Positions 1 through 64,000 of a stretch of DNA of 64,000 nucleotides are shown here, one piece after another. Made by a program: the position numbers and the translations under genes. The notes under the pieces are model-generated. The model was not told the DNA's origin and ran no database searches. It was given only the letters and a program-made list of their open reading frames with translations. Source of the DNA: Algoriphagus sp. (GTDB lineage Bacteria > Bacteroidota > Bacteroidia > Cytophagales > Cyclobacteriaceae); the NCBI RefSeq assembly GCF_024305035.1, contig NZ_JAMWZB010000003.1, positions 62,001 through 126,000 of the forward strand, in the 5' to 3' direction. Each line of letters opens with the position of its first letter. The first letter of the stretch is position 1.

Positions 1-15
1 TTTTAGTTTTTTCAT
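1..15 (-). CDS. Possible 5' end of a minus-strand gene running off the left edge
   Basis: An ATG on the minus strand (bases 15-13) is followed by four codons reading K-K-L-K before the window ends. This fits the start of an exported protein but only five codons are visible, so nothing can be said of its function. The 88 bases between it and the next gene show no clear hairpin. Confidence 0.2.
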
Positions 16-103
16 GGTCGATGGTATATTAAATTATCGATGTAAAGATAGAAGATGTTTTACTCAATCAAAACAAGGGGAAATTCAATTGTTTCAAATC
101 AGC

Positions 104-1321
104 TTAATTCTCTGATTTTAAGTTTTTTGGCATTCGGAACTGAATAAGGACTGCTGAAAGCACAGTCAATACCCCGATAAGCGCTATGGCCCAATTAATC
201 CCTAAGGAATCCGCAACTACACCGGAAAGTATTGCCCCTATTGCATAGCCCAAATCTCTCCAAAGTCGAAAGGTGCCGATACTTTCGGCTCGCTGTACAG
301 GACTGGTCGCATCGGCAATGGCCGCCATAAAAGTGGGGTAAACTAGTGCAGTGCCAAGACCAAGTACAACTGAGATTGCAATAAATCCGAAGTTACTTCC
401 TTGAGAAGGAATCAATAAAATCGCGAGTCCCTGCGCCAACATTCCAATGAATAGCAGATTTTTTTTGGAATAGAGATCGGCCATTTTCCCGGTGAATAAT
501 TGGCCAAAACCCCATACAGCAGGGTAAATTGCAGTGATGATACCGACCATTTCCAGATTAATTTCTTTACTCATCAAAAGTATGGGCAGTAATCCCCAAA
601 TCATCCCGTCGTTGAGGTTATTGATCAACCCGGCTTGAGTGATGGAACTTAAGGTTTTGTTGAAAAACGTGGTCTGCATAAAAACCCCCTTTAATTCGGG
701 CTGTTTGGTGTTTTCTCGTTCTTTTTGGACAAATTTACGTGTGTCCTTGACCCAAAAGATGGAAAGGATCAAACCGATAATTGCGATTCCCAATCCCAAC
801 AAAAAAGGATAAGGTCGGAGACCGTAATGACTGGCTAGGTAGGCCGTGAAAAATGCGATTAATCCTACCGACAAATATCCCGCAAACTCATTCAATCCCA
901 TTGCCAATCCCCGATTTTTCTCTCCCACAAGGTCAATTTTCATCACTACAGTACTACTCCAGGTCAAACCTTGACTGATTCCAAGCAGGACATTGGCAAA
1001 AATGACCAGGTTCCAAGACTGAGTATACAGCAATAGTAAAGGAATGGGCAGCGCAATGATCCATCCCATAATCAAAAGGTTTTTTCTTCCCCATTGATTG
1101 GCCAGTTTGCCGGTGAAATAATTACTGATAGCCTTACTGATGCCAAAAGCCGTAATGAAAGATAAGACCGCTGCAGAGGAGGTAATTCCAAAGATTTCCC
1201 TGGCAAATTCAGGAAAAATAGACCGCTCCAGACCAACCATTGCTCCAACGAAAGCATTGACGATGATCAGTAAGATGAACTGGTTAAGGTTTTCACGAAG
1301 GCCTAGTTTTGCAGAGGACAT
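104..1321 (-). CDS. MFS transporter, 405 aa
   Basis: A 12-helix major facilitator superfamily permease of normal length (about 400 residues), acting in the inner membrane. The N-terminal half carries the loop 2-3 signature G-x-x-x-D/N-x-x-G-R/K-K as GKLANQWGRKN (about residues 71-81), and the second half repeats it as GKMADLYSKKN (about 279-289). The central loop near residues 195-215 is charged. The substrate cannot be read from the sequence. It lies downstream of a Crp/Fnr regulator and an aminotransferase on the same strand, with an 89-base gap holding an A/T-rich dyad, so it may share regulation with them; that is inference. Confidence 0.85.
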   Translation of the reverse strand: MSSAKLGLRENLNQFILLIIVNAFVGAMVGLERSIFPEFAREIFGITSSAAVLSFITAFGISKAISNYFTGKLANQWGRKNLLIMGWIIALPIPLLLLYTQSWNLVIFANVLLGISQGLTWSSTVVMKIDLVGEKNRGLAMGLNEFAGYLSVGLIAFFTAYLASHYGLRPYPFLLGLGIAIIGLILSIFWVKDTRKFVQKERENTKQPELKGVFMQTTFFNKTLSSITQAGLINNLNDGMIWGLLPILLMSKEINLEMVGIITAIYPAVWGFGQLFTGKMADLYSKKNLLFIGMLAQGLAILLIPSQGSNFGFIAISVVLGLGTALVYPTFMAAIADATSPVQRAESIGTFRLWRDLGYAIGAILSGVVADSLGINWAIALIGVLTVLSAVLIQFRMPKNLKSEN

Positions 1322-1339
1322 GTAAGGTGTTCTTTTTTT

Positions 1340-1396
1340 ACAAAGGTCCGTTTCGCAAAAAGTTTATCCTTTTACAAATGTTAAAAAAGGTTGGAT
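1340..1396. promoter_or_regulatory. A/T-rich dyad between the Crp/Fnr gene and the MFS gene
   Basis: The gap contains CCTTTT (1370-1375) and, about ten bases on, AAAAAAGG, enclosing ACAAATGT. It could be a weak terminator for the Crp/Fnr transcript or an operator for the MFS gene. No GC-rich stem is present, so the terminator reading is weak. Confidence 0.25.
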
Positions 1397-1410
1397 TTGG
1401 GTTGGAGAAA

Positions 1411-1995
1411 TTAATTTTTCTGACCCCGGATGCGACTCAAACTCACCTGGGTAATTCCTAAATAGGAAGCGATGTGTTTCAATGGAATGCGTTGGATAAA
1501 CTCGGGGTTTTCTTCCAATAGCCTATGATAGCGTTCCTCGGCAGGGTGAAATTGTATGCTTTCGATTCGATTTAAAGTATTTACATAAGCCAATTCGGTA
1601 ATTTTGCGAAATAGCCGTTCCAGATCGGGTAAAGTATCAAAAAGACCAAAAAGCAAGTCGGAGGAAATTCCTACAAATTCAGTTTGCTCTACCGCCTGAA
1701 TGGCCTTTTGGCTGGGCTTGCCCGTGAAAAGACTCTCAGCACGGATAATGAGATCATTTTCAAAAGCAAAATACTCGGTGACGTCAATTCCATCTTTGTA
1801 ATAGTAGATTCTGGCCAGTCCTTTTTTGACAAAATAAATGGTTTTACAGGTGGCACCAATGGGTTGGAGATCTTGATTTTTTGCAATGGTGACGATCGAG
1901 CTAATGGATTCGATCGCCTTTTTGGAATCTGAATTTAAGGGATGGATTTGATTGAAAAACTCAAAAAGATGGTGAAATGGTGAATCTGAGCTCAT
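1411..1995 (-). CDS. Crp/Fnr-family transcriptional regulator, about 194 aa
   Basis: A cyclic-nucleotide-binding-like beta-barrel (about residues 20-120) is followed by a C-terminal winged helix with a recognition helix segment IASYLGITQVSLSRIR. A TTG start at 2019 would overlap the upstream aminotransferase by 20 bases; the ATG at 1995 (MSSDSPF) leaves a 4-base gap and is preferred. No cysteine cluster for an Fnr-type iron-sulfur centre is visible at the N-terminus, so it belongs with the short Bacteroidota Crp-like regulators of unknown ligand. It is probably cotranscribed with the aminotransferase upstream. Confidence 0.8.
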   Translation of the reverse strand: MSSDSPFHHLFEFFNQIHPLNSDSKKAIESISSIVTIAKNQDLQPIGATCKTIYFVKKGLARIYYYKDGIDVTEYFAFENDLIIRAESLFTGKPSQKAIQAVEQTEFVGISSDLLFGLFDTLPDLERLFRKITELAYVNTLNRIESIQFHPAEERYHRLLEENPEFIQRIPLKHIASYLGITQVSLSRIRGQKN

Positions 1996-1999
1996 GATA

Positions 2000-3319
2000 C
2001 TAGTAGGAAGGGCTTTCAAAGAACTGCGTCAATCTTTTCATGGCCTCCTTCAAGGTCAGCTCATCAACTCCTGTGATGACCATGCGGAAGAGTCCCTTTT
2101 TTTGGTGTCCAAACCCATGAGCTGGAGTCAGTAATATTCCTGTTTCTTGATATATTTTTAGCCAAAGCTCCTGTTCTGATGTTTCAGACTGATCCTTTAA
2201 AAATTGGAACAGGTCCATCCATACAAAAAGACTCCCGTAAGAGGCTTGATAGGGAATATTATTTTTTCGAAGGGACTTCACTACGATAAGATAGGACTCG
2301 GTTAGCCGTTCTTGGCTTAATTGGATAAAGTACTCCATAAAGGCAACATCTTTGAGTACTTCCTGCATAACCCACTGAGTATAGTTGGAAATGGAATGTC
2401 CGAGCCCTACGTTTCGGTAGCCGGTGATTAACTCTTGGTGATAGGAGTGAAGAAGTCCAATGCGAAAACCAGAAATTCCCAAATCCTTGGAAAAAGAATA
2501 CCAGAGATGAAGCCAAGGACTATTTCGCTTAGCCATCAGTTTACCAAAAGATGTGAATCTGAGGGGCTGAGGGTGATCCTGCTGGAGTTCAGGATGGGAA
2601 ATGTCAATTTGCGAAAGTCCATAAATTTCATTGACGATAAGATGAACTTCATGTTGCTCACACCAATCTGCAAGCGTTTCCAGTTGAGATTGATCGTAAA
2701 TCATTCCGGTAGGATTGTCTGGGCTGGTAAGAATCAGCATACGAAAAGTACTTCCACTCGCCTCGATTTCATCTTTTGCTTTTTGAAGCAGTTCCGGAGA
2801 AATGGAAACACCTGAATTGAGCTCACTCCAGGATTGGTCAGTTTGCAAATCATAGCGCTTCAGACCGGGTAAGGCGCCCAGGTCCCCGGAGTAAACAGGA
2901 TAGGCTGGGGCAGGAATAACAGCCGTATCTCCGGGATTTCCGAGTAAAAAGGCGGTCATTTCGATCACCGAAGTGGCCCCCCCGGAGAAAGCAAGCGATT
3001 CGGCTGGCAAAGGGGATTTAGTCAAAAATTTGGATAAAAATGCAGCGGTAGCTTCTCGAAAACTTGGAGCCCCAGCCGGATCGGTATAGCTCGCAACCCA
3101 CTCCGGGATATCATTTTCTCGGGTGACGCGTTGGATCCGTTCACGAAGCATATCCCAGGCCATGTGGTTCTCGGCGATATTCATGGCGATTTTTCCTTCT
3201 GGATTATTGGTGGGGTGAAATTGATCTTTTTCAGCTTCGTAAAACAACTCCAAGTCTACTCTCATGGGATTTTGGGAAGCTGATTGACCGATTCTAGAAA
3301 GAAGATTTGTTTTTGACAT
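2000..3319 (-). CDS. PLP-dependent class I/II aminotransferase, ACC-synthase-like, 439 aa
   Basis: A fold-type I PLP enzyme. The lysine that binds PLP lies in YSFSKDLGISGFRIG (about residues 276-290), the N-P-T-G motif in SPDNPTGMIYD and the acidic PLP contact in VNEIYGL. The S-F-S-K-D-L-G-(I/L)-x-G-F-R pattern is the one seen in 1-aminocyclopropane-1-carboxylate synthases and related aminotransferases; the real substrate is not evident. It starts at an ATG and is followed at once by the Crp/Fnr gene, suggesting an operon in which the regulator may respond to the product of this enzyme (inference). Confidence 0.82.
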   Translation of the reverse strand: MSKTNLLSRIGQSASQNPMRVDLELFYEAEKDQFHPTNNPEGKIAMNIAENHMAWDMLRERIQRVTRENDIPEWVASYTDPAGAPSFREATAAFLSKFLTKSPLPAESLAFSGGATSVIEMTAFLLGNPGDTAVIPAPAYPVYSGDLGALPGLKRYDLQTDQSWSELNSGVSISPELLQKAKDEIEASGSTFRMLILTSPDNPTGMIYDQSQLETLADWCEQHEVHLIVNEIYGLSQIDISHPELQQDHPQPLRFTSFGKLMAKRNSPWLHLWYSFSKDLGISGFRIGLLHSYHQELITGYRNVGLGHSISNYTQWVMQEVLKDVAFMEYFIQLSQERLTESYLIVVKSLRKNNIPYQASYGSLFVWMDLFQFLKDQSETSEQELWLKIYQETGILLTPAHGFGHQKKGLFRMVITGVDELTLKEAMKRLTQFFESPSY

Positions 3320-3366
3320 AGGACAAGGATTTATTTTTTGAAATTAAGAAAATTCTTAGGAAGGGC

Positions 3367-3399
3367 TTGAAAAATGGAATTCCACAGGAATTAAATTTT
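3367..3399 (+). promoter_or_regulatory. Candidate Bacteroidota-type promoter for the S9 peptidase
   Basis: TTG at 3367-3369 and TAAATTTT at 3392-3399, separated by 22 bases, resemble the Bacteroidota housekeeping promoter (TTG, 17-23 bases, TAnnTTTG). The following ATG is at 3431. The last base of the -7 element does not match. Confidence 0.35.
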
Positions 3400-3430
3400 A
3401 ACCAAAAACATTTTCAGCTATCTTACCCCT

Positions 3431-5623
3431 ATGCAAAATGTCCTAACCAAATTCCTGCTCTCCCTATTCCTATTAATCTTCGCTTTTTTAGGAGCTGCAC
3501 AGGCCCAGTCCATTAAATGGCATAGTTCCCAAGACAAGTATTTTCAAATTCAATCCAATCAAATTGTTCGAATAGAACTACCTGATCAAGATTCTCAGCT
3601 GGTGGTGAGTGCTGCAGACCTAAAAACTGAAGCCAATCAAACGCTGAATATTCGGGATTTTACTTTTTCCGAAGACGGTAAGAAGCTTCTGATTTATACC
3701 CATACCAAACGAGTTTGGAGACTTGATACTCAAGGTGATTATTGGGTATTGGATTTGGAAAGTAAAAACCTACAGCAAGTGGGTAAAGGACTCCCAGCAG
3801 CTTCCTTGCGTTTTGCAAAATTTTCTCCTGATGCAAGGAAAGTCGCCTTTGTCAGCGAGTTCAATCTTTATGTGGAAGATTTAGCAATGGGTAAAATTAC
3901 TCAATTGACCTTTGACGGTAACCGGAAATTAATCAACGGAACCTTCGATTGGGCCTATGAGGAGGAGTTTGCCTCAAGGGATGGATTTCAATGGAGTCCG
4001 GATGGAAAACGGATTGCCTTTTGGCAGCTTGATGCCAATCAGATTCGGGATTTTTACATGGTCAATAATACCGATTCGGTCTATTCTCAAATCATTCCGG
4101 TAGAATATCCTAAAGTTGGAGAATCTCCTTCTCCTGCAAAAATAGGAGTAATTGAATTGGAAAATCAAGACCTTACTTGGCTGAATATTCCAGGAGATCC
4201 TGCCCAGCATTATTTGCCTCGAATGGAATGGAATTCCCCGGATTTACTTTTGCTACAGCAGCTCAATCGCAAGCAAAATCAGTCCAAAATTTTTGCTGTA
4301 GCTATTTTAAAAAATGAAGCAACAGTCATTTTTGAGGAAGAGGATGAGGCCTGGATTGATGTACTTTCAAGCTGGGAAAATGTGTATGCGTTAACTTTCA
4401 GACATGAATTCCAATGGATTAATAATCGAAAGGAATTTTTATGGTTTAGTGAAAAAGGAGGCTGGAGGCAACTGTATCGAATTGGCTTGGATGGGGAAGA
4501 AACTCTGATCACTCCAGGAACTTACGATGTGATCAATTTACTTCATGTGGATGAGCAGAACAATCGGATTTATTTTCATGCTTCTCCTGAAAATGCCACA
4601 CAGAAATACCTGTATGCTGCGCGATTGGACGGGAAGGGGAAAGCCGAAAAAATCACGCCGGATGCTTTGGAAGGCACCCATACTTATCTGGTTTCCCCAA
4701 GTGGAAAGTATGCTTTTCATCAATTTCAAAACTCCCATACTCGCCCGTTGGCAGAATGGATCAGCCTTCCTAATCATAAACCTTTAGACGAGGGCCAGAG
4801 TATTGCAGCTCATGTTTCGAAAAACCAGGAGGAAAAGAAGGTGGAGTTTTTTAAAATAAAAACCGGTGATGGGACAGAAATGGACGGTTGGATGGTCAAA
4901 CCGATTGATTTTGATCTAACAAAAAAATATCCGGTAGTCTTCTACGTGTACACTGAACCCTGGGGTGCCAATGTCAAAGACACCTATGGAGTGGGGCGAA
5001 ACAGACTTTATAATGGTGACATGGCAAGGGATGGCTACCTCTATATTTCGATTGATAATCGGGGAACTCCCGCTCCAAAGGGAAGAGCTTGGCGAAAAAG
5101 TATCTATCGGAAAATTGGTCGCTTAAATATTGCTGATCAAGCAGCAGCGGCAAAGCAAATCTTAGCATGGGATTACGTGGACCCAGAGCGCGTGGCTGTT
5201 TGGGGTTGGTCTGGTGGGGGCTCGGCTACTTTGAATCTGCTATTTCAGTATCCTGAAATTTATAAAACAGGCATTTCCATTGCTGCTGTAGCCAATCAGT
5301 TGACTTATGATAATATCTATCAGGAGCGCTACATGGGTTTGCCAGAGGAGAACTTGGAGGATTTTGTGGCAGGCTCCCCGATCACACATGCGAAGAATTT
5401 GGAAGGAAATCTCCTTTATATCCATGGCACTGCCGATGACAATGTGCATTATGCCAATGCGGATATGCTGGTGAATGAACTCATCAAACATGGCAAAATT
5501 TTCCAATTTATGCCTTATCCCAACCGATCACATTCCATTTCTGAGGGGGAGGGAACGAATGCCCATTTGAAAAAATTGTACACTGATTATTTGAAAAAGC
5601 ATTGTCCTCCCGGAGGAAGGTGA
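3431..5623 (+). CDS. S9 family peptidase (dipeptidyl-peptidase IV type), 730 aa
   Basis: An exported serine peptidase that would remove N-terminal dipeptides in the periplasm or at the cell surface. A signal peptide occupies about residues 1-26 (hydrophobic run ending A-Q-A-Q). An N-terminal beta-propeller contains the DPP-IV motif DWAYEEEF, whose two glutamates bind the substrate amino terminus. The C-terminal alpha/beta-hydrolase domain has the nucleophile Ser594 in GWSGGG, the acid Asp669/Asp670 in GTADDNVH and His701 in NRSHSI. Length matches bacterial DPP-IV. It stands alone on the plus strand, divergent from the aminotransferase, and is followed by an M1 peptidase, so both may serve peptide use. 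Confidence 0.9.
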   Translation: MQNVLTKFLLSLFLLIFAFLGAAQAQSIKWHSSQDKYFQIQSNQIVRIELPDQDSQLVVSAADLKTEANQTLNIRDFTFSEDGKKLLIYTHTKRVWRLDTQGDYWVLDLESKNLQQVGKGLPAASLRFAKFSPDARKVAFVSEFNLYVEDLAMGKITQLTFDGNRKLINGTFDWAYEEEFASRDGFQWSPDGKRIAFWQLDANQIRDFYMVNNTDSVYSQIIPVEYPKVGESPSPAKIGVIELENQDLTWLNIPGDPAQHYLPRMEWNSPDLLLLQQLNRKQNQSKIFAVAILKNEATVIFEEEDEAWIDVLSSWENVYALTFRHEFQWINNRKEFLWFSEKGGWRQLYRIGLDGEETLITPGTYDVINLLHVDEQNNRIYFHASPENATQKYLYAARLDGKGKAEKITPDALEGTHTYLVSPSGKYAFHQFQNSHTRPLAEWISLPNHKPLDEGQSIAAHVSKNQEEKKVEFFKIKTGDGTEMDGWMVKPIDFDLTKKYPVVFYVYTEPWGANVKDTYGVGRNRLYNGDMARDGYLYISIDNRGTPAPKGRAWRKSIYRKIGRLNIADQAAAAKQILAWDYVDPERVAVWGWSGGGSATLNLLFQYPEIYKTGISIAAVANQLTYDNIYQERYMGLPEENLEDFVAGSPITHAKNLEGNLLYIHGTADDNVHYANADMLVNELIKHGKIFQFMPYPNRSHSISEGEGTNAHLKKLYTDYLKKHCPPGGR

Positions 5624-5681
5624 TTGGTTACTGGCGATGATTAAGGTATGGAATCAAAATTTTAGATCTAAGCAATAAGAA

Positions 5682-5718
5682 AGCAAACCCTTTGATATTA
5701 ATATCGATGGGGTTTGCT
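5682..5718. terminator. Long hairpin downstream of the S9 peptidase
   Basis: AGCAAACCC (5682-5690) pairs exactly with GGGTTTGCT (5710-5718), and the loop itself holds the palindrome GATATTAATATC (5694-5705). There is no clear T-run after it, so it may act as an mRNA 3'-end structure rather than a classic intrinsic terminator. Confidence 0.5.
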
Positions 5719-5845
5719 CAGGGGTTCTACAAACTAGTCATGGGAAAGAATTTGTCTTAATTCCAGAAAAAATGCCCTGAGTTCAGGTCAAAAATTGGTC
5801 AACTTGATTTGAGCTCAGATCAACATGTAAAAGCAATTGACTTCT

Positions 5846-7480
5846 ATGAAAAAAACACGAGTTGTACTTTCAATTTTCTTGATAACCCTTTGGGTTGAAA
5901 TCGGATTTGCCCAAAACCTCCCCACTAGGGCCGATACACTTCGGGGAAGTATCACGCCCGAACGGGAATGGTGGGATTTGAATTATTACCATCTTTCGGT
6001 GGAGGTTTTTCCCGAAGAGCAGTCCATCAAAGGAAAAAACCTCGTCCGTTACCGAGTCAAAAAGCCGTCTCAGATCCTTCAGATTGATCTGCAGGAGCCT
6101 ATGGAGATTACCTCGGTCAAACAAGACGGGATGGAACTTTCCTTTAAGCGGGAAGGAGCAGCACATTTTATTTCTCTACAGAAAAACCAAGAAAAAGGAG
6201 CTTTCAATGAGCTTGAGATTTTCTACCAAGGAAAGCCCAAGGTAGCTGTTAGGCCTCCTTGGGATGGAGGAATTACCTGGCAAAAGGATTCCAATGGAAA
6301 GCACCTGATTGCCAACTCAAATCAAGGGATTGGTTCCAGTATTTGGTGGCCAAGCAAGGATCATCCCGCTGATGAAGTGGATAGTATGATGATTTCGGTG
6401 ACCGTACCCAAGGATCTCATGGATGTATCCAATGGCCGTTTGATCGAGATGGAAGAAAATGAAAAGACCAAGACCTACCATTGGTTAGTTTCCAACCCCA
6501 TTAATGATTACGGTGTCAATATCAGTATTGGGGATTATGTGCATTTTGATGAAGAATATGAAGGTGAAAAAGGGACGCTCACCATGGATTATTATGTCTT
6601 GCGGGACAATTTGGAGAAAGCCAAGAAGCAGTTTCAGGATGCTACGCGGATGATGGAAGCCTTTGAGCATTGGTTTGGTCCCTATCCTTTTTACGAAGAC
6701 GGCTTTAAACTCATTGAAGTGCCTTATTTAGGAATGGAACATCAGAGTGCCGTCACGTATGGCAATGGCTATCAAAATGGGTATTTGGGTCGGGATTTGA
6801 GCGGAACGGGTTGGGGGCTGAAATTTGATTTTATCATCATCCATGAGGCGGGGCACGAGTGGTTTGCCAATAATATTACGTATCAGGATGTTGCCGATAT
6901 GTGGATTCACGAGAGCTTTACCAATTACTCCGAAAGCTTATTTCTGGAGTATTTTTATGGAAAAGAAGCGGGGCAGGAATATGTACGCGGGACGCGAATG
7001 AACATTGCCAATCAAAGTCCAATTATTGGAATTTATGGTATTAATCGTCGGGGTTCGGGAGACATGTATTACAAAGGAGGGAATCTGCTCAATACGCTAC
7101 GAGAAGTGATTGCAGACGATGAAAAATGGCGCAGTATTCTTCGAGGGTTGAATTCGGAATTTTATCATCAAACAGTCACTACAAGACAAGTGGAGGAGTA
7201 TATGGCTCAACAGGCAGGGATGGATTTGAAGCCCTTTTTTGATCAGTACTTGAGAACGAGTAGGATTCCGGTCTTGGAGTATTATTTCACCGAAGAAAGC
7301 AGACTTCATTACCGCTGGAACGGCACTGTCCCAGCTTTTGAAATGCCAGTGGATGTCAGGATTGGGGAGGAGAAAATCAGATTGAAACCCAGCACCGAGT
7401 GGCAAGAAATGAAGGTGAGAAATCAAGCTGATTTGGTGGTAGATCCGGATTTCTACCTATCGGTATTGAAGATGCGGTAA
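5846..7480 (+). CDS. M1 family metallopeptidase, about 544 aa
   Basis: An exported zinc aminopeptidase. The ATG at 5846 (MKKTRVVLSIFLIT) gives a clean signal peptide, so the TTG at 5837 is not preferred. The zinc site is HEAGH followed 18 residues later by the third ligand Glu in WIHESFTNY, the standard HEXXH-X18-E arrangement. The substrate-binding GAMEN motif is present as GMEH (YLGMEHQSAV). At about 545 residues it is shorter than four-domain M1 enzymes and lacks the long C-terminal helical domain, as is usual for Bacteroidota secreted M1 proteins. A hairpin with T-run follows the stop. Confidence 0.88.
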   Translation: MKKTRVVLSIFLITLWVEIGFAQNLPTRADTLRGSITPEREWWDLNYYHLSVEVFPEEQSIKGKNLVRYRVKKPSQILQIDLQEPMEITSVKQDGMELSFKREGAAHFISLQKNQEKGAFNELEIFYQGKPKVAVRPPWDGGITWQKDSNGKHLIANSNQGIGSSIWWPSKDHPADEVDSMMISVTVPKDLMDVSNGRLIEMEENEKTKTYHWLVSNPINDYGVNISIGDYVHFDEEYEGEKGTLTMDYYVLRDNLEKAKKQFQDATRMMEAFEHWFGPYPFYEDGFKLIEVPYLGMEHQSAVTYGNGYQNGYLGRDLSGTGWGLKFDFIIIHEAGHEWFANNITYQDVADMWIHESFTNYSESLFLEYFYGKEAGQEYVRGTRMNIANQSPIIGIYGINRRGSGDMYYKGGNLLNTLREVIADDEKWRSILRGLNSEFYHQTVTTRQVEEYMAQQAGMDLKPFFDQYLRTSRIPVLEYYFTEESRLHYRWNGTVPAFEMPVDVRIGEEKIRLKPSTEWQEMKVRNQADLVVDPDFYLSVLKMR

Positions 7481-7505
7481 GTTACCATTTGAATCCCAAA
7501 AAGAT

Positions 7506-7547
7506 AGGAACCCTTAATCAGACCTGGTTATTTGGGTTTCCTTTTTT
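7506..7547 (+). terminator. Intrinsic terminator after the M1 peptidase
   Basis: AGGAACCC (7506-7513) pairs with GGGTTTCCT (7534-7542) with one bulged base and is followed by six T (7542-7547). It covers the upstream TTG start of the next reading frame, which supports the later ATG for that gene. Confidence 0.6.
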
Positions 7548-7573
7548 ACCTTATTTCAAATTTTAACACATTG

Positions 7574-8407
7574 ATGATGAATTCAATCAAGAAATATTCC
7601 CAGCTGATAAGGGGTGCAGGCTTAATTATATTGATTTCTTGTCAAAATCAGGAAGTGGAAAAGGAGGTCAAGGGATTTCCTTTGGCTGAGGTCGAATGGA
7701 TTGATTTGAGTTATTCGTTTGATTCGACGACACTTTATTGGCCAAATAATCCGGATGGCTTTCAGTTGCGGGAAGATGCCGCCGGAGTAACCGATTTGGG
7801 CTATTATTATTCCTCCTATACCCTTTTAACTCCAGAGCATGGAGGAACGCATTTGGATGCACCCATTCATTTTTACGAAAATGGAGAAACGGTCGATGAG
7901 CTTGCGCTATCCAAATTGACTGGCCAAGCGGTTCTGATTGATGTTCGTGTGCAGGCATTTGAAAATCGGGATTACTTGATTGATACGGCAGCCGTTTTGA
8001 ATTGGGAAAAGAAGTTTGGGCAAATTCCCGACCATGCCATGGTTTTGTTTCGAACGGGTTATGGACAGTTTTATCCTGATCGAGAAGGCTATTTCGGTAC
8101 TGCAAAAACAGGAGAAGGAGCCATTCCTGAATTACATTTTCCGGGGATAGATCCCGAATTAGCTACTTGGCTTGTCAAAAACCGCAAAATTAAAGCTGTA
8201 GGATTGGATACTCCAAGTTTGGATTATGGACAGTCCAAAGATTTTGCCGCACATCAAGCCTTGATGGAAGCACAGATTCCAGGTTTTGAAAATCTCGCCA
8301 ATCTAGATCAATTACCCGAAAAAGGGATTTATGTAGTGGCCCTTCCCATGAAAATCAAAGGAGGAAGCGGGGGACCACTTCGGGTGATTGCTACGGTTTT
8401 GGAATAA
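7574..8407 (+). CDS. Cyclase-family lipoprotein (kynurenine formamidase-like), about 277 aa
   Basis: A putative metal-dependent hydrolase of the cyclase family (PF04199). The metal-binding signature H-x-G-T-H-x-D-x-P-x-H is present as HGGTHLDAPIHF. The ATG at 7574 (or 7577) gives a lipoprotein signal ending in LISC, so the protein is likely anchored to a membrane outside the cytoplasm. This differs from the cytoplasmic KynB formamidases and argues against a role in tryptophan breakdown; the substrate is unknown. It runs convergently into the PIG-L gene with a 10-base gap. Confidence 0.8.
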   Translation: MMNSIKKYSQLIRGAGLIILISCQNQEVEKEVKGFPLAEVEWIDLSYSFDSTTLYWPNNPDGFQLREDAAGVTDLGYYYSSYTLLTPEHGGTHLDAPIHFYENGETVDELALSKLTGQAVLIDVRVQAFENRDYLIDTAAVLNWEKKFGQIPDHAMVLFRTGYGQFYPDREGYFGTAKTGEGAIPELHFPGIDPELATWLVKNRKIKAVGLDTPSLDYGQSKDFAAHQALMEAQIPGFENLANLDQLPEKGIYVVALPMKIKGGSGGPLRVIATVLE

Positions 8408-8417
8408 TTTTTTTAGG

Positions 8418-9302
8418 TTAGTTTTTGGACTTTCCCAACATGGGAAATAAGCGCTTAATTTCTGCTTCGTTGGGTTGGCTGCCGTATTCGCAGATCTCGA
8501 AAGCCTCGGCAAATTGAGCTTTATCCGCGGCTTCGCTTCCATACCATTTTTCCAAAGCGGCTTTGACGGTTGGGTTGGGCGACAAAGCCCGCTTGGATTT
8601 GAGCCATTGGATTCGTTCTTCTTTATCGTTGGGGATTTCATCTGGGTCATTTGATATCCATGGAAGCCATTCGTAAAACTGGGATACATGGGCATCCAGC
8701 GCATAGATTTTTTGATCAATCACCGAGGTAATGTCGATGGCGATATCCGGTGAAAAGGGATTGGGTTTTTGAAAATGATCCTGATAGTATAAGAAAACCG
8801 GGTTTTTGCGAAGGGGAGGGGTATCTGAAGCAATATTGGGGACACCCACCATAAAGGCAGCATCCTGAACCAATACCCCTGTGTAGCGGTGGTCAGGATG
8901 ATAGTCATTGGTTCGATGAGAGATCACTACATCGGCCTCCCATTCACGGATTTTGCGGATGACAGCTTTGCGGATTTCCAAGGTAGGCATCAGTTCTCCA
9001 TCGTGATGGTCCATAACTTCATAGGTAATGCCTAGTCTTTGGGCGACTTGCTGAGTTTCTGCCATTCGGCGTACCGCTAGCATCCCACCTCCCATTTCCA
9101 TGTGTCCGGCATCTCCGTTGGTGAGGGAAAGAAACTTGACTTCATGACCGAGTTGGGAAAAAAGAGCGGCTGTTCCTCCAGATTTGATATCGCAATCGTC
9201 GGGATGAGCTCCAATCATAAGAATTCGAAGGGGCTTTTCTTGGGCTATTCCAAATTGGAAAACAAACAGAGAAAGGAAAAGGGTGAAGATTTTGGTTTTC
9301 AT
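8418..9302 (-). CDS. PIG-L family deacetylase, exported, 294 aa
   Basis: A zinc-dependent LmbE/PIG-L deacetylase that would remove N-acetyl groups from an amino-sugar conjugate. The zinc motif A-H-P-D-D is seen as GAHPDDCD near residue 33, and the later zinc histidine in YHPDHRYTG near residue 139. An N-terminal signal peptide ends at GIAQ (about residue 20), so it acts outside the cytoplasm, unlike MshB or BshB enzymes of thiol biosynthesis. Length is normal for exported Bacteroidota members. The substrate is unknown. Confidence 0.85.
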   Translation of the reverse strand: MKTKIFTLFLSLFVFQFGIAQEKPLRILMIGAHPDDCDIKSGGTAALFSQLGHEVKFLSLTNGDAGHMEMGGGMLAVRRMAETQQVAQRLGITYEVMDHHDGELMPTLEIRKAVIRKIREWEADVVISHRTNDYHPDHRYTGVLVQDAAFMVGVPNIASDTPPLRKNPVFLYYQDHFQKPNPFSPDIAIDITSVIDQKIYALDAHVSQFYEWLPWISNDPDEIPNDKEERIQWLKSKRALSPNPTVKAALEKWYGSEAADKAQFAEAFEICEYGSQPNEAEIKRLFPMLGKSKN

Positions 9303-9564
9303 AGGTTTTTGGGTTTCGATTTTAGAAAATACTTACTTCGAATTAAAATACCAATTTGAATGGGATAAGCGGGAAATCTAGTAGGGAAGAAAAAATAATT
9401 TTTCACTGGAAAGAAAAGGGAGGATTTTGAAAAGATTTTATTTACGAGAAGTGAAGTGTAAAAATCAACTTCTTTTTGACCGTTCAAACAAAAGCCTGAT
9501 TTTGATGCTTTTTAGTTTTTTACCAATGGAAAACGTAATCCAAATAGTATTCACAATTTGCATC

Positions 9565-12030
9565 ATGAAACGATTCCAATTTATTCTTATTATTTTAGTT
9601 TATTTCTTTTCAATCTCATTGAAAGGTCAAGGAATTAAAGGGGAAGTGGGAGAGGTAGGAAGTGAAGTTCCCCTTGAGTTTGCTTCGATTGCACTTTTTG
9701 ATCAAGCTGACAGTAGTTTGGTGGATGGTACTATTACTGATAGGAATGGAGTTTTTGAAATCCTCAACATCAAAGAAGGCCCGTACTTTTTACGAATTAC
9801 CTTTATTGGGTATAAGACCAAAGAAATTAGTGATCTACAGCTTCATGGTGGCTCATTGCTGGATATTGGGTTTATTTTCTTGGAACCTGATCAAAAAGTA
9901 CTCGACGGAGTGGAGGTCCAAGGACAGCAAATTACCTCTGATTTTAGGTTGGATAAGCAATCCTATTCAGCCGAAAGCTTTGAATCTGCCAGAGGTGGGA
10001 CGGCATCAGATCTTCTTCAAAATCTTCCGGGTATTACGATGACTCCTGAGAGTGGATTGACGATTCGTGGAAGTTCAGGGTTTGTCGTGATGATCAATGG
10101 AAAGCCAGTTCAGTCAGATCCCCTGATGATTTTAAGTCAGCTCCCCGCCAACAGCATTGAGAAAGTGGAATGGATTTCTTCCCCCTCAGCAAAATATGAT
10201 TCCGAAGGAAAGGGTGGAATGATTAACATCACAACCAAAAAAGGTGCAACCGACGGTCTTTTCGTCCAGTTTAACGGGCGACTTGGCGTGCCTTCTATTG
10301 AGAATTACGATAATAAAGCTCAACCAAAAAGATTCGGAGGAGATTTCAACCTTTACTATGTGGCAGGAAAATGGGATTTCTCGTTGGGAGCAAGTTACCA
10401 GCGAAATGATCAATCGGGAAGAAGAGTAGGAGAGGTTTTCACGGTCGATGGAGATACCACGACCTTTTTTCCATCTGAAGGGGAGCGGAGTTTTGATGAA
10501 AAAAATTACTCAGGAAGATTTACGGTAGGATTTAATCCAAACGAAGCCAATTCCTTTAGTTTGGGTTTTTATGGGGGAGTAAGAGATCGGCTTCGAACGG
10601 CCGATATTGTGTATTTTGATAATCATGCGATAGTAGGAGCTGATCGGATTTATACGATGCAGTATTTCAACGCGAATGATCAAAATAGGCGAGGTGATTT
10701 TGCCCTTGGGAGTTTGGACTACACCCGAAACTTTGGAAATGGAGCCAGTTTAACTGCTTCGATTTTATTGGAGTATACACTTTTAGGTGGGCCAACAATC
10801 AACTGGAATTTAGGTTTTCCGGATACGGATCTTGTATACCAAAATGAATTGAATACCAATAATAACCCTTTGAATGGTTTTCGGGTCAACATGGATTACC
10901 ATTTTAAGCCTTCAAAAATTGGGCAGTTTCAAGCGGGTTATCAGCTAAGGAGCCTAGATCATCGAGGGGATTTTGTGTATGAACGACAAAATCTGGAAAC
11001 GGGGATTTTTGAGTTGTTGCCGGAGTTTTCCAGTGAGGTGAATCTTAACCGAGACATTCATGCGGGATATGTGCAACTGGACGGAAAAAAGCAAAAATGG
11101 AATTATGGATTGGGTATTCGAACTGAATTTATGAATCGGAATTTACGCTTGAAAGACAAAGCTGGAACGCTGGATTCCCTTTACCCATATGATTTTATTC
11201 GTCCATTTTTAAGTGGAAATCTCGCCTTTCAGATGAATGAAGGACTCCAGATCAAAGCCAATTTTACCCAACGGGTGGAGCGAACCACCACATTCAAAAT
11301 GAATCCATTTCCCGAACGCGAGCATAGTGAAACTTTGGAACAGGGAGATCCGAATTTATTGCCTGAATTTATCAATCTAGTGGACCTAGGTGTGATCAAA
11401 AACTGGGAAGACAATTCCTTTTACTTGACAGCCTATCACAGCCGAATCAAGAATCTGGTTAACCGGGTGAATACCGTTTATACTGATACGATTCTAAATC
11501 GCATTTATTCCAATGTAGGAACAGCAAAATCGTTTGGTTTTGATTCAGGATTGGAGATTTATCCAGCTTCGTGGTGGAAGCTTTTTGCCGGATTGAATGC
11601 CTACCAATATTCCATTTCGGGAAGCTTTGATAAGCAACCCATCCAAACCAAGACGTGGGTCTTTTCTTCCAATTTTACTTCTACCTTTACCCTACCCAAG
11701 AATTGGGTGATTCAAACCAATTTAAATTACCTCTCAGCTCGAGTGACTGCCCAAGGTGAGGATGGTCGCTTTTACAGTCCCAATCTATCAGTAAAAAGAT
11801 CCTGGATGGAAGGAAAGTTGACTGCCACGGTTCTTTGGCAACATATGGATTTGGGCTTATTAAGATCAAATGAACAGCGAATCACCACATTTAGACCTCA
11901 AGATTTCTTTACAACTACAAATTACATTTATGAAGTTGATAGGATCATTCTTAATTTGACCTATTCGATCAATGGAGGTAAAAATCGTGCGAAATTTGTC
12001 AAAAGTGAGTTTGGTGAGCAGGAATTTTAA
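9565..12030 (+). CDS. Outer-membrane beta-barrel receptor with CarboxypepD_reg-like domain, about 821 aa
   Basis: A TonB-receptor-like outer-membrane protein. The ATG at 9565 (MKRFQFILIILVYFF) gives a signal peptide ending LKGQ; the TTG at 9427 is not needed. Residues about 22-110 form a CarboxypepD_reg-like beta-sandwich, followed by a plug with NLPGI...GLTIRGSSGF and INGKPV, then a long barrel typical of OMP_b-brl_3 proteins. It ends QEF. These proteins import or sense oligomeric ligands; none is indicated by neighbours. It is convergent with the DUF1460 gene (16-base gap). Confidence 0.85.
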   Translation: MKRFQFILIILVYFFSISLKGQGIKGEVGEVGSEVPLEFASIALFDQADSSLVDGTITDRNGVFEILNIKEGPYFLRITFIGYKTKEISDLQLHGGSLLDIGFIFLEPDQKVLDGVEVQGQQITSDFRLDKQSYSAESFESARGGTASDLLQNLPGITMTPESGLTIRGSSGFVVMINGKPVQSDPLMILSQLPANSIEKVEWISSPSAKYDSEGKGGMINITTKKGATDGLFVQFNGRLGVPSIENYDNKAQPKRFGGDFNLYYVAGKWDFSLGASYQRNDQSGRRVGEVFTVDGDTTTFFPSEGERSFDEKNYSGRFTVGFNPNEANSFSLGFYGGVRDRLRTADIVYFDNHAIVGADRIYTMQYFNANDQNRRGDFALGSLDYTRNFGNGASLTASILLEYTLLGGPTINWNLGFPDTDLVYQNELNTNNNPLNGFRVNMDYHFKPSKIGQFQAGYQLRSLDHRGDFVYERQNLETGIFELLPEFSSEVNLNRDIHAGYVQLDGKKQKWNYGLGIRTEFMNRNLRLKDKAGTLDSLYPYDFIRPFLSGNLAFQMNEGLQIKANFTQRVERTTTFKMNPFPEREHSETLEQGDPNLLPEFINLVDLGVIKNWEDNSFYLTAYHSRIKNLVNRVNTVYTDTILNRIYSNVGTAKSFGFDSGLEIYPASWWKLFAGLNAYQYSISGSFDKQPIQTKTWVFSSNFTSTFTLPKNWVIQTNLNYLSARVTAQGEDGRFYSPNLSVKRSWMEGKLTATVLWQHMDLGLLRSNEQRITTFRPQDFFTTTNYIYEVDRIILNLTYSINGGKNRAKFVKSEFGEQEF

Positions 12031-12046
12031 AACGCCGATTTTTTGC

Positions 12047-12904
12047 TTAATTCGCTAAAGCAGGAATTAATCTCGCTACCATAATTCCGGATTGGCTTCG
12101 ATTTCCAGCTAAATAATCGTGGAGTGGCTTTTCGGAGATCTCCACTTCTTTATTGGCCGAGCTGGCATGCATGAGGTGAATTCTGCCATTTTGCTCAATG
12201 GCAAATCCCACATGGACCATATCTAAATTAGAGATGGAGGTGGTGATAGCTATTAGGTCTCCCGGCTGGAGTTGACTTTCAATTAAGCTAATTTGATCTT
12301 TTGGGATGAAATAAAAGTCTCGAATACGAATAGAGGCTTCAATATTTTGCAATTGCTCCATGTTTTCTCGATTGCTGAGCTGGGGGTAAAACTGTGGATT
12401 CTCGGTCATAAAGGTGGGCTTATTTGGGTAAATAACTCCACCAATTTCTTTGGTCTTGTCTTGCAAAATTCCCTTTTCCGCATTCATCGCGATCCAATCC
12501 GAGAAGTAATGCAATCGCGAGGGATAGCCCTGATTCACTCCTTCTCGATAGCGGATGTATTCCAATTCATTTTCGAAGATCGTGTAATCATTTTCGCCAC
12601 GCTGAGCCATTCGAGCTAGGGTCACTACAGTTTCCAGATAAGTCGTGCAATCAAGACCTTGAAGATCTATTACCAATTGCTCAGGACCGGGGATTTCCAA
12701 TGTTTTTTCTACATAAGGGGTACCTTTAAAGCTTTTTCCAATTTCGACGATCAGTTCATTTATGGATTGTGTTTTTGAATCAAAACTGGGTAGTAATTCC
12801 AAGGCTTGATCCAATCTAATCCTAGATTCTGGGGTGCAGACAGTTTGTGACCAGCCAAGAAAGGGGAAAAGGGTTAGCATGAGGAAAAAAAGAATAGACT
12901 TCAT
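12047..12904 (-). CDS. DUF1460 (amidase-like, NlpC/P60 fold) protein, 285 aa
   Basis: A signal peptide (residues 1-19, ending GWSQ) is followed by a DUF1460 domain. The likely nucleophile cysteine lies in LQGLDCTTYLETV and the histidine in MVHVGFAIEQNGRIHLMHAS, as in papain-like NlpC/P60 enzymes. Family members cleave or trim peptidoglycan peptides; the family's annotation is N-acetylmuramoyl-L-alanine-amidase-like. Full length. It is transcribed divergently from the SNF2 helicase, across a 171-base gap that contains a perfect dyad. Confidence 0.8.
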   Translation of the reverse strand: MKSILFFLMLTLFPFLGWSQTVCTPESRIRLDQALELLPSFDSKTQSINELIVEIGKSFKGTPYVEKTLEIPGPEQLVIDLQGLDCTTYLETVVTLARMAQRGENDYTIFENELEYIRYREGVNQGYPSRLHYFSDWIAMNAEKGILQDKTKEIGGVIYPNKPTFMTENPQFYPQLSNRENMEQLQNIEASIRIRDFYFIPKDQISLIESQLQPGDLIAITTSISNLDMVHVGFAIEQNGRIHLMHASSANKEVEISEKPLHDYLAGNRSQSGIMVARLIPALAN

Positions 12905-12989
12905 GTTTTGGAAAGTTCTGGTTCTAAACGAAGGTAGGGAATTATGGTGTTTTGTCGTTGAAATGAAATATGGTAATGAAATTAATTAT

Positions 12990-13017
12990 TTGACAATTAC
13001 TGTCAATCATATTTTTT
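12990..13017 (+). promoter_or_regulatory. Perfect dyad TTGACA-N5-TGTCAA and possible promoter before the helicase
   Basis: TTGACA (12990-12995) and TGTCAA (13001-13006) are a perfect inverted repeat with a 5-base spacer. The first half also supplies a -33-like TTG, and TATTTTTT at 13010-13017 resembles a -7 element 17 bases on. A repressor bound to the dyad would cover the promoter. The regulator is not identified. Confidence 0.4.
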
Positions 13018-13075
13018 TATAGGCTCCTTTATTTTTACTACTTAATTTTAACCAATCATTTCATACTACCTAGTC

Positions 13076-16000
13076 ATGGCATTTTTAACCCCAAATCAAA
13101 GTCAGCTTCTCAATCGATTGATCAGTAAGTATCCCAATATTTTAATGGAAAGGGGAGAAAATATTTATTTTAGAGGTCAAGTCGATTTGCTTGAAGAAGA
13201 GGAGGATGAATATCCCTATGAGGATTTTGGCTTTCTAGTGGAGGGGAGCTCAGGAAATGAATACAGCGTTGATCTTACACTAGATCTAGACAATCCCCGA
13301 AAAACTCCGAGTTTTTACGAAGACACCTTTTGTGATTGCCCTTATTTTGGGGATCATGCTAAGTGTAAACATGTGGCAGCGGCCATGATTTATCTCTTCA
13401 ATATGGAAGTCAATGACCCCCAGTTGGGTTTTTGGGGATCCACAGAATTTAAAGCTAAGCCAAAAGGAAAAGAAATAGCTGTATACCCTACCGAGTTCAA
13501 TGTTGAAAAGAATGAACTTTCAAAAATAGCAGAGCTATTACCTTCATTTGAAAAAGAGGCGAATCACAGAATTTACCAAATTCAGTTTAGGCCGGATGGA
13601 ATCAGGTATGCTTTAGAATCGCAGTTTTATCCTGTGGAGGTTGTAGTTCAGTATGATGAAAGAATCGGAGTATTAAAATTAACTTTTACGGAAAGGTATT
13701 CTCAGGTTATACCGGCTATTTATGTCTTTTTGAAAGAACGCTTTGGAGAAACTTATCAAGATTATCGGTTTTTGACAGAGTCCTTAAGAAAAGATGCTAG
13801 AAAAGATAAACTAAAGTCATTAGGGTTCGATTCGCCGACAAACGAGGACTTGGAACAAGTTGATTTTATCTTCAGGGATAATAAAATTGATTATAATTTT
13901 TCAGGATCACTTTCTGGATTGAGGAGTGCAGAAAGTATTTTGGCAAAATTAAAAGCATTCAATCAAGATCCGCTGTCAGCTTACCCTACTACAATAGAGG
14001 AGACACCTATCACCAAGGAGGTTGGACTTTACAATCTTGGGATAGTTTTTCAGCTGGGATTTCAGTCAGAATTTGCCGGTGTAATTCCAATTATCGGAAA
14101 ACCCAAAAAGTATGACCCAACTGGAATCGAAACTCGGCTGGATGTCCTTAGAGATCCATTTGATCCCAGATTGAAATCTCAAGAAGGGGTAGAGTCTTTA
14201 CTGTTACTGGTGGATTCAATCAATTCTAGGATTGATGGAGATAAAGAAGCCCTTTGGAAATCACTCACCTCCCTAGTGGATCGCATTCATGGAAAGGTTT
14301 CTGTTTTTCGGCATTTGACTTATGAGCTACGCAAAAATTTTTCCAAACGGGACTTGGAAGGCCCCTTAGAAATCGAAGAAGTGAATGCAGCAATGAAGCT
14401 GACTCAAAAAGGGAAACTTTATGAACTCAAACTCATCATGAGTACGGAGGAGAAAGAATTTGATTTAAGTCAAAGTGACCCTCCATTCAAATTCGGAAAT
14501 GGAATTGGTCTAGTGGATAATAAAAAGCTGCTTTTTTTAAGAAATTATTCCCATCTAAAAGGAATGGAGATACTCCGTCCTTTGATTCCCCTACGGTTTG
14601 TTGAAGAAGATCTTCCTTTGATATTTAAGAAAGTGATCCATCCGTTGAGTCGTCACTTGCCATTTCAGGACGAGTCAGCCTTTGTGAATTTTGAGGTTGG
14701 GGAGTTGAAAATTGAAGAACAACTCTACTTTTCTCAAGCAGGTGGACTCATAGCTTTGAAACCCATTATTCGATATGGTGAAGACTTTTGGGTCAACCCA
14801 TTAAGTTCTGAGTTGATGCTCGATCAGGAGACGGGTTTTGTGATGGAGCGAAATCAGGATGCAGAAAATGATTTCTTAGACTTTATCCAGGGTTTACATC
14901 CCCATTTTTTGGGGAGTAGACCACTTCACAGTTTCACGATTAAAGGGGTAGATTTCGCTTCAGGAACTTGGTTTTTGGAAGCTTTTGGCCAGCTTTCTGA
15001 GCGGGGAGTGAAAGTTTTTGGTACAGAGAATTTAAATATTAAGCGTTATTCTCCTTTTGAGGCCACTGTTTCTATGCAGGTCAGTTCGGGTCAAGATTGG
15101 TTTGATACTCAGATTGACGTGAATTATGGAAAGGAGAAAGTTCCATTTAAAAAACTGAAAAGAGCTTGGCAGGACGGGGTATCGTATATCCAGCTGGAAG
15201 ATGGTAGCCTAGGAAAGGTTCCCCAAGAATGGATGAAAAAGGTCTTTAGACTTCTCCGCGCTGGAGAAGAGACGGAACAGGGAGTGAAGCTTTCTAAAAT
15301 CCATTTTATGCTGCTGGAGGACTTTGAAGAAAGCGAAGGGTTTGCAGAGGTAATGGCAGAAATTGAGTCCAAGAAGAATAAAATGAAAGAATTTACGGGC
15401 TTGCCTAAGATTCAAGTTCCCGATAAATTACAAGCAGAGCTCCGAGCTTACCAAAAATCTGGTTTGGAATGGTTTAATTTTCTTAGAGAATTTGGCTGGG
15501 GTGGCATCTTGGCCGATGATATGGGATTGGGCAAAACGCTACAAGTGATTGCTTTATTGACCCAACTTGCCGATGAAAATACCAGTTTTCGCGGATTGAT
15601 TGTCGTTCCGACCACGCTGATTTTTAATTGGAAAAAAGAGCTTGATCGGTTTGCCCCTCACCTAGATTATTTTATTCACCATGGAGAACGCTACGATACC
15701 GTGGAGGAACTTTCCAAACACCAATTGGTGATTACCAGTTATGGATTGGTCATCAATGATTTGGAAATATTGAGCCAACTGGAGCTCGACTTAATCGTCG
15801 CAGATGAGTCACAAGCGATCAAAAATACTTCTTCACTTCGGTACAAAGCCTTGCTGAAGCTGAAAGGAAAGCAGCGTTTGGCTTTGACCGGTACGCCCAT
15901 TGAAAACGGAATTCATGAACTTTTTGCCCAAATGAATTTCACCAATCCGGGTTTTTTCAAAACCTTTGGGCACTTTAAGGAAAATTATCTGCTGCCGATA

Positions 16001-16816
16001 AAAAAAGGAGAGCAGGAAGTTACTCAAGCCTTAAAGAAGCAAATTATTCCTTTTGTATTGAGAAGGACCAAGAAGGAAGTCCTAACCGAGCTCCCAGAAA
16101 AAATGGAGGAATTTCTTTTTTGTGAAATGGGTGCAGAGCAGCGCAAAATATATGAAGCATATAAGGCGCGTTATCGGGAGTTTCTATTAAAAAAATTTGA
16201 TGAAGAAGGGGAAAATCAGTCTAAAATGTTTGTATTGGAGGGCTTGACTAAACTCCGTCAGATTTGTGATTCTCCCAGGTTAATCGGTGAATCTAATCAT
16301 CTTTCCAGTTCAAAAATTGAGGTGCTCAAAGAGCATATTTTGGAAAAGACTGGGAATCATAAAATATTAGTGTTTAGTCAGTTTGTAAAAATGCTAGGTT
16401 TAATTCAAAATGAACTTCAACAATCTGGGATTTCATATGCGTATCTGGATGGCAAGACTTCACTAAAAGAACGAGAAAAGGAGGTATCCAAGTTTCAATC
16501 AGATGATGAGATTCGGGTTTTCTTAATTAGTCTCAAAGCGGGTGGTACTGGGCTCAATCTGACTGCTGCTGACTATGTTTATATCGTGGATCCTTGGTGG
16601 AATCCAGCAGTAGAGAATCAAGCCATCGATCGCTGCTATCGAATGGGACAGGAAAAACATGTCATGGCGTATCGAATGGTCTGTCAGGAAAGTATTGAGG
16701 AGAAAATCATTGCCCTGAAAGCTACCAAAACTCAATTGGCAGACGAAGTCATTGCTGAAGGGGAGGGGCTTTTGGCAGGAATGGATCGGGAAACCATGCT
16801 GAATTTATTTTCCTAA
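13076..16816 (+). CDS. SNF2-family DEAD/DEAH helicase with SWIM zinc finger, 1246 aa
   Basis: A cytoplasmic ATP-driven DNA translocase. A SWIM zinc finger near the N-terminus has ligands C86, C88, C97 and H99. After a long middle region without a recognised domain comes the helicase core: Walker A DDMGLGKT (about residues 813-820), DEAH-type motif ADESQAIKN, motif III LTGTPIENG, and C-terminal motifs V/VI in SLKAGGTGLNL and QAIDRCYRMGQ. This is the usual architecture of bacterial RapA/Snf2-like proteins of about 1100-1250 residues. The function is probably remodelling of protein-DNA complexes; no restriction or defence partner lies beside it. Confidence 0.9.
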   Translation: MAFLTPNQSQLLNRLISKYPNILMERGENIYFRGQVDLLEEEEDEYPYEDFGFLVEGSSGNEYSVDLTLDLDNPRKTPSFYEDTFCDCPYFGDHAKCKHVAAAMIYLFNMEVNDPQLGFWGSTEFKAKPKGKEIAVYPTEFNVEKNELSKIAELLPSFEKEANHRIYQIQFRPDGIRYALESQFYPVEVVVQYDERIGVLKLTFTERYSQVIPAIYVFLKERFGETYQDYRFLTESLRKDARKDKLKSLGFDSPTNEDLEQVDFIFRDNKIDYNFSGSLSGLRSAESILAKLKAFNQDPLSAYPTTIEETPITKEVGLYNLGIVFQLGFQSEFAGVIPIIGKPKKYDPTGIETRLDVLRDPFDPRLKSQEGVESLLLLVDSINSRIDGDKEALWKSLTSLVDRIHGKVSVFRHLTYELRKNFSKRDLEGPLEIEEVNAAMKLTQKGKLYELKLIMSTEEKEFDLSQSDPPFKFGNGIGLVDNKKLLFLRNYSHLKGMEILRPLIPLRFVEEDLPLIFKKVIHPLSRHLPFQDESAFVNFEVGELKIEEQLYFSQAGGLIALKPIIRYGEDFWVNPLSSELMLDQETGFVMERNQDAENDFLDFIQGLHPHFLGSRPLHSFTIKGVDFASGTWFLEAFGQLSERGVKVFGTENLNIKRYSPFEATVSMQVSSGQDWFDTQIDVNYGKEKVPFKKLKRAWQDGVSYIQLEDGSLGKVPQEWMKKVFRLLRAGEETEQGVKLSKIHFMLLEDFEESEGFAEVMAEIESKKNKMKEFTGLPKIQVPDKLQAELRAYQKSGLEWFNFLREFGWGGILADDMGLGKTLQVIALLTQLADENTSFRGLIVVPTTLIFNWKKELDRFAPHLDYFIHHGERYDTVEELSKHQLVITSYGLVINDLEILSQLELDLIVADESQAIKNTSSLRYKALLKLKGKQRLALTGTPIENGIHELFAQMNFTNPGFFKTFGHFKENYLLPIKKGEQEVTQALKKQIIPFVLRRTKKEVLTELPEKMEEFLFCEMGAEQRKIYEAYKARYREFLLKKFDEEGENQSKMFVLEGLTKLRQICDSPRLIGESNHLSSSKIEVLKEHILEKTGNHKILVFSQFVKMLGLIQNELQQSGISYAYLDGKTSLKEREKEVSKFQSDDEIRVFLISLKAGGTGLNLTAADYVYIVDPWWNPAVENQAIDRCYRMGQEKHVMAYRMVCQESIEEKIIALKATKTQLADEVIAEGEGLLAGMDRETMLNLFS

Positions 16817-16874
16817 TTGGCTTTCGAGGGCAAATTCATTCGATTGAAGTTATGGGTAGAATTTCAAATTTGAT

Positions 16875-17684
16875 CTAATCCTCTAAATTTAAAATGGTTA
16901 AGGGAAGCTTATAGGCTACTTCTACCAACCAACCCTCTTTTCGGATAGAATTTGAAAAACTGCCGGATTGTGTTTCATCGGTCCATGAATAAGTGATTTT
17001 TCTAAGTGAGGTGGGTGCCGAAAAGACATGGCTGGCTTGAAGGGACACTAAAGAAGATTTAAATAGGTGGAGTTCTGAGTGGATTCCTAGTTTATAGAAA
17101 CTTTTGAAATGGGGTTCGTTTATTTGGAAATCAACAGCAATCCCCTCTGTCTGTGAAGTGCCATAGTATGGGAAAGGTCCGTTTTTACTGGGTCTATTTG
17201 TAGTATGGAGGATTAGATTACCCGAGGTGTGGGCACCGATGCGAATATTGTTTTTGGAATTAACAGGAATATCGTAGCGAACTCCTAGTGGTAGAAAAAG
17301 GGAATTAAGATTGGCTTTGGTAAGGATGTATCGCTCAAGAGCACCTAATTGGTGAAGAATTTCTGAATTATGCCAACTAAAACCCAATCCGGTTTCCAGG
17401 GATACCTTGCCTAACCGATGACCATAGATTGCTTGAATGATTCCATCCATTTCTCCGGAAATCGGAAGATAAATATTATTTCCGTTCGAAGTGAGATGTC
17501 TACGAAGTCCCGCTTGAACTCCCATATAGAGACCGTCTTGGCGACTAAGCTCTTGACGGAGTTTTCGTTTTTGGAAGGTAGAAAGTTTTCCTTCGGTATA
17601 GACTGCGTGGTCTTTGACTTGGGCGGCAAGTGAACTGCTGATCAGAAGAGAAAAAACAATTGGGATGATTGATTTTAATTGCAT
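16875..17684 (-). CDS. Predicted outer-membrane beta-barrel protein, about 269 aa
   Basis: Not assigned to a family. A signal peptide is seen at MQLKSIIPIVFSLLISS ending LAAQ; the upstream ATG at 17696 adds four residues and is also possible. The rest is rich in alternating hydrophobic strands with glycine and aromatic residues (for example LETGLGFSWHNS, GVRYDIPV, LVEVAYKLPL), the pattern of an 8-12-stranded porin-like barrel. It stands alone between the helicase (convergent) and the Gfo/Idh gene on the same strand, 180 bases away. Confidence 0.6.
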   Translation of the reverse strand: MQLKSIIPIVFSLLISSSLAAQVKDHAVYTEGKLSTFQKRKLRQELSRQDGLYMGVQAGLRRHLTSNGNNIYLPISGEMDGIIQAIYGHRLGKVSLETGLGFSWHNSEILHQLGALERYILTKANLNSLFLPLGVRYDIPVNSKNNIRIGAHTSGNLILHTTNRPSKNGPFPYYGTSQTEGIAVDFQINEPHFKSFYKLGIHSELHLFKSSLVSLQASHVFSAPTSLRKITYSWTDETQSGSFSNSIRKEGWLVEVAYKLPLTILNLED

Positions 17685-17875
17685 AGGTCTTGACATTTAC
17701 CCATCAACGGAACAAGTATTTAGTTCAGTATGCCCTTTGAACTAGTTTTAATTGAAATTATTTTCCAAATCATTCAACTTTTGGATACACTTTAAATTTT
17801 TAGTATTCTTCCAAATTAACCAAAGCCCAAGCCTTTCATTCGATAGGGGATAGAAAGACCTGGGTAAATTGGGGA

Positions 17876-19498
17876 TTATACAACTACGGAGTTATCCAAC
17901 AAAATCGCATCAAGGTCCTCTCCAGGAAGTGCCATGATTTGCTCGGTGCTCGGGTTCCATTCGATTTTTCGACCTGTTTTGTAAGAAAGCCCTGCCATGT
18001 GTGCTGTGATGGCTTCTTCGAAACCCTCTGCGATTCCGCAACTGGGAGCTCCTCCATTTCGGATACAACTCAACCATTCCCGCAGGTGAAGAAAAGTGGA
18101 ATCCACTCGCTTTCCATCCCGATAGGTCCAGAGCAACCCTTTGTTGGCGAAATATTTAGCAGTGGCCGAGGTAACAGCATCCACTCCATTCGCACTGGGA
18201 TCGTATTGGTAGATAGGAACTGATGGGTCGATTTTTCCTTCGGTGATCATTTCTTTGTATTGAGAGGAGCGTGGATCTGCATAAATGGTGAGTGTATTGC
18301 CTAGCTCCATGCTTGCATCGTGGCCCATTAATACCGTCCCTCGGTCAAATTGATTTCCCAAAGTGGCACTGTAAACCAAACTCATTCCTTTTTCTTTTCC
18401 GTTTTCCTGGCTGGATCCTGTGCTGAAATCAGGGAAATCCATATTGACTTGCATGACATCTGGTACATTTCTACCATCTCTATGGGTATAGACTCCACCG
18501 GAAGCGGTGACATATTTTGGGATTCCCATGTTTAGCACACAATTGATCCGGTCGTAATCATGGGTGAGTAAATCCCCTGATAAACCAGAACCGTAGGCCC
18601 ACCACTTTCTCCATCTAAAGAAATGCTCTGGGTTGAACTCCACCAAGGGAGCATTTCCTAAAAAGGCATTCCAGTCGATAGTTTCCGGAGAGGCATCCGG
18701 GTGAATTGGATATTGCCATGCGCCATTGTCGTCGTTTCGGTTCGTATTAGTGACCACTAGGGACACATGTCCAAGGGTATTTTTCGCAATTGCATCTTGA
18801 GCGGTAAGGAAGCTTAGGGTTTGTCTATGCTGATGACCAACCGCAAAGACAGATTTTGGATTTCGCCGTACAGCATCACGAAGGGTATAAGTTTCTGCTA
18901 TGCTATGCGTCATCGGTTTTTCGACATAGGCATGAACTCCAGCTTCGATCGCAGCAATGGACATCGGCGCATGCCAATGGTCTGGTGTAGCGATGATGAT
19001 GGCATCCACCTGGCCACTGTTGATTAGGTCTTGGTAAGTTTTATATCGGGTACAGGAATTTCCATTTCGATTGAATGCTTGGACCGCTTTTTCTGCACGA
19101 ACATCAAAAATGTCGCAGATGGCGGTCAGTTTTACATTAAGGTTCTCCTGAGCTTGAAAATCAGCCAAACGGGTATCATTTGGATCTTTTTCGCTAGCCT
19201 TGGCCATTTCCTCCATCCATTCCGGGGTAGCAAATCCCAAGGCCCGCATCAGTTGCTCCCCTCTAATCCCAAATCCAATTAAACCCACTCGAAGCGGCTC
19301 CCCACTCATCGGTCCAGAGGGAGGAGGAGGGCTGGCTTTGATGTTGAGTTTTTCGAGCAAATAGTGCTTTTCCAGTTGAGTTTGATTGACCGTGTTTAGT
19401 CCAGCGGCCCAAACTGTCCCAAGGATAGGGAGACCTGCTAGGCTTTTGAGTACATCCCTTCGGGAAAATCCGGAGAATAGTCTTTTGTCAGTTGCCAT
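17876..19498 (-). CDS. Tat-exported Gfo/Idh/MocA oxidoreductase, 540 aa
   Basis: An NAD(P)-dependent sugar or polyol oxidoreductase family protein. The N-terminus has a twin-arginine signal (FSRRDVLKSL). The Rossmann domain begins VGLIGFGIRGEQ, and the substrate side has the EKP motif in YVEKPMTHS and the family's HWHAP patch (ATPDHWHAP). Tat export of a folded cofactor-bearing enzyme is typical of Bacteroidota members. It begins three bases after a DoxX gene, so the two form an operon. Substrate unknown. Confidence 0.88.
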   Translation of the reverse strand: MATDKRLFSGFSRRDVLKSLAGLPILGTVWAAGLNTVNQTQLEKHYLLEKLNIKASPPPPSGPMSGEPLRVGLIGFGIRGEQLMRALGFATPEWMEEMAKASEKDPNDTRLADFQAQENLNVKLTAICDIFDVRAEKAVQAFNRNGNSCTRYKTYQDLINSGQVDAIIIATPDHWHAPMSIAAIEAGVHAYVEKPMTHSIAETYTLRDAVRRNPKSVFAVGHQHRQTLSFLTAQDAIAKNTLGHVSLVVTNTNRNDDNGAWQYPIHPDASPETIDWNAFLGNAPLVEFNPEHFFRWRKWWAYGSGLSGDLLTHDYDRINCVLNMGIPKYVTASGGVYTHRDGRNVPDVMQVNMDFPDFSTGSSQENGKEKGMSLVYSATLGNQFDRGTVLMGHDASMELGNTLTIYADPRSSQYKEMITEGKIDPSVPIYQYDPSANGVDAVTSATAKYFANKGLLWTYRDGKRVDSTFLHLREWLSCIRNGGAPSCGIAEGFEEAITAHMAGLSYKTGRKIEWNPSTEQIMALPGEDLDAILLDNSVVV

Positions 19499-19501
19499 GA
19501 T

Positions 19502-19990
19502 TTAGAGGGGTTGAGTGGGTACGGTTGATTTCACAAAGAGTCTTTCCAAACCGAAAATTTTGGAAGTTGGAAATAGAAAGACGATCAGAAGCGCAGCCGC
19601 TTCAATTAGATTTTTATTAATTATCCAATAGCTTCCTTCGGTGATTCCTTGCGGATAGTTTGGAAAAGGAGGGTGAGCAAAGTAATAGAGTAAGAGTAAA
19701 CCGATGCCCACCATACTGGCAAAGCGAGTTTTGAATCCGAGAATCAATGCTATTCCAACCCAAAGAAGTGCGGTGATATTTAGCGTATCGACTATGAAAA
19801 TCATGGATTCACTGGCAAGCCAAGTAAAGAAGGATTCTAGGTAGGTGGCACTGAGTAAGTAGCCTTTGGAAGTCCAAGATGGACTGTGAAATTTGATGAC
19901 GCCTTCATAAAGAAAATGCCATCCTACAAACAGACGCAGTAATACTAAGGCGACCGTTTGGGCGGTGGAAAGTGGAGTAGATGGGGACAT
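19502..19990 (-). CDS. DoxX-family membrane protein, 162 aa
   Basis: A small inner-membrane protein with four predicted helices (about residues 10-30, 64-88, 92-108, 125-145) and the DoxX hallmark RLFVGWHFLYEGVIK at the start. DoxX proteins associate with quinol-linked or oxidoreductase systems. The next gene is a Tat-exported Gfo/Idh oxidoreductase three bases downstream, so it could pass electrons for that enzyme; this partnership is inferred from position alone. Confidence 0.85.
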   Translation of the reverse strand: MSPSTPLSTAQTVALVLLRLFVGWHFLYEGVIKFHSPSWTSKGYLLSATYLESFFTWLASESMIFIVDTLNITALLWVGIALILGFKTRFASMVGIGLLLLYYFAHPPFPNYPQGITEGSYWIINKNLIEAAALLIVFLFPTSKIFGLERLFVKSTVPTQPL

Positions 19991-20211
19991 GATTTTCTTT
20001 TGTTTGATTAATGCTACGATGATAGCTCCTTTTCCAAAAGAAAAATATGATGAAAATCACTCGCTTAGCTGATGTTAAGGTAGGCTTGTTTTCTTGAAAT
20101 TGAGTTTGATACTTGAACTCTGAATTTTTTTTTGTGGAAAGGATTTGAATCAAAAACTAAATCGCTAACCTGACGTAGTTTAAGTTAATTCACTTTCCTA
20201 GGAACCTATTG

Positions 20212-20601
20212 ATGCTAAAAATTCTGCCCTTTGTTTTGTCTTTACTGATTTCTGCGGTTCATTTTTCTCAGGCCCAATCGGTGGATGGGGTTGCCTTGGC
20301 TGATATCGAGTCCACTTATATTGAACTTACCGGAAGGGGTAAAATCTTTACACGTGATATTCGAATCGAGGTGGATTTTGGCCAAGATAGGTCGAAAGGA
20401 AGAATCAGCGATTCCCAACTTATTGATGAGCAGGGAAATGTGATTCTCTTTCACTCCATGATCGATGCGCTTAACTTTTTTGATGCGCTTGGCTATGAGT
20501 ATATTGATAGAGGAGATATTGTGGAAGATCAGCCTATTACGTATTTATTGAGAAAAAAAAAGAAAGAATTTGATCTGGCAAATAGTCCGGCTAGGGAGTA
20601 G
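20212..20601 (+). CDS. Small exported protein of unknown function, 129 aa
   Basis: Not recognised. The ATG at 20212 (a TTG lies just before it) gives a signal peptide MLKILPFVLSLLISAVHF ending AQAQ-like (FSQAQ). The mature part is about 105 residues, charged and rich in aspartate, with no cysteine, and ends in a lysine-rich stretch (RKKKKEFD). It reads towards the DUF5995 gene and stops seven bases before that gene's stop. Confidence 0.55.
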   Translation: MLKILPFVLSLLISAVHFSQAQSVDGVALADIESTYIELTGRGKIFTRDIRIEVDFGQDRSKGRISDSQLIDEQGNVILFHSMIDALNFFDALGYEYIDRGDIVEDQPITYLLRKKKKEFDLANSPARE

Positions 20602-20607
20602 GGCAAT

Positions 20608-21300
20608 TCAGAAAATCCGTAATAATTTTTCCCCTCGCTCAAAGACTTCCGCTTCTTGTTTAAGGATGATTTCTTTGCGTTTTTCTGGAGATTTGGCCTC
20701 AAGTAGGAGTTCGGAAACTTCCCAAACATCGGTACGCCAAGAACTGATCAGTCTTGATAGAATCCATTCATCGATCGGCCCAAGAATGTTATCAATAATA
20801 GCTAAGGAAGGTGAAATAGGTTTGATGATAGTTTCCTGAACCTCATCGATGGAAGCAGAAATAATCTGATTGACCAGTTGGTGATCCTCTTTTCTGAGTA
20901 TTTTTTTCGGCCTATCGCAGTTGGGCCATTCGGTTTCTAGGCAATCATAAAGCGCCAAGGGAAGATCATAATTAATGTGTGCATTGATTCCTAACAGAAG
21001 GTTTTGAAGCACATGGGTTTCAGGGTTTTTGGTAGCGTCATGGGCTTGCTTCCATACTTGGGGAACCTCAGGATGCTCCGCCTGATAAAGGTCTAGGGCA
21101 TCAAAGTAATATTCGGAAAAACGAACCAATAAATTACTGACCCATTGGGGATCTTTAAAATGTTTTGTGCCGATAGCCGAATACATATTCTGGCTCATCA
21201 GGGTATAGCATTGTAGAAAAATATGTCTTCGATCACCAATAGTTTCCCATTGGATAGATTCCTGCGTCATCCGATGAAGTAGGCTGGTGATGGAATTCAT
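20608..21300 (-). CDS. DUF5995 family protein, 230 aa
   Basis: A predicted all-helical cytoplasmic protein. The stretch LLLGINAHINYDLPLAL (about residues 101-117) with its H-I-N-Y-D core is the part recognised from DUF5995, and W-x-x-D-V-W-E near residue 190 recurs in the family. Conserved histidine, aspartate and glutamate residues hint at metal binding or a heme-oxygenase-like bundle, but no activity is known. It stands alone, with 123 bases before the XRE gene downstream of whose stop it begins. Confidence 0.6.
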   Translation of the reverse strand: MNSITSLLHRMTQESIQWETIGDRRHIFLQCYTLMSQNMYSAIGTKHFKDPQWVSNLLVRFSEYYFDALDLYQAEHPEVPQVWKQAHDATKNPETHVLQNLLLGINAHINYDLPLALYDCLETEWPNCDRPKKILRKEDHQLVNQIISASIDEVQETIIKPISPSLAIIDNILGPIDEWILSRLISSWRTDVWEVSELLLEAKSPEKRKEIILKQEAEVFERGEKLLRIF

Positions 21301-21423
21301 ATGGTTAAACTAGAGCTTAGACTTCAATAATGGAGGGTACTGGTTTCGTTTGAACTAGAGATAGGCTAAACTAGCAAATTTTTTAAAAGAATATCCTTCC
21401 AGAATTAAACTATAGGAATATTC

Positions 21424-21621
21424 TCACTCCGGTTGATAAAGGAAAAGTTGCTCGATGGGGAGTTTGAAAAGTTGGGACATTTTGAAAGCTGTGGTCAAAC
21501 TGGGATCGAATTTTTCTTTCTCAATGGCATTGATGGATTGCCGGGAAACCCCTAGGATTTCTGCCAATTCCTCTTGAGTCAATTTACGCTCTACTCGAAG
21601 TTCTCTGATACGGTTTTTCAT
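21424..21621 (-). CDS. Small XRE-type HTH regulator, 65 aa
   Basis: A minimal helix-turn-helix protein: KLTQEELAEILGVSRQSINAIEK is the HTH, followed by a short C-terminal tail. It resembles YozG/YgzD-type regulators of about 65 residues. Its ATG overlaps the stop of the upstream membrane-protein gene by four bases (ATGA), so the two are translationally coupled. Regulator and small membrane protein pairs of this kind usually control their own promoter; the TTTACA dyads at 22040-22102 are candidate operators. Confidence 0.85.
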   Translation of the reverse strand: MKNRIRELRVERKLTQEELAEILGVSRQSINAIEKEKFDPSLTTAFKMSQLFKLPIEQLFLYQPE

Positions 21622-22019
21622 TGAAATCGTTTGAGATTGATAATCGTGCTAATCAAGTAGGTAATGCCGATAAACATCACCAAAAAAGAGATTTCTGCAT
21701 CTCCCGAAATAAGATTAGTGGTATCCAAAAGGGAATAGGTCAAACCTATGACAACACTGAGCCCTAAAGTAAGTGCCATCGCTTCGAGATGGATTTTTCG
21801 TTCAAACTCGTCAAAGTGGTTGAACAAATCTCGATTGGCTGAAATCATCAGAATTCCATTGATCAGATTGACGGTGATGGCAAATGTGGTCAGGAAAATG
21901 TGATCATCCCAGATAAACTTTGGTCCGAAGGTAGCCATTGCCAAAGTTGCTACCCAAGTCCAAGTCCAGACGGCTAGTCTAATGATTCTTTTTTTACGTT
22001 CCAGCTTCATAGTTTTCAT
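21618..22019 (-). CDS. Small four-helix membrane protein, 133 aa
   Basis: No family recognised. Four hydrophobic segments are visible (about residues 13-30, 36-55, 79-97 and 108-126), with a basic N-terminus (LERKKRIIR) that places it inside. It is coupled to the XRE regulator by an ATGA overlap. ATG codons at 22019 and 22010 are both possible starts. It may sequester or modulate the regulator at the membrane (inference). Confidence 0.6.
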   Translation of the reverse strand: MKTMKLERKKRIIRLAVWTWTWVATLAMATFGPKFIWDDHIFLTTFAITVNLINGILMISANRDLFNHFDEFERKIHLEAMALTLGLSVVIGLTYSLLDTTNLISGDAEISFLVMFIGITYLISTIINLKRFQ

Positions 22020-22565
22020 CCTGATTTTGTAAGGTTTACTTTACAAATGTAAATAAGATTTTACAAAAGTCAAGTTTTATTTACTTTTTTTTTACAAGTA
22101 AATGATATAGAGTTCAAATGAAAAACTAGTTTCCCTTGCGAAAAAAGATATTGAAAATTGATCAAGTTTAATGAGTTAAAAATGAATTGATTGAATCAAG
22201 TTTGCCCGCAATTTCAGTCTTCTGTCTTGTATCAAAATTTATATGGGTTGGGAGAGGGGTAGGTTTTTATCTAGTGGTTTTTAGGTATTTGATCTTTGAA
22301 GCGTACCTAAACCTAGTTTGATCAAACATCTCTTTTCTTGAGGGCCTCAATACATAGTAAGGCTAAAACAGGATTTATACCTAAAATTAATAGTTAATTA
22401 AACCTGTTCTTGTAGCAAATCAAGAAGGATTGAATGATCAATTATGGTGTGGGGTTTATTCCTTAATTTTTTATCTGGTTTAATTATAAATTACTGTTTT
22501 TCTTATTCTTATAAAAACATTTGTCCATCTCTAAGCCGTTAATATTTCGTAACCAAAATAATAAA
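22020..22565. other. 546-base stretch without a gene
   Basis: A/T-rich. The left end holds the TTTACA dyads described separately. A weak stem TAGGTA...TACCTA can be drawn near 22284-22312. I see no reading frame, tRNA-like fold or strong terminator in the rest; the small cysteine-rich protein gene begins at its right end. Confidence 0.5.
22040..22102 (-). promoter_or_regulatory. Two TTTAC-N2-GTAAA dyads, candidate operator of the XRE module
   Basis: TTTACA-AA-TGTAAA at 22040-22053 and TTTAC-AA-GTAAA at 22091-22102 are perfect dyads with the same centre, about 50 bases apart. Further TTTACA/TTGTAA half-sites lie between and beside them (22027-22070). They sit 21-80 bases upstream of the membrane-protein/XRE operon start, where an autoregulating XRE repressor would bind. 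Confidence 0.5.
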
Positions 22566-22796
22566 ATGATGGAAAAAGTTTGTTCAAATTGTAATTATTG
22601 GCAGCCAGAAGCACCTGTAGTTGCCCAGAAGGAAAATTATGGAGAATGTAATAAACTGAGTCATTTGGAATCAAAAATGGATCCGGACTACATTATTCCA
22701 GTACTTAATAATGGAAAGCCCGTAGGTCCTGACACCAAATCGATTGAGTTTATCACTGGATCAAATTTTGGATGTAATCAGTTTGCCAGTGCTTAA
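22566..22796 (+). CDS. Small cysteine-rich protein, 76 aa
   Basis: Not recognised as a named family. ATG at 22566 or 22569. It has four cysteines arranged C-S-N-C-x-x-W near the start, G-E-C-N in the middle and F-G-C-N-Q-F at the end, the pattern of a small zinc- or iron-sulfur-binding knot. There is no signal peptide. A hairpin with T-run follows. Confidence 0.6.
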   Translation: MMEKVCSNCNYWQPEAPVVAQKENYGECNKLSHLESKMDPDYIIPVLNNGKPVGPDTKSIEFITGSNFGCNQFASA

Positions 22797-22826
22797 ATTG
22801 ACATACTAACTACTAGCGTAAATTTG

Positions 22827-22857
22827 CCTGTCGGAATTTTTATTCGGCAGGTTTATT
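22827..22857 (+). terminator. Terminator after the small cysteine-rich gene
   Basis: GCCTGTCGGAAT pairs with ATTCGGCAGG (22842-22851) with one wobble and is followed by a T-rich run. Confidence 0.55.
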
Positions 22858-22872
22858 TTTTTCTAAATCAAA

Positions 22873-22902
22873 AAAAGCAGGCTTCAAGGAAAGCCTGCTT
22901 TT
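22873..22902. terminator. Bidirectional terminator between the small gene and the OmpA gene
   Basis: AAAAGCAGGCTT (22873-22884) pairs perfectly with AAGCCTGCTTTT (22891-22902), with an A-run before and a T-run after, so it can end transcripts from both sides. It lies 38 bases past the stop of the OmpA gene. Confidence 0.75.
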
Positions 22903-22940
22903 ACTATAGTTGTGGTAGTCAAATTTTTTGAAACAGAGGA

Positions 22941-23783
22941 TTACATCATCGCAAAAAACATATCCAAATCAGGGATCAACACAATGCGGGTTCTTCGATT
23001 TCGAGCCATATTTTCAGGGGTGTCATTGTCTACGAGTGGCATGTAGCTGGCACGACCTGCGGCAATCATTTTTTCCGGGGCTACTTGGTATTTTTCCTGA
23101 AGTTCCCGAACAATGGAAGTTGCTCTTTTGACCGATAAGTCCCAGTTATCCTGGACCACCGCGTTGGAGATGGATCGTGGATCAGTGTGTCCTTCAATCA
23201 TCACTTGCAAGCTGGGTTCGGAATTGATTACTTCTGCTAGTTTTTCTAAGAGAGGACTCGCTTTTTGGTTAATTCGGTAGCTTGCAGTGTTAAAGAGCAA
23301 CTTGTCAGAAACCGAGATCATCACTACGGTGTTTTCGATGCTGATATCGATATCATCTTCCTCATCACTTTCCGATGCAATGGACTGCTTGATATTGTGC
23401 TCTATTGCGAGATTGACCGAGTCTTCCATTGTTTTGGCTTCGGCCAAAAGTTCCGGATCTACGTTTTGAAGGGTTTGATCAAGTTTGGCTCTTTGATTTT
23501 TGGAAATCGGAACTGTTCCGTCAAAGCTCAGCATGGAATTATTGCTTTCTTCCAGCTGAGTGTTGGTGTCCCTTAAGCTATTGATACGGGCATTGTATTC
23601 TGCTACTCTACGCTCGATAGCGGCCATTTTTTCTTCCAGCTCAGCTTTTTCTTGATTGGTCTCTGCCAGTTCGGACTGAGTTTTAAATAGGTTGCCTTCC
23701 AGTTCGGTGTACTTTTTTTTCGATACACAGGAAAAGGTTAGCGTGGCACCCACTAGAGTTACTAGGACTATTGATTTTTTCAT
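22941..23783 (-). CDS. OmpA-family lipoprotein, about 280 aa
   Basis: The ATG at 23783 (MKKSIVLVTLVGATLTFSC) gives a lipoprotein signal with lipobox LTFSC; upstream starts spoil it. A coiled coil follows (about residues 25-85, alternating E/L/K), then a C-terminal OmpA domain with the peptidoglycan-binding signature IEGHTDPRS, NWDLSVKRAT and ARNRRTRIVLIPD. It probably anchors the outer membrane to the cell wall. Monocistronic, with a bidirectional terminator downstream. Confidence 0.88.
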   Translation of the reverse strand: MKKSIVLVTLVGATLTFSCVSKKKYTELEGNLFKTQSELAETNQEKAELEEKMAAIERRVAEYNARINSLRDTNTQLEESNNSMLSFDGTVPISKNQRAKLDQTLQNVDPELLAEAKTMEDSVNLAIEHNIKQSIASESDEEDDIDISIENTVVMISVSDKLLFNTASYRINQKASPLLEKLAEVINSEPSLQVMIEGHTDPRSISNAVVQDNWDLSVKRATSIVRELQEKYQVAPEKMIAAGRASYMPLVDNDTPENMARNRRTRIVLIPDLDMFFAMM

Positions 23784-24051
23784 AGTAGTAAAAGTTTTGT
23801 TGGTTTGACTTGGATTTTGCAAATCTGTTGCCAAACTCAGGAAAGTAATGGCTTCATCTATTAAAATGCGGTTTTTCGATCAATTTGGGCCTGTTTTAAA
23901 TTTAAAATCAAATCCAAAGAGCTTAATCTAAGCTAATATTTAAAACAAGAGTAAGGGGGATTCGGGTGTATTTTAGCTAGATATTTTGTCAAAAAACTTG
24001 TTTTTTTATAGAATTAGTTTCTATTTGGATAGTAGTAATTTTAATGATCAA

Positions 24052-25203
24052 ATGATGAAAATGCGTTTTTTAATTCCCTGTTTAATTTTTCTTGCCTCCT
24101 GTAGTGTTGAAGATAAACAATCTGAAGGACCCTCTGATCAAATTTCGGTGACCCTAGATACCGTTTTGGTAGATTCCGGCGATGAATTTCTATTTCTTCA
24201 AGACAACCTATTCATGTCAGAACTCTCTTCAGACGAAAGTTATTTGATTAATTTTAATCGAAGTGAGGTGGATGCTGAACGGATTGACTTAAATAATTTG
24301 GTTTTGGATCGGGTCATCCCACTAGAAAAAGAAGGTCCCAATGGAATTCCTCCCTATATTTCTTCATTTTTGATCACTCCGGAAGAAAATATCTTCATAT
24401 GGAATTATCAGTTTTACAAAATTTTTGATCAACAGGGCCAATTAATTGAAAATCTGGAATTGGAGAAGCTGGTCCCTGAGTTTTTGGGAGGGTCTGAAGT
24501 ATACCCTTCCAGGTTTTATTTAGATCCTAAAAGTCCTGACCGTTTGGTTGGCCACTTCATCAAATGGGAAGATAAAAGCTACTTTATTTTGGATATTGAT
24601 CTAAAGACAGGGTTATATACTAAAATAGACCTTCCTCTACTCGAAAAAACCCAAATCTATAATACAAATATTATGTATGATGGGAATTGGATGGGTAGTT
24701 ATGGAACTGGAATTTACCCAAACTCCAATTCAGAAAAAATTATTTTGGCTACTAATGTGTTGAATGAAGTCCAGGTTTTTGACCTGTCTTCGGATAGTTT
24801 GTATACCAAAGGCTGGGATACCCCTCTTTTGGGTAGTAAGCGCACTTATCTTCCTCCTAAGGAAGTGGATGGTGAATCTGGTGAAATAGAAGAGATTCGA
24901 AAATTAGCCGAGCAAGATATTAGCTACGGTAGTTTGATTTGGGATAAAGAAGATAAGCAGTTTTACCGCTTTTCTTCCCAGAGTTACTTTGGAGAAGAAA
25001 AGGATGAATATGGGAGTTATATCCCTACTCGATCGGATGTGTTTCTTAGTGTTTTTGATGAGAATTTAGAGCTCATCGCTGAGGCTTTGATCCCGGAATT
25101 AACCCAAAAACCCAAGCGTCATTTTGTCAAGGACGGTAAAATCTGGATGTATGAAAATAGGGATGATGAGTTGGCTTTTGTTCGGATGGAAGTCAATTTT
25201 TGA
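24052..25203 (+). CDS. DUF4221-like lipoprotein, about 383 aa
   Basis: The ATG at 24052 (MMKMRFLIPCLIFLASC) gives a lipoprotein signal with the lipobox LASC. The mature part reads like a six-bladed beta-propeller: repeated short strands separated by turns, with the N-terminal patch L-(I/V)-L-D-R-V-I-P-L-E-K-E-G-P-N-G that I recall from DUF4221 proteins of Algoriphagus-like bacteria. Function unknown. It stops one base before the stop of the convergent histidine kinase gene. Confidence 0.65.
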   Translation: MMKMRFLIPCLIFLASCSVEDKQSEGPSDQISVTLDTVLVDSGDEFLFLQDNLFMSELSSDESYLINFNRSEVDAERIDLNNLVLDRVIPLEKEGPNGIPPYISSFLITPEENIFIWNYQFYKIFDQQGQLIENLELEKLVPEFLGGSEVYPSRFYLDPKSPDRLVGHFIKWEDKSYFILDIDLKTGLYTKIDLPLLEKTQIYNTNIMYDGNWMGSYGTGIYPNSNSEKIILATNVLNEVQVFDLSSDSLYTKGWDTPLLGSKRTYLPPKEVDGESGEIEEIRKLAEQDISYGSLIWDKEDKQFYRFSSQSYFGEEKDEYGSYIPTRSDVFLSVFDENLELIAEALIPELTQKPKRHFVKDGKIWMYENRDDELAFVRMEVNF

Positions 25204-26556
25204 TCACCTAAAATTTAAACTAAATACCGTTCGTCTTCCCGGGTCAGATTCGACAGTTAAGCTACCGCGATGCAAATTCATGATTTGGCGGGAAATCGCA
25301 AGTCCGATTCCTGATCCTGTTTTTTTGGTGGTATAAAAAGGAACAAAAATCCGCTCCAAAGCCTCAGGAACGATTCCAGGTCCATTGTCTTCGATTTGAA
25401 TCATACTTCCCAGATCTCCTTGACCGATAGCTCGGATTTTAATTTGCCGGTCGGCTTGATTGGTCAGGGATTCGGAAGAGTTTTTCATCAGATTAATCAG
25501 GATCATCGTAATCTGATCAGGATCACAGCCAATTTCCAGATTTTCGGGGTTGATTTCTTTGTGTAAATAAATTTCTTTTGATTTCAAATCTTCCCGGATC
25601 AGATTACAAACATTTTCAATCAGACTTTGGACTAAAACCATTTCCTTTTTAGGTTGAGGTATATTGGTATAATCACGATAGGCATTGACAAACCTGACTA
25701 GTCCTTTGCTACGATTGGCAATCGTGTCCAGACCTTCCTGTATATCCTGAAAACCTTCCTTTTTAATTAGAAAACCCTCCTGTTGAACATAGCTATCTTC
25801 ATCCAAAATAGTACGCAGGCTTTCCACTAGGCTGGAAATCGGAGTGATTGAATTCATGATTTCATGGCGGAGAACTTTGGTCAGATTTTGCCAAGCCTCC
25901 AGTTCATTGGATTGCAGTTCGGCATTGATATTTTGGAAGGAAAGGAGAGTCCAGCTTTGGCCTTCCATTTTCAGTGAGGTGCATTGAATAATCAGTGTGA
26001 TTGAGGGGTTAACTTTAAAAGAAAGTCGCTGTCCGGGTTTCATTTCGACTACTTCTTTTAACAGAGAAGTAGAAAGCCTGCCCAAGTCGCTGATATTTCT
26101 GAATTGAGGGATTTGAAGTAAATGTTTGGCGGCATTGTTTATCACTCCGATTTTGCCTTCTGAGTTGAATGAAATAATCCCGGTATTAATATGCTGAATG
26201 ATCACCTGAAGGAAAAGCATCTGCTCCTCTTTTTCGGCGCGAGTTTGCTTGAAAACCTCCATGACTTCATTGAATGCTTTGTTGACTTCTCGAAAAGAAT
26301 TCCCCATTTTACTGTCTGAAGTGAAGGAGGAAGAAAAATCCGCAAAACGGATAGAATCCAGAAATCGAGCTAGTTTTTGGTTGATCGAATTGACAAAATA
26401 AACCATTTCTCCAGCCATCAATAAGACGATTACTCCCAAAATTAACGGTGCCAAAATCATGTCTTGGCTCAGGTAAATCCAAACCGCTAGAAAAAGCAAT
26501 CCCGTAATGGCTAGAATTCGGAGTGTGATCCCAACGGAAAATTTCCTATAAACCAT
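25204..26556 (-). CDS. Sensor histidine kinase (NtrB/NtrY-like), 450 aa
   Basis: An inner-membrane kinase paired with the sigma-54 activator upstream. Two transmembrane helices (about residues 12-29 and 34-55) enclose almost no periplasmic loop, so the signal is probably sensed in the membrane or cytoplasm. A linker and PAS-like region (about 110-215) precede HisKA with the phospho-acceptor His231 in LRHEIMNSITP, then HATPase with the N box NLMKNSSESL, DNGPGI and GSGIGLAI. Its start overlaps the end of the activator gene by 11 bases, so the two are one operon. The absence of a periplasmic sensor domain fits detection of membrane stress or of the ABC permeases themselves (inference). Confidence 0.9.
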   Translation of the reverse strand: MVYRKFSVGITLRILAITGLLFLAVWIYLSQDMILAPLILGVIVLLMAGEMVYFVNSINQKLARFLDSIRFADFSSSFTSDSKMGNSFREVNKAFNEVMEVFKQTRAEKEEQMLFLQVIIQHINTGIISFNSEGKIGVINNAAKHLLQIPQFRNISDLGRLSTSLLKEVVEMKPGQRLSFKVNPSITLIIQCTSLKMEGQSWTLLSFQNINAELQSNELEAWQNLTKVLRHEIMNSITPISSLVESLRTILDEDSYVQQEGFLIKKEGFQDIQEGLDTIANRSKGLVRFVNAYRDYTNIPQPKKEMVLVQSLIENVCNLIREDLKSKEIYLHKEINPENLEIGCDPDQITMILINLMKNSSESLTNQADRQIKIRAIGQGDLGSMIQIEDNGPGIVPEALERIFVPFYTTKKTGSGIGLAISRQIMNLHRGSLTVESDPGRRTVFSLNFR

Positions 26557-27934
26557 ATTTTTCCAATCTACGATAAAGGGAAGATCTCGTTAAGCCTAAT
26601 TCCTCTGCAGCTCGGGTGATGTGTCCATTGTGTTTTTGAAGCGCTTTTCGAATTAGAATTCGCTCCACATCCTCGATGTTAAGATGCTCAAGGCTGACAT
26701 TTTCTTCGGTTTTTTCGGGCTGCCCCATTTTTTGGAGAAAAAGATCTTCCGGTTGTAGGACGTTATGATTGGACATGATGACAGCCCGCTCAATACTGTG
26801 TTGCAGTTCGCGTATATTTCCGGGCCAGTGGTACTTACTCATGCGTTTGACCAAGGGTTCGGATGCTTTTCGGATTTCTTTATTGTATTTTTTGGAATAG
26901 TAACTGATAAAATGATCGGCCAAAAGTGGAATATCTTCCACCCGATCTCGGAGCGGAGGTAAGGTGATTTCTATAGTATTGATCCGGTAAAGTAAATCTT
27001 GCCGGAAGGTATGATCATAAACCATGTTGTATATCGGCATATTGGTTGCAGAGATCAATCGGATATTGACATCTACCGCTCGGTTTGCCCCAACTCGAGT
27101 GATTTGACGGTTTTGAAGGGCAGCTAGAAGTTTGGCTTGGAGTGCCAAAGGTAGGTTGCCGATTTCGTCCAGAAAAAGAGTCCCCTTATGTGCTTGCTCA
27201 AATCTTCCTGCCCGGTCCTCTTTGGCATCGGTAAAGGATCCTTTTTTATGTCCGAAAAGTTCTGATTCAAATAATGTCGTAGTAATTGATCCCAAATCAA
27301 CTCCAACAAAAGCTTCTCGGCTTCGTCGGGAGTTTCGGTGAATTGCCCGGGCGATTAGTTCTTTGCCTGTGCCATTTTCACCTAGAATTAATACATTGGC
27401 ATCAGTAGAGGCCACTCGCTCAATGGTTTCAAATACTTTTTGCATCGCAGGACTTTGCCCGATGATGTCTTTGAATTTATCATCGATATCCTGGTGCAGG
27501 GTGGCTTTTTGATCTCTGAGAAGATTGACTTCAAGTTTTTTCTGTCTGAGCTGAAGAGCGGAATTTAAGGTGGCCAATAAGCGTTCATTCTCCCAAGGTT
27601 TCAAAACAAAATCGGTCGCCCCTTCTTTGATCGCTTTCACGGCAAGATTGACATCCCCATAAGCAGTGATAAGGACTACGACCGCAGAAGGGTCTAATTC
27701 TAAGATTCGATCCAACCAATAAAATCCTTCCTGTCCTGAACTTACATCTTTGGTGAAATTCATGTCGAGTAAAATCACATCGTAGTTTTCGTTATGCGTG
27801 AGTATAGGAAGCAAATCAGGATTGGTCTCCGTATCCACCTGGGCGAAATGCCGCTTAAGAAAAATCTTCGCTGCTTTGAGCAAGTCTTCATTGTCATCTA
27901 CAATTAGGATTTTTCCCATTCGTTGCTCGTTCAT
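26546..27934 (-). CDS. Sigma-54-dependent response regulator (NtrC type), 462 aa
   Basis: Three domains: receiver (residues about 8-120) with phospho-acceptor Asp57 in ILLDMNF; AAA+ domain (about 155-390) with Walker A GENGTGKE (185-192) and Walker B GTLFLDEIGN (251-260); and a C-terminal Fis-type HTH (GHITRAAEELGLTRSSLYRR). The loop that touches sigma-54, normally GAFTGA, reads GSFTDA (232-237): F and T are kept, A and G are changed. It is cotranscribed with the kinase and divergent from the adaptor gene. The TGTTCG/CGAACA operators placed about 70 bases before sigma-54-like elements in this locus are its likely binding sites. Confidence 0.92.
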   Translation of the reverse strand: MNEQRMGKILIVDDNEDLLKAAKIFLKRHFAQVDTETNPDLLPILTHNENYDVILLDMNFTKDVSSGQEGFYWLDRILELDPSAVVVLITAYGDVNLAVKAIKEGATDFVLKPWENERLLATLNSALQLRQKKLEVNLLRDQKATLHQDIDDKFKDIIGQSPAMQKVFETIERVASTDANVLILGENGTGKELIARAIHRNSRRSREAFVGVDLGSITTTLFESELFGHKKGSFTDAKEDRAGRFEQAHKGTLFLDEIGNLPLALQAKLLAALQNRQITRVGANRAVDVNIRLISATNMPIYNMVYDHTFRQDLLYRINTIEITLPPLRDRVEDIPLLADHFISYYSKKYNKEIRKASEPLVKRMSKYHWPGNIRELQHSIERAVIMSNHNVLQPEDLFLQKMGQPEKTEENVSLEHLNIEDVERILIRKALQKHNGHITRAAEELGLTRSSLYRRLEKYGL

Positions 27935-27967
27935 GGACTGACAGGTTTAGTTTTTTGTTTTTTTTAC

Positions 27968-28052
27968 TGCCTTGTGTTGTTCCAAAAGTTTGCCGAATTT
28001 TTGAAGCCTTTCTTTTTTTTAGAAAAGTGCCATTTTCGGACAAAAATGACGG
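27968..28052 (-). promoter_or_regulatory. Candidate autoregulatory site of the activator-kinase operon
   Basis: CGGACA-N4-TGACGG at 28037-28052 matches two of the three hexamers of the locus operator. On the minus strand TGGAAC starts at 27984, 53 bases away, with GGCA at the same offset as in the adaptor promoter. The activator ATG is 50 bases further on at 27934. The spacing is shorter than the 60-62 bases seen elsewhere and the -24 element is imperfect. Confidence 0.35.
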
Positions 28053-28113
28053 ATTTTGAACAGGCAATCCAAAGATAGGAACTGAACGGCTTATTTCAGT
28101 CCTGAGTCACTTT

Positions 28114-28217
28114 TGTTCGCTGACGGACGAAAATGTTCGAGAATTGCTTTTCTAAAATTCTCCAAATGGGGTATTGAGTGGTTTTTGAGCGAATTTTTGC
28201 TGGCACAGCCTTTGGCA
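28114..28217 (+). promoter_or_regulatory. Operator and sigma-54-like promoter of the adaptor unit (copy 1)
   Basis: Operator: TGTTCG (28114-28119), N4, CGGACG (28124-28129), N4, TGTTCG (28134-28139). After 62 bases TGGCAC begins at 28201, with TTTGGC at positions 11-16 of the element. The adaptor ATG is at 28251, about 25 bases after the expected transcription start. Confidence 0.65.
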
Positions 28218-28250
28218 ATTCCTGACCAAGCCCAAAAGGGCGAATGCATC

Positions 28251-29501
28251 ATGGATAGAAAAATCGAAAAGAAAACATGGACTCCCAAACGAATCGCCGC
28301 TGCACTCGGTGGTGCCATTTTGATTGGGGGAATAATTTACCAGTTGGGCTTTGCTGATCATCGTTCTACAATGAATGTAGATAAAGAACGATTGAGTATC
28401 GGTACCGTTCAGATGGGGGAGTTTACAGATTACATTTTGGTATCTGGACAGATCGAACCTGCTCGCACAGTTTACCTGGACGCCATTGAAGGGGGAGTGG
28501 TCAATCAAGTAATCCGTGAATCGGGAGCATTGGTGAACCGGGGAGATACGATTCTCATTTTGACCAATTCCAATCTTCAATTAGATGTCATGCAGCGTGA
28601 AACCATGCTTTACGAGCAGATAAACAACCTGCGTCAGACTCGTCTACTTTTGGATCAAAATGACCTCAATCAACAAGGACAATTGGCAGAAATTGATTAT
28701 CAGATCAGCTTACTGGAGCCGCAGTATAAGCGATTTAAAGAACTCCACGAAAAAAAGTTGGTTTCCGATCGGGAATTTGAGGAGGTCAAAGAGCAGTATG
28801 ATTACAATCTTAAACGAAGAAAGCTTACCTATGCCTCCTACCGCAATGATTCGATAGCCCGCTCAATTCAGCTCAACCAACTGCGAATGTCTGAAAATCG
28901 GATGCAAGCCTCCCTAACTGGAGTTGGCAATATTCTGGACAACTTGGTTATAACTGCACCCATAGCAGGTCAGTTGGCAACCCCCGAACAGCTGGAAATT
29001 GGACAGGCAATCAATCCGGGTCAGCGCTATGGTCAGATCGATGTGTTAGACGAATTCAAGGTGAGGGTACCCGTAGATGAACTTTATTTACCTAGAATTG
29101 GACCGGGTCTGAAAGGTAATTTTTCGCTTAGCGGTAGCGAGTACGAGCTTGAAATCACTAAAATCTATCCTACGATCAACAATGGTCGTTTTGAAGTGGA
29201 CATGGAATTTACTGGTGAAAGGCCTGAAGGTATTCGGCGGGGACAAAGCGTTCGGATTCGTCTTCAGCTCGGACAAAGTGAACAAAGTTTACTGTTACCT
29301 ACGGGTGGGTTTTTCAAGGATACGGGAGGAAATTGGGTATATGTCTTCAACACTTCTGGGAATGCCGAAAAGCGAAAGATCCGATTAGGCAGAAAAAATC
29401 CAGAATTCTATGAAGTCTTAGATGGTTTGGTTGAAGGGGAAAAAGTGATTATTAGTGGGTATGAGAACTTTGGGGAAAATGAAGTGCTGGAGATGAACTA
29501 G
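28251..29501 (+). CDS. Periplasmic adaptor (HlyD/MacA family membrane fusion protein), about 416 aa
   Basis: The adaptor of a tripartite efflux system, bridging inner-membrane permease and TolC. The ATG at 28251 (MDRKIEKKTW) is followed by one transmembrane helix (about residues 14-32); the longer upstream frame would run through the promoter. Then come the first half of the lipoyl domain (EGGVVNQVIRESGALVNRGD), a helical hairpin coiled coil (about 115-215), the second lipoyl half (VITAPIAGQLATPEQLEIGQ) and beta-barrel/membrane-proximal domains. It has its own operator and promoter, and the ABC ATPase follows 297 bases on. Confidence 0.88.
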   Translation: MDRKIEKKTWTPKRIAAALGGAILIGGIIYQLGFADHRSTMNVDKERLSIGTVQMGEFTDYILVSGQIEPARTVYLDAIEGGVVNQVIRESGALVNRGDTILILTNSNLQLDVMQRETMLYEQINNLRQTRLLLDQNDLNQQGQLAEIDYQISLLEPQYKRFKELHEKKLVSDREFEEVKEQYDYNLKRRKLTYASYRNDSIARSIQLNQLRMSENRMQASLTGVGNILDNLVITAPIAGQLATPEQLEIGQAINPGQRYGQIDVLDEFKVRVPVDELYLPRIGPGLKGNFSLSGSEYELEITKIYPTINNGRFEVDMEFTGERPEGIRRGQSVRIRLQLGQSEQSLLLPTGGFFKDTGGNWVYVFNTSGNAEKRKIRLGRKNPEFYEVLDGLVEGEKVIISGYENFGENEVLEMN

Positions 29502-29798
29502 TGAGGTCTTTGTCGACCGATGGTGGATGAGCTTGAAGCCGAGATAGGATCCCTGAAGTCAATTGAATTGATAAAAATTAAGTGCTAAAAATTAACCGTT
29601 TAAAATCATGAGCTGCAAATTTGACAAGAACTATTAAACTGGGATTTGATTTGATGAATGCAACTATTTGAATAAAAAATAATAGGAACTACTGGCTTAA
29701 ATAGAATTTCATACTTGAATAAATAAAGTTATACCTAATCGAAAAATTACGCAGGATCTTCTAGACCCCTTCGGTCTGAGATCATCAATTTCTACACT
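29502..29798 (+). other. Gap between adaptor and first ATPase, with a hairpin
   Basis: No operator copy of the locus type is seen here. Just before the ATPase start, GATCT (29755-29759) and AGATC (29779-29783) enclose the stem AGACC-CCTTC-GGTCT, a hairpin that would sit 16 bases before the ATG. It could be an mRNA processing or translation-control structure. The ATPase is likely read through from the adaptor promoter. Confidence 0.45.
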
Positions 29799-30497
29799 AT
29801 GGAAAATGTCATCAAAACAGTAAATCTTCGGAAACTCTACACCACTGAAGAAGTTGAAACCACCGCCTTGGATGGGATTCAAATTGAAATCAAAAAAGGG
29901 GAGTTTGTTGCCATCATGGGACCTTCAGGTTGTGGGAAGTCCACTCTCCTCAATATTATTGGACTGCTGGACAATCCAGATGATGGTCAGTACTTCTTTT
30001 TGGATCAAGAAGTGGCCAACTATTCGGAGCGGCAGCGCTCCTCGCTGAGAAAAGGAAACATCGGGTTTGTCTTTCAAAGCTTTAACCTGATTGATGAACT
30101 CACGGTATTCGAGAACGTGGAATTGCCTTTACTTTATCTCAAAATACCATCTGAAGAACGAAAAAGGAGAGTAGAGGAGGTGCTGACACGGATGAATATC
30201 ATGCATCGGCGCAATCATTTTCCTCAACAGCTTTCCGGTGGTCAGCAACAGCGAGTTGCGATTGCCCGAGCGATTGTGGCCAAACCTTCGGTTATTCTTG
30301 CCGATGAACCGACGGGTAATTTGGATTCCAAAAATGGGGAAGAAGTAATGCGGCTTTTGGAAGAATTGAATAATGAAGGAACTACCATCGTGATGGTTAC
30401 CCACTCCCCACATGACGCTAACTATGCCCACCGAATCATCAATCTCTTCGACGGCAAGGTAGTGACTGAGAATATCCGAGAGCAGTTTCACGTGTAA
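29799..30497 (+). CDS. ABC transporter ATP-binding protein (LolD/MacB type), 232 aa
   Basis: The ATPase of the exporter. All motifs are intact: Walker [10 protein letters not shown] (41-49), Q-loop FVFQSFNL, signature [15 protein letters not shown], Walker [13 protein letters not shown] with D-loop Asp, and the H-loop VTHSPHD. It has the short LolD/FtsE form without fused permease. It precedes two permease genes and can energise the eight duplicated permeases of the locus, since each of these already contains both halves of a dimer (inference). Confidence 0.92.
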
Positions 30498-30519
30498 AAG
30501 TGGTCAATTGCCGGTCATC

Positions 30520-30559
30520 GATGTTTGATGAATGGGGTTTACCTCCTTCATCGAACATC
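30520..30559 (+). repeat. 13-base-pair hairpin between the ATPase and the first permease
   Basis: Bases 30520-30532 pair with 30547-30559 (13 pairs, one G-T wobble), loop of 14 bases. There is no T-run, so it is not a typical terminator. It lies between two genes whose products would be needed in different amounts and may set mRNA stability. It falls inside the over-long upstream reading frame, which argues for the ATG at 30612. Confidence 0.55.
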
Positions 30560-30611
30560 CTACACCAGTCTATTTTTTAGGCCGACTCCTAACTCCCTTA
30601 ACCATCCCTCT

Positions 30612-32972
30612 ATGTTCTCCCACTACCTTCTTCTTGCCCTTCGAAATTTTACCAAATTCAAGTCCATTTTTGCTATTAATCTTTTGGGGTTGACCTTGGG
30701 ATTGACGACTGTGATTTTGATTTCACTTTGGGTCAAGGATGAACTAAGCATCAAGCGCCATCACGAGCATGCTGACAGAATATATTCTGTCATGACTAAT
30801 CATGATAATTCGGGAGGTAAAGTAACCTGGAATCTCACTCCTGCAAAGATGCCTGAAGAGCTGAAGGCAGATTTTCCACAGGTCGAATTCGCCTCTGGGA
30901 TTTCACCATTTATCAAAGGGATGTCCTTCCAACGAGAGAACGAGAAAATCGAAGCAGAAGGGTACTTTGTGGACCAGGATTTTTTGCAAATTTTCAGTCA
31001 TGAGATGTTGTTGGGTAATCGTTCCAAAGCGCTTTCTGGTATCAATTCCATAGTATTGTCTGAGTCTATGGCCAATGCCCTCTTCGGCTCCGCACAACTT
31101 GCTATTGGAAAATCGCTGAAATGGCAAATTTTTGATTTTGGCAATGAGGTCGAAGTAACCGGGGTATATCAAGATTTTGGTCCCTTTGATGTTGAAAAGC
31201 CTCAGTTTTTGATGGCATATCCCTTTTTCTTAAAGATGCTTGGTGATGGGGTACATTGGGACAATTACAACACGTCCACCGTTTTATTACTTCGTGAAGG
31301 AACGGATATCGATTCATTTAATGCGCAAATAGCCCATTTCATAAAGGACCGAGCAGAGGGGTCTAATGTTACTCCTTTCCTGCAGCTATTTGCCGACACG
31401 TATTTGTACGGTAATTATGAAGATGGAGAAGTTGCCGGAGGACGCATCGATTACATCTGGCTTTTTTCCGGAATTGCATTGTTCATTCTTGTTATTGCCT
31501 GCATCAACTTTATGAACCTGTCTACGGCCAGATCTGTGGCTAGAGCCAAGGAAATCGGAGTAAAAAAGTCCATGGGCGCTTCCCGGATGGGGATTTTTGG
31601 GCAATTTATGGTGGAATCGTTGGTCTTGACATTTTTGGCTCTGATCAGTTCAGTTTTGGTAGTCTACCTCCTCTTGCCTTGGCTAGGTCAACTTACATTG
31701 AAGGAATTAAGCCTAGAACTTGACCTAGAAGTAATCCTGATTCTGATGGCCATTTGGGCGGTTACCAGTTTAATTGCTGGGGTCTACCCATCTCTTTATA
31801 TATCCCGATTCAAGCCTGTTCAAATTTTAAAAAGCAACCTAAAAGGAAGTATAGGTGAGTTGCTAGCCAGAAAAGGATTGGTCGTTTTTCAATTTGGAAT
31901 ATCCATGTTGCTGATTGTTGGAGTAGTGGTAATTGGCAAGCAGATGAATTATATCCAAAATCAGAATCTCGGATATAATCAATCCCATCTAGTGAAAATC
32001 CCTTCAGAGTCTATCCCCAAATCTCAGATAACGACTCTTTTGGATCAAATCAAAGCCATTCCCGGAGTAGAGAACGCCTCCAGTTTAACCCATCCTTTGG
32101 TTGGATTGGCAAGCTCAACGATAGGCTTGAACTGGGAAGGAAAAAATCCAGATGAGCAGGTGAAGTTTGAAAATATCTCAGTGAATATGGGATTAATTGA
32201 GACGATGGGCTTTGAATTGATTTCGGGCAGGTCTTTTTCTGCTGAGTATGGGCAAGAACAGACTAAGTTGATTCTCAATGAGTCAGCAGTCAAAATCATT
32301 GGTTTTGAAGAGCCGATTGGTCAATTGGTTAACCTGTGGGGGGAGGATATGGAAATAGTCGGAGTGGTAAAGGATTTTCATTTTGAATCACTAAAAGAAA
32401 CGGTAAAACCTGCCTTTATCAAGTATGATCCGGATTTCGCCCAAAACATCATGGTTCGAATTCAATCCGAAAATCAGGCAAAAACTCTCGCAGGGATTGC
32501 TAATGTCTTTCAGCATCTTCTTGGTCAAAAACCTTCCATTTCCTTTATGGATGAATCCTATCAAACGCTCTATGACCAAGAGCAGCGCGTGGCCTCGCTT
32601 GCGGAGTATTTTGGGGTTATGGCCATCTTTTTATCCTGCCTTGGGCTATTTGGCTTAGCTGCCTTCACTGCTGAAAATCGGAAAAAAGAAATTGGAGTAC
32701 GAAAAGTTTTGGGAGCCTCCATCGGTGGGATTTTAAACCTGATCGCATTTGATTTTATCAAACTGGTTTCGTTGGCGATTCTGCTGGTACTTCCAATAGC
32801 CTGGTATCTTGCTCAATCCTGGTTGGAAACCTATGCTTTCCAAACCAACCTGAGCTGGTGGATTTTTGCCGGGTCAGGGCTGCTATTGGTGCTTGTGGCT
32901 TTGGTTACTGTAGGTTTTCAAGCATTTAAAGCAGCATCCGCAAATCCAGTTCATTCCCTTCGAAATGAGTAA
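30612..32972 (+). CDS. Duplicated MacB/FtsX-type ABC permease 1, about 786 aa
   Basis: Two tandem MacB-like halves, each a membrane helix, a large periplasmic MacB_PCD domain and a three-helix FtsX domain; the protein therefore forms a complete transmembrane pair alone. The coupling motifs facing the ATPase are RAKEIGVKKSMGA in the first FtsX domain and KKEIGVRKVLGA in the second. The ATG at 30612 (MFSHYLLLALRNFTKFKS) is chosen because other permeases begin the same way (a short basic helix xxNYxKxALRN); the upstream ATG at 30525 runs through a hairpin. No operator copy lies in front, so it belongs to the adaptor/ATPase unit. Confidence 0.88.
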   Translation: MFSHYLLLALRNFTKFKSIFAINLLGLTLGLTTVILISLWVKDELSIKRHHEHADRIYSVMTNHDNSGGKVTWNLTPAKMPEELKADFPQVEFASGISPFIKGMSFQRENEKIEAEGYFVDQDFLQIFSHEMLLGNRSKALSGINSIVLSESMANALFGSAQLAIGKSLKWQIFDFGNEVEVTGVYQDFGPFDVEKPQFLMAYPFFLKMLGDGVHWDNYNTSTVLLLREGTDIDSFNAQIAHFIKDRAEGSNVTPFLQLFADTYLYGNYEDGEVAGGRIDYIWLFSGIALFILVIACINFMNLSTARSVARAKEIGVKKSMGASRMGIFGQFMVESLVLTFLALISSVLVVYLLLPWLGQLTLKELSLELDLEVILILMAIWAVTSLIAGVYPSLYISRFKPVQILKSNLKGSIGELLARKGLVVFQFGISMLLIVGVVVIGKQMNYIQNQNLGYNQSHLVKIPSESIPKSQITTLLDQIKAIPGVENASSLTHPLVGLASSTIGLNWEGKNPDEQVKFENISVNMGLIETMGFELISGRSFSAEYGQEQTKLILNESAVKIIGFEEPIGQLVNLWGEDMEIVGVVKDFHFESLKETVKPAFIKYDPDFAQNIMVRIQSENQAKTLAGIANVFQHLLGQKPSISFMDESYQTLYDQEQRVASLAEYFGVMAIFLSCLGLFGLAAFTAENRKKEIGVRKVLGASIGGILNLIAFDFIKLVSLAILLVLPIAWYLAQSWLETYAFQTNLSWWIFAGSGLLLVLVALVTVGFQAFKAASANPVHSLRNE

Positions 32973-33026
32973 AAAAGCTAGCTATACCAAAGGTTTATTA
33001 GAAACCAACCTTAACTATCCAACATT

Positions 33027-35396
33027 ATGTTCGCTAATTATCTAAAAATCGCACTTAGAGGCTTTGCCAAACACAGACTGACTTTCTTTATTAACACTTT
33101 GGGACTTTCACTTGGTCTTTGGGCGGCCATTTTGATTGGCTTATGGATTAAGAGTGAATTTGAAAAGGGGAGAGGCCTTGCTGAGTCTGATCAAGTATTC
33201 CGGGTCATGGAACATCAATTCTACGGGGATCAAGTGTTTACTATTCCTTCCACTCCTGGGATTTTGGCTGAAGCCATGAAAGAAAACCTAACTGAAGTCG
33301 AGCATGCTGCAACCTATACCTGGAATGAAGAGCATTTATTTGTTCATCGGGAAAATAAAATCAAATTAACGGGTTTGTATGCTGGGCCGGATTATCTAAA
33401 CATTTTTCAATTTCCTTTACTTGCCGGAAACCGTAATTCGGTACTCACAGATAAGTCCCATATCGTTTTAACCGAGTCTGCGGCGATTAAATTGTTTGGA
33501 ACCTTAGATGCATTGGGGGAACAAGTGGAATTGGTTTCAAATGAGGGAAAAGAGCTATATCTGGTTGAAGGAATTTTGGCAGACCCAGGAGAAAAGGCGG
33601 AGACCAATTTTGAATACATTCTGCCCTATCAGGTAATTTTCGATAAGCCCTATAATGATTGGCTCAAGCACTGGGGAAACAATGGGCCGAGTACCATCCT
33701 AAAACTCCGGAAGGGAACGGACCCGGAAAAATTTTCAGCCTCGATCAAAAATTTCATCAAGGATCGAATGGAGGGGGTAAATACGGAATTATTCGTTTTT
33801 CCCCAAAGTGACATGTATCTCTACGGTTCATGGAAGGATGGGATTTTACAAGAAGGAAGAATCAAAACGGTCAAGCTTTTTGCCCTGATAGGCTTTTTTA
33901 TTCTCCTTATTGCTTGCATTAATTTTATGAATCTCTCAACTGCCAAGTCTCAAAAAAGGGCTAAGGAAGTAGGGGTTAGAAAGGTTTCCGGAGCGGACCG
34001 GAAGTCATTGATTTATCAATTTTTGAGCGAATCCTTAATAATTACTTTGTTTTCAGGAGTTTTATCTTTACTTCTGGTACAGGCTACGTTACCGGTATTT
34101 AATCAGCTAACTGGGAAAACCCTGATGATTCCATTTTTCCAACTTGAATTTTGGCTTCAGCTTTTTGGAATCCTGTTATTCACCGGCTTGGTAGCTGGAA
34201 GCTATCCAGCATTTTATCTTTCGGCTACCAAGGTGGTTTCTGTATTTAAAAATCATTTGACAGGAAGCAAGCATGTAGTTTTCGCTAGAAAAGGATTGGT
34301 TTTGTTTCAATTTATTTTGGCCACGGGATTGATTCTTTCCACGGTGGTAATCTTTCAGCAGATCAACTATGCGCTCAATCAGGACTTGGGTTATGAAAAA
34401 GATCAGTTGATATCGGTATCCCTAGAAGGTCAATTACTTGAAAAGTATGAAATTTTCAAAAGTCGAATCGAATCTATTCCAGAGGTCGGCTCGATGTCGA
34501 GAGCTCTGCACAGCATGATGGGGAGAAACAATAATACAGGTGGAGTAGATTGGGAAGGAAAGGATCCAGACTTCAATGCGTTGTTTGAGCGATTTCGGGT
34601 AGATTATGATTTTTTGGAAACCATGGGAATGAAGCTGGTCAGCGGAGAAGATTTTTCAAGAGAAAAAGGTTCGGATTCAATTAGTGCAGTTATTTTAAAC
34701 GAAAAGGCCTTTCAAATTATCACCCAAAATAATCCCGAAAACCGATCAGTGAATATCAACGGAGAGGAGCGGGAAGTAATAGGAGTAGTCAAGGATTTTC
34801 ACTTCCAAAGTCTGCATGAAGCCATGGAGCCTGCATTTATTGTTCTTGAGCCTCAATATGCTGAAAATGCTTTTATCCGAGTGAAATCAGGCGATATGCA
34901 ACAGACTTTGGCCTCCATACAACAAGTAGCCGAGGAACTAAACCCCTTGTTTCCATTTAGCTATCAGTTCATGGATGATAATTATGCACGAATGTACCAG
35001 GACGATGTTCGTCTTCGAGACTTGGCCCAATACTTTAGCCTGTTAACCATTTTGATTTCCTGCTTAGGATTATTGGGACTTTCGGCTCATGTGGCCGAGC
35101 AGAAAACCAAGGAAATTGGCATAAGAAAAGTTCTGGGAGCCTCTACCTGGTCGATTTTGACCGTGATCAATCGTGAGTTTATTTCCATTGTCGTCTTGTC
35201 GATAATCATCGGTTCTGCGCTCGCTTTTTGGCTTATGCAGGATTGGTTGAAGGGATATGCCTATCGGATTGAATTTGAGTGGTGGTTTATTCCTTTTGCT
35301 GCGGGCGTAATTCTCGGAATTGCTTTGCTGACGGTGGGCATTCAATCTTTTAGGGCTGCTCGCTCCAATCCCGTTCATGCAATCAAATCAGAATAG
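33027..35396 (+). CDS. Duplicated MacB/FtsX-type ABC permease 2, 789 aa
   Basis: Same two-halved architecture. First FtsX domain: ACINFMNLSTAKS then RAKEVGVRKVSGA; second: KEIGIRKVLGA. Ends NPVHAIKSE, the common tail of the set. It begins 54 bases after permease 1 with no operator or terminator between, so the two are cotranscribed. The periplasmic domains differ strongly from those of permease 1 while the membrane and coupling segments are alike, as expected if the periplasmic parts set the substrate or partner. Confidence 0.88.
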   Translation: MFANYLKIALRGFAKHRLTFFINTLGLSLGLWAAILIGLWIKSEFEKGRGLAESDQVFRVMEHQFYGDQVFTIPSTPGILAEAMKENLTEVEHAATYTWNEEHLFVHRENKIKLTGLYAGPDYLNIFQFPLLAGNRNSVLTDKSHIVLTESAAIKLFGTLDALGEQVELVSNEGKELYLVEGILADPGEKAETNFEYILPYQVIFDKPYNDWLKHWGNNGPSTILKLRKGTDPEKFSASIKNFIKDRMEGVNTELFVFPQSDMYLYGSWKDGILQEGRIKTVKLFALIGFFILLIACINFMNLSTAKSQKRAKEVGVRKVSGADRKSLIYQFLSESLIITLFSGVLSLLLVQATLPVFNQLTGKTLMIPFFQLEFWLQLFGILLFTGLVAGSYPAFYLSATKVVSVFKNHLTGSKHVVFARKGLVLFQFILATGLILSTVVIFQQINYALNQDLGYEKDQLISVSLEGQLLEKYEIFKSRIESIPEVGSMSRALHSMMGRNNNTGGVDWEGKDPDFNALFERFRVDYDFLETMGMKLVSGEDFSREKGSDSISAVILNEKAFQIITQNNPENRSVNINGEEREVIGVVKDFHFQSLHEAMEPAFIVLEPQYAENAFIRVKSGDMQQTLASIQQVAEELNPLFPFSYQFMDDNYARMYQDDVRLRDLAQYFSLLTILISCLGLLGLSAHVAEQKTKEIGIRKVLGASTWSILTVINREFISIVVLSIIIGSALAFWLMQDWLKGYAYRIEFEWWFIPFAAGVILGIALLTVGIQSFRAARSNPVHAIKSE

Positions 35397-35417
35397 ATTC
35401 AATGAATTTAATGATGT

Positions 35418-35519
35418 TGTCCGAATGCGACCAAAGTTAGCCCATAATGAACAGTTGATAGGAAACGAATCCACTTCAGAGGTGTGGAGAGGTAGGTTTT
35501 CGATCGGTATAAAACCTGT
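35418..35519 (+). promoter_or_regulatory. Operator and sigma-54-like promoter of permease 3 (copy 2)
   Basis: Operator: TGTCCG (35418-35423), N4, CGACCA (35428-35433), N4, TAGCCC (35438-35443); the third hexamer is weak. After 62 bases CGGTAT begins at 35505, with CCTGT at positions 11-15. The ATG is 60 bases after the element start, at 35565. Confidence 0.5.
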
Positions 35520-35564
35520 ATAAAAACTCTTGATTCTGTAGAATTTGTAAATCAAAACGAGGCC

Positions 35565-37991
35565 ATGCTAAAAAACTACTTCAAAATTGTCTTCAGAAAT
35601 GCCAAGAAGCATCCCATGTATGTGTTAATCAATCTAATTGGATTGGCTATCGGGATGGCGGTGAGTATTGTGATTTTATTATACGTTCAGTTCGAATTGA
35701 GCTATGATCGTTTTCATCCGGATGCGGATCGGATTTTTAGGGTATCTCGGGCCTGGTATAATCCTGATGGAGATATCAGTCTTCACCTTGGGCATACCGC
35801 TCCGCCATTTGGGCCTTTGATCCAATCGGATTTTCCTGAAGAGGTAGAATACGCCGCCAGGCTATTCAATTTTGATCCCTTGATTAAGTCAGGAGGAAAT
35901 GCCTTTGAAGAGGAGCGTTTCTTTTTTACAGATCCCGAGGCATTCGATGTGTTTGGCTGGGAAATCATCGAAGGGGAGGGTAAATCTGCTATGGATCAGG
36001 CCGATGGCTTGGTGATTACAGAGACTACAGCAAAACGCTATTTTGGAGAGGAGTCTCCTATTGGGAAGGAGCTATTGGCTGATTTAGCAGGTCAAGAAGT
36101 CACTTTTCAAGTAAGAGGAGTGATGAGAGATATTCCCGAAAACTCCCATTTTCATGTGGATTTTTTGGCTTCCATGGTTCCGGTGGTTCAATTTTATGGT
36201 GGATTGGAAGCTTTTATGTCTAATTATGGATCAAATAATTTTTCCACGTTTATCAAATTAAATCCGGGAGTAGACCATCAAGAATTTGAAGCCAAACTAC
36301 CCGGATTGATTGACCGTCATATGGGGCCTAATCAGGCTGGGATTCCGGCTTCCAAGGGAACTCAATTGAAGCTTTGGCCCATTACTGATGTTCACCTATA
36401 TTCAAATCTAGACTCTGAAATCGAACCCAATGGGAATATCGATTATGTTTATACCTACCTAGCGATAGCGTTTTTTATATTGTTGATTGCTTGTATCAAT
36501 TTTATGAACCTGTCCACAGCACGCTCTTCCTTAAGATCTCTGGAGGTTGGGATTCGAAAAGTTATGGGAGCGGATCGAGGACTTTTAGTCCGGCAGTTTT
36601 TGGGTGAATCATTTGTGATGACCCTGCTTGCCATGGTTTTGGCTATTGTACTGACACTGTTGTTTTTACCCTTTTTCGGGGATTTTGTCGAAAGACCCCT
36701 TCGATTGGATTTGATTTCAAACCCTGAATACCTATTGGGTTTTATTGGAATAATAATTTTTGTCGGCCTGATTTCAGGGAGTTACCCGGCGTTGTTTTTA
36801 TCAGGTTTTAGACCAGCCCGAGTCCTGAAGGGTGCGCTGAAAGCGGGTAAAGTCCACGAGCGCTTTCGATCATTTTTGGTAGTGGGTCAGTTTGCGATCT
36901 CGGTGATGCTTATTGTGGCGGTTTTGGTTGTGGTCCGGCAACTAGATTACATGCAGAATAAGGACTTGGGATTTGAAAAAGAAGATATTCTAGTCTTACC
37001 GAGCAACTCTCAAATCAACGAAAATTATCTCATTATTAAGGATCGACTTGAAAATCACCCGGGAATCCAATCAGTTTCGGTTTCGAGTAGAGTGCCCTCA
37101 GGGAGACTTTTGGATTCCCAAGGAGTCAGCGCAGAAGTCAATGACGAACTTTCACAAATTAACCTTAGGATTGCAGACATTCATGTGGGGCATAATTTTT
37201 TGGATACTTATGGAATCGACATCGTAGCCGGAAGGTCATTTGACTATCAGCTAGCCTCAGATTCCACGGAAGCTTTTGTACTGAATGAAACAGCCATTCG
37301 AGAGGTAGGCTGGTCAAGTCCGGAGGAAGCAATCGGCAAACAGTTTATTTACGGTAATCGAAGAGGCTTTGTCACAGGAGTGATGAAGGATTTTCATTTC
37401 GAAAGTCTCCATCAACCCATTGTGCCCATTGTGTTTATGATCTCCCAAGACAGAAATAACCAGATCAGTATCAAAATTGATGCAGCCCAACGAGATCAGG
37501 TTTTGGCCTATTTGCAAGGAGAATGGTCCCAATTCAGACCTGACTTTCCTTTTGAGCCACTTTTTGTGGATGAGGGATTCAATCGTCAATATGAATCTGA
37601 GTCCAGGGTGAGGACCATTTTCACGTTCTTTTCCGTGTTGGCAATTTTAATTTCCGTTTTGGGACTTTTGGGCTTGGTTACATTTGCTACCGAGCAAAGG
37701 ACCCGAGAAATCGGCATCCGAAAGGTAATGGGAGCTGAGACGGCCAATATTTTGGTTTTGCTGGGAAAAGATTTTCTTAAACTGGTGGGTATCGGATTTT
37801 TGATTGCTATTCCCATTTCCTGGTTTGGGATGAATACCTGGTTGGAGGATTTTGCCTATCGAATCGGGATTCCTTGGACCGTATTCCTTTGGGCGGGACT
37901 GGTAGCCGGGTTGATTGCCACAATAACGGTAGCTTCTCAGACCCTCAAAGCCGCTTGGTCTAATCCGGTAAAAAGTATCAAAAGTGAATAG
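35565..37991 (+). CDS. Duplicated MacB/FtsX-type ABC permease 3, 808 aa
   Basis: Two MacB_PCD/FtsX halves. First coupling motif SLEVGIRKVMGA after ACINFMNLSTARS, second TREIGIRKVMGA. Ends NPVKSIKSE. It is preceded by its own operator and promoter copy and followed by another, so it is probably a single-gene unit. Function in transport of an unknown periplasmic or envelope substrate is inferred from the family and from the adaptor and TolC genes of the locus. Confidence 0.88.
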   Translation: MLKNYFKIVFRNAKKHPMYVLINLIGLAIGMAVSIVILLYVQFELSYDRFHPDADRIFRVSRAWYNPDGDISLHLGHTAPPFGPLIQSDFPEEVEYAARLFNFDPLIKSGGNAFEEERFFFTDPEAFDVFGWEIIEGEGKSAMDQADGLVITETTAKRYFGEESPIGKELLADLAGQEVTFQVRGVMRDIPENSHFHVDFLASMVPVVQFYGGLEAFMSNYGSNNFSTFIKLNPGVDHQEFEAKLPGLIDRHMGPNQAGIPASKGTQLKLWPITDVHLYSNLDSEIEPNGNIDYVYTYLAIAFFILLIACINFMNLSTARSSLRSLEVGIRKVMGADRGLLVRQFLGESFVMTLLAMVLAIVLTLLFLPFFGDFVERPLRLDLISNPEYLLGFIGIIIFVGLISGSYPALFLSGFRPARVLKGALKAGKVHERFRSFLVVGQFAISVMLIVAVLVVVRQLDYMQNKDLGFEKEDILVLPSNSQINENYLIIKDRLENHPGIQSVSVSSRVPSGRLLDSQGVSAEVNDELSQINLRIADIHVGHNFLDTYGIDIVAGRSFDYQLASDSTEAFVLNETAIREVGWSSPEEAIGKQFIYGNRRGFVTGVMKDFHFESLHQPIVPIVFMISQDRNNQISIKIDAAQRDQVLAYLQGEWSQFRPDFPFEPLFVDEGFNRQYESESRVRTIFTFFSVLAILISVLGLLGLVTFATEQRTREIGIRKVMGAETANILVLLGKDFLKLVGIGFLIAIPISWFGMNTWLEDFAYRIGIPWTVFLWAGLVAGLIATITVASQTLKAAWSNPVKSIKSE

Positions 37992-38054
37992 AATTAATAG
38001 GGAGTAAGGGCTTGAGATTGAGTCGAGTTTTATTTTTGGTTCAGGTTTTATATT

Positions 38055-38157
38055 TGACCGAAATCGATCGAAATTGTTCGAAAATCAGGAGACTTGATTT
38101 TTCAAGATGCCCCAAATTTAGAAATTGGGGCATTTTTGATTTGGCTTGATTTTGATT
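38055..38157 (+). promoter_or_regulatory. Operator and sigma-54-like promoter of permease 4 (copy 3)
   Basis: Operator: TGACCG (38055-38060), N4, CGATCG (38065-38070), N4, TGTTCG (38075-38080). After 62 bases TGGCTT begins at 38142, with TTTGA at positions 10-14; the -12 part is the weakest of the set. A terminator hairpin lies between operator and promoter. The ATG is at 38195. Confidence 0.6.
38109..38137 (+). terminator. Intrinsic terminator between operator and promoter of permease 4
   Basis: GCCCCAA (38109-38115) pairs with TTGGGGC (38125-38131), extended by ATTT/AAAT pairs, and is followed by five T. It would end transcripts of permease 3 immediately before the promoter of permease 4. 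Confidence 0.65.
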
Positions 38158-38194
38158 TAATCCAAAAGAAGAAATCATATTCAATTTAAGTCAT

Positions 38195-40648
38195 ATGTGG
38201 ATTAATCATCTTAAAGCCGGCCTGAGAAATTTAATGAAAAACCGAGCCTATACCCTAATAAATTTCATCGGACTTTCGGTTGGGGTGGCCGTAGCTACTC
38301 TATTGTTTTTTTACATTCAATTTCAAGTCAGTTTTGATTCTTTTCACCCGGAGAAAAATTCACTTTACCGGGTTTTGAGAGTACAAAATGGAGATCAAGG
38401 AGAATTTCGATTTCCTTCCTTGCCTTTGGTTTTGGAATCGGTAATTGAGCAAAATCTTTCTGATCGTGTGGATTATACCCATTTTATTCCGAATAATTTT
38501 TTGGTCAAAAGGCCGAATGGAGATGGATTTAACCAGTCAACGACAATGGTGAGTACTGATTTTTTTGAAATGTTTGGGTTCAACATGCTCCAAGGAAGTT
38601 ACCCCCAAACTAGGGAGCAGCGAAACGGAATCGTGGTTTCTGAATCAACAGCCATCCGCTTTTTTGGAACAGAAAATCCAATTGGTCAGGAACTTCAAAT
38701 CCGCTTGACTGACGAATTGCTAAATTTTGAAGTCATCGGGCTCATTGAGGATGCGCCAGCCAATTCCAGTCTTAGCTATGAACTATTAATGCATGATTCC
38801 AATTTGGAATTGCTCTATCCGGAGCGAATGCGGACTCATTGGTACATGTCGTTTGGAGATGGGTTTGCCAAGCTGAAGGGAGGAATGAGTCCGATGGATT
38901 TTGAAACCGAAACCAAGGATTTTGTCCGTAGGACTTTTCAAGATCCCCAAGAGGCCGAGAATTATGGGTTTGCTCTTCAGGGGATCACTGACATGCATTT
39001 GAATGCGGAAATCCCAACGGGCATAGCTTCAGTCATTAATCCCCGGATTTTGTGGATTCTTGGGGGGATTTCAGTATTAATTATCCTGATCGCTTGTATC
39101 AATTTCACCACCATGGCAATTGGGAATTCTGCCAGTAGAGCCAAAGAAGTGGGCGTACGAAAAACAATGGGCGCAGGATCGAGACAGCTTTTTGAGCAGT
39201 TTATGTCCGAATCGATTATCCTGACTTCCAGCGCATTGATTTTGGGTTTGATTTTATCCCTGTTGTTTTTACCTGTTTTTAATTCTTTGATGCAGACCCA
39301 GTTGGAAATTAATTTTTCATTGGACCAATTCCTTATTATAGGTTTAACAGGAATTGTAATCGCTTTATTGGCGGGTTCCTATCCGGCCCTTTTCTTGGCT
39401 TCATTTAGACCTATTCAAGTATTAAAATCTACTGTTGGAATTAAGCTGGGGAAACAAAATTTGCGAATGACCATGCTGGGTTTTCAGTTTTTTATCTCCA
39501 TGGTGTTGATCACCTGTACCTTAGTCATGGTGAAACAAATGAGAACAGTGGAAGAATATGATTTGGGTGCGGTGCGTTCTGATATTCTCCAAATCACAGT
39601 TCCTCCCCCTGCTGCACAGGGGTTGGGAGATGCCATCTCGAAGAGTTTTGAGTATGCACAGCCTTTCAAAAATGAACTTCGAAAACTTCCCGAGGTGACT
39701 GGGGTCACGGTGGCTACGGCGATGTATGGGGATAATTCCTGGTTTAGTGCTGGTTTTCGCGAAGATGAAAGTAAACCCGGAATTGATTTTCATCTAAATA
39801 TTGTAGATGAAGATTTTGTAGAATTTTTTGGATTGAAAGTATTGGAAGGAAGGAATTTCTCTGCGATGACCCCTTCTGATTTGAACAGTGCATTCTTGAT
39901 GAATGAACAGATGAAAAAGACGTTGGGCTGGGAAGATGTTTTCGGAAAAAGCTTGGTAAGTCTCAATGGGTTTGGGCAAAACAGCGCGATAGGCGTCGTA
40001 GAAGATTTTCATTACGAAAGTTTATATCAGCCTGTTGAGCCCGCTATTTTAGTGATGAAGCCGGAAAATTTCTTTAAGGGAATGCGAAATCTGACCATGG
40101 AAGATCAGATGACGGGGAAGATTTTTGTCAAGCTGAGCAGTCAGGATAAACAAGCCGTTGTGGCAACTTTAGCCGGAATTTGGAAAGAGCTTTATGGGTC
40201 AGACCCCTTTGATTACCAGTACGTAGAGGATCAGATCGCCCAAGAATATGTGCTTGCTAACAGTTTGAGTTCTTTGGTTTCAGTTGCCTCAGTGGTCGCA
40301 TTAATCATCGCGGGAATGGGACTTTTTGCCATGGCTTCTTTAGCGATTTCGTCTAGGATGAAGGAAATTGGGATTCGTCGAGTGATGGGGGCAACGACCA
40401 CAGAAATATCCCTACTGTTCAATAAACAGTTTATACGGATTACGCTGATCGGAGTAATCATTTCCATACCGTTCAGCTTTTATTTAATGAGCATCTGGTT
40501 GGAGGATTTTGCCGTCAAAACAACTATTGGAGCAGGAGTTTTCTTGGTCGCTTTAATCATAGGAGTAGCATTTTCTGTGGCAATTGTGAGTGTTGAAACT
40601 ATCAAATCTACATGGGTAAATCCTACCAAACTATTGAGAAGCGAGTAG
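38195..40648 (+). CDS. Duplicated MacB/FtsX-type ABC permease 4, 817 aa
   Basis: The longest of the set. First FtsX domain has the variant ACINFTTMAIGNS (in place of NLSTA) followed by RAKEVGVRKTMGA; second has MKEIGIRRVMGA. Ends NPTKLLRSE. Own operator and promoter. The extra length lies in the second periplasmic domain, which carries insertions around residues 490-510 (VPPPAAQGLGD) and 615-630. Confidence 0.87.
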   Translation: MWINHLKAGLRNLMKNRAYTLINFIGLSVGVAVATLLFFYIQFQVSFDSFHPEKNSLYRVLRVQNGDQGEFRFPSLPLVLESVIEQNLSDRVDYTHFIPNNFLVKRPNGDGFNQSTTMVSTDFFEMFGFNMLQGSYPQTREQRNGIVVSESTAIRFFGTENPIGQELQIRLTDELLNFEVIGLIEDAPANSSLSYELLMHDSNLELLYPERMRTHWYMSFGDGFAKLKGGMSPMDFETETKDFVRRTFQDPQEAENYGFALQGITDMHLNAEIPTGIASVINPRILWILGGISVLIILIACINFTTMAIGNSASRAKEVGVRKTMGAGSRQLFEQFMSESIILTSSALILGLILSLLFLPVFNSLMQTQLEINFSLDQFLIIGLTGIVIALLAGSYPALFLASFRPIQVLKSTVGIKLGKQNLRMTMLGFQFFISMVLITCTLVMVKQMRTVEEYDLGAVRSDILQITVPPPAAQGLGDAISKSFEYAQPFKNELRKLPEVTGVTVATAMYGDNSWFSAGFREDESKPGIDFHLNIVDEDFVEFFGLKVLEGRNFSAMTPSDLNSAFLMNEQMKKTLGWEDVFGKSLVSLNGFGQNSAIGVVEDFHYESLYQPVEPAILVMKPENFFKGMRNLTMEDQMTGKIFVKLSSQDKQAVVATLAGIWKELYGSDPFDYQYVEDQIAQEYVLANSLSSLVSVASVVALIIAGMGLFAMASLAISSRMKEIGIRRVMGATTTEISLLFNKQFIRITLIGVIISIPFSFYLMSIWLEDFAVKTTIGAGVFLVALIIGVAFSVAIVSVETIKSTWVNPTKLLRSE

Positions 40649-40698
40649 AAGAAAAGGGGAGAGAGGAAAGCCATCCTCTTTCAATGCAAGCGGACCAT

Positions 40699-40799
40699 TG
40701 CTCGCTATCGCACAAAATTGATCGCTAATTCCCATCATCAATTCAAAAATATCCTTTTCTAAGCGATAAGTAGGTCTTAGAATTGGCACCAAAGTGGGA
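40699..40799 (+). promoter_or_regulatory. Operator and sigma-54-like promoter of permeases 5-6 (copy 4)
   Basis: Operator: TGCTCG (40699-40704), N4, CGCACA (40709-40714), N4, TGATCG (40719-40724). After 60 bases TGGCAC begins at 40784, with TGGGA at positions 12-16. The ATG is at 40830, 46 bases after the element start. Confidence 0.6.
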
Positions 40800-40829
40800 A
40801 TTCAACTGAAACTATTTAATTCATGACTG

Positions 40830-43196
40830 ATGTGGAAAAACTACGTTAAAATCGCCTGGAGAAATTTAATCAAGCAAAAAGGGGCAACTGCTATTTCTGT
40901 TTTTGGCTTGGCATGTGGGGTAGGTTGCTGTTTAGTGGCGTATCTTTTTATGGAGCAGATTTGGTTCAAAGGAATGCTTCAACCGAATAAAAATGAAATC
41001 CACCAACTGACCTACACTGTAGAGCAAGAAGAAGGAATAGTGCGGTATGGAACGGTGGCTGATCCCATCCTAGAAATGCTACCTGAGGAATTTCCTCAAA
41101 TCAAAGCGCAAACACAGGTCAAAACTGGCTTTCCTATTTTGGTTCATCAGATGGAGAGTTTTCACCAGCGAGCAATGTTTGTGCATCCAGATTTTATGGA
41201 CATGTTCAGCTATAAAATGGAATATGGCCACCCTTTTGCCTTGTCCCAGCCTGAGCAGGTAATTTTGACCAAAGACCTATCAGAAAAGCTATTTGGAGAT
41301 ACCAATCCTATGGATCAAGAAATTGCATTGGTTATCAACAATAAAGAAAAGCTTTACAAAGTTGGTGGGGTGACCGAAAAAATAGGAGATATGGAATTGT
41401 TTAATTTTGATCTTCTAGTCAACATCGAATCTACCAAAGACAAGGATAATCCAGCTTCACTAAAAGATACTTGGGACACAGAATCATGGACTTTTATCCA
41501 TTTGGAAGAAGGAATAGACCCGGGTCAACTCCAAATCGGATTGGATGAGATAAAGCGTAGACAAAATGAAATCAATCCAGAAAGACCCTATCGTAGTTTG
41601 GATTTGGTCGCCTACACTGATTTGGTCAAGAGGTCTGAGGAAATTGAAAATGGAGTGGTGAGTTTTCTGGCTATTGGGCCTCAAATTCTTCTCTGGGTCA
41701 TTGGATTGTTCGTTTTGATTTTGGCTGTATTTAACTACATAAATATTTCCATCCTAATGGCATCTCGTCGGCTTAAGGAAATCGGAGTCCGAAAAGTAAT
41801 AGGAAGTCGAAGAGCGCAGTTGATTAGTCAGTTTTTGAGCGAAAATTTGTTGGTTTGCCTCTTTTCCATAGTTCTTGGATGCTTATTTGCGGCAATTATT
41901 ATTTTGCCGGGCTTCAATCAGATTGCTGACAAAAGGCTGACACTAGACCTATTTAATGATCCTTACATTTGGCTATTCCTAGTAGGGTTGACCGTATTTA
42001 TAACGTTGGCTTCTGGTTGGTATCCCGCGGCTTTTGTGTCTTCTTTTAAACCAGTGAGCCTGTTGAAAGAAAATCAACAATATGGTAGCAAAAGCTGGTT
42101 GACAAGCGTTTTGCTTACTTTTCAGTTTACACTGGCTATCATCAGTATGGTCGCGGGCATTGCATTTTTGCAAACCAATTATGTCAATGCAACTAGGGAT
42201 TGGGGATATGACAATGAGGATAAAATCATAGTCAATGTTCCTGAAGCTAAGGAATACTTTAATTTCAAAGATAAGCTTCAGGCACTTGCAACCGTTGAAC
42301 AAATCAGTGGCAGCCAAAATTATGTGGGTAATTGGCAACAGAAAAAGGAGCTGATTTTCAAGGATCAGACTTATTCCATTGACTATCTGCAGGCAGAAGG
42401 AAATTATCCAGAGATTTTAGGATTGAAGTTAAAGCAAGGTCGATTTTTAGATCCAGATCGGGTTTCTGATCAAGAACAAGCTATCCTAGTGAATGAAAAG
42501 TTTATCCAAAAGTTGGGACTTACTTTCCCGACTCAGGATTCCTTTGTTATCGATTCAGTCAATTATCAAATTGTTGGAGTGGTTGAGGATTTTCATTCCT
42601 TCGCCTTTGAGGCTCCGATTGGTCCCTTGGTGATTCAATCTGGAAGGGATAGCTTATTCAATTATCTTACCTTAAAAATGAGTCCAGGTACCGCAACGTC
42701 TTCCATGGATCAAGTCAAAGCGATATGGAGGCAATTCTTCCCCAGAAGTTTGTTTGAAGGGAAACTTCAAACAGAGGTTTTTGACCAGTCATTCAGGGAT
42801 GTAAGGGGAGTTCAAAACGTCATTTTGTTTGGAGCCATTCTTTCTGTATTACTTTCTGCCATGGGGTTGTTTGGCCTGGTTTCCCTGAATATGAATTCCA
42901 GAATCAAGGATTATTGTGTGAGAAAAATTTTTGGGGCTTCCATTGAGCACTTATCTCAAAAGCTATTTAAGCGTTACCTGATCAGCTGGGTAATAGCTTC
43001 GGTTTGTGGAGGAAGTATAGCCTTTCTTGCAGTGAAAAATTTTCTAGATTCTTTCTTTGCCTATCATTCCGGAGTTGGTTTCATTCCCTTAGGGTCTGGA
43101 TTTGGGGTTTTATTGGCTGTGATTGGCCTTACAGTCGGCTTACAGTTGTGGAAAGTATATAAAGCTAACCCTGCCCAGCTATTAAGAAATGATTAA
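40830..43196 (+). CDS. Duplicated MacB/FtsX-type ABC permease 5 (divergent), 788 aa
   Basis: The most divergent permease of the locus. The first FtsX domain reads VFNYINISILMAS with coupling motif RLKEIGVRKVIGS, and the second has RIKDYCVRKIFGA, where the usual E-I-(G/S)-I is replaced by D-Y-C-V. Ends NPAQLLRND. It still has the two-halved layout and normal length. It has its own operator copy and is followed after 94 bases by permease 6, probably in the same transcript. The altered second coupling segment suggests unequal contacts with the ATPase pair, perhaps with the atypical second ATPase (speculative). Confidence 0.85.
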   Translation: MWKNYVKIAWRNLIKQKGATAISVFGLACGVGCCLVAYLFMEQIWFKGMLQPNKNEIHQLTYTVEQEEGIVRYGTVADPILEMLPEEFPQIKAQTQVKTGFPILVHQMESFHQRAMFVHPDFMDMFSYKMEYGHPFALSQPEQVILTKDLSEKLFGDTNPMDQEIALVINNKEKLYKVGGVTEKIGDMELFNFDLLVNIESTKDKDNPASLKDTWDTESWTFIHLEEGIDPGQLQIGLDEIKRRQNEINPERPYRSLDLVAYTDLVKRSEEIENGVVSFLAIGPQILLWVIGLFVLILAVFNYINISILMASRRLKEIGVRKVIGSRRAQLISQFLSENLLVCLFSIVLGCLFAAIIILPGFNQIADKRLTLDLFNDPYIWLFLVGLTVFITLASGWYPAAFVSSFKPVSLLKENQQYGSKSWLTSVLLTFQFTLAIISMVAGIAFLQTNYVNATRDWGYDNEDKIIVNVPEAKEYFNFKDKLQALATVEQISGSQNYVGNWQQKKELIFKDQTYSIDYLQAEGNYPEILGLKLKQGRFLDPDRVSDQEQAILVNEKFIQKLGLTFPTQDSFVIDSVNYQIVGVVEDFHSFAFEAPIGPLVIQSGRDSLFNYLTLKMSPGTATSSMDQVKAIWRQFFPRSLFEGKLQTEVFDQSFRDVRGVQNVILFGAILSVLLSAMGLFGLVSLNMNSRIKDYCVRKIFGASIEHLSQKLFKRYLISWVIASVCGGSIAFLAVKNFLDSFFAYHSGVGFIPLGSGFGVLLAVIGLTVGLQLWKVYKANPAQLLRND

Positions 43197-43290
43197 TGGA
43201 ATACTTCAATTGATTGAAAATCAGTTGAAATTAGAATGCGTAAAAACTAGTTTATTCTTATGATTTAGCTTGCTTCAAACCTGAATTCTC

Positions 43291-45645
43291 ATGTTCCAAA
43301 ACTACCTAAAAATCGCCTGGAGAAATATAACCCGCAGTAAAGGGTATGCTTTTATCAATGTCATTGGCTTGGCCATTGGTTTGGCAGCATCAATTTTAAT
43401 TTTCGTGTGGATTCAATTTGAGCGATCTGTAGATAGTTTTTACCAAAAATCGGATCGAATCTATGCGGTTTGGAGAAACGACCACAATCAAGGGCAAATT
43501 AACAGTTGGGATTTCACCCCGACACTTTATGCTCCGACCATGAAAGCTCAATTTCCTGAGGTCGAAGAAGTAGCTCGGGTGACCCGCTGGGACCCTCAGC
43601 TCCTTGCGGTAGGGAAAAAAAGTTTTTACCAAAAGAGTACGTTTACCGATCCCGGATTTTTTGTTCTTTTCGATTTTGAGGTTTTGGAAGGTGACCCGAT
43701 TGCAGCCTTGAAAGAGCCGGGAACTATGGTGCTGACACAATCGGTAGCCGAAAAGCTATTTGGAACTGCGTCGGCTATGGGAAAGACCGTTACAGTGGAA
43801 GGTCAGCTGGATTTTGAAGTACGTGCGGTTATTGCGGATTTGCCTGAAAACACCAATTTTGATTTTTCGGTATTTCTTCCGTTCAAAACACTGGAAACCC
43901 TGGGATGGGCAGATGAATTTTGGGGAAATAATTCCTATCAAACCTTTGCCCTACTCTCCGAAGGTACTGATTTGGAAAAATTTAATCAGAAATTTAAAGA
44001 TTTTACCAGCCGAAATTCGGATGCTGAGACGGTTACTGATTTTTTGTTTCCGCTATCAGATCTGCATTTGAACTCCAAATTTGAACATGGAAAGTCAGTA
44101 GGGGGGCGTATCGATTTGATTCGTATGTTTGGCGGGGTGGCTATGATCGTGTTGTTGATTGCCTGTATCAATTTTATGAACCTGAGTACGGCCCAAAGTA
44201 GTAAGCGGGCAAAGGAAGTGGGAGTTCGAAAGATTTCCGGTGCAGCCAGAGGAATGTTGATTCGACAATTCTTAACTGAATCCACCTTAATCGCCTTGGC
44301 CGCTTATCTGATCGCCTTGGTAATAGTCTCGGTATCCTTACCTTTTTTTGCTGATCTACTCGACGTTGAGCTACTCAATCCTTTTGCAGAACCTTACTTT
44401 TGGCTGCTTTCCCTGGCTTATATTTTAATTACGGGAATTTTGGCTGGAAGCTATCCGGCCTTTCTGTTGAGTTCATTTCAGCCTGCAATTGTTTTTCAAT
44501 CTAAATTAAACTCCATGCGCTACTGGTTTACTTTCCGTGAGGTTTTGGTAGTTTTTCAGTTTATGGTGGTGGTTATTCTGATTTCCAGTACCTGGATCAT
44601 TCGTGATCAAATGAGTCACGTTCAAAATCGAGACATTGGAATGGAAAAAGAAAATTTGATTTATCATCCGGTGACTTCTGAGATTCGGAAAAACAAGCAG
44701 GCGCTACGAAATGAATTATTGGCTTTGCCTGAAGTCAAATCTGTCAGTTATACTTTTTCACCCCTGACTGAAATTTACAGCAATACCCACTCGATGCAGT
44801 GGCAGGGCAAGGATGAGAACTACCGCCCCAATATAAATCGAATGGCCTCAGATGCGAATTTGATCGAAACGGCGGGAATGGAGTTAATCGCGGGTCGGGA
44901 TATTGACGTGTATACTTTTCCCTCTGATAGTTTGGCTGCCCTGATCAATGAAAAAGCCGCAGAGGTAATGGGGTTTGAAGAGCCTATTGGACAAGTGATT
45001 GATGACGATACCAAAAAGTTTACCGTGGTGGGTGTAGTGAAAGATTTTATCATGGATTCTCCTTTTGAAGATCTGAAACCCATCATGATACAAGGTCCAG
45101 AACGAAATCTTGATTTCATCCACATTCGATTTCATCAGGGAAATACCCTTACAGCCCTTCAGGAGGTAGAGGTCCTCTTTGCGAAGTTTAATCCTGGTTT
45201 TCCCTTTGAATACCGTTTTATGGATCAAGAATTTGAGCGGAAATTTTCAAGCCATAAACAAACCGCTCAACTCACGGCCATATTCACGCTGTTGGCAATT
45301 TCGATTTCAAGTATGGGATTGTTTGGCTTGGCAGCATTTATGGCCGAGCAGCGGAGTAAGGAGCTATCGGTGAGGAAGGTTTTTGGGGCTTCGGTCACAG
45401 GATTGATTCGTTTGATTTCTTCAGAGTTTACCAAGTTAGTGCTGGTGTCTGTTGTTTTGGCAATTCCGATAACCTGGTACTCGATGAATAATTGGCTGGA
45501 GAGTTTTTCTTATCGGATTTCCATCGATTGGAAAGTTTTCTTTTGGACGGCATTGGCCGCTTTGGTCATTGCCTTTGTGACGGTAAGTTCCCAAGCCTTC
45601 AAGGCGGCTAGGGTGAACCCCACCAAGCTTTTGCGCAGCGAGTAA
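43291..45645 (+). CDS. Duplicated MacB/FtsX-type ABC permease 6, 784 aa
   Basis: Two MacB_PCD/FtsX halves. First coupling motif RAKEVGVRKISGA after ACINFMNLSTAQS; second SKELSVRKVFGA. Ends NPTKLLRSE. No operator copy in the 94-base gap before it, so it is likely cotranscribed with permease 5. It starts MFQNYLKIAWRN, nearly the same as the opening of permease 5 (NYVKIAWRN), hinting at a local duplication. Confidence 0.88.
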   Translation: MFQNYLKIAWRNITRSKGYAFINVIGLAIGLAASILIFVWIQFERSVDSFYQKSDRIYAVWRNDHNQGQINSWDFTPTLYAPTMKAQFPEVEEVARVTRWDPQLLAVGKKSFYQKSTFTDPGFFVLFDFEVLEGDPIAALKEPGTMVLTQSVAEKLFGTASAMGKTVTVEGQLDFEVRAVIADLPENTNFDFSVFLPFKTLETLGWADEFWGNNSYQTFALLSEGTDLEKFNQKFKDFTSRNSDAETVTDFLFPLSDLHLNSKFEHGKSVGGRIDLIRMFGGVAMIVLLIACINFMNLSTAQSSKRAKEVGVRKISGAARGMLIRQFLTESTLIALAAYLIALVIVSVSLPFFADLLDVELLNPFAEPYFWLLSLAYILITGILAGSYPAFLLSSFQPAIVFQSKLNSMRYWFTFREVLVVFQFMVVVILISSTWIIRDQMSHVQNRDIGMEKENLIYHPVTSEIRKNKQALRNELLALPEVKSVSYTFSPLTEIYSNTHSMQWQGKDENYRPNINRMASDANLIETAGMELIAGRDIDVYTFPSDSLAALINEKAAEVMGFEEPIGQVIDDDTKKFTVVGVVKDFIMDSPFEDLKPIMIQGPERNLDFIHIRFHQGNTLTALQEVEVLFAKFNPGFPFEYRFMDQEFERKFSSHKQTAQLTAIFTLLAISISSMGLFGLAAFMAEQRSKELSVRKVFGASVTGLIRLISSEFTKLVLVSVVLAIPITWYSMNNWLESFSYRISIDWKVFFWTALAALVIAFVTVSSQAFKAARVNPTKLLRSE

Positions 45646-45748
45646 ATTTGAAAGAGTATGGAGTTAATTTGAAATGTTCGTTGTACCTAGTTCCCGGGAA
45701 AAAGTCAGTCCAATTGACAAACGGCGTCAAAAAATCCATTTACTCTTT

Positions 45749-45756
45749 TAGATTTG
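45749..45756 (+). promoter_or_regulatory. Possible housekeeping -7 element for the oxidoreductase
   Basis: TAGATTTG matches the Bacteroidota -7 consensus TAnnTTTG exactly and lies 44 bases before the ATG. The nearest TTGACA upstream (45714) is 32 bases away, too far for a standard -33 box, so only the -7 element is supported. No locus-type operator is present here. Confidence 0.35.
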
Positions 45757-45799
45757 TAATTCATCCTTATGATTCAATTTATCGAATAAACCCTAACCT

Positions 45800-47149
45800 A
45801 TGAAAACCAAATTTCAATTCATCGATCGTCGTGACTTTTTGAAAAAGTCAGTATTGGGAGCTGCTGGAGTGACCTTGGCTCCTTCACTTTTGGCTCAAGC
45901 CAAAGCTGCGGGAAAACTGCGTACTGCGCATATTGGTCTTGGAGCGATGGGTATGGAGGATTTAGCTGCGATATCCTCTCATGAACTGGTGGAGGTTGTG
46001 GCCCTTTGTGATGTGGACAGCAATGCCTTGGCTACAGCCACCTCACGCTTTCCAAATGCCAAAACTTTCTCGGATTATCGAGTTTTATTGGAAGAATTAG
46101 CCGATGAAATCGATGCGGTGGTTGTTTCCACACCTGACCATACCCATGCCCCAGCTTCTCTGATGGCCATGGAAAAAAACAAGCCAGTTTATTGCCAAAA
46201 ACCACTTACACACCATGTGACTGAGGCGAGGGAAATGAAAAAAATGGCCGAAGAAAAAAAACTGGTGACCCAAATGGGAATTCAGGTCCATTCCTTTTAC
46301 GATTATAAATTGGCAACTTTGCTAATTCAGGATGGAATCATCGGAAAAGTCCATACTGTTCGGGCATGGTCACCCAAAAACTGGGGATACGACGGTCCCA
46401 AACCCAAAGGGAAGGATCCGATTCCAGAGAACTTGGATTGGAATCTGTGGTTGGGTACAGCCAAAAAGCGAAAATACAAAGAGGGTGTTTATCATCCAGG
46501 AAATTGGCGGAAATTACTCGATTACGGTTGTGGAACACTTGGCGATATGGGCGTCCATATTTTTGATACCCCTTACAATGCACTACAGTTAGACGTTCCA
46601 CGCACCATTGTCAACAATTGTCGAAAGCCGAATGGATTTGGTTTTCCGGAGAATAACGTGGTAACTTATGAATTCCCTGCAACGCCTTACACTGCCGAAA
46701 CACTCAAGTGGGTATGGTATGATGGCCCTGGAGCACCGGTTGATCATGAAGATCTGAAGTTACCCAATGGGGATGAGTTACCCGATCAAGGGGCGATGTT
46801 CTTGGGAGAAAAAGGACGCTTGCTCCTGCCACACTTTCAGCAATTGCCTCGCTTGATCGTAGATGGAAGGTATCAGGAGTTTGATGTGGCCAAATACAAT
46901 CTGGGGGAACCAGTGAAAGATTATGCAGGAGAAAGCAAGAAACACTACCATCAGTTTGTAGATGCCTGTTTGGGCAAAGATAAATGCAGCGCACCTTTTG
47001 AATATTCTGCTCGCCTGACAGAGACCATTTTGTTAGGAGTGATTGCAGGTCGGTTCCCAAATCAAACCCTTCATTGGGATAGTGAAAAGGCCGAATTTGC
47101 CGAAAGAAAGGCCAATAAGTTTTTGGGAGGAAAATATCGAAAGTTTTAG
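45800..47149 (+). CDS. Tat-exported Gfo/Idh/MocA oxidoreductase, 449 aa
   Basis: Twin-arginine signal DRRDFLKKS at the start, then a Rossmann domain (AHIGLGAMGMEDLAAI), the family's DHTHAP patch (STPDHTHAPA) and the lysine motif, here YCQKPLTHH. This belongs to the Bacteroidota exported Gfo/Idh group. It is not a transport gene, yet it sits inside the permease array with a housekeeping-like -7 element and no operator copy, so it is probably independent of the regulon. A 9-base-pair hairpin (47141-47149 with 47162-47170) spans its stop codon. Substrate unknown. Confidence 0.88.
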   Translation: MKTKFQFIDRRDFLKKSVLGAAGVTLAPSLLAQAKAAGKLRTAHIGLGAMGMEDLAAISSHELVEVVALCDVDSNALATATSRFPNAKTFSDYRVLLEELADEIDAVVVSTPDHTHAPASLMAMEKNKPVYCQKPLTHHVTEAREMKKMAEEKKLVTQMGIQVHSFYDYKLATLLIQDGIIGKVHTVRAWSPKNWGYDGPKPKGKDPIPENLDWNLWLGTAKKRKYKEGVYHPGNWRKLLDYGCGTLGDMGVHIFDTPYNALQLDVPRTIVNNCRKPNGFGFPENNVVTYEFPATPYTAETLKWVWYDGPGAPVDHEDLKLPNGDELPDQGAMFLGEKGRLLLPHFQQLPRLIVDGRYQEFDVAKYNLGEPVKDYAGESKKHYHQFVDACLGKDKCSAPFEYSARLTETILLGVIAGRFPNQTLHWDSEKAEFAERKANKFLGGKYRKF

Positions 47150-47222
47150 AACGAAAAAAAGCTAAAACTTGAACCCAGGATTCATTAAGATTCAAATTCC
47201 AGTTTTTAGAAATCTCTTAGTT

Positions 47223-47324
47223 TGTTCGAATTCGAACAAAAATGTTCGGGATTTCGATTCGGATTAAATCAAAATATAGTCTCTGAAGTCACTTCAGGGA
47301 CTTTTTTATGGCACAATACTGGGG
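47223..47324 (+). promoter_or_regulatory. Operator and sigma-54-like promoter of permease 7 (copy 5, perfect operator)
   Basis: Operator with no mismatch: TGTTCG (47223-47228), N4, CGAACA (47233-47238), N4, TGTTCG (47243-47248). After 61 bases TGGCAC begins at 47309, with TGGGG at positions 12-16. A terminator lies between the two. The ATG is 135-144 bases downstream. Confidence 0.7.
47278..47307 (+). terminator. Intrinsic terminator between operator and promoter of permease 7
   Basis: An 11-pair stem (47278-47288 with 47292-47302, one wobble, loop TCA) is followed by six T. It ends one base before the TGGCAC element, so upstream transcripts stop where the next promoter begins. Confidence 0.8.
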
Positions 47325-47452
47325 TGAAGAAGAGCGAGCATTTAACCGGAGAAGGTGATTAGTTTCTAGACTTATCAATTCTACTCAGGTTAAACCTGAT
47401 GCCTCGTTGCAGGCCTTAGACCTTTGTTTGACTTACGTAATCCTTGTTTTCT

Positions 47453-49864
47453 ATGATCAAAAATTATTTTACCATTGCTTGGAGAAATTTAATTCGAAAT
47501 AAGCTAAGGACAAGCGTGCATGTGCTAGGCCTTTCCTTGGGAATTTCAATTTGTTTTTTGATTTTCAATGTAGTTTGGCATGCCTATAGTTTCGATCTGT
47601 TTCATCCGGATCGGGAACATATTTTCCGAATCAATACACTAACAGAGTATCACACCGGGGAAAAATATCCAAACTCAGGAACTCCAGGTCCATTGGGAGA
47701 GGTCGTTGATTCAGAGGTTTCCGGAATTATCGAAAAGGGAAGGTTATACACGCTCCATCAGACTTTAGTGGTGGTGCCTGAAGGGAATAAAGTAATGGGC
47801 AGAACCGATAAAGCAACCTTTGCGGATCCGGGATTTTTTGAAATTTTTCCCAGGAAATGGTTGGCAGGTAATCCGCAAACGGCACTTGTTGAGCCCCACT
47901 CAGTGGTTATTACTCAAGGTCATTTGGAAAAATATTTTCCAGGGGTGGAAGCCATTGACGCTTTAGGAAAGGAATTGACCTGGATCGAAAAGGATACTAT
48001 CCGAGCTCAGGTGAAAGGGGTAGTGGAGGATTATACAGAAAATACCGATTTGATTTTTCAAGATTTTATTTCGTATGCTACCATTCAAACAGATCAGCAA
48101 AGGGAATGGTATGGATTGCATAGTTGGGGGTCTGTTAATTCCAGTTCACAGCTTTTCATCAAGATCAACTCCTCTACCGACCCTGAAGATTTGGATCTTT
48201 CCCTCGATAAATTGGTCGAAAAAAATTATGAAAAAAATAACCTAAATAAAACCAGCTTTTCCACGGAGCCTTTAGCCGATCTTCATTTTGGACAGAACTA
48301 CGACGACTCTTCAGTTTCGAAGGTTTTTCTTGAAGGGCTTAGTTACATTGGATTGATTATATTGGCGTTAGCGACACTCAATTTTGTAAATCTGGAAACC
48401 GCACAGTCCCTAGGACGAGCCAAAGAAGTCGGAATCCGAAAAACTTTAGGAGGAAGACGAGGGGAACTTGTGATGCAGTTTTTAACGGAGACCTATCTTC
48501 TCGTACTCATGGCTACTGGTGTGGGGATGATATTGGCAGAGGGTCTTCGTATAGTTTTCCTTTCCTATCTTCCTCAGGGATTTTCAATGGATTACTGGGC
48601 AATTCAAAATTTGATATTCTATGCGCTAGTTCCATTAGCCCTTGCTCTTATTGCGGGGATATATCCTTCCTTGATCCTTTCTGGCTATAATCCGCAACGT
48701 GCACTAAAGGGGGAAAAGAATTCTTCTCCCGGGTTTTCCATTGGCGTATTTTTAAGAAAAAATCTGACCGTAATTCAATTTTCTTCCTCCATAGCCTTTG
48801 TCATTCTTGTTTTAACACTCCAATACCAAATCAACTTCGTTTCCAGTCAACCGCTAGGTTTTGACAAGAGTGCCATTGTGTATGCTAGCTTGCCTTTTAT
48901 GTCACCGCAAGAAAAAATGGTTCAATTGCAGGAGCGGCTCAATCAAAGTTCAACAGTCAGAGGGGCAAGTTTGAGCGGAGGTTTAGTTTCTTCTACCAGT
49001 CTTTGGACTTCAGATGCTTTTATTCCTAAAGATACTACCGAAAAAATGGTTTATGTTCAAGTAATGAACGTGGATTCGGCATTTGTTGGCGTGAATGGGA
49101 TTCCACTGTTGGCTGGTAAAAGTCACTTAACCCAGGAAGATGAGATCTTGGTGAACAGGAATTTTCTGAAGGAAGCCGAACTTTCCCAACCCGAAGAAAT
49201 TTTGAATCTGGAGATAGAATTTAATGGCAAGCAATGTAAGGTGGTAGGCGTTATTGAAAATTATCACTCCCGAACCCTGAGAGAAGATATCAGGCCAATG
49301 ATAATGACCACTAATCCAGCCTATTTTCAGACCCTTACCGTTAAGCTCGAATCAGGTCAAAATTTAGCCTCTGCAAAATTGGAGCTGGAAGAAATTTTCA
49401 ACAGCATTTATCCCTATGAAACAGCTGAGTTTAATTTTTTGGATGAGGAAATCAATCAATTTTATGAACAAGATTTAAGGATAAGAAATGTGCTTGGTGC
49501 GGCCTGTATTTTGGCGATCTTAATTTCAATAATGGGACTGTTTGCCTTATCTTCCCACACGATCGCTCAAAGAACCAAAGAAATCAGCATACGAAAAGTA
49601 CTGGGAGCTTCACTTGCACAAATCCTTGGGTTGATTTCAAAAGATTATGTCATTTTAGTAGGGATTTCTTTTTTGCTGGCGATTTTTCCGGCTTATTATT
49701 TTCTCAGAGACTGGCTAAATGACTTTCAATATCGGGTCGAAATGCCTTATTTTATTTTTGTAGGTTCTGGACTGGGAGTGATGTTGATTTGTTTGGCTAT
49801 AGTAGGTTTGCACGCATTTTTAGCCGCTCAAACCAACCCGGCTAAAATTCTTCAAGATGAATGA
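47453..49864 (+). CDS. Duplicated MacB/FtsX-type ABC permease 7, about 803 aa
   Basis: Two MacB_PCD/FtsX halves. The first FtsX domain has ATLNFVNLETAQS and RAKEVGIRKTLGG; the second TKEISIRKVLGA. Ends NPAKILQDE. The ATG at 47453 (MIKNYFTIAWRN) matches the opening of the other permeases; the ATG at 47444 adds MFS and is also possible. It has its own operator and promoter and is flanked on both sides by terminators, so it is likely a single-gene unit. Confidence 0.87.
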   Translation: MIKNYFTIAWRNLIRNKLRTSVHVLGLSLGISICFLIFNVVWHAYSFDLFHPDREHIFRINTLTEYHTGEKYPNSGTPGPLGEVVDSEVSGIIEKGRLYTLHQTLVVVPEGNKVMGRTDKATFADPGFFEIFPRKWLAGNPQTALVEPHSVVITQGHLEKYFPGVEAIDALGKELTWIEKDTIRAQVKGVVEDYTENTDLIFQDFISYATIQTDQQREWYGLHSWGSVNSSSQLFIKINSSTDPEDLDLSLDKLVEKNYEKNNLNKTSFSTEPLADLHFGQNYDDSSVSKVFLEGLSYIGLIILALATLNFVNLETAQSLGRAKEVGIRKTLGGRRGELVMQFLTETYLLVLMATGVGMILAEGLRIVFLSYLPQGFSMDYWAIQNLIFYALVPLALALIAGIYPSLILSGYNPQRALKGEKNSSPGFSIGVFLRKNLTVIQFSSSIAFVILVLTLQYQINFVSSQPLGFDKSAIVYASLPFMSPQEKMVQLQERLNQSSTVRGASLSGGLVSSTSLWTSDAFIPKDTTEKMVYVQVMNVDSAFVGVNGIPLLAGKSHLTQEDEILVNRNFLKEAELSQPEEILNLEIEFNGKQCKVVGVIENYHSRTLREDIRPMIMTTNPAYFQTLTVKLESGQNLASAKLELEEIFNSIYPYETAEFNFLDEEINQFYEQDLRIRNVLGAACILAILISIMGLFALSSHTIAQRTKEISIRKVLGASLAQILGLISKDYVILVGISFLLAIFPAYYFLRDWLNDFQYRVEMPYFIFVGSGLGVMLICLAIVGLHAFLAAQTNPAKILQDE

Positions 49865-49889
49865 TCAAGTTTAGTAGCAGCTGGAGATT

Positions 49890-49991
49890 CGTCCGCCACC
49901 GAACAAAATTGTACGCAAAATTAAATAGGACCTTATTTAAAGAATGGCTCTGGAGGGTATTCAGGGCCTTTTTTTATGGCATAATAGTGGA
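49890..49991 (+). promoter_or_regulatory. Operator and sigma-54-like promoter of the permease 8/ATPase/TolC unit (copy 6)
   Basis: Operator: CGTCCG (49890-49895), N4, CGAACA (49900-49905), N4, TGTACG (49910-49915). After 62 bases TGGCAT begins at 49977, with TGGA at positions 12-15. A terminator lies between. The ATG is 118 bases after the element start. Confidence 0.65.
49946..49975 (+). terminator. Intrinsic terminator between operator and promoter of permease 8
   Basis: GGCTCTG (49946-49952) pairs with CAGGGCC (49962-49968, one wobble) and is followed by seven T. It ends one base before the TGGCAT element, the same layout as in front of permease 7. Confidence 0.75.
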
Positions 49992-50094
49992 ATTATAAGC
50001 CTTGAGTAGTTAGAAGTAATGAAGGATTAAACGAATGCGTCAAGCCATTTCTTTCAATTTTAACAGGCTGCTTATATGCTAACATCTTTGAGCC

Positions 50095-52497
50095 ATGTGG
50101 AAAAATTATTTTAAAATCTCGTTTCGAAATCTCCAAAAGCGGAAGCTTTATGCGGGAATCAATCTGCTTGGGCTGACGATAGCTTTGGTCAGCTTTATTT
50201 CGATTTCACTATACATCTTCCATGAATGGAGTTATGATCGGATGTATTCGGATGCCGAGAGAATCTACAAAATCAATCAGGAGTTTGTTTCAGCTGGAGA
50301 AAGACAGCTAGTAGGGACCTCTCCTTCCATGCTTCCGGTCGTACTCAGGGATGAGTTTACAGAGGTAGAAAAAGCCACGCTGATTTTCGATTTAGGAATA
50401 TTTTCCACCGTGATGGTGGACGCAGGAATGGGTAATCAGGAGGAGTCTAAATTTGCTTACACCGATGAATACTTCTTTGATGTCTTTGATTTGAAAGTTT
50501 TGGCAGGGCAAAAATCTAAGATTCTTCAACATCCTTTTGAAATAATTTTAACCCAAAGTACCGCCCAGAGGCTATTTGGGACTGTAGAAAATGCGGTGGG
50601 CAAATCCTTGAAAGTGGATGATAGATCGTTTAAGGTATTGGCAGTAATGGAAGACTTTCCCCAAAATAGCCATCTGGACTTCGATTTTTTAGCTTCATTT
50701 CAGACACACCGCCATGGAAAAGACCCCCAATGGTCTCCAAGCAATTACTACAATTACGTGAAACTAAAGGAGGGGGCGAATGTGGCGGATTTTGAGCGGA
50801 ACCTTGCAGAAATGGTGGATCGTAATTTAGGAAGCGATCAAAAGGAATATGGGTTTGAGACTGATTTTTACACTCAACCTGTAACGGCTATCCATACTGG
50901 AGACCCCAGTCTTTCTCCGATTAAACCGGGCGTGAATCTAAAATACCTCTACATTTTTGGTATTGTAGCACTTCTACTCCTTGGGATCGGAATAATTAAC
51001 TATGTCAATTTAGCTACCGCAGAAGCCACCGAGCGAAATAAAGAAGTGGGTCTAAGGAAGGTTCTAGGAGCTAGCCAGACTCAGCTTTTCGGTCAGTTTG
51101 TTTCTGAATCTATGATTTTGACTTTGTTCGCTTTGATGATTAGTATTTTGGTCGTGTATCTTTTGGGTCCAATTCTTTCGAATTGGATTCAGGTTCCCTT
51201 ACAATTAGGTTTATTGGGAACCCCTTTGGGTTTTTGTTTTTTAGCAAGTGTTTTAGTCTTTGTTGGTTTTTTTTCAGGAACTTATCCTTCCCTGATATTA
51301 TCTGGGATGAAACCTATAAGTGCCTTAGATAATAAGGTGAAATTGGGCGGAGGGGCTTGGGTTAGAAAATCCCTTGTCGTCTTTCAATTTTTTGTATCAA
51401 TGGGCTTATTGATTGCAACTTTTGTGGTCAAAAGTCAATTGGATTTCATGCGCGAAGTCAGTTTGGGATATGAGAAGGAACGGCTTATTTCTTTGAGTTA
51501 CCCTTATCAAGCCCGAGAAAAAATTCCTTTGATCAAAGAAGAGATGAAACGATCTGGGGCAGCAGTATCCATTGCTCAGGCGGCCGATATGCCGATTCAT
51601 ATCAAAGCAGGATATAAAATTTTTCCAGGTGGAGACAATCCGAGAGAATTTATGATCACTGGGTATGCGGTAGATTTGGATTTGATTTCTACCTTGAACA
51701 TAAACTTTCTGGCTGGAGGAAATTTCTCTCAAGCCGATCTTAGTCGGGACCAACTCAAAGATGGATCAGAGGAGTTTCCCATTTTACTGAATGAATCTGC
51801 GGTAAAAGAAATGGGATGGAGCCCTGAGGAGGCGATTGGTAAAAGAGTCAATTTAAGTGACATGAGGAATGCGGTAATCAAAGGTGTGGTGGAGGATTTT
51901 TATTTTAATTCCCTACATCAAAAAGTTAGTCCTTTGGTTATTTTCAATAGCCCTAGTGAAGCTAATGTCTTGTTAATCAGAATTCCCGAAGGTGACCCGT
52001 CTTCCCATTTGGCACGTTTGGAACAGGTATGGAACCTGCAGGTGCCCGATAGACCTTTCAATCCCCAATTTGTGGATCAGGCTTATGCAAATCTATATTC
52101 TTCAGAGCAGAAATCCAGCTTCATCTTTTCGCTTTTCGCGGGGATAGCCGTATTTATTGCTTGCATTGGTCTTTTTGGATTGGTGTCTTATGTTGCCTTG
52201 AGAAGAACTCAGGAAATTAGTATTCGAAAAGTTCTTGGTGCAACTGCGTGGGATGTTCTTGGGGTCTTGGCTCTTGATTTTGTTAAACTTCTGGCTGTTT
52301 CCTCCCTATTAGCCGTTGGGTTTGGGATTTGGTTTTCCCAAAACTGGTTGGAGGATTTTGCCAATCAAACACAGGTTGGATGGGGACCTTATTTACTTTC
52401 TATGGTGACGGTTTTGGCTTTGGCTCTGACTACTATTGGATATCGAACCTGGAAAGTCTACCGCGTCAATCCATCCAAAACATTAAAATCAGAATAA
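50095..52497 (+). CDS. Duplicated MacB/FtsX-type ABC permease 8, 800 aa
   Basis: Two MacB_PCD/FtsX halves. First FtsX domain: GIINYVNLATAEA with coupling motif RNKEVGLRKVLGA; second TQEISIRKVLGA. Ends NPSKTLKSE. It is followed after 16 bases by an ABC ATPase and then by a TolC-like gene whose start overlaps the ATPase, so these three form a complete exporter operon apart from an adaptor, which must come from the other end of the locus (28251-29501). Confidence 0.88.
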   Translation: MWKNYFKISFRNLQKRKLYAGINLLGLTIALVSFISISLYIFHEWSYDRMYSDAERIYKINQEFVSAGERQLVGTSPSMLPVVLRDEFTEVEKATLIFDLGIFSTVMVDAGMGNQEESKFAYTDEYFFDVFDLKVLAGQKSKILQHPFEIILTQSTAQRLFGTVENAVGKSLKVDDRSFKVLAVMEDFPQNSHLDFDFLASFQTHRHGKDPQWSPSNYYNYVKLKEGANVADFERNLAEMVDRNLGSDQKEYGFETDFYTQPVTAIHTGDPSLSPIKPGVNLKYLYIFGIVALLLLGIGIINYVNLATAEATERNKEVGLRKVLGASQTQLFGQFVSESMILTLFALMISILVVYLLGPILSNWIQVPLQLGLLGTPLGFCFLASVLVFVGFFSGTYPSLILSGMKPISALDNKVKLGGGAWVRKSLVVFQFFVSMGLLIATFVVKSQLDFMREVSLGYEKERLISLSYPYQAREKIPLIKEEMKRSGAAVSIAQAADMPIHIKAGYKIFPGGDNPREFMITGYAVDLDLISTLNINFLAGGNFSQADLSRDQLKDGSEEFPILLNESAVKEMGWSPEEAIGKRVNLSDMRNAVIKGVVEDFYFNSLHQKVSPLVIFNSPSEANVLLIRIPEGDPSSHLARLEQVWNLQVPDRPFNPQFVDQAYANLYSSEQKSSFIFSLFAGIAVFIACIGLFGLVSYVALRRTQEISIRKVLGATAWDVLGVLALDFVKLLAVSSLLAVGFGIWFSQNWLEDFANQTQVGWGPYLLSMVTVLALALTTIGYRTWKVYRVNPSKTLKSE

Positions 52498-52513
52498 ACC
52501 TTTTCTAAAAATA

Positions 52514-53188
52514 ATGATCGAACTTCAGCATATTGACAAATACATCGAATCCCGATTTCAACGGATTTTTTTACTTAAGGGAATTAATTTGACCATTTCC
52601 CAAGGAGAATTTATCACACTTATGGGTCCATCGGGTGCCGGAAAATCCACCTTACTGAATATTCTTGGCTTGTTGGACGAGGATTTTGAAGGAGAATATC
52701 GCTTTGGGGACAAAGACATCCGTAAGATGAAACAGCGTGAACTATCCAATCTGCATAAAAGTGAGTTTGGTTACATTTTTCAGGCCTATCATTTGATTGA
52801 TGAACTGACCGTCTATGAAAATATCGAAACTCCGCTTTTGTACCGGAATGTGAGTTCTTCAGAGCGGAAAAGTATCATTGCGGACTTGCTGGATCGATTT
52901 AAAATGGTCGCAAAGAAAGATCTTTTTCCTGCCCAGTTGAGTGGGGGGCAGCAGCAATTGGTCGGAATAGCCCGAGCAATTGCCGGGAAACCTAGCTTGC
53001 TGTTGGCAGATGAGCCTACGGGAAACCTGCATTCGGCACAGGCCAAAGAGATTATGGAAATTTTTCAAGAGCTTCATCGAGAAGGAACAACCATTATTCA
53101 AGCTACCCACGCGAGAGAAAATGCCGAATATGGTACTAGACTTATTCAATTAATTGACGGAAGAATAGAAAGTGATGAGAAGATTTAA
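52514..53188 (+). CDS. ABC transporter ATP-binding protein with atypical D-loop, 224 aa
   Basis: LolD/MacB-type ATPase with Walker A GPSGAGKST (38-46), Q-loop Gln90, signature LSGGQ (142-146), Walker B LLLADE (162-167) and H-loop His199. Two conserved positions differ from the first ATPase: the D-loop reads GNLH (His173) where Asp is nearly universal, and the segment after the signature is QQLVGIARA instead of QQRVAIARA. The D-loop Asp couples the two ATP sites, so hydrolysis may be asymmetric or weak, and the protein may work as a heterodimer with the first ATPase (inference). Cotranscribed with permease 8 and the TolC gene. Confidence 0.88.
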   Translation: MIELQHIDKYIESRFQRIFLLKGINLTISQGEFITLMGPSGAGKSTLLNILGLLDEDFEGEYRFGDKDIRKMKQRELSNLHKSEFGYIFQAYHLIDELTVYENIETPLLYRNVSSSERKSIIADLLDRFKMVAKKDLFPAQLSGGQQQLVGIARAIAGKPSLLLADEPTGNLHSAQAKEIMEIFQELHREGTTIIQATHARENAEYGTRLIQLIDGRIESDEKI

Positions 53189-54503
53189 TTGCGCAGTTAT
53201 TGCTCTTTTCCTTTTTGTAGGGAAGCTTCAAGCTCAGGACACCTTGTCTTTGAATTTTGATCAGGCGGTTGAATATGCTTTAAAAGCAAATTTGGATTTT
53301 CAGATTTTGAATAACAATCAGGAAGTGCTGGAGCATGAGCGAAAAGCTGCCCTCTTCGCACGTTTTCCCTCTGCGAATATCAATTCCAATTTTGCCCGAC
53401 AAAATGGACAGCAATTTCAGCAGGTAGAAGGTGAAATCGTTGTGACCAATGTGACCAATGAAATTATTTCCGGCGGATTGAGCATGAATGTACCTGTATT
53501 CAATTCAGGAAGAAGAATTCTGGAGACACAGGCAGCAAAATTGGCACTACAGGCTGGAGAGAATGGATTGAAACGAGCCAGACAACAGGTGGTTTTTGAT
53601 GTTGCTCAGCGTTATTTACAAGTTCTCTTGGATCAAGAATTGGTCAGAATAGCCACTGAAAATTTAGAAAACCAAAAGCAACAACTCCTGCAAATCGAGG
53701 GATTTGTCGATGCGGGAATACGGACCATTTCCGACCTCTATAATCAGCAGTCGGAAGTGGCTCGGCTGGAATCGGTATTGGTAGATGCGAAAGTCACCCT
53801 GGAGAACGATCGTTGGGCGTTCACAGAATACCTTCAGCTGGAGACGGGGACGATTCCTGAGTTGGAATCTGTGGCATTTGGGGATTCAGATGGATTTATT
53901 TTCGCAGAAGAAAGTTTCTCAGAATTAGTAGGGATGGCTGTAGAAAATCGGGTTGACCTCGATCAGCAAGCACTTTTGGTTCAAGCTGCTAAGAAATCCA
54001 TTCAGGCATCCAAGGCGATGTATTATCCTCGGTTGAATGCGTACTTTAATTACAACACTTTCTTTACTTCCTTAGATGACAGAAGTCCCAGTGAACAACT
54101 CTTACAGATCTATCCCCAAAATACCATTGGGATTAGTCTTTCGATCCCAATTTTCAATAATTGGCAGACCAAACTCTCGGTTGTTCGAGCCCGCGTAACT
54201 TATCAAAATGAAAGTTTGCGAGAAGAGGCGTTGGACCGGCGGGTTTTCCAAGACGTTAAATTGGCTCACCAAAATTACCAAGCTGCACTTGAAAAGTATA
54301 GAAATGCAGCGGTTCAAGTCCACGCCGCTGAGGAAGCTTACCTAGCTGTGAATGAGCGATTTCGTCTTGGATTGTCTACCTTTGTGGATTTGGCTACTGC
54401 CAACCAGCAGCGGGTTTCGGCAAAGTCAGATCAGGCCCAAGCGGTATATTCGCTTTACTTTCAAGAAACCTTGATGCGCTTTGCCTTGGGAATAATGGAG
54501 TAA
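53175..54503 (+). CDS. TolC-family outer-membrane channel, 442 aa
   Basis: The outer-membrane duct of the exporter. The ATG at 53175 (a GTG lies at 53172) gives a signal peptide MRRFNCAVIALFLFVGKLQAQ. Two OEP repeats follow, each with long heptad-rich helices (about residues 80-190 and 290-420), and the family's LSLNFDQAVEYALKANLDF at the start. Length is normal. It overlaps the ATPase gene by 14 bases, indicating translational coupling. It ends 16 bases before the stop of the convergent egtD gene. Confidence 0.9.
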   Translation: MRRFNCAVIALFLFVGKLQAQDTLSLNFDQAVEYALKANLDFQILNNNQEVLEHERKAALFARFPSANINSNFARQNGQQFQQVEGEIVVTNVTNEIISGGLSMNVPVFNSGRRILETQAAKLALQAGENGLKRARQQVVFDVAQRYLQVLLDQELVRIATENLENQKQQLLQIEGFVDAGIRTISDLYNQQSEVARLESVLVDAKVTLENDRWAFTEYLQLETGTIPELESVAFGDSDGFIFAEESFSELVGMAVENRVDLDQQALLVQAAKKSIQASKAMYYPRLNAYFNYNTFFTSLDDRSPSEQLLQIYPQNTIGISLSIPIFNNWQTKLSVVRARVTYQNESLREEALDRRVFQDVKLAHQNYQAALEKYRNAAVQVHAAEEAYLAVNERFRLGLSTFVDLATANQQRVSAKSDQAQAVYSLYFQETLMRFALGIME

Positions 54504-54519
54504 AAGGAAGAAGGAACGA

Positions 54520-55467
54520 TTAATTCTGTGTGACTTTCATCAGAACCCAAGCGAATTGCTTTTCTGAATCGGTTACGATCGTGTCCATTTGATATCCAGA
54601 TTCCACGGCTAGGTTTTCCAGCATGGGTAGATCGTATTTTTGGGAAATTTCAGTTTGGATCACTTCATCTTTTTCAAAGGAAATCTGTTCTCCATGGATG
54701 GTTACGGTTTGCTTTTCAAGACTAATTAAAAAGCTCTCAGAGGCTCCGGTAATGGGATGGTAAGTGGCATAATGGTCAAAAGACTTTAGCTCAAAGTTTC
54801 CATCAAGTTCCCGATTGATTCTTTTTAACAAATTCAGGTTGAATCGTTTGGTGATTCCACCTGGGTCATCATAGGCACCTCGGATGATGCGGGGGTGTTT
54901 TTTGAGGTCTACACCGAGCAAAAAATAATCCCCCATTTGTAAATGTTCCCCTACGAATTTTAAGAATTCGATTGCTTTTTCTTTTCTGAAATTGCCAATG
55001 TTACTTCCAGCGAAGAGGACAACTCGAGTATGGGTTCTGTCTTTAATCTCGGGTAGCGTTTGGAAGAAATCTCCGGGTAAAGGCTTGACCAATATACCTG
55101 GAATTTCTTGCTCAAAAAGTTGCTTATTCACTTTTAAAATACTTTCAGAAATGTCCAACGGCCAATAGGTCAGCTCACTGGTTTTAGCTTGGAGCTTTTT
55201 AACGAAATGAACCATTTTTCGACCATCTCCAGCCCCTAGTTCGATTAGATCCACAGGCTTATCTCGGAATAATTCGGCAATAGCCAGTGATTGAGTCTGA
55301 ATGATGTTGAGTTCCGCCCGGGGTAGGTAATAACTGGGCATATCCATGATTTCCTGAAAAATTTTAGAGCCTTCTTCATCATAGAAATATTTTGAGGATA
55401 GGGTTTTTGGGTTCTGATGAAGTCCAGAGAGAACTTCGTTTAGGAAAGTCTGTGTCGTTGAAATCAT
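54520..55467 (-). CDS. egtD: L-histidine N-alpha-methyltransferase EgtD, 315 aa
   Basis: Transfers three methyl groups from S-adenosylmethionine to histidine, giving hercynine, the first step to ergothioneine. The SAM-binding loop is IELGAGDG (75-82); the substrate pocket motif appears as IMDMPSYYLPRAE (40-52); and the C-terminal part has DHYATYHP and MEM/FLISL-like strands of the family. Length (about 315-320) is standard. It begins one base after egtB ends, at the 3' end of the DUF427-BCCT-egtB-egtD operon. Confidence 0.92.
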   Translation of the reverse strand: MISTTQTFLNEVLSGLHQNPKTLSSKYFYDEEGSKIFQEIMDMPSYYLPRAELNIIQTQSLAIAELFRDKPVDLIELGAGDGRKMVHFVKKLQAKTSELTYWPLDISESILKVNKQLFEQEIPGILVKPLPGDFFQTLPEIKDRTHTRVVLFAGSNIGNFRKEKAIEFLKFVGEHLQMGDYFLLGVDLKKHPRIIRGAYDDPGGITKRFNLNLLKRINRELDGNFELKSFDHYATYHPITGASESFLISLEKQTVTIHGEQISFEKDEVIQTEISQKYDLPMLENLAVESGYQMDTIVTDSEKQFAWVLMKVTQN

Positions 55468-55468
55468 T

Positions 55469-56623
55469 TTATTTGGCTAATCGGATTCCTGAAAATATCC
55501 ATCGTGCTGCAGGATGGAAAAAATTACGATAAGTGGGGCGGGAATGGCCCTTTGCGGTGGCGACTGAAGCACCACGAAGCACCTGTTGATTGACCATAAA
55601 TTTGCCATTGTATTCCCCCAGGGCACCAGGGGCTTTGGAAAATCTTGGATAGGGCAGATAAGCGCTTCCCGTCCACTCCCAAAGCTTCCCCCAATCGAAT
55701 TTTTCCGAAGCTACTTCCCATTCAAATTCGCTGGGCAATCTACACCCTTTCCAAGCAGCAAAAGCCTGAGCTTCATAGTAGCTGATATGCTGTACAGGTA
55801 GATTTGGGTTTATTTTTTGAAGGCCGGAGAGGGTATAATGTTGCCATTCTCCTTGGATCAAATGCCAATAAAGTGGTGCTCTGATCGTTTCATTTCGAAT
55901 AAAACTTAGTCCTTCATCCAGCCAATAATCAAAATTTTCGTACCCACCAGCTTGAATAAATTCCAAATATTCTCCATTGGTTACCAGTTGGTCGGAAATT
56001 TCAAAGGCTTCTAAAAAAACGCGATGACGTCCATGTTCATTGTCATACGAAAATCCCGAACCCTCAAAACCTACTGAGTACAATCCCTCAGGTATTTTTA
56101 AAAAACCACCTATTGAGGATTCGTTAGTTTGAAAGGCATCCCCATATATTGGAAAAGTGGGTTGGTATCCCAAAATGTATTTGAGGTCATAAATTAGTAA
56201 TTCTTGATGCTGCTGTTCGTGGTTGATTCCCAATTCCAGTCGTTGGAGTATAGCTGGATTTTTAATGTCTTGGTCAAGCATTTTTTCAATAGCCTGACTG
56301 ACGTAACGGCGATACTTCATGACTTCTCTCACCGGAGGCCTACTCATTAATCCGCGGTTAGGCCGAAGAACTCGTTTGCCAGCATGATTGTAATAGCTAT
56401 TGAAAAGGAACGCAAAATCCTGGTGATAAATTTGATAGCCTTCAACAAAGGGAACAAGGATAAATTGCTCAAAAAACCAGGTGGTATGACCTAAGTGCCA
56501 TTTGGGAGGCGAGACATCAGGGATAGGTTGAGGAATGAAATCCTCAGTTTCTAACGGCTCGCAGATCTCTTCGGTATGCTTTCTGGTGAGCTGAAATTGG
56601 TGGAGCAAATCAGCTGTTGTCAT
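55469..56623 (-). CDS. egtB: Ergothioneine biosynthesis sulfoxide synthase EgtB, 384 aa
   Basis: A non-heme iron enzyme that joins hercynine to a thiol as a sulfoxide. The N-terminal DinB-like bundle holds the iron ligands: His46 (WHLGHTTW) and the H-x3-H-x-E motif His135, His139, Glu141. The C-terminal FGE/C-type-lectin-like domain shows RLPSEFEWEVA, LWEWTGSAY and RGASVATAKGHSRPTYRNF. It is somewhat shorter than mycobacterial EgtB (about 430). No egtA, egtC or egtE lies in the operon, which fits an enzyme that uses cysteine directly; that is inference. Its start overlaps the BCCT gene end by 14 bases. Confidence 0.92.
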   Translation of the reverse strand: MTTADLLHQFQLTRKHTEEICEPLETEDFIPQPIPDVSPPKWHLGHTTWFFEQFILVPFVEGYQIYHQDFAFLFNSYYNHAGKRVLRPNRGLMSRPPVREVMKYRRYVSQAIEKMLDQDIKNPAILQRLELGINHEQQHQELLIYDLKYILGYQPTFPIYGDAFQTNESSIGGFLKIPEGLYSVGFEGSGFSYDNEHGRHRVFLEAFEISDQLVTNGEYLEFIQAGGYENFDYWLDEGLSFIRNETIRAPLYWHLIQGEWQHYTLSGLQKINPNLPVQHISYYEAQAFAAWKGCRLPSEFEWEVASEKFDWGKLWEWTGSAYLPYPRFSKAPGALGEYNGKFMVNQQVLRGASVATAKGHSRPTYRNFFHPAARWIFSGIRLAK

Positions 56624-58103
56624 GAGAAGTTGAATTTAAGTTTTTAAATAAAAAGAAAAGAAGTGGTAAGAAAACCACTGCAAAAGGTAAAGAACTTAAT
56701 ATAAGAATAGTACTGATAGAAAGGAGCAATTGTTCGCTTCCATTCCATAAAACTAAGGCAGTCAGGACGAAAAATGCTATTCCCCAAAAGAAGCGAAATC
56801 GTTTTTTAGGTTCTCTTTTGCCTGAATCAAGGTACATGCTGAGGACAAATATGGCCGAGTCAATGGAGGTAATTAGAAAAGTAGCCAAGAAAAAAGAACT
56901 AAGAAACTGGGTTATTTTTGAAAAGGGCAATGCTCCAAAAAACATAAAAATGGAACGGTACACCGACTCCAAATCTTTTGCTGTGAGCGATTGATTTGCG
57001 ATTAAGTCAAAGGCATGATTTCCAAAAATGGAAAACCAAAGAAAGGTGCCCACTGAAGGAATGAAGAGCGTGCCTAAAAGTACCTCCCGAATACTCCTAC
57101 CTTGTGAAATTCGAGCTATAAAAATCCCGGTAAAAGGTGCCCAAGCCAGCCAAAATGCCCAATAAAAAACGGTCCAATTTTTCAGAAAGTCATTTGAAAC
57201 AGACCATTGACCTAGGTTTAGACTCATGGGTAACCATTCGAGTAAATAATACCCAAGGCTTTGAGAAAATATTCTCAGTGTATCCAAGATCGGGCCTTGA
57301 ATCCATGCAAAAGCTAAAAGGAGAATCCCACCGGCTATGTTGAGATTAGATAGTCTTTTAATTCCCTGTTTGATACCAAGCAAGGCCGAGAATGTAGCGG
57401 CAATACAAAGGAAAGCAAGCGGAATAAAAGCCCATTTGGCATCCCAAGTGGGACCAGCCCAAAATTGACCTGAGGCCAACAGTTGACGGCTTCCAAGACC
57501 AATTGAAGCCAAGGCACCAAAAAATGTGGTAACGATTATGAGAAAATTGATAACATCCCCTCCCCATTTATTTTTGAAGGAATAGCCAAGGAGAAGTTCA
57601 GAAAATAAGAAGCTTTTTTTTCCGCGATAATAAAACCAACCGACGAGTATTGCAGTCAATCCATAAAATGCCCAAGGAGTCAAACCCCAATGGAAGAAAG
57701 TGTACTCCAAGGCGAAAACCTCAGCAGAATGCCCGGAGACCCTTGGAGGATTATGAAGAAAAAAGACGGGTTCTTGAACTGCTCTGAGGAGTAAACCTGA
57801 ACCCATTCCAGTGCTGTAAAGCATGGCGATCCAAGACCACAATCCATACTGGGGTTTGCCTTCACCAAGCTTCTTTTTACTGATAGGATGAATTGATAGA
57901 ATAATTCCGATTACTACAGCTAAGAATCCCAATATCAAGTAGAGTGGACCAAAAATATCCATCAAATTAGATGTGCTCTCATTGATAAATTGAAAAAAAC
58001 CAGGTCCCGCCCAACTAAAGGTGATGGCAACAACGAACAAAAACAAAACTACCCATGTAGCTAATCTTGGGGGTGGGGTACTTAAAATTTTTTGAAAATC
58101 CAA
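56610..58103 (-). CDS. BCCT-family betaine/carnitine/choline-type transporter, 497 aa
   Basis: A 12-helix sodium- or proton-coupled importer. The family hallmark is clear: WTVFYWAFWLAWAPFTG then FIARISQGRSIREV, and the glycine stretch YSTGMGSGLL in helix 3. No ATG exists before the first helix; the frame opens at a TTG at 58103, ten bases after the DUF427 stop, so TTG is probably the start. It is coupled to egtB by a 14-base overlap. A likely substrate is a betaine such as hercynine, ergothioneine or glycine betaine, suggested only by position. Confidence 0.88.
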   Translation of the reverse strand: MDFQKILSTPPPRLATWVVLFLFVVAITFSWAGPGFFQFINESTSNLMDIFGPLYLILGFLAVVIGIILSIHPISKKKLGEGKPQYGLWSWIAMLYSTGMGSGLLLRAVQEPVFFLHNPPRVSGHSAEVFALEYTFFHWGLTPWAFYGLTAILVGWFYYRGKKSFLFSELLLGYSFKNKWGGDVINFLIIVTTFFGALASIGLGSRQLLASGQFWAGPTWDAKWAFIPLAFLCIAATFSALLGIKQGIKRLSNLNIAGGILLLAFAWIQGPILDTLRIFSQSLGYYLLEWLPMSLNLGQWSVSNDFLKNWTVFYWAFWLAWAPFTGIFIARISQGRSIREVLLGTLFIPSVGTFLWFSIFGNHAFDLIANQSLTAKDLESVYRSIFMFFGALPFSKITQFLSSFFLATFLITSIDSAIFVLSMYLDSGKREPKKRFRFFWGIAFFVLTALVLWNGSEQLLLSISTILILSSLPFAVVFLPLLFFLFKNLNSTSHDNS

Positions 58104-58112
58104 TGGATCGTA

Positions 58113-58397
58113 TTAGGATTGACTGACAGATACACCTTTCCAAAAGGCAATGTAATTTTTAATTTGCGCTGCAGCTGGTTTTGGGGAAGGGTAATACCAA
58201 GCTGCATCGGGGTTGACCTTGCCGTCTACCTGGATTTCATAGTAAGATGCCTCACCTTTCCAGGGACAGCTGGTTTGGGTATCCGATTTTTTAAAAAATT
58301 CGCGTTTGATCGAATCAGGGGGAAAATAATGATTGCCTTCGATGATGATGGTTTGTTCACTTTCGGCTAAGATTTGATTATTCCAGGTAGCTTTCAT
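58113..58397 (-). CDS. DUF427 domain protein, 94 aa
   Basis: A small cytoplasmic protein made of one DUF427 beta-barrel: the patterns TIIIEGNHYFPPDSI, TSCPWKGEASYYEI and NPDAAWYYPSPKPAA are typical. The family has no proven activity. It leads the operon with the BCCT transporter, EgtB and EgtD, with a nine-base gap to the transporter, which ties this DUF to ergothioneine or betaine handling in this organism (inference). Confidence 0.85.
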   Translation of the reverse strand: MKATWNNQILAESEQTIIIEGNHYFPPDSIKREFFKKSDTQTSCPWKGEASYYEIQVDGKVNPDAAWYYPSPKPAAAQIKNYIAFWKGVSVSQS

Positions 58398-58548
58398 AAA
58401 GAATAAATAAGGATCAAGAAAAGAAAGAAGGAAAGGTTAAACGATCCGTGGAGATACAAGGTAAAAAAATCCTTTGGTAAATGGAACCTGTCTTTGGTTT
58501 TCAGACTGAATTAAAAAAAATGGGATCAGAGTTGGTTTTAAAAATTTT

Positions 58549-58571
58549 ATCATCGTAATATTGCAATAAAT
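58549..58571 (+). promoter_or_regulatory. Candidate ArsR operator before arsR
   Basis: The 23-base stretch from 58549 contains ATCATCGTAATA, two bases, then GCAATAAAT. It recurs with only two differences at 58933-58955 before the next gene. It lies 14-36 bases upstream of the arsR start, where an ArsR-type repressor would block its own promoter. Confidence 0.65.
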
Positions 58572-58584
58572 ATTTAGAAAGAAA

Positions 58585-58917
58585 ATGGGAGTGACCCAAA
58601 CACATCTTTTTACCGCCGAGCAAAATCAACTCGCCCTTATGGCAAAGGCAATTGCACATCCGGCAAGAATTGCCATTCTGCAGCATTTGGTCAAAACCCA
58701 ATCCTGTGTCAATGGAGATTTGGTTTTGGAAATAGGTCTTGCCCAGGCGACCATCAGTCAGCACCTACGTGAGCTCAAAGATGCTGGGATTATTCAAGGG
58801 AGCATAGAAGGAACCCGCGTCAATTATTGCATCAATCCTGAAAATTGGAATGCTTTGAAATCCCTCTTTCAGGATTTCTTTGAAAGTTATCAGGCTTGCT
58901 GTGGGAATAACTGCTAA
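58585..58917 (+). CDS. arsR: ArsR-family metalloregulator, 110 aa
   Basis: A winged-helix repressor. MAKAIAHPARIAILQHLVKTQ opens the fold, and the recognition helix is LAQATISQHLRELKDAGII. Candidate arsenite ligands are Cys near residue 43 (TQSCVNGD), Cys in NYCINPE (about residue 79), and the C-terminal pair in ACCGNNC. It heads a plus-strand operon with DUF6428, ArsC and Acr3 genes, and an operator repeat lies in front of both arsR and the second gene. Confidence 0.88.
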   Translation: MGVTQTHLFTAEQNQLALMAKAIAHPARIAILQHLVKTQSCVNGDLVLEIGLAQATISQHLRELKDAGIIQGSIEGTRVNYCINPENWNALKSLFQDFFESYQACCGNNC

Positions 58918-58932
58918 AAAAATTTGTATTCA

Positions 58933-58955
58933 ATCATCGTAATAAAGCAATAAAT
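58933..58955 (+). promoter_or_regulatory. Second candidate ArsR operator, before the DUF6428 gene
   Basis: ATCATCGTAATA, two bases, GCAATAAAT repeats the sequence at 58549-58571 with two changes. It ends one base before the ATG of the DUF6428 gene, so a bound repressor could block both transcription from within the operon and ribosome access. Confidence 0.6.
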
Positions 58956-58956
58956 C

Positions 58957-59421
58957 ATGAGACTTTCCGAAGCAAAACAAATTCTGAATCAATCCGAAAC
59001 GATCGCTTTCGAGCTACCCAATGGAGAATTGGTTCCCAGCCATTTTCACGTGACCGAAGTTGGCTTGATCAATAAGCACTTTATCGACTGTGGGGGGACT
59101 GTTCGTGAAGAACAAAAAGTCAATTTTCAACTTTGGAACGCTGACGATTACGATCACCGATTGCATCCCGAAAAATTGATAAAAATCATTGAGCTTTCCG
59201 AGCGAATAGTAGGAATTCCCGATTTGGAAATCGAAGTGGAATATCAAGGGGATACCATCGGCAAATATGGTTTGGATCACAATGGAGCCAACTTCCAGTT
59301 GACGACCAAAATGACCGATTGTTTGGCAAAAGACAACTGTGGGATTCCTGCTGAGAAGCCCAAAGTGAGACTTTCCCAATTGCAGGCTTCTAGCTGTGCA
59401 CCGGGTTCGGGTTGTTGTTAA
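58957..59421 (+). CDS. DUF6428 family protein with cysteine-rich tail, 154 aa
   Basis: A small cytoplasmic protein whose body matches DUF6428 as I recall it (LPNGELVPSHFHVTEVG, NFQLWNADDYDHRLHP). Notable are the cysteines: Cys69-equivalent in IDCGG, a pair in DCLAKDNCG and the tail SCAPGSGCC. Such vicinal thiols can bind arsenite, and the gene sits between arsR and arsC under an ArsR-type operator, so a thiol-based role in arsenic handling is plausible but unproven. Confidence 0.75.
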   Translation: MRLSEAKQILNQSETIAFELPNGELVPSHFHVTEVGLINKHFIDCGGTVREEQKVNFQLWNADDYDHRLHPEKLIKIIELSERIVGIPDLEIEVEYQGDTIGKYGLDHNGANFQLTTKMTDCLAKDNCGIPAEKPKVRLSQLQASSCAPGSGCC

Positions 59422-59536
59422 TGTTTTTTACTCCATACCTGGGACTTGAAATCGAGCATGATTAATTAGTCACCCATTGCGATGACTGTCAACCCTGCGA
59501 GATTCCCTGTGACCATTGAAAAACAATTATATACTG

Positions 59537-60148
59537 ATGAAACTATTTCCCCAACTGTCTGAGACGGTCCACCAAGCACTTGAACTGCCAATTGCGCAAG
59601 ATCGAAAACTGCTTTTAAGCGTTTTGATTACCTATATCCAAGAGAAAATCAATCAAGGAGAACAGGTGAATTTGAATTTTATCTGTACACATAATTCTCG
59701 GCGCAGCCAATTTTCGCAGATCTGGGCTCAGACCGCAGCAGATTATTTTGGTATTCCCTCCAACTGCTATTCAGGTGGCGTGGAGGTCACCGCTTTTAAT
59801 GTGCGAGCGGTGGAGTCCATAAAGCGAGCCGGATTTGAAGTGGTTCAATCAGATGAAACTGACAATCCGCACTTTCAGATTTTTTATTCCGAGAACAGCA
59901 AACCCATTTTGGCTTTTTCTAAAACCTATGATGATCCGGCAAACGAGGCGAAAAAATTTGCTGCTGTCATGACCTGTGATCATGCCGATGAAAACTGCCC
60001 TTATATCCCCGGGACAGAGCAGCGAATTCCCCTTCGTTATGAAGATCCAAAGGCGTTTGATGGGACAGAGGTAGAAGCTGACAAATACGATGAACGATCC
60101 TTACAGATTGCCTCTGAGTTGTTTTACGTTTTTTCTAAGATCCAATAA
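59537..60148 (+). CDS. arsC: Arsenate reductase ArsC, LMW-phosphatase/thioredoxin type, 203 aa
   Basis: Reduces arsenate to arsenite in the cytoplasm. The phosphatase loop is Cys50-T-H-N-S-R-Arg56-S (CX5R), and the two relay cysteines Cys147 and Cys154 ([10 protein letters not shown]) have the C-x6-C spacing known for thioredoxin-coupled ArsC (Cys82/Cys89 in Staphylococcus). At about 200 residues it is longer than the 130-residue Gram-positive enzymes because of an N-terminal helical extension, as in other Bacteroidota. ATG at 59537; a TTG at 59516 is possible. Ends one base before the acr3 ATG. Confidence 0.87.
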
Positions 60149-60149
60149 A

Positions 60150-61195
60150 ATGAGCGAGTCTAAACGGTTGAGCTTTTTGGATTCCTACCTGACGGTATGG
60201 ATTTTTATGGCTATGGGAGTAGGAGTTGGGTTGGGTTACTGGTTTCCGAGTACAGCTTTGGCCATCGAGTCTTTGAGCAGTGGAAGTACCAATATCCCCA
60301 TAGCAATAGGTTTGATTGCGATGATGTATCCGCCATTGGCAAAAGTTGATTATCGTTTACTTCCGAAGGTGTTTCGAAACATTAAGATTCTGAGTATTTC
60401 TTTGGTTCTTAATTGGATTATTGGCCCTGTTCTGATGTTCGCCTTGGCTTTGATTTTTCTCCAGGATTATCCGGAATATATGGTTGGTTTGATCTTAATT
60501 GGATTGGCTCGCTGTATTGCCATGGTGTTGGTTTGGAATGATCTAGCGGATGGAAGCCGGGAGTATGGGGCGGGTTTGGTTGCCTTGAATAGCATCTTTC
60601 AAGTATTCTTCTATAGTTTTTATGCATGGATTTTCATCACGGTATTGCCTCCCTATTTTGGATTTAAAGGAGCAATAGTTGCTATTTCCATCGGCACAAT
60701 TGCAGAGAGTGTTGCAATTTATTTGGGGATTCCTTTTTTGATGGGATTGCTTAGTCGCTTGATCCTGGTCAATATCAAAGGAGAGAAATGGTATACCCAT
60801 TATTTTATTCAACCATTGCACCGATTACGTTGATAGCCTTACTTTTTACTATTCTGGTGATGTTTTCACTGAAAGGGGAATTGATCGTTGAGATTCCGGG
60901 CGATGTGTTGAGAATAGTCGTTCCCTTATTGATTTATTTTGCGCTGATGTTTTTGATTGGGTTTTTCCTGAGTAAATTATTCGGTGCAGCATATGATAAA
61001 AACGCAGCCATCGCATTTACCGCGGTTGGGAATAATTTTGAATTGGCCATAGCAGTTGCCATAGCCGTATTTGGTCTGAATTCAGGACAAGCTTTTGCAG
61101 GCGTAGTAGGTCCCCTTGTTGAGGTGCCAGCTTTGATTTTACTAGTCAAAGTTTCCTTTTGGCTAAGAGATAAGTATTATCCCATGGTAAATTAA
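60150..61195 (+). pseudogene. acr3: Arsenite efflux transporter Acr3 with a one-base deletion
   Basis: An ACR3-type arsenite/proton antiporter of ten helices. The essential cysteine is Cys122 in [13 protein letters not shown]. The frame beginning at 60150 ends early at 60833 after [10 protein letters not shown], and the rest ([12 protein letters not shown]... [15 protein letters not shown]... [10 protein letters not shown]) continues in the -1 frame to 61195. Adding one base at about 60810 restores F-I-P-T-I-A-P-I-T and a protein of 348 residues, the normal family length. Either the gene is broken after helix 6, or this is a sequencing error. No classic slippery heptamer is present. Confidence 0.85.
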
Positions 61196-61202
61196 AGGAA
61201 TT

Positions 61203-61238
61203 AAAAGAGCCATTTTATAGGTAGAAAAAGGCTCTTTT
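61203..61238. terminator. Bidirectional terminator between acr3 and the receiver gene
   Basis: AAAAGAGCC (61203-61211) pairs perfectly with GGCTCTTTT (61230-61238). It serves the arsenic operon from the left and the minus-strand receiver gene from the right, whose stop lies at its edge. Confidence 0.75.
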
Positions 61239-61662
61239 ATTCAATAGCCAGGTTACAATAGGTTAAAATTTTAGTGTAGTCGGCCACCAAAAGAGGTTTG
61301 GAATAGTAGTTTTTTACCCCTGGGTAGGTCAGTGCGCGCTCTCGATCAGATTTGTTGATCGAGCTACTGACAATAAAGATGGTGTAATGATTTTGAATGG
61401 ATTTGGGTAGATTATGGAATAAATCCAAGAATCCCCAGCCATCCAAAATAGGCATAGTCAAATCCAACAATATTACAGATTTATAAAGTCGGGTATCTTC
61501 ATCCATCGGATCGCGAACATATTCGATGGCATCCAGACCATCAAAAAAAGAATGGATGGTCAAATTTGGGTCCAAGGCGGTAAAAGTTTTTTTAAGGATC
61601 ATTTGAAAGGAATGATCATCCTCAATAATTAATATTTCTTTTTTGATGTTTACTAAAGGCAT
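61237..61662 (-). CDS. Stand-alone response-regulator receiver protein, 141 aa
   Basis: A single CheY-like domain: acidic pair in IIEDDHSF (about residues 12-19), phospho-acceptor Asp in VILLDLTMPILDG (about 69), the switch Ser/Thr in IFIVSSSI and the Lys in YYSKPL. There is no output domain, so it signals through protein contacts. No kinase lies next to it. The closest upstream feature is the candidate structured RNA at 61787-61900 on the same strand, whose terminator separates the two. Confidence 0.88.
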   Translation of the reverse strand: MPLVNIKKEILIIEDDHSFQMILKKTFTALDPNLTIHSFFDGLDAIEYVRDPMDEDTRLYKSVILLDLTMPILDGWGFLDLFHNLPKSIQNHYTIFIVSSSINKSDRERALTYPGVKNYYSKPLLVADYTKILTYCNLAIE

Positions 61663-62158
61663 GTTGGGGTGAAGCTGTGGGTGTCCGTTTAAAAATTTTG
61701 TTTTGAACTATTAATTTACTAGCTAAAAATTAAAATCCAATAGCAACTATTCCGAGAAGCGAGATGGAAGGCAAGAGTTCGATCAAAAAAAGACAGGAAA
61801 CCCTAAGGGGTTTCCTGCTACAATGTCGGATCAACTAAACTAGAGAAAAGCCTTACTCTCCGTATGAGCAGTAAAACAATTTTCTTGACATTGTTAGCCT
61901 ACTATACCGTAGGATGAAGGGGAAGGTTCCAACAATGAGGGGATTTATGATTTTAGGGCTATTTTCGGTTCAATCGGTCTATTTTCGGGATTAATAAAAA
62001 CGTTCGTTTTGGCACAAAAACCCACTTTGAACGCATTTGAGGCGGTTTTTTCAAAATCGAACAGCACTTGTTTTTGCTAGGTTTGATTCTTCATTTGGGG
62101 ACTTAGCTCGGGATTAAAATATTCTTTTGTTATTTTCAGTTTCAAAGGAAGAATTGCC
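61663..62158. other. 496-base stretch without a protein gene
   Basis: The middle holds a candidate minus-strand structured RNA and its terminator (61787-61900). To its right is A/T-rich sequence with an isolated TGGCAC (62010) without operator, and a second near-repeat TCGGTCTATTTTCGGG/GCTATTTTCGGTT (61959-61989). I see no reading frame. Confidence 0.5.
61787..61897 (-). ncRNA. Candidate small structured RNA with intrinsic terminator
   Basis: On the minus strand, CTAACAATGTC (61897-61887) pairs with GACATTGTAG (61827-61818) as a closing stem of ten pairs. Inside, TTACT-G-CTC pairs with GAG-AGTAA around the loop ATACG (61874-61853). Directly after the closing stem comes a perfect ten-pair terminator hairpin (61817-61808 with 61803-61794, loop of four) followed by TCTTTTTTT. 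No minus-strand gene upstream needs this terminator. About 110 nt. I could not match it to 6S, SRP RNA or tmRNA by eye. Confidence 0.55.
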
Positions 62159-62995
62159 ATGAATCATTTAGAAACAAACTATGTAAGTCCCGATGGAGTT
62201 GAACTATTCCTTCAAGCCTGGATACCTGAAAAACCCAAGGCATCTTTGCTATTGATTCACGGTTTAGGCGAGCATAGTGGACGATATGAAAAGTTGGTCT
62301 CAGGACTATCAGATCTTGGGTTGGCGGTTTTCACCTTTGATGGCCGAGGACATGGCAAGTCCGACTTACCAACTCCTAGCGCCTATTTCACCTCTTATGA
62401 GTTGTACTTAAGTGACATTCATGCGCTTTTCGGAAAAGTAAAATCGTATGTTCCCGATGTGCCTGCTTTTATTTTTGGTCACAGTATGGGAGGAGGTATG
62501 GCTGCTGCCTATGCGCTTAAATTCCGTCCACAAACAAATGGGCTGATTCTTTCTGCACCGGCAATTCAAGAGGCAGAGGGTACTTCGGCGCTGTTGATGC
62601 TGCTTTCAGGGATTTTAAACCGGATTTCACCTCGACTCAAAGCCTTGGCATTGGATACCCTGGGTGTCTCTAGAATTCCCCAAGAGGTGGAGAAATATAA
62701 AAATGATCCCTTGGTCTATCAGGATAAGATTCCAGTGAGAACCGGCTATGAGCTGCTACAGATGATGCGTTACATTCAATCCAATGCCCGAAAAGTTGAT
62801 TTTCCTTTTTTGATTATGCACGGGACTGCTGATCGACTGACTAATCCGAAAGGGTCCCAGTTGCTTTTTGATCAATCTGATTCTCAAGATAAAACGATTC
62901 GATTGTTTGAGGGGGCTTATCATGAGTTGCTCAATGATTTGGATCGAAATGAGGTTTTGGATTTGATTCTGAACTGGTTGAAGGTTCGGGTGTAA
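62159..62995 (+). CDS. Alpha/beta hydrolase, monoacylglycerol-lipase-like, 278 aa
   Basis: A cytoplasmic serine hydrolase of the Hydrolase_4 group. LLIHGLGEHSGRYE is the oxyanion-hole strand and family signature, the nucleophile Ser lies in FGHSMGGGMAA (about residue 113), the acid in MHGTADRLTN and the His in GAYHELLND. Length is normal. The best guess is monoacylglycerol lipase or lysophospholipase. It stands alone. Confidence 0.85.
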   Translation: MNHLETNYVSPDGVELFLQAWIPEKPKASLLLIHGLGEHSGRYEKLVSGLSDLGLAVFTFDGRGHGKSDLPTPSAYFTSYELYLSDIHALFGKVKSYVPDVPAFIFGHSMGGGMAAAYALKFRPQTNGLILSAPAIQEAEGTSALLMLLSGILNRISPRLKALALDTLGVSRIPQEVEKYKNDPLVYQDKIPVRTGYELLQMMRYIQSNARKVDFPFLIMHGTADRLTNPKGSQLLFDQSDSQDKTIRLFEGAYHELLNDLDRNEVLDLILNWLKVRV

Positions 62996-63141
62996 AAAGC
63001 TGCTAAGGATTTCTCTTTAGGTACCGGCAAAGTGTCTTTTCTACTTTTTTTAAGGCTTGCTTTCAATGTTCATAAATGGATTTTTCTGCAACTCAATCCA
63101 AGTGGACTCTTTTGTTCGTAATTCCTTATCAATCGACCTGC

Positions 63142-63170
63142 TTGGTAGATGCATGCACACTTAATTTTTG
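63142..63170 (+). promoter_or_regulatory. Candidate housekeeping promoter for the ferritin-like genes
   Basis: TTG at 63142-63144 and TAATTTTT(G) at 63162-63170 are 17 bases apart, close to the Bacteroidota TTG/TAnnTTTG pattern. The ATG follows at 63214. Confidence 0.4.
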
Positions 63171-63213
63171 ATGAACGTCAGAAGCAAAATCTTGTAACCT
63201 AAACACCAAAAAA

Positions 63214-63909
63214 ATGAAAAATGAATTGATCAAATCACCGGGACTGGTGAAAAATGCAAATCGGCGCCAATTTCTTAAAAGGGGCACACTCTCAGTAGCA
63301 GCAGCTGGGCTATTATTGGTTGGCTGTAATGATGAAGATGATCCTATCCCGATGAATCCAGGGGTGAATTTGGGTTCGGGAGATATCGGGATTTTGAACT
63401 ATGCCTATGCCTTAGAGCAGTTGGAGGCGGCATTTTACGCCGCAGTTTTGGAAGGCGGATATTTTGCCAATGCCAGTGCAGAAGAGAAGACCATTATGGG
63501 TGACTTGGAAAAACACGAACGTGCCCATCGGGAATTTTTCAAGGCAGCTTTAGGGAGTAACGCAATCGAAAGTTTGGAGGTGAATTTTTCTTCCATCGAC
63601 TTCAATAGTCGAAATTCAGTTTTAGCCACGGCACGAACATTTGAAGATTTGGGTGTGGCCGCTTACAATGGTGCAGGCCAGTTTCTGGAAAGTCCTGATT
63701 TCCTATTGATCGCTGGAAAGATCGTTTCTGTGGAGGCGCGTCATGCAGCAGCTATTCGAGATCTGATCAATCCGGGGTCGGCGGATTTTGCCGGCGATGA
63801 TTTGATTGATAGCAATGGATTGGAACGCACTCTTTCTTTCTCCGAAGTGTTGACCGCGGCGAGTTCCTTTGTGACGACACCGATCGATTTTAGCCAGTTG
63901 CCAAGTTAA
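63214..63909 (+). CDS. Exported ferritin-like domain protein, 231 aa
   Basis: The N-terminus combines a twin-arginine motif (NRRQFLKRGT) with a lipobox-like LLLVGC, so the folded protein is probably Tat-exported and lipid-anchored. The four-helix ferritin-like bundle carries the di-iron-type residues in ALEQLEAAFY, LEKHERAHREFF, FEDLGVAAY and VEARHAAAI. Family members of this type are not storage ferritins; their function is not established. A second gene starts 24 bases after its stop. Confidence 0.82.
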   Translation: MKNELIKSPGLVKNANRRQFLKRGTLSVAAAGLLLVGCNDEDDPIPMNPGVNLGSGDIGILNYAYALEQLEAAFYAAVLEGGYFANASAEEKTIMGDLEKHERAHREFFKAALGSNAIESLEVNFSSIDFNSRNSVLATARTFEDLGVAAYNGAGQFLESPDFLLIAGKIVSVEARHAAAIRDLINPGSADFAGDDLIDSNGLERTLSFSEVLTAASSFVTTPIDFSQLPS

Positions 63910-63933
63910 TTTTCACCGAAACAAAACACAGTT

Positions 63934-64000
63934 ATGAACTTAATTAAATTATTAGATAAAATGTGTCCGGATACTCAAAATTCGGAACAAAAAGATATGT
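63934..64000 (+). CDS. Partial gene at right edge, probably a second ferritin-like protein
   Basis: The frame opens at an ATG (MNLIKLLDKMCPD) and stays open for 22 codons to the window end. In Bacteroidota the exported ferritin-like gene is commonly followed by a paralogue that starts in a similar way (MN-L/I-x-K-L/I), so a second ferritin-like protein is the best guess. Too little is visible to confirm it. Confidence 0.4.
   Translation, partial: MNLIKLLDKMCPDTQNSEQKDM

Follow-up and report, generated by a model that had tools for sequence, protein, structure and literature searches.

The window, a 64,000-nt stretch of Algoriphagus sp. DNA (GCF_024305035.1, NZ_JAMWZB010000003.1, positions 62,001-126,000 forward), carries a two-component system beside a series of ABC-export genes. 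On the minus strand, the gene of a sensor histidine kinase (25204..26556; HATPase_c profile match), whose hydrophobic N-terminus has about two membrane-spanning stretches by hydropathy, overlaps that of the presumed activator, an NtrC-type response regulator (26546..27934) with REC, AAA+ and Fis-type HTH domains all above the Pfam cut-offs (Response_reg, Sigma54_activat, HTH_8). The plus strand encodes an HlyD-type periplasmic adaptor (28251..29501; HlyD_3), an ABC ATPase (29799..30497; ABC_tran), permeases P1 to P8, a second ABC ATPase (52514..53188; profile match) and a TolC-type outer-membrane channel (53172..54503; OEP). The permeases are P1 (30525..32972; MacB_PCD/FtsX, ADOP-like), P2 (33027..35396), P3 (35565..37991), P4 (38195..40648), P5 (40830..43196), P6 (43291..45645), P7 (47444..49864) and P8 (50095..52497), with MacB_PCD matched in P4, P5, P6 and P8, and with P3 and P7 assigned by profile match. 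The DarBCD exporter and ADOP permeases are among the best NCBIfam matches of the adaptor, the ATPases and the two permeases tested. Every protein tested scored below the equivalog cut-offs for darobactin export (DarB/DarC/DarD): the DarC-like adaptor reached 201.6 bits (cut-off 450), the ATPases 290.5 and 228.7 bits (375) and the two permeases 117.7 and 141.5 bits (700). Against the ADOP cut-off (TIGR03434, 622.3), the two of eight permeases that were tested scored 325.4 and 215.6 bits.

Several of these genes are preceded, on their own strand, by a 26-bp operator of three half-sites, a spacer and a promoter element. Ahead of the adaptor, the first target, operator 1 (28114..28139; matrix score 34.6, also present in relatives) is separated by a 61-nt spacer (28140..28200), of a class with periodic A/T content, from the sigma-54-type promoter TGGCACAGCCTTTGGC (28201..28216). 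Operator 4 (40699..40724; 23.4) and promoter TGGCACCAAAGTGGGA (40784..40799) precede P5. In front of P7 stand operator 5 (47223..47248; 33.3), a 60-nt spacer with a terminator-like hairpin and T run (47249..47308; -14.5 kcal/mol) and promoter TGGCACAATACTGGGG (47309..47324), and P8 follows a similar arrangement of operator 6 (49890..49915; 31.9), a 61-nt spacer with such a hairpin and T run (49916..49976; -14.0 kcal/mol) and promoter TGGCATAATAGTGGAA (49977..49992). Two further copies are weaker: operator 3 (38055..38080; 26.6) with the degenerate promoter TGGCTTGATTTTGATT (38142..38157; -6.6) before P4, and the marginal operator 2 (35418..35443; 1.4) with the weak promoter-like element CGGTATAAAACCTGTA (35505..35520) before P3. 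The first ATPase, P1, P2 and P6 have no cassette of their own in the window. The preliminary description had listed six operators with a promoter element starting 62, 62, 62, 60, 61 and 62 bp after the last operator base; re-reading the sequence gave the same coordinates and spacings, the latter equal to 61, 61, 61, 59, 60 and 61 intervening nucleotides.

A search of the whole window with the 26-mer at up to three mismatches recovers four of the six sites, at 47223 (no mismatch, a perfect copy as described before), 28114 (two), 40699 and 49890 (three each), where 0.02 matches are expected by chance and none of 100 shuffles reaches four. Counted from the sequences, 38055 has four mismatches and 35418 has six in 18 positions. 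With a composite operator and promoter matrix trained on 130 sites from relatives only, the scores are 57.3 (49890), 49.2 (47223), 48.3 (28114), 42.9 (40699), 20.0 (38055, the sum of 26.6 and -6.6) and -0.7 (35418); among 20 surrogate windows from a Markov model, one contained a match of at least 2 (16.2). The site at 35418 still scores above every one of 3000 surrogate upstream windows (maximum -1.7, 99% point -16.0), yet none of the 22 P3 ortholog rows, which comprise 19 distinct sequences with that of the window among them, scores as high as the threshold of 12. It appears to be a decayed or very weak copy, a doubtful regulon member, and we rejected it as a firm one, so that five of the six copies stand (28114, 38055, 40699, 47223 and 49890). 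A seventh copy (G000:C35:4220, or L006:4220; score 47.6), absent from the preliminary description, lies elsewhere in the genome ahead of an 824-aa orphan permease. Contrary to that description, the regulon is not confined to the export locus. The operator consensus is YGNYCG-N4-CGRACR-WWWW-TGTYCG, with half-sites of alternating polarity and a 10-bp period. Although the third half-site was not used for selection, it is conserved (G22 in 100%, C25 and G26 in 99%, n=139), and a search of the operator flanks found no fourth.

The promoter element was compared across 149 distinct sites, a subset of all operator matches. TGGCAY lies 58-62 nt downstream of the operator in 134 of them, beside half-site 3 in these 134 and beside half-site 1 in none, which also answers the concern that copies might be scattered without relation to promoters. 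The other 15 sites lack TGGCAY at 56-64 nt; 12 of these precede permeases, and several retain a degenerate YGGY. In the window, this -24 element is present at four of the six sites (28114, 40699, 47223 and 49890), which upholds the earlier assignment there, with the element degenerate at 38055 and weak at 35418. Element position 14 is G in 97-98% of sites, again without having been used for selection and in line with the G noted earlier within positions 12-15, while position 15, in the -12 element, is A or G with C in 4-6%. The resulting form is TGGCAY-N5-TKG, in the register GG-N10-G. The usual sigma-54 -12 element carries C (GC, in the register GG-N10-GC), and because this canonical C is missing, we infer sigma-54 use from TGGCAY together with the GG-N10-G register. 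Among other genera, 30 of 31 thinned sites have the promoter at 59-63 nt when it is sought at 20-99 nt, a count that covers sites with a promoter score of at least 5 and thus leaves out the operators of L248-L251, L253 and L254, which lack such a promoter; L238 has no strong operator.

Operators co-occur with the activator gene, a check that the preliminary description had proposed. They are present in every one of the 38 sampled Algoriphagus genomes that have the activator (243 sites, 3-17 per genome), against six of the 21 that lack it (7 sites), and in all 30 sampled family genomes whose ortholog is at least 78% identical, against 41 of 118 without a close ortholog (75 sites; Fisher 1.4e-9 for the genus and 4.7e-12 for the family). 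These counts are not independent, since sites are related by descent. A reversed-pattern control gave 5 sites in 59 genus genomes and 16 in 148 family genomes; some of the sites without a close ortholog are chance matches, and others perhaps reflect homologs of 64-73% identity or assembly gaps. Outside the family, matches barely rise above background (25 of 178 genomes, with 60 sites in all, against 45 control sites). Four activator-less Algoriphagus genomes (93-100% complete) have no adaptor match at 1e-30; because all four thus also lack the adaptor, the absence of operators there is not independent proof. In each of 20 fetched Algoriphagus loci, the operator sits in the region separating the activator and adaptor genes, and TGGCAY follows at 62 nt. 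Of 60 loci scanned from named genomes, many shared with these 20, 39 have an activator of at least 81% identity and all 39 have the operator with TGGCAY at 61-62 nt; in the remaining 21, no operator at up to four mismatches with TGGCAY at 56-66 nt was found. At the GAFTGA position, the activator loop reads GSFTDA in the window and GSFTDA or GAFTDA in the orthologs read, those of Algoriphagus and other close ones; passages of PMC2941729 report that G to D at the same loop position makes NorR constitutive. Sigma-54 autoregulation of the activator by divergent reading was also considered and is unsupported: the 12 rows listed all have a negative promoter part, and the two of 64 rows that pass 12 in total do so through the operator part.

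Could another protein use these sites? The genome encodes four other strong Sigma54_activat proteins, any of which might bind the operator in place of the neighbouring activator, but in G034 and G044-G046 other such proteins are retained and sites are absent, and the best-conserved operator adjoins the neighbouring activator gene, which makes another binder very improbable. The distribution was followed individually for the 60% paralog alone, and this candidate was rejected because G044, G045 and G046 retain it without any site. We regard it as equally improbable that TGGCAY is no sigma-54 promoter and that the site serves a repressor or a different sigma factor: the C missing from the -12 element would fit such a reading, but TGGCAY and the GG-N10-G register, the adjoining sigma-54 activator gene and the presence of RpoN (one match in the genome, Sigma54_DBD, contig 34) all speak for sigma-54, and the flavobacterial sigma-A element in passages of PMC9723704 is TAnnTTTG, not the element conserved here. 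The reading of a regulon driven by the neighbouring activator is strongly supported by comparison (co-occurrence, spacing and G14), with binding and sigma-54 use as its probable means. At the level of sequence, the core of the earlier proposal is supported, without its extension to all six sites, since 35418 is doubtful and the promoter at 38055 is degenerate.

The predicted targets are FtsX-type permeases, the HlyD adaptor, ATPase/TolC and DUF4097-like proteins. BLAST comparison with the window's proteins places 133 of the 149 sites ahead of a permease, an adaptor or the second ATPase, and eight of the 149 stand directly before the second-ATPase counterpart; of the 16 left over, nine lie in front of SSGGSI-repeat (DUF4097-like) proteins. 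Ortholog rows, in which some genomes appear twice because L045-L064 and L065-L124 overlap, have the composite in 58 of 62 cases for the adaptor (44 of 48 distinct) by automatic upstream scan; the misses (L063, L074, L079 and L093) likely stem from the start codon picked, because all four do carry the site. The cassette was found in all five P4 and all three P8 rows (window included in both) and in eight of 27 P2 rows, and upstream of none of 63 first-ATPase rows (48 distinct) or 40 P1 rows (30 distinct). Many P2, P3, P6 and P7 orthologs are without it.

The spacer between operator and promoter appears to be constrained as well, a new observation. Its A/T content is periodic at about 10 bp in three site sets thinned at 75% identity: permease-type (85 non-HlyD sites reduced to 73), adaptor (HlyD, 27) and other-genus (34 reduced to 31, of which 30 were used). 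None of 1000 rotations reaches the observed 9-11 bp power in any set (n=73, 27 and 30), and the periodicity also holds without the last 10 nt; power at 12-20 bp is above rotations in several sets, far below that at 9.5-10 bp. This periodicity suggests that the spacer is bent DNA. Many permease spacers contain a terminator-like hairpin, and terminators could account for some of the A/T pattern. The pattern might instead mark a site for an IHF/HU-like bending protein, a possible though less likely explanation: such proteins often help sigma-54 loops, according to passages of PMC7408454, but the pattern spans about six turns and its sharp motifs are limited to AAA (about -38 to -35) and T5 (about -9 to -4). 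A further reading, which we find improbable, is an ordinary distance-tolerant enhancer with the activator on the dyad, and with fixed spacing and pattern reflecting only the descent of duplicated permease-plus-promoter units. The permeases preceded by cassettes are indeed paralogs, and classical NtrC sites act from about 70 to more than 1000 bp in the same passages (PMC7408454); yet the periodicity persists in spacers thinned to below 75% identity and agrees among the adaptor, permease-type and other-genus sets, and the spacing is kept at 59-63 nt in other genera and before ATPase and DUF4097-like genes.

With cassette, spacing, polarity, periodicity, gene targets and activator co-occurrence established by sequence, we consider it very probable that a single regulon accounts for the whole: kinase, activator, three-half-site enhancers, bent spacer and sigma-54 opening. 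The membrane kinase would phosphorylate the activator, perhaps on an envelope or antimicrobial signal. The activator would then bind the 16-bp dyad and the one extra half-site, which always faces the promoter, and three half-sites on one helix face may seed an oriented AAA+ ring. The 58-62 bp with A/T tracts phased at about 10 bp would bend and bring the ring to the RNA polymerase-sigma-54 at TGGCAY-N5-TKG, where it would open the promoter. In tandem permease arrays, the hairpin present in many spacers may terminate the preceding gene, so that every unit would be insulated and would respond to the cassette in front of it. Whereas classical enhancers tolerate varied distances, enhancer, bend and promoter here look like parts of one rigid cassette. 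To the fuller version we give about an even chance: a pre-bent cassette of about 115 bp, in which the polarity half-site, six-turn bend and C-less -12 element co-evolved with the G[SA]FTDA activator, and the terminator often lies within the bend.

Known NtrC-type systems share the REC-AAA+-Fis HTH activator, the dyad upstream of a -24/-12-type promoter and RpoN. They differ in distance, fixed at 58-62 nt with a patterned spacer in Algoriphagus and about 70 to at least 1000 bp classically in passages of PMC7408454, where one two-site system was helix-face dependent. Excerpts of PMC6615313 place most Clostridiales enhancer sites at 100-250 bp and have 65% of activators controlling one operon and the rest 2-6, whereas each Algoriphagus genome with the activator has 3-17 operator sites. 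In E. coli NorR, multiple sites likewise form a scaffold for the activator ring, as parts of PMC2941729 describe, but there as three enhancer sites rather than three half-sites at a 10-bp period within 26 bp, and NorR has a GAF domain where the Algoriphagus activator has REC. The QseF/GlrR site TGTCN10GACA given in part of PMC8745638 resembles the first two half-sites, also TGT-N10-ACA, and the Algoriphagus operator differs in its inner bases (YCG-N4-CGR), extra third half-site and fixed spacing. For COG0577 FtsX permeases of Bacteroidia, sections of PMC12316311, whose main text does not contain the word Algoriphagus, predict sigma-54 control, which matches the present case in target type and sigma factor, but as predicted promoters without a named activator or operator for these permeases. 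A literature search for the present operator found no description among the matches listed.

Textbooks present bacterial enhancers as elements that act over variable distances. The entire regulon described here retains one spacing and a bend-like spacer (38 sampled activator-bearing Algoriphagus genomes and all 30 sampled family genomes with a close ortholog), so short natural DNA could serve to test or image the geometry of activator ring and sigma-54 polymerase. The comparison further links MacB/FtsX-type permeases and DUF4097-like proteins with a two-component system, and the operator motif allows a search for further targets. If the rigid cassette is real, it would be a bacterial enhancer without distance independence, travelling as a unit with exporter genes. 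By eye, Marivirga (L100, 71% activator) has the dyad with a poor third half-site at an offset of 64, and four half-sites of alternating polarity occur in a Bacteroidales MAG (L102), with TGGCAC much further away. Other Cytophagales families have chained half-site arrays, such as the five at G323:C16:50201-50246, which, if the cassette reading is true, would be variants of the design.

The window belongs to an Algoriphagus-like genome of the Cyclobacteriaceae, as judged by the closest activators in named genomes. The minus strand of the locus encodes a kinase and an NtrC-type response regulator (26546..27934), here called the activator, as identified by profile searches. Divergent from the activator are genes for an HlyD adaptor, an ATPase, eight permeases that carry a periplasmic MacB domain, a second ATPase and a TolC-type channel. 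In NCBIfam searches, the adaptor, the ATPases and two tested permeases come close to the darobactin exporter and to ADOP permeases, with every score under the cut-off. The preliminary description had proposed six copies of a three-half-site operator in this locus (28114, 35418, 38055, 40699, 47223 and 49890), each followed at a fixed distance by a TGGCAY-like promoter element, an arrangement that we refer to as a cassette. Using the strict 26-mer (TGTTCG-N4-CGAACA-N4-TGTTCG) with up to three mismatches, we recovered four of the six sites in the window, where 0.02 would be expected. The whole genome contains five matches to the strict 26-mer, the fifth being on contig 35 upstream of an orphan 824-aa permease, with TGGCAT 60 nt downstream. 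Under a composite matrix trained only on relatives, with the window left out, five of the window sites score between 20 and 57; these copies hold up. The sixth, at 35418 upstream of the permease at 35565..37991, scores −0.7; it beats 3000 of 3000 surrogates, but none of the 22 rows for that permease and its orthologs reaches the score threshold, and we treat it as a decayed or weak copy rather than a full member of the set. Elsewhere in the genome, three further large permeases (contigs 2, 19 and 78) have flanking DNA in which, as far as scored, nothing exceeds 6. A GFO/IDH/MocA oxidoreductase gene within the exporter array (45800-47149) is without a cassette of its own, and copies 77-88% identical are present in five of the fetched stretches containing such clusters.

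Downstream of the operator that separates activator from adaptor, TGGCAY comes at exactly 62 nt in all 20 fetched relatives and at 61 nt in the window. In a scan of named genomes that overlaps with this set, an activator with at least 81% identity (up to 96%, the closest being from Algoriphagus) was found at 39 of 60 loci: 35 in Algoriphagus, two in Belliella, and one each in Litoribacter and Rhodonellum. All 39 carry the operator with TGGCAY at 61-62 nt; the other 21 do not show this combination with up to 4 mismatches and a distance of 56-66 nt. The suggested co-occurrence with the activator was borne out more widely. Among 59 Algoriphagus genomes, a relaxed pattern detects 243 sites in 38/38 activator-bearing genomes (3 to 17 each) versus 7 sites in 6 of the 21 lacking it, with 5 sites in a reversed-pattern control. 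Across 148 genomes of the family, all 30 with an ortholog of at least 78% identity have sites (153 in total), compared with 75 sites in 41 of the 118 without such an ortholog and 16 in the control. Outside the family, 60 sites in 25 of 178 genomes of the order stand against 45 control sites, so that these matches are mostly background. Chained half-site arrays are conspicuous in a few of these genomes, including two from another family of the order (G323 and G375), and a Bacteroidales MAG has four alternating half-sites with a 10-bp period (L102:2240-2275) upstream of an activator homolog, with TGGCAC far downstream.

TGGCAY lies 58-62 nt downstream in 134 of 149 distinct sites of the compared DNA (3, 26, 27, 26 and 52 sites at 58, 59, 60, 61 and 62 nt), in agreement with the fixed spacing originally noted. 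The promoter lies on the side of half-site 3 in these 134 and on the side of half-site 1 in none of the 149, and half-site 3 is nearly invariant even among 139 sites selected by dyad and promoter alone. The −12 part reads TKG[AG], with TTTGGC at adaptor sites; the G at position 14 is kept in 97-98%, and at position 15 the −12 element has A or G in place of the usual C, which is found in 4-6%. By BLAST against the window proteins, the first downstream genes of the 149 sites are 76 permeases, 49 adaptors, 8 second ATPases and 16 unassigned. Nine of the latter, by reading, encode secreted proteins with many SSGGSI repeats (DUF4097-like; L060, L150, L155, L159, L187, L188, L190, L191 and L201); of two such proteins tested, one matches DUF4097 and the other has no Pfam match.

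The A/T content of the spacer has maxima at intervals of 9.5-10 bp. None of 1000 rotations matches the observed 9-11 bp power in any of three sets (73 permease-type, 27 adaptor and 30 other-genus sites), and the periodicity survives removal of the last 10 nt; periods of 12-20 bp also exceed rotations in several sets, with far lower power. In the other-genus spacers, mean A/T ranges from 0.13 to 1.00, with maxima near −56, −46, −37, −27, −17 and −7. The constant blocks are an AAA around −38 to −35 and a T5 around −9 to −4. Judged by these patterns, the spacer sequence is constrained, not free, and a bend, intrinsic or protein-aided, would be the natural reading. Terminator-like hairpins occur in the spacers of 24/64 permease sites (19/320 shuffles), 8/8 second-ATPase sites (3/40), 12/49 adaptor sites (12/245; the 8 of these 12 that were listed are weak, −6 to −9.5) and 2/13 unassigned-gene sites (5/65).

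At the sequence level, the cassette and its tie to the activator are established. The phosphorylated activator would bind the operator and assemble an oriented ring across the three half-sites; this ring could contact sigma-54 polymerase over a fixed six-turn bend, after which the promoter would open, and the terminators may insulate tandem units. According to published work, sites of this sort are able to filter read-through and classical enhancers tolerate distance (PMC7408454), whereas the cassette has fixed spacing; most Clostridiales sites lie at 100-250 bp (PMC6615313) rather than 58-62 nt. Other reports propose that sigma-54 controls the bacterial exterior (2011; PMC3162934), predict sigma-54 control of Bacteroidia FtsX permeases (2025; PMC12316311) and describe sigma-54 promoters with mapped starts in Flavobacterium psychrophilum (PMC9723704). 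The operator had been put forward as previously undescribed, and we likewise found none resembling the three-half-site 26-mer among the papers that our literature searches listed. NtrC-type regulons are themselves known; we file as new one with a rigid, patterned cassette.

The sigma-54 contact loop of the activator is GSFTDA instead of GAFTGA, and close orthologs have GSFTDA or GAFTDA. The identical G-to-D change renders NorR constitutive (PMC2941729). The altered loop and the absence of the usual −12 C may belong together, but the D is also present in the paralogs that share 60% identity with the activator. The one in the genome containing the window (G000:C12:143166-144545; L194:11164-12546) has its own kinase, and 56 of the 59 Algoriphagus genomes contain a match to it, partial in some. 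Upstream of it, TGTCCGAT-type half-sites can be seen by eye in a different layout.
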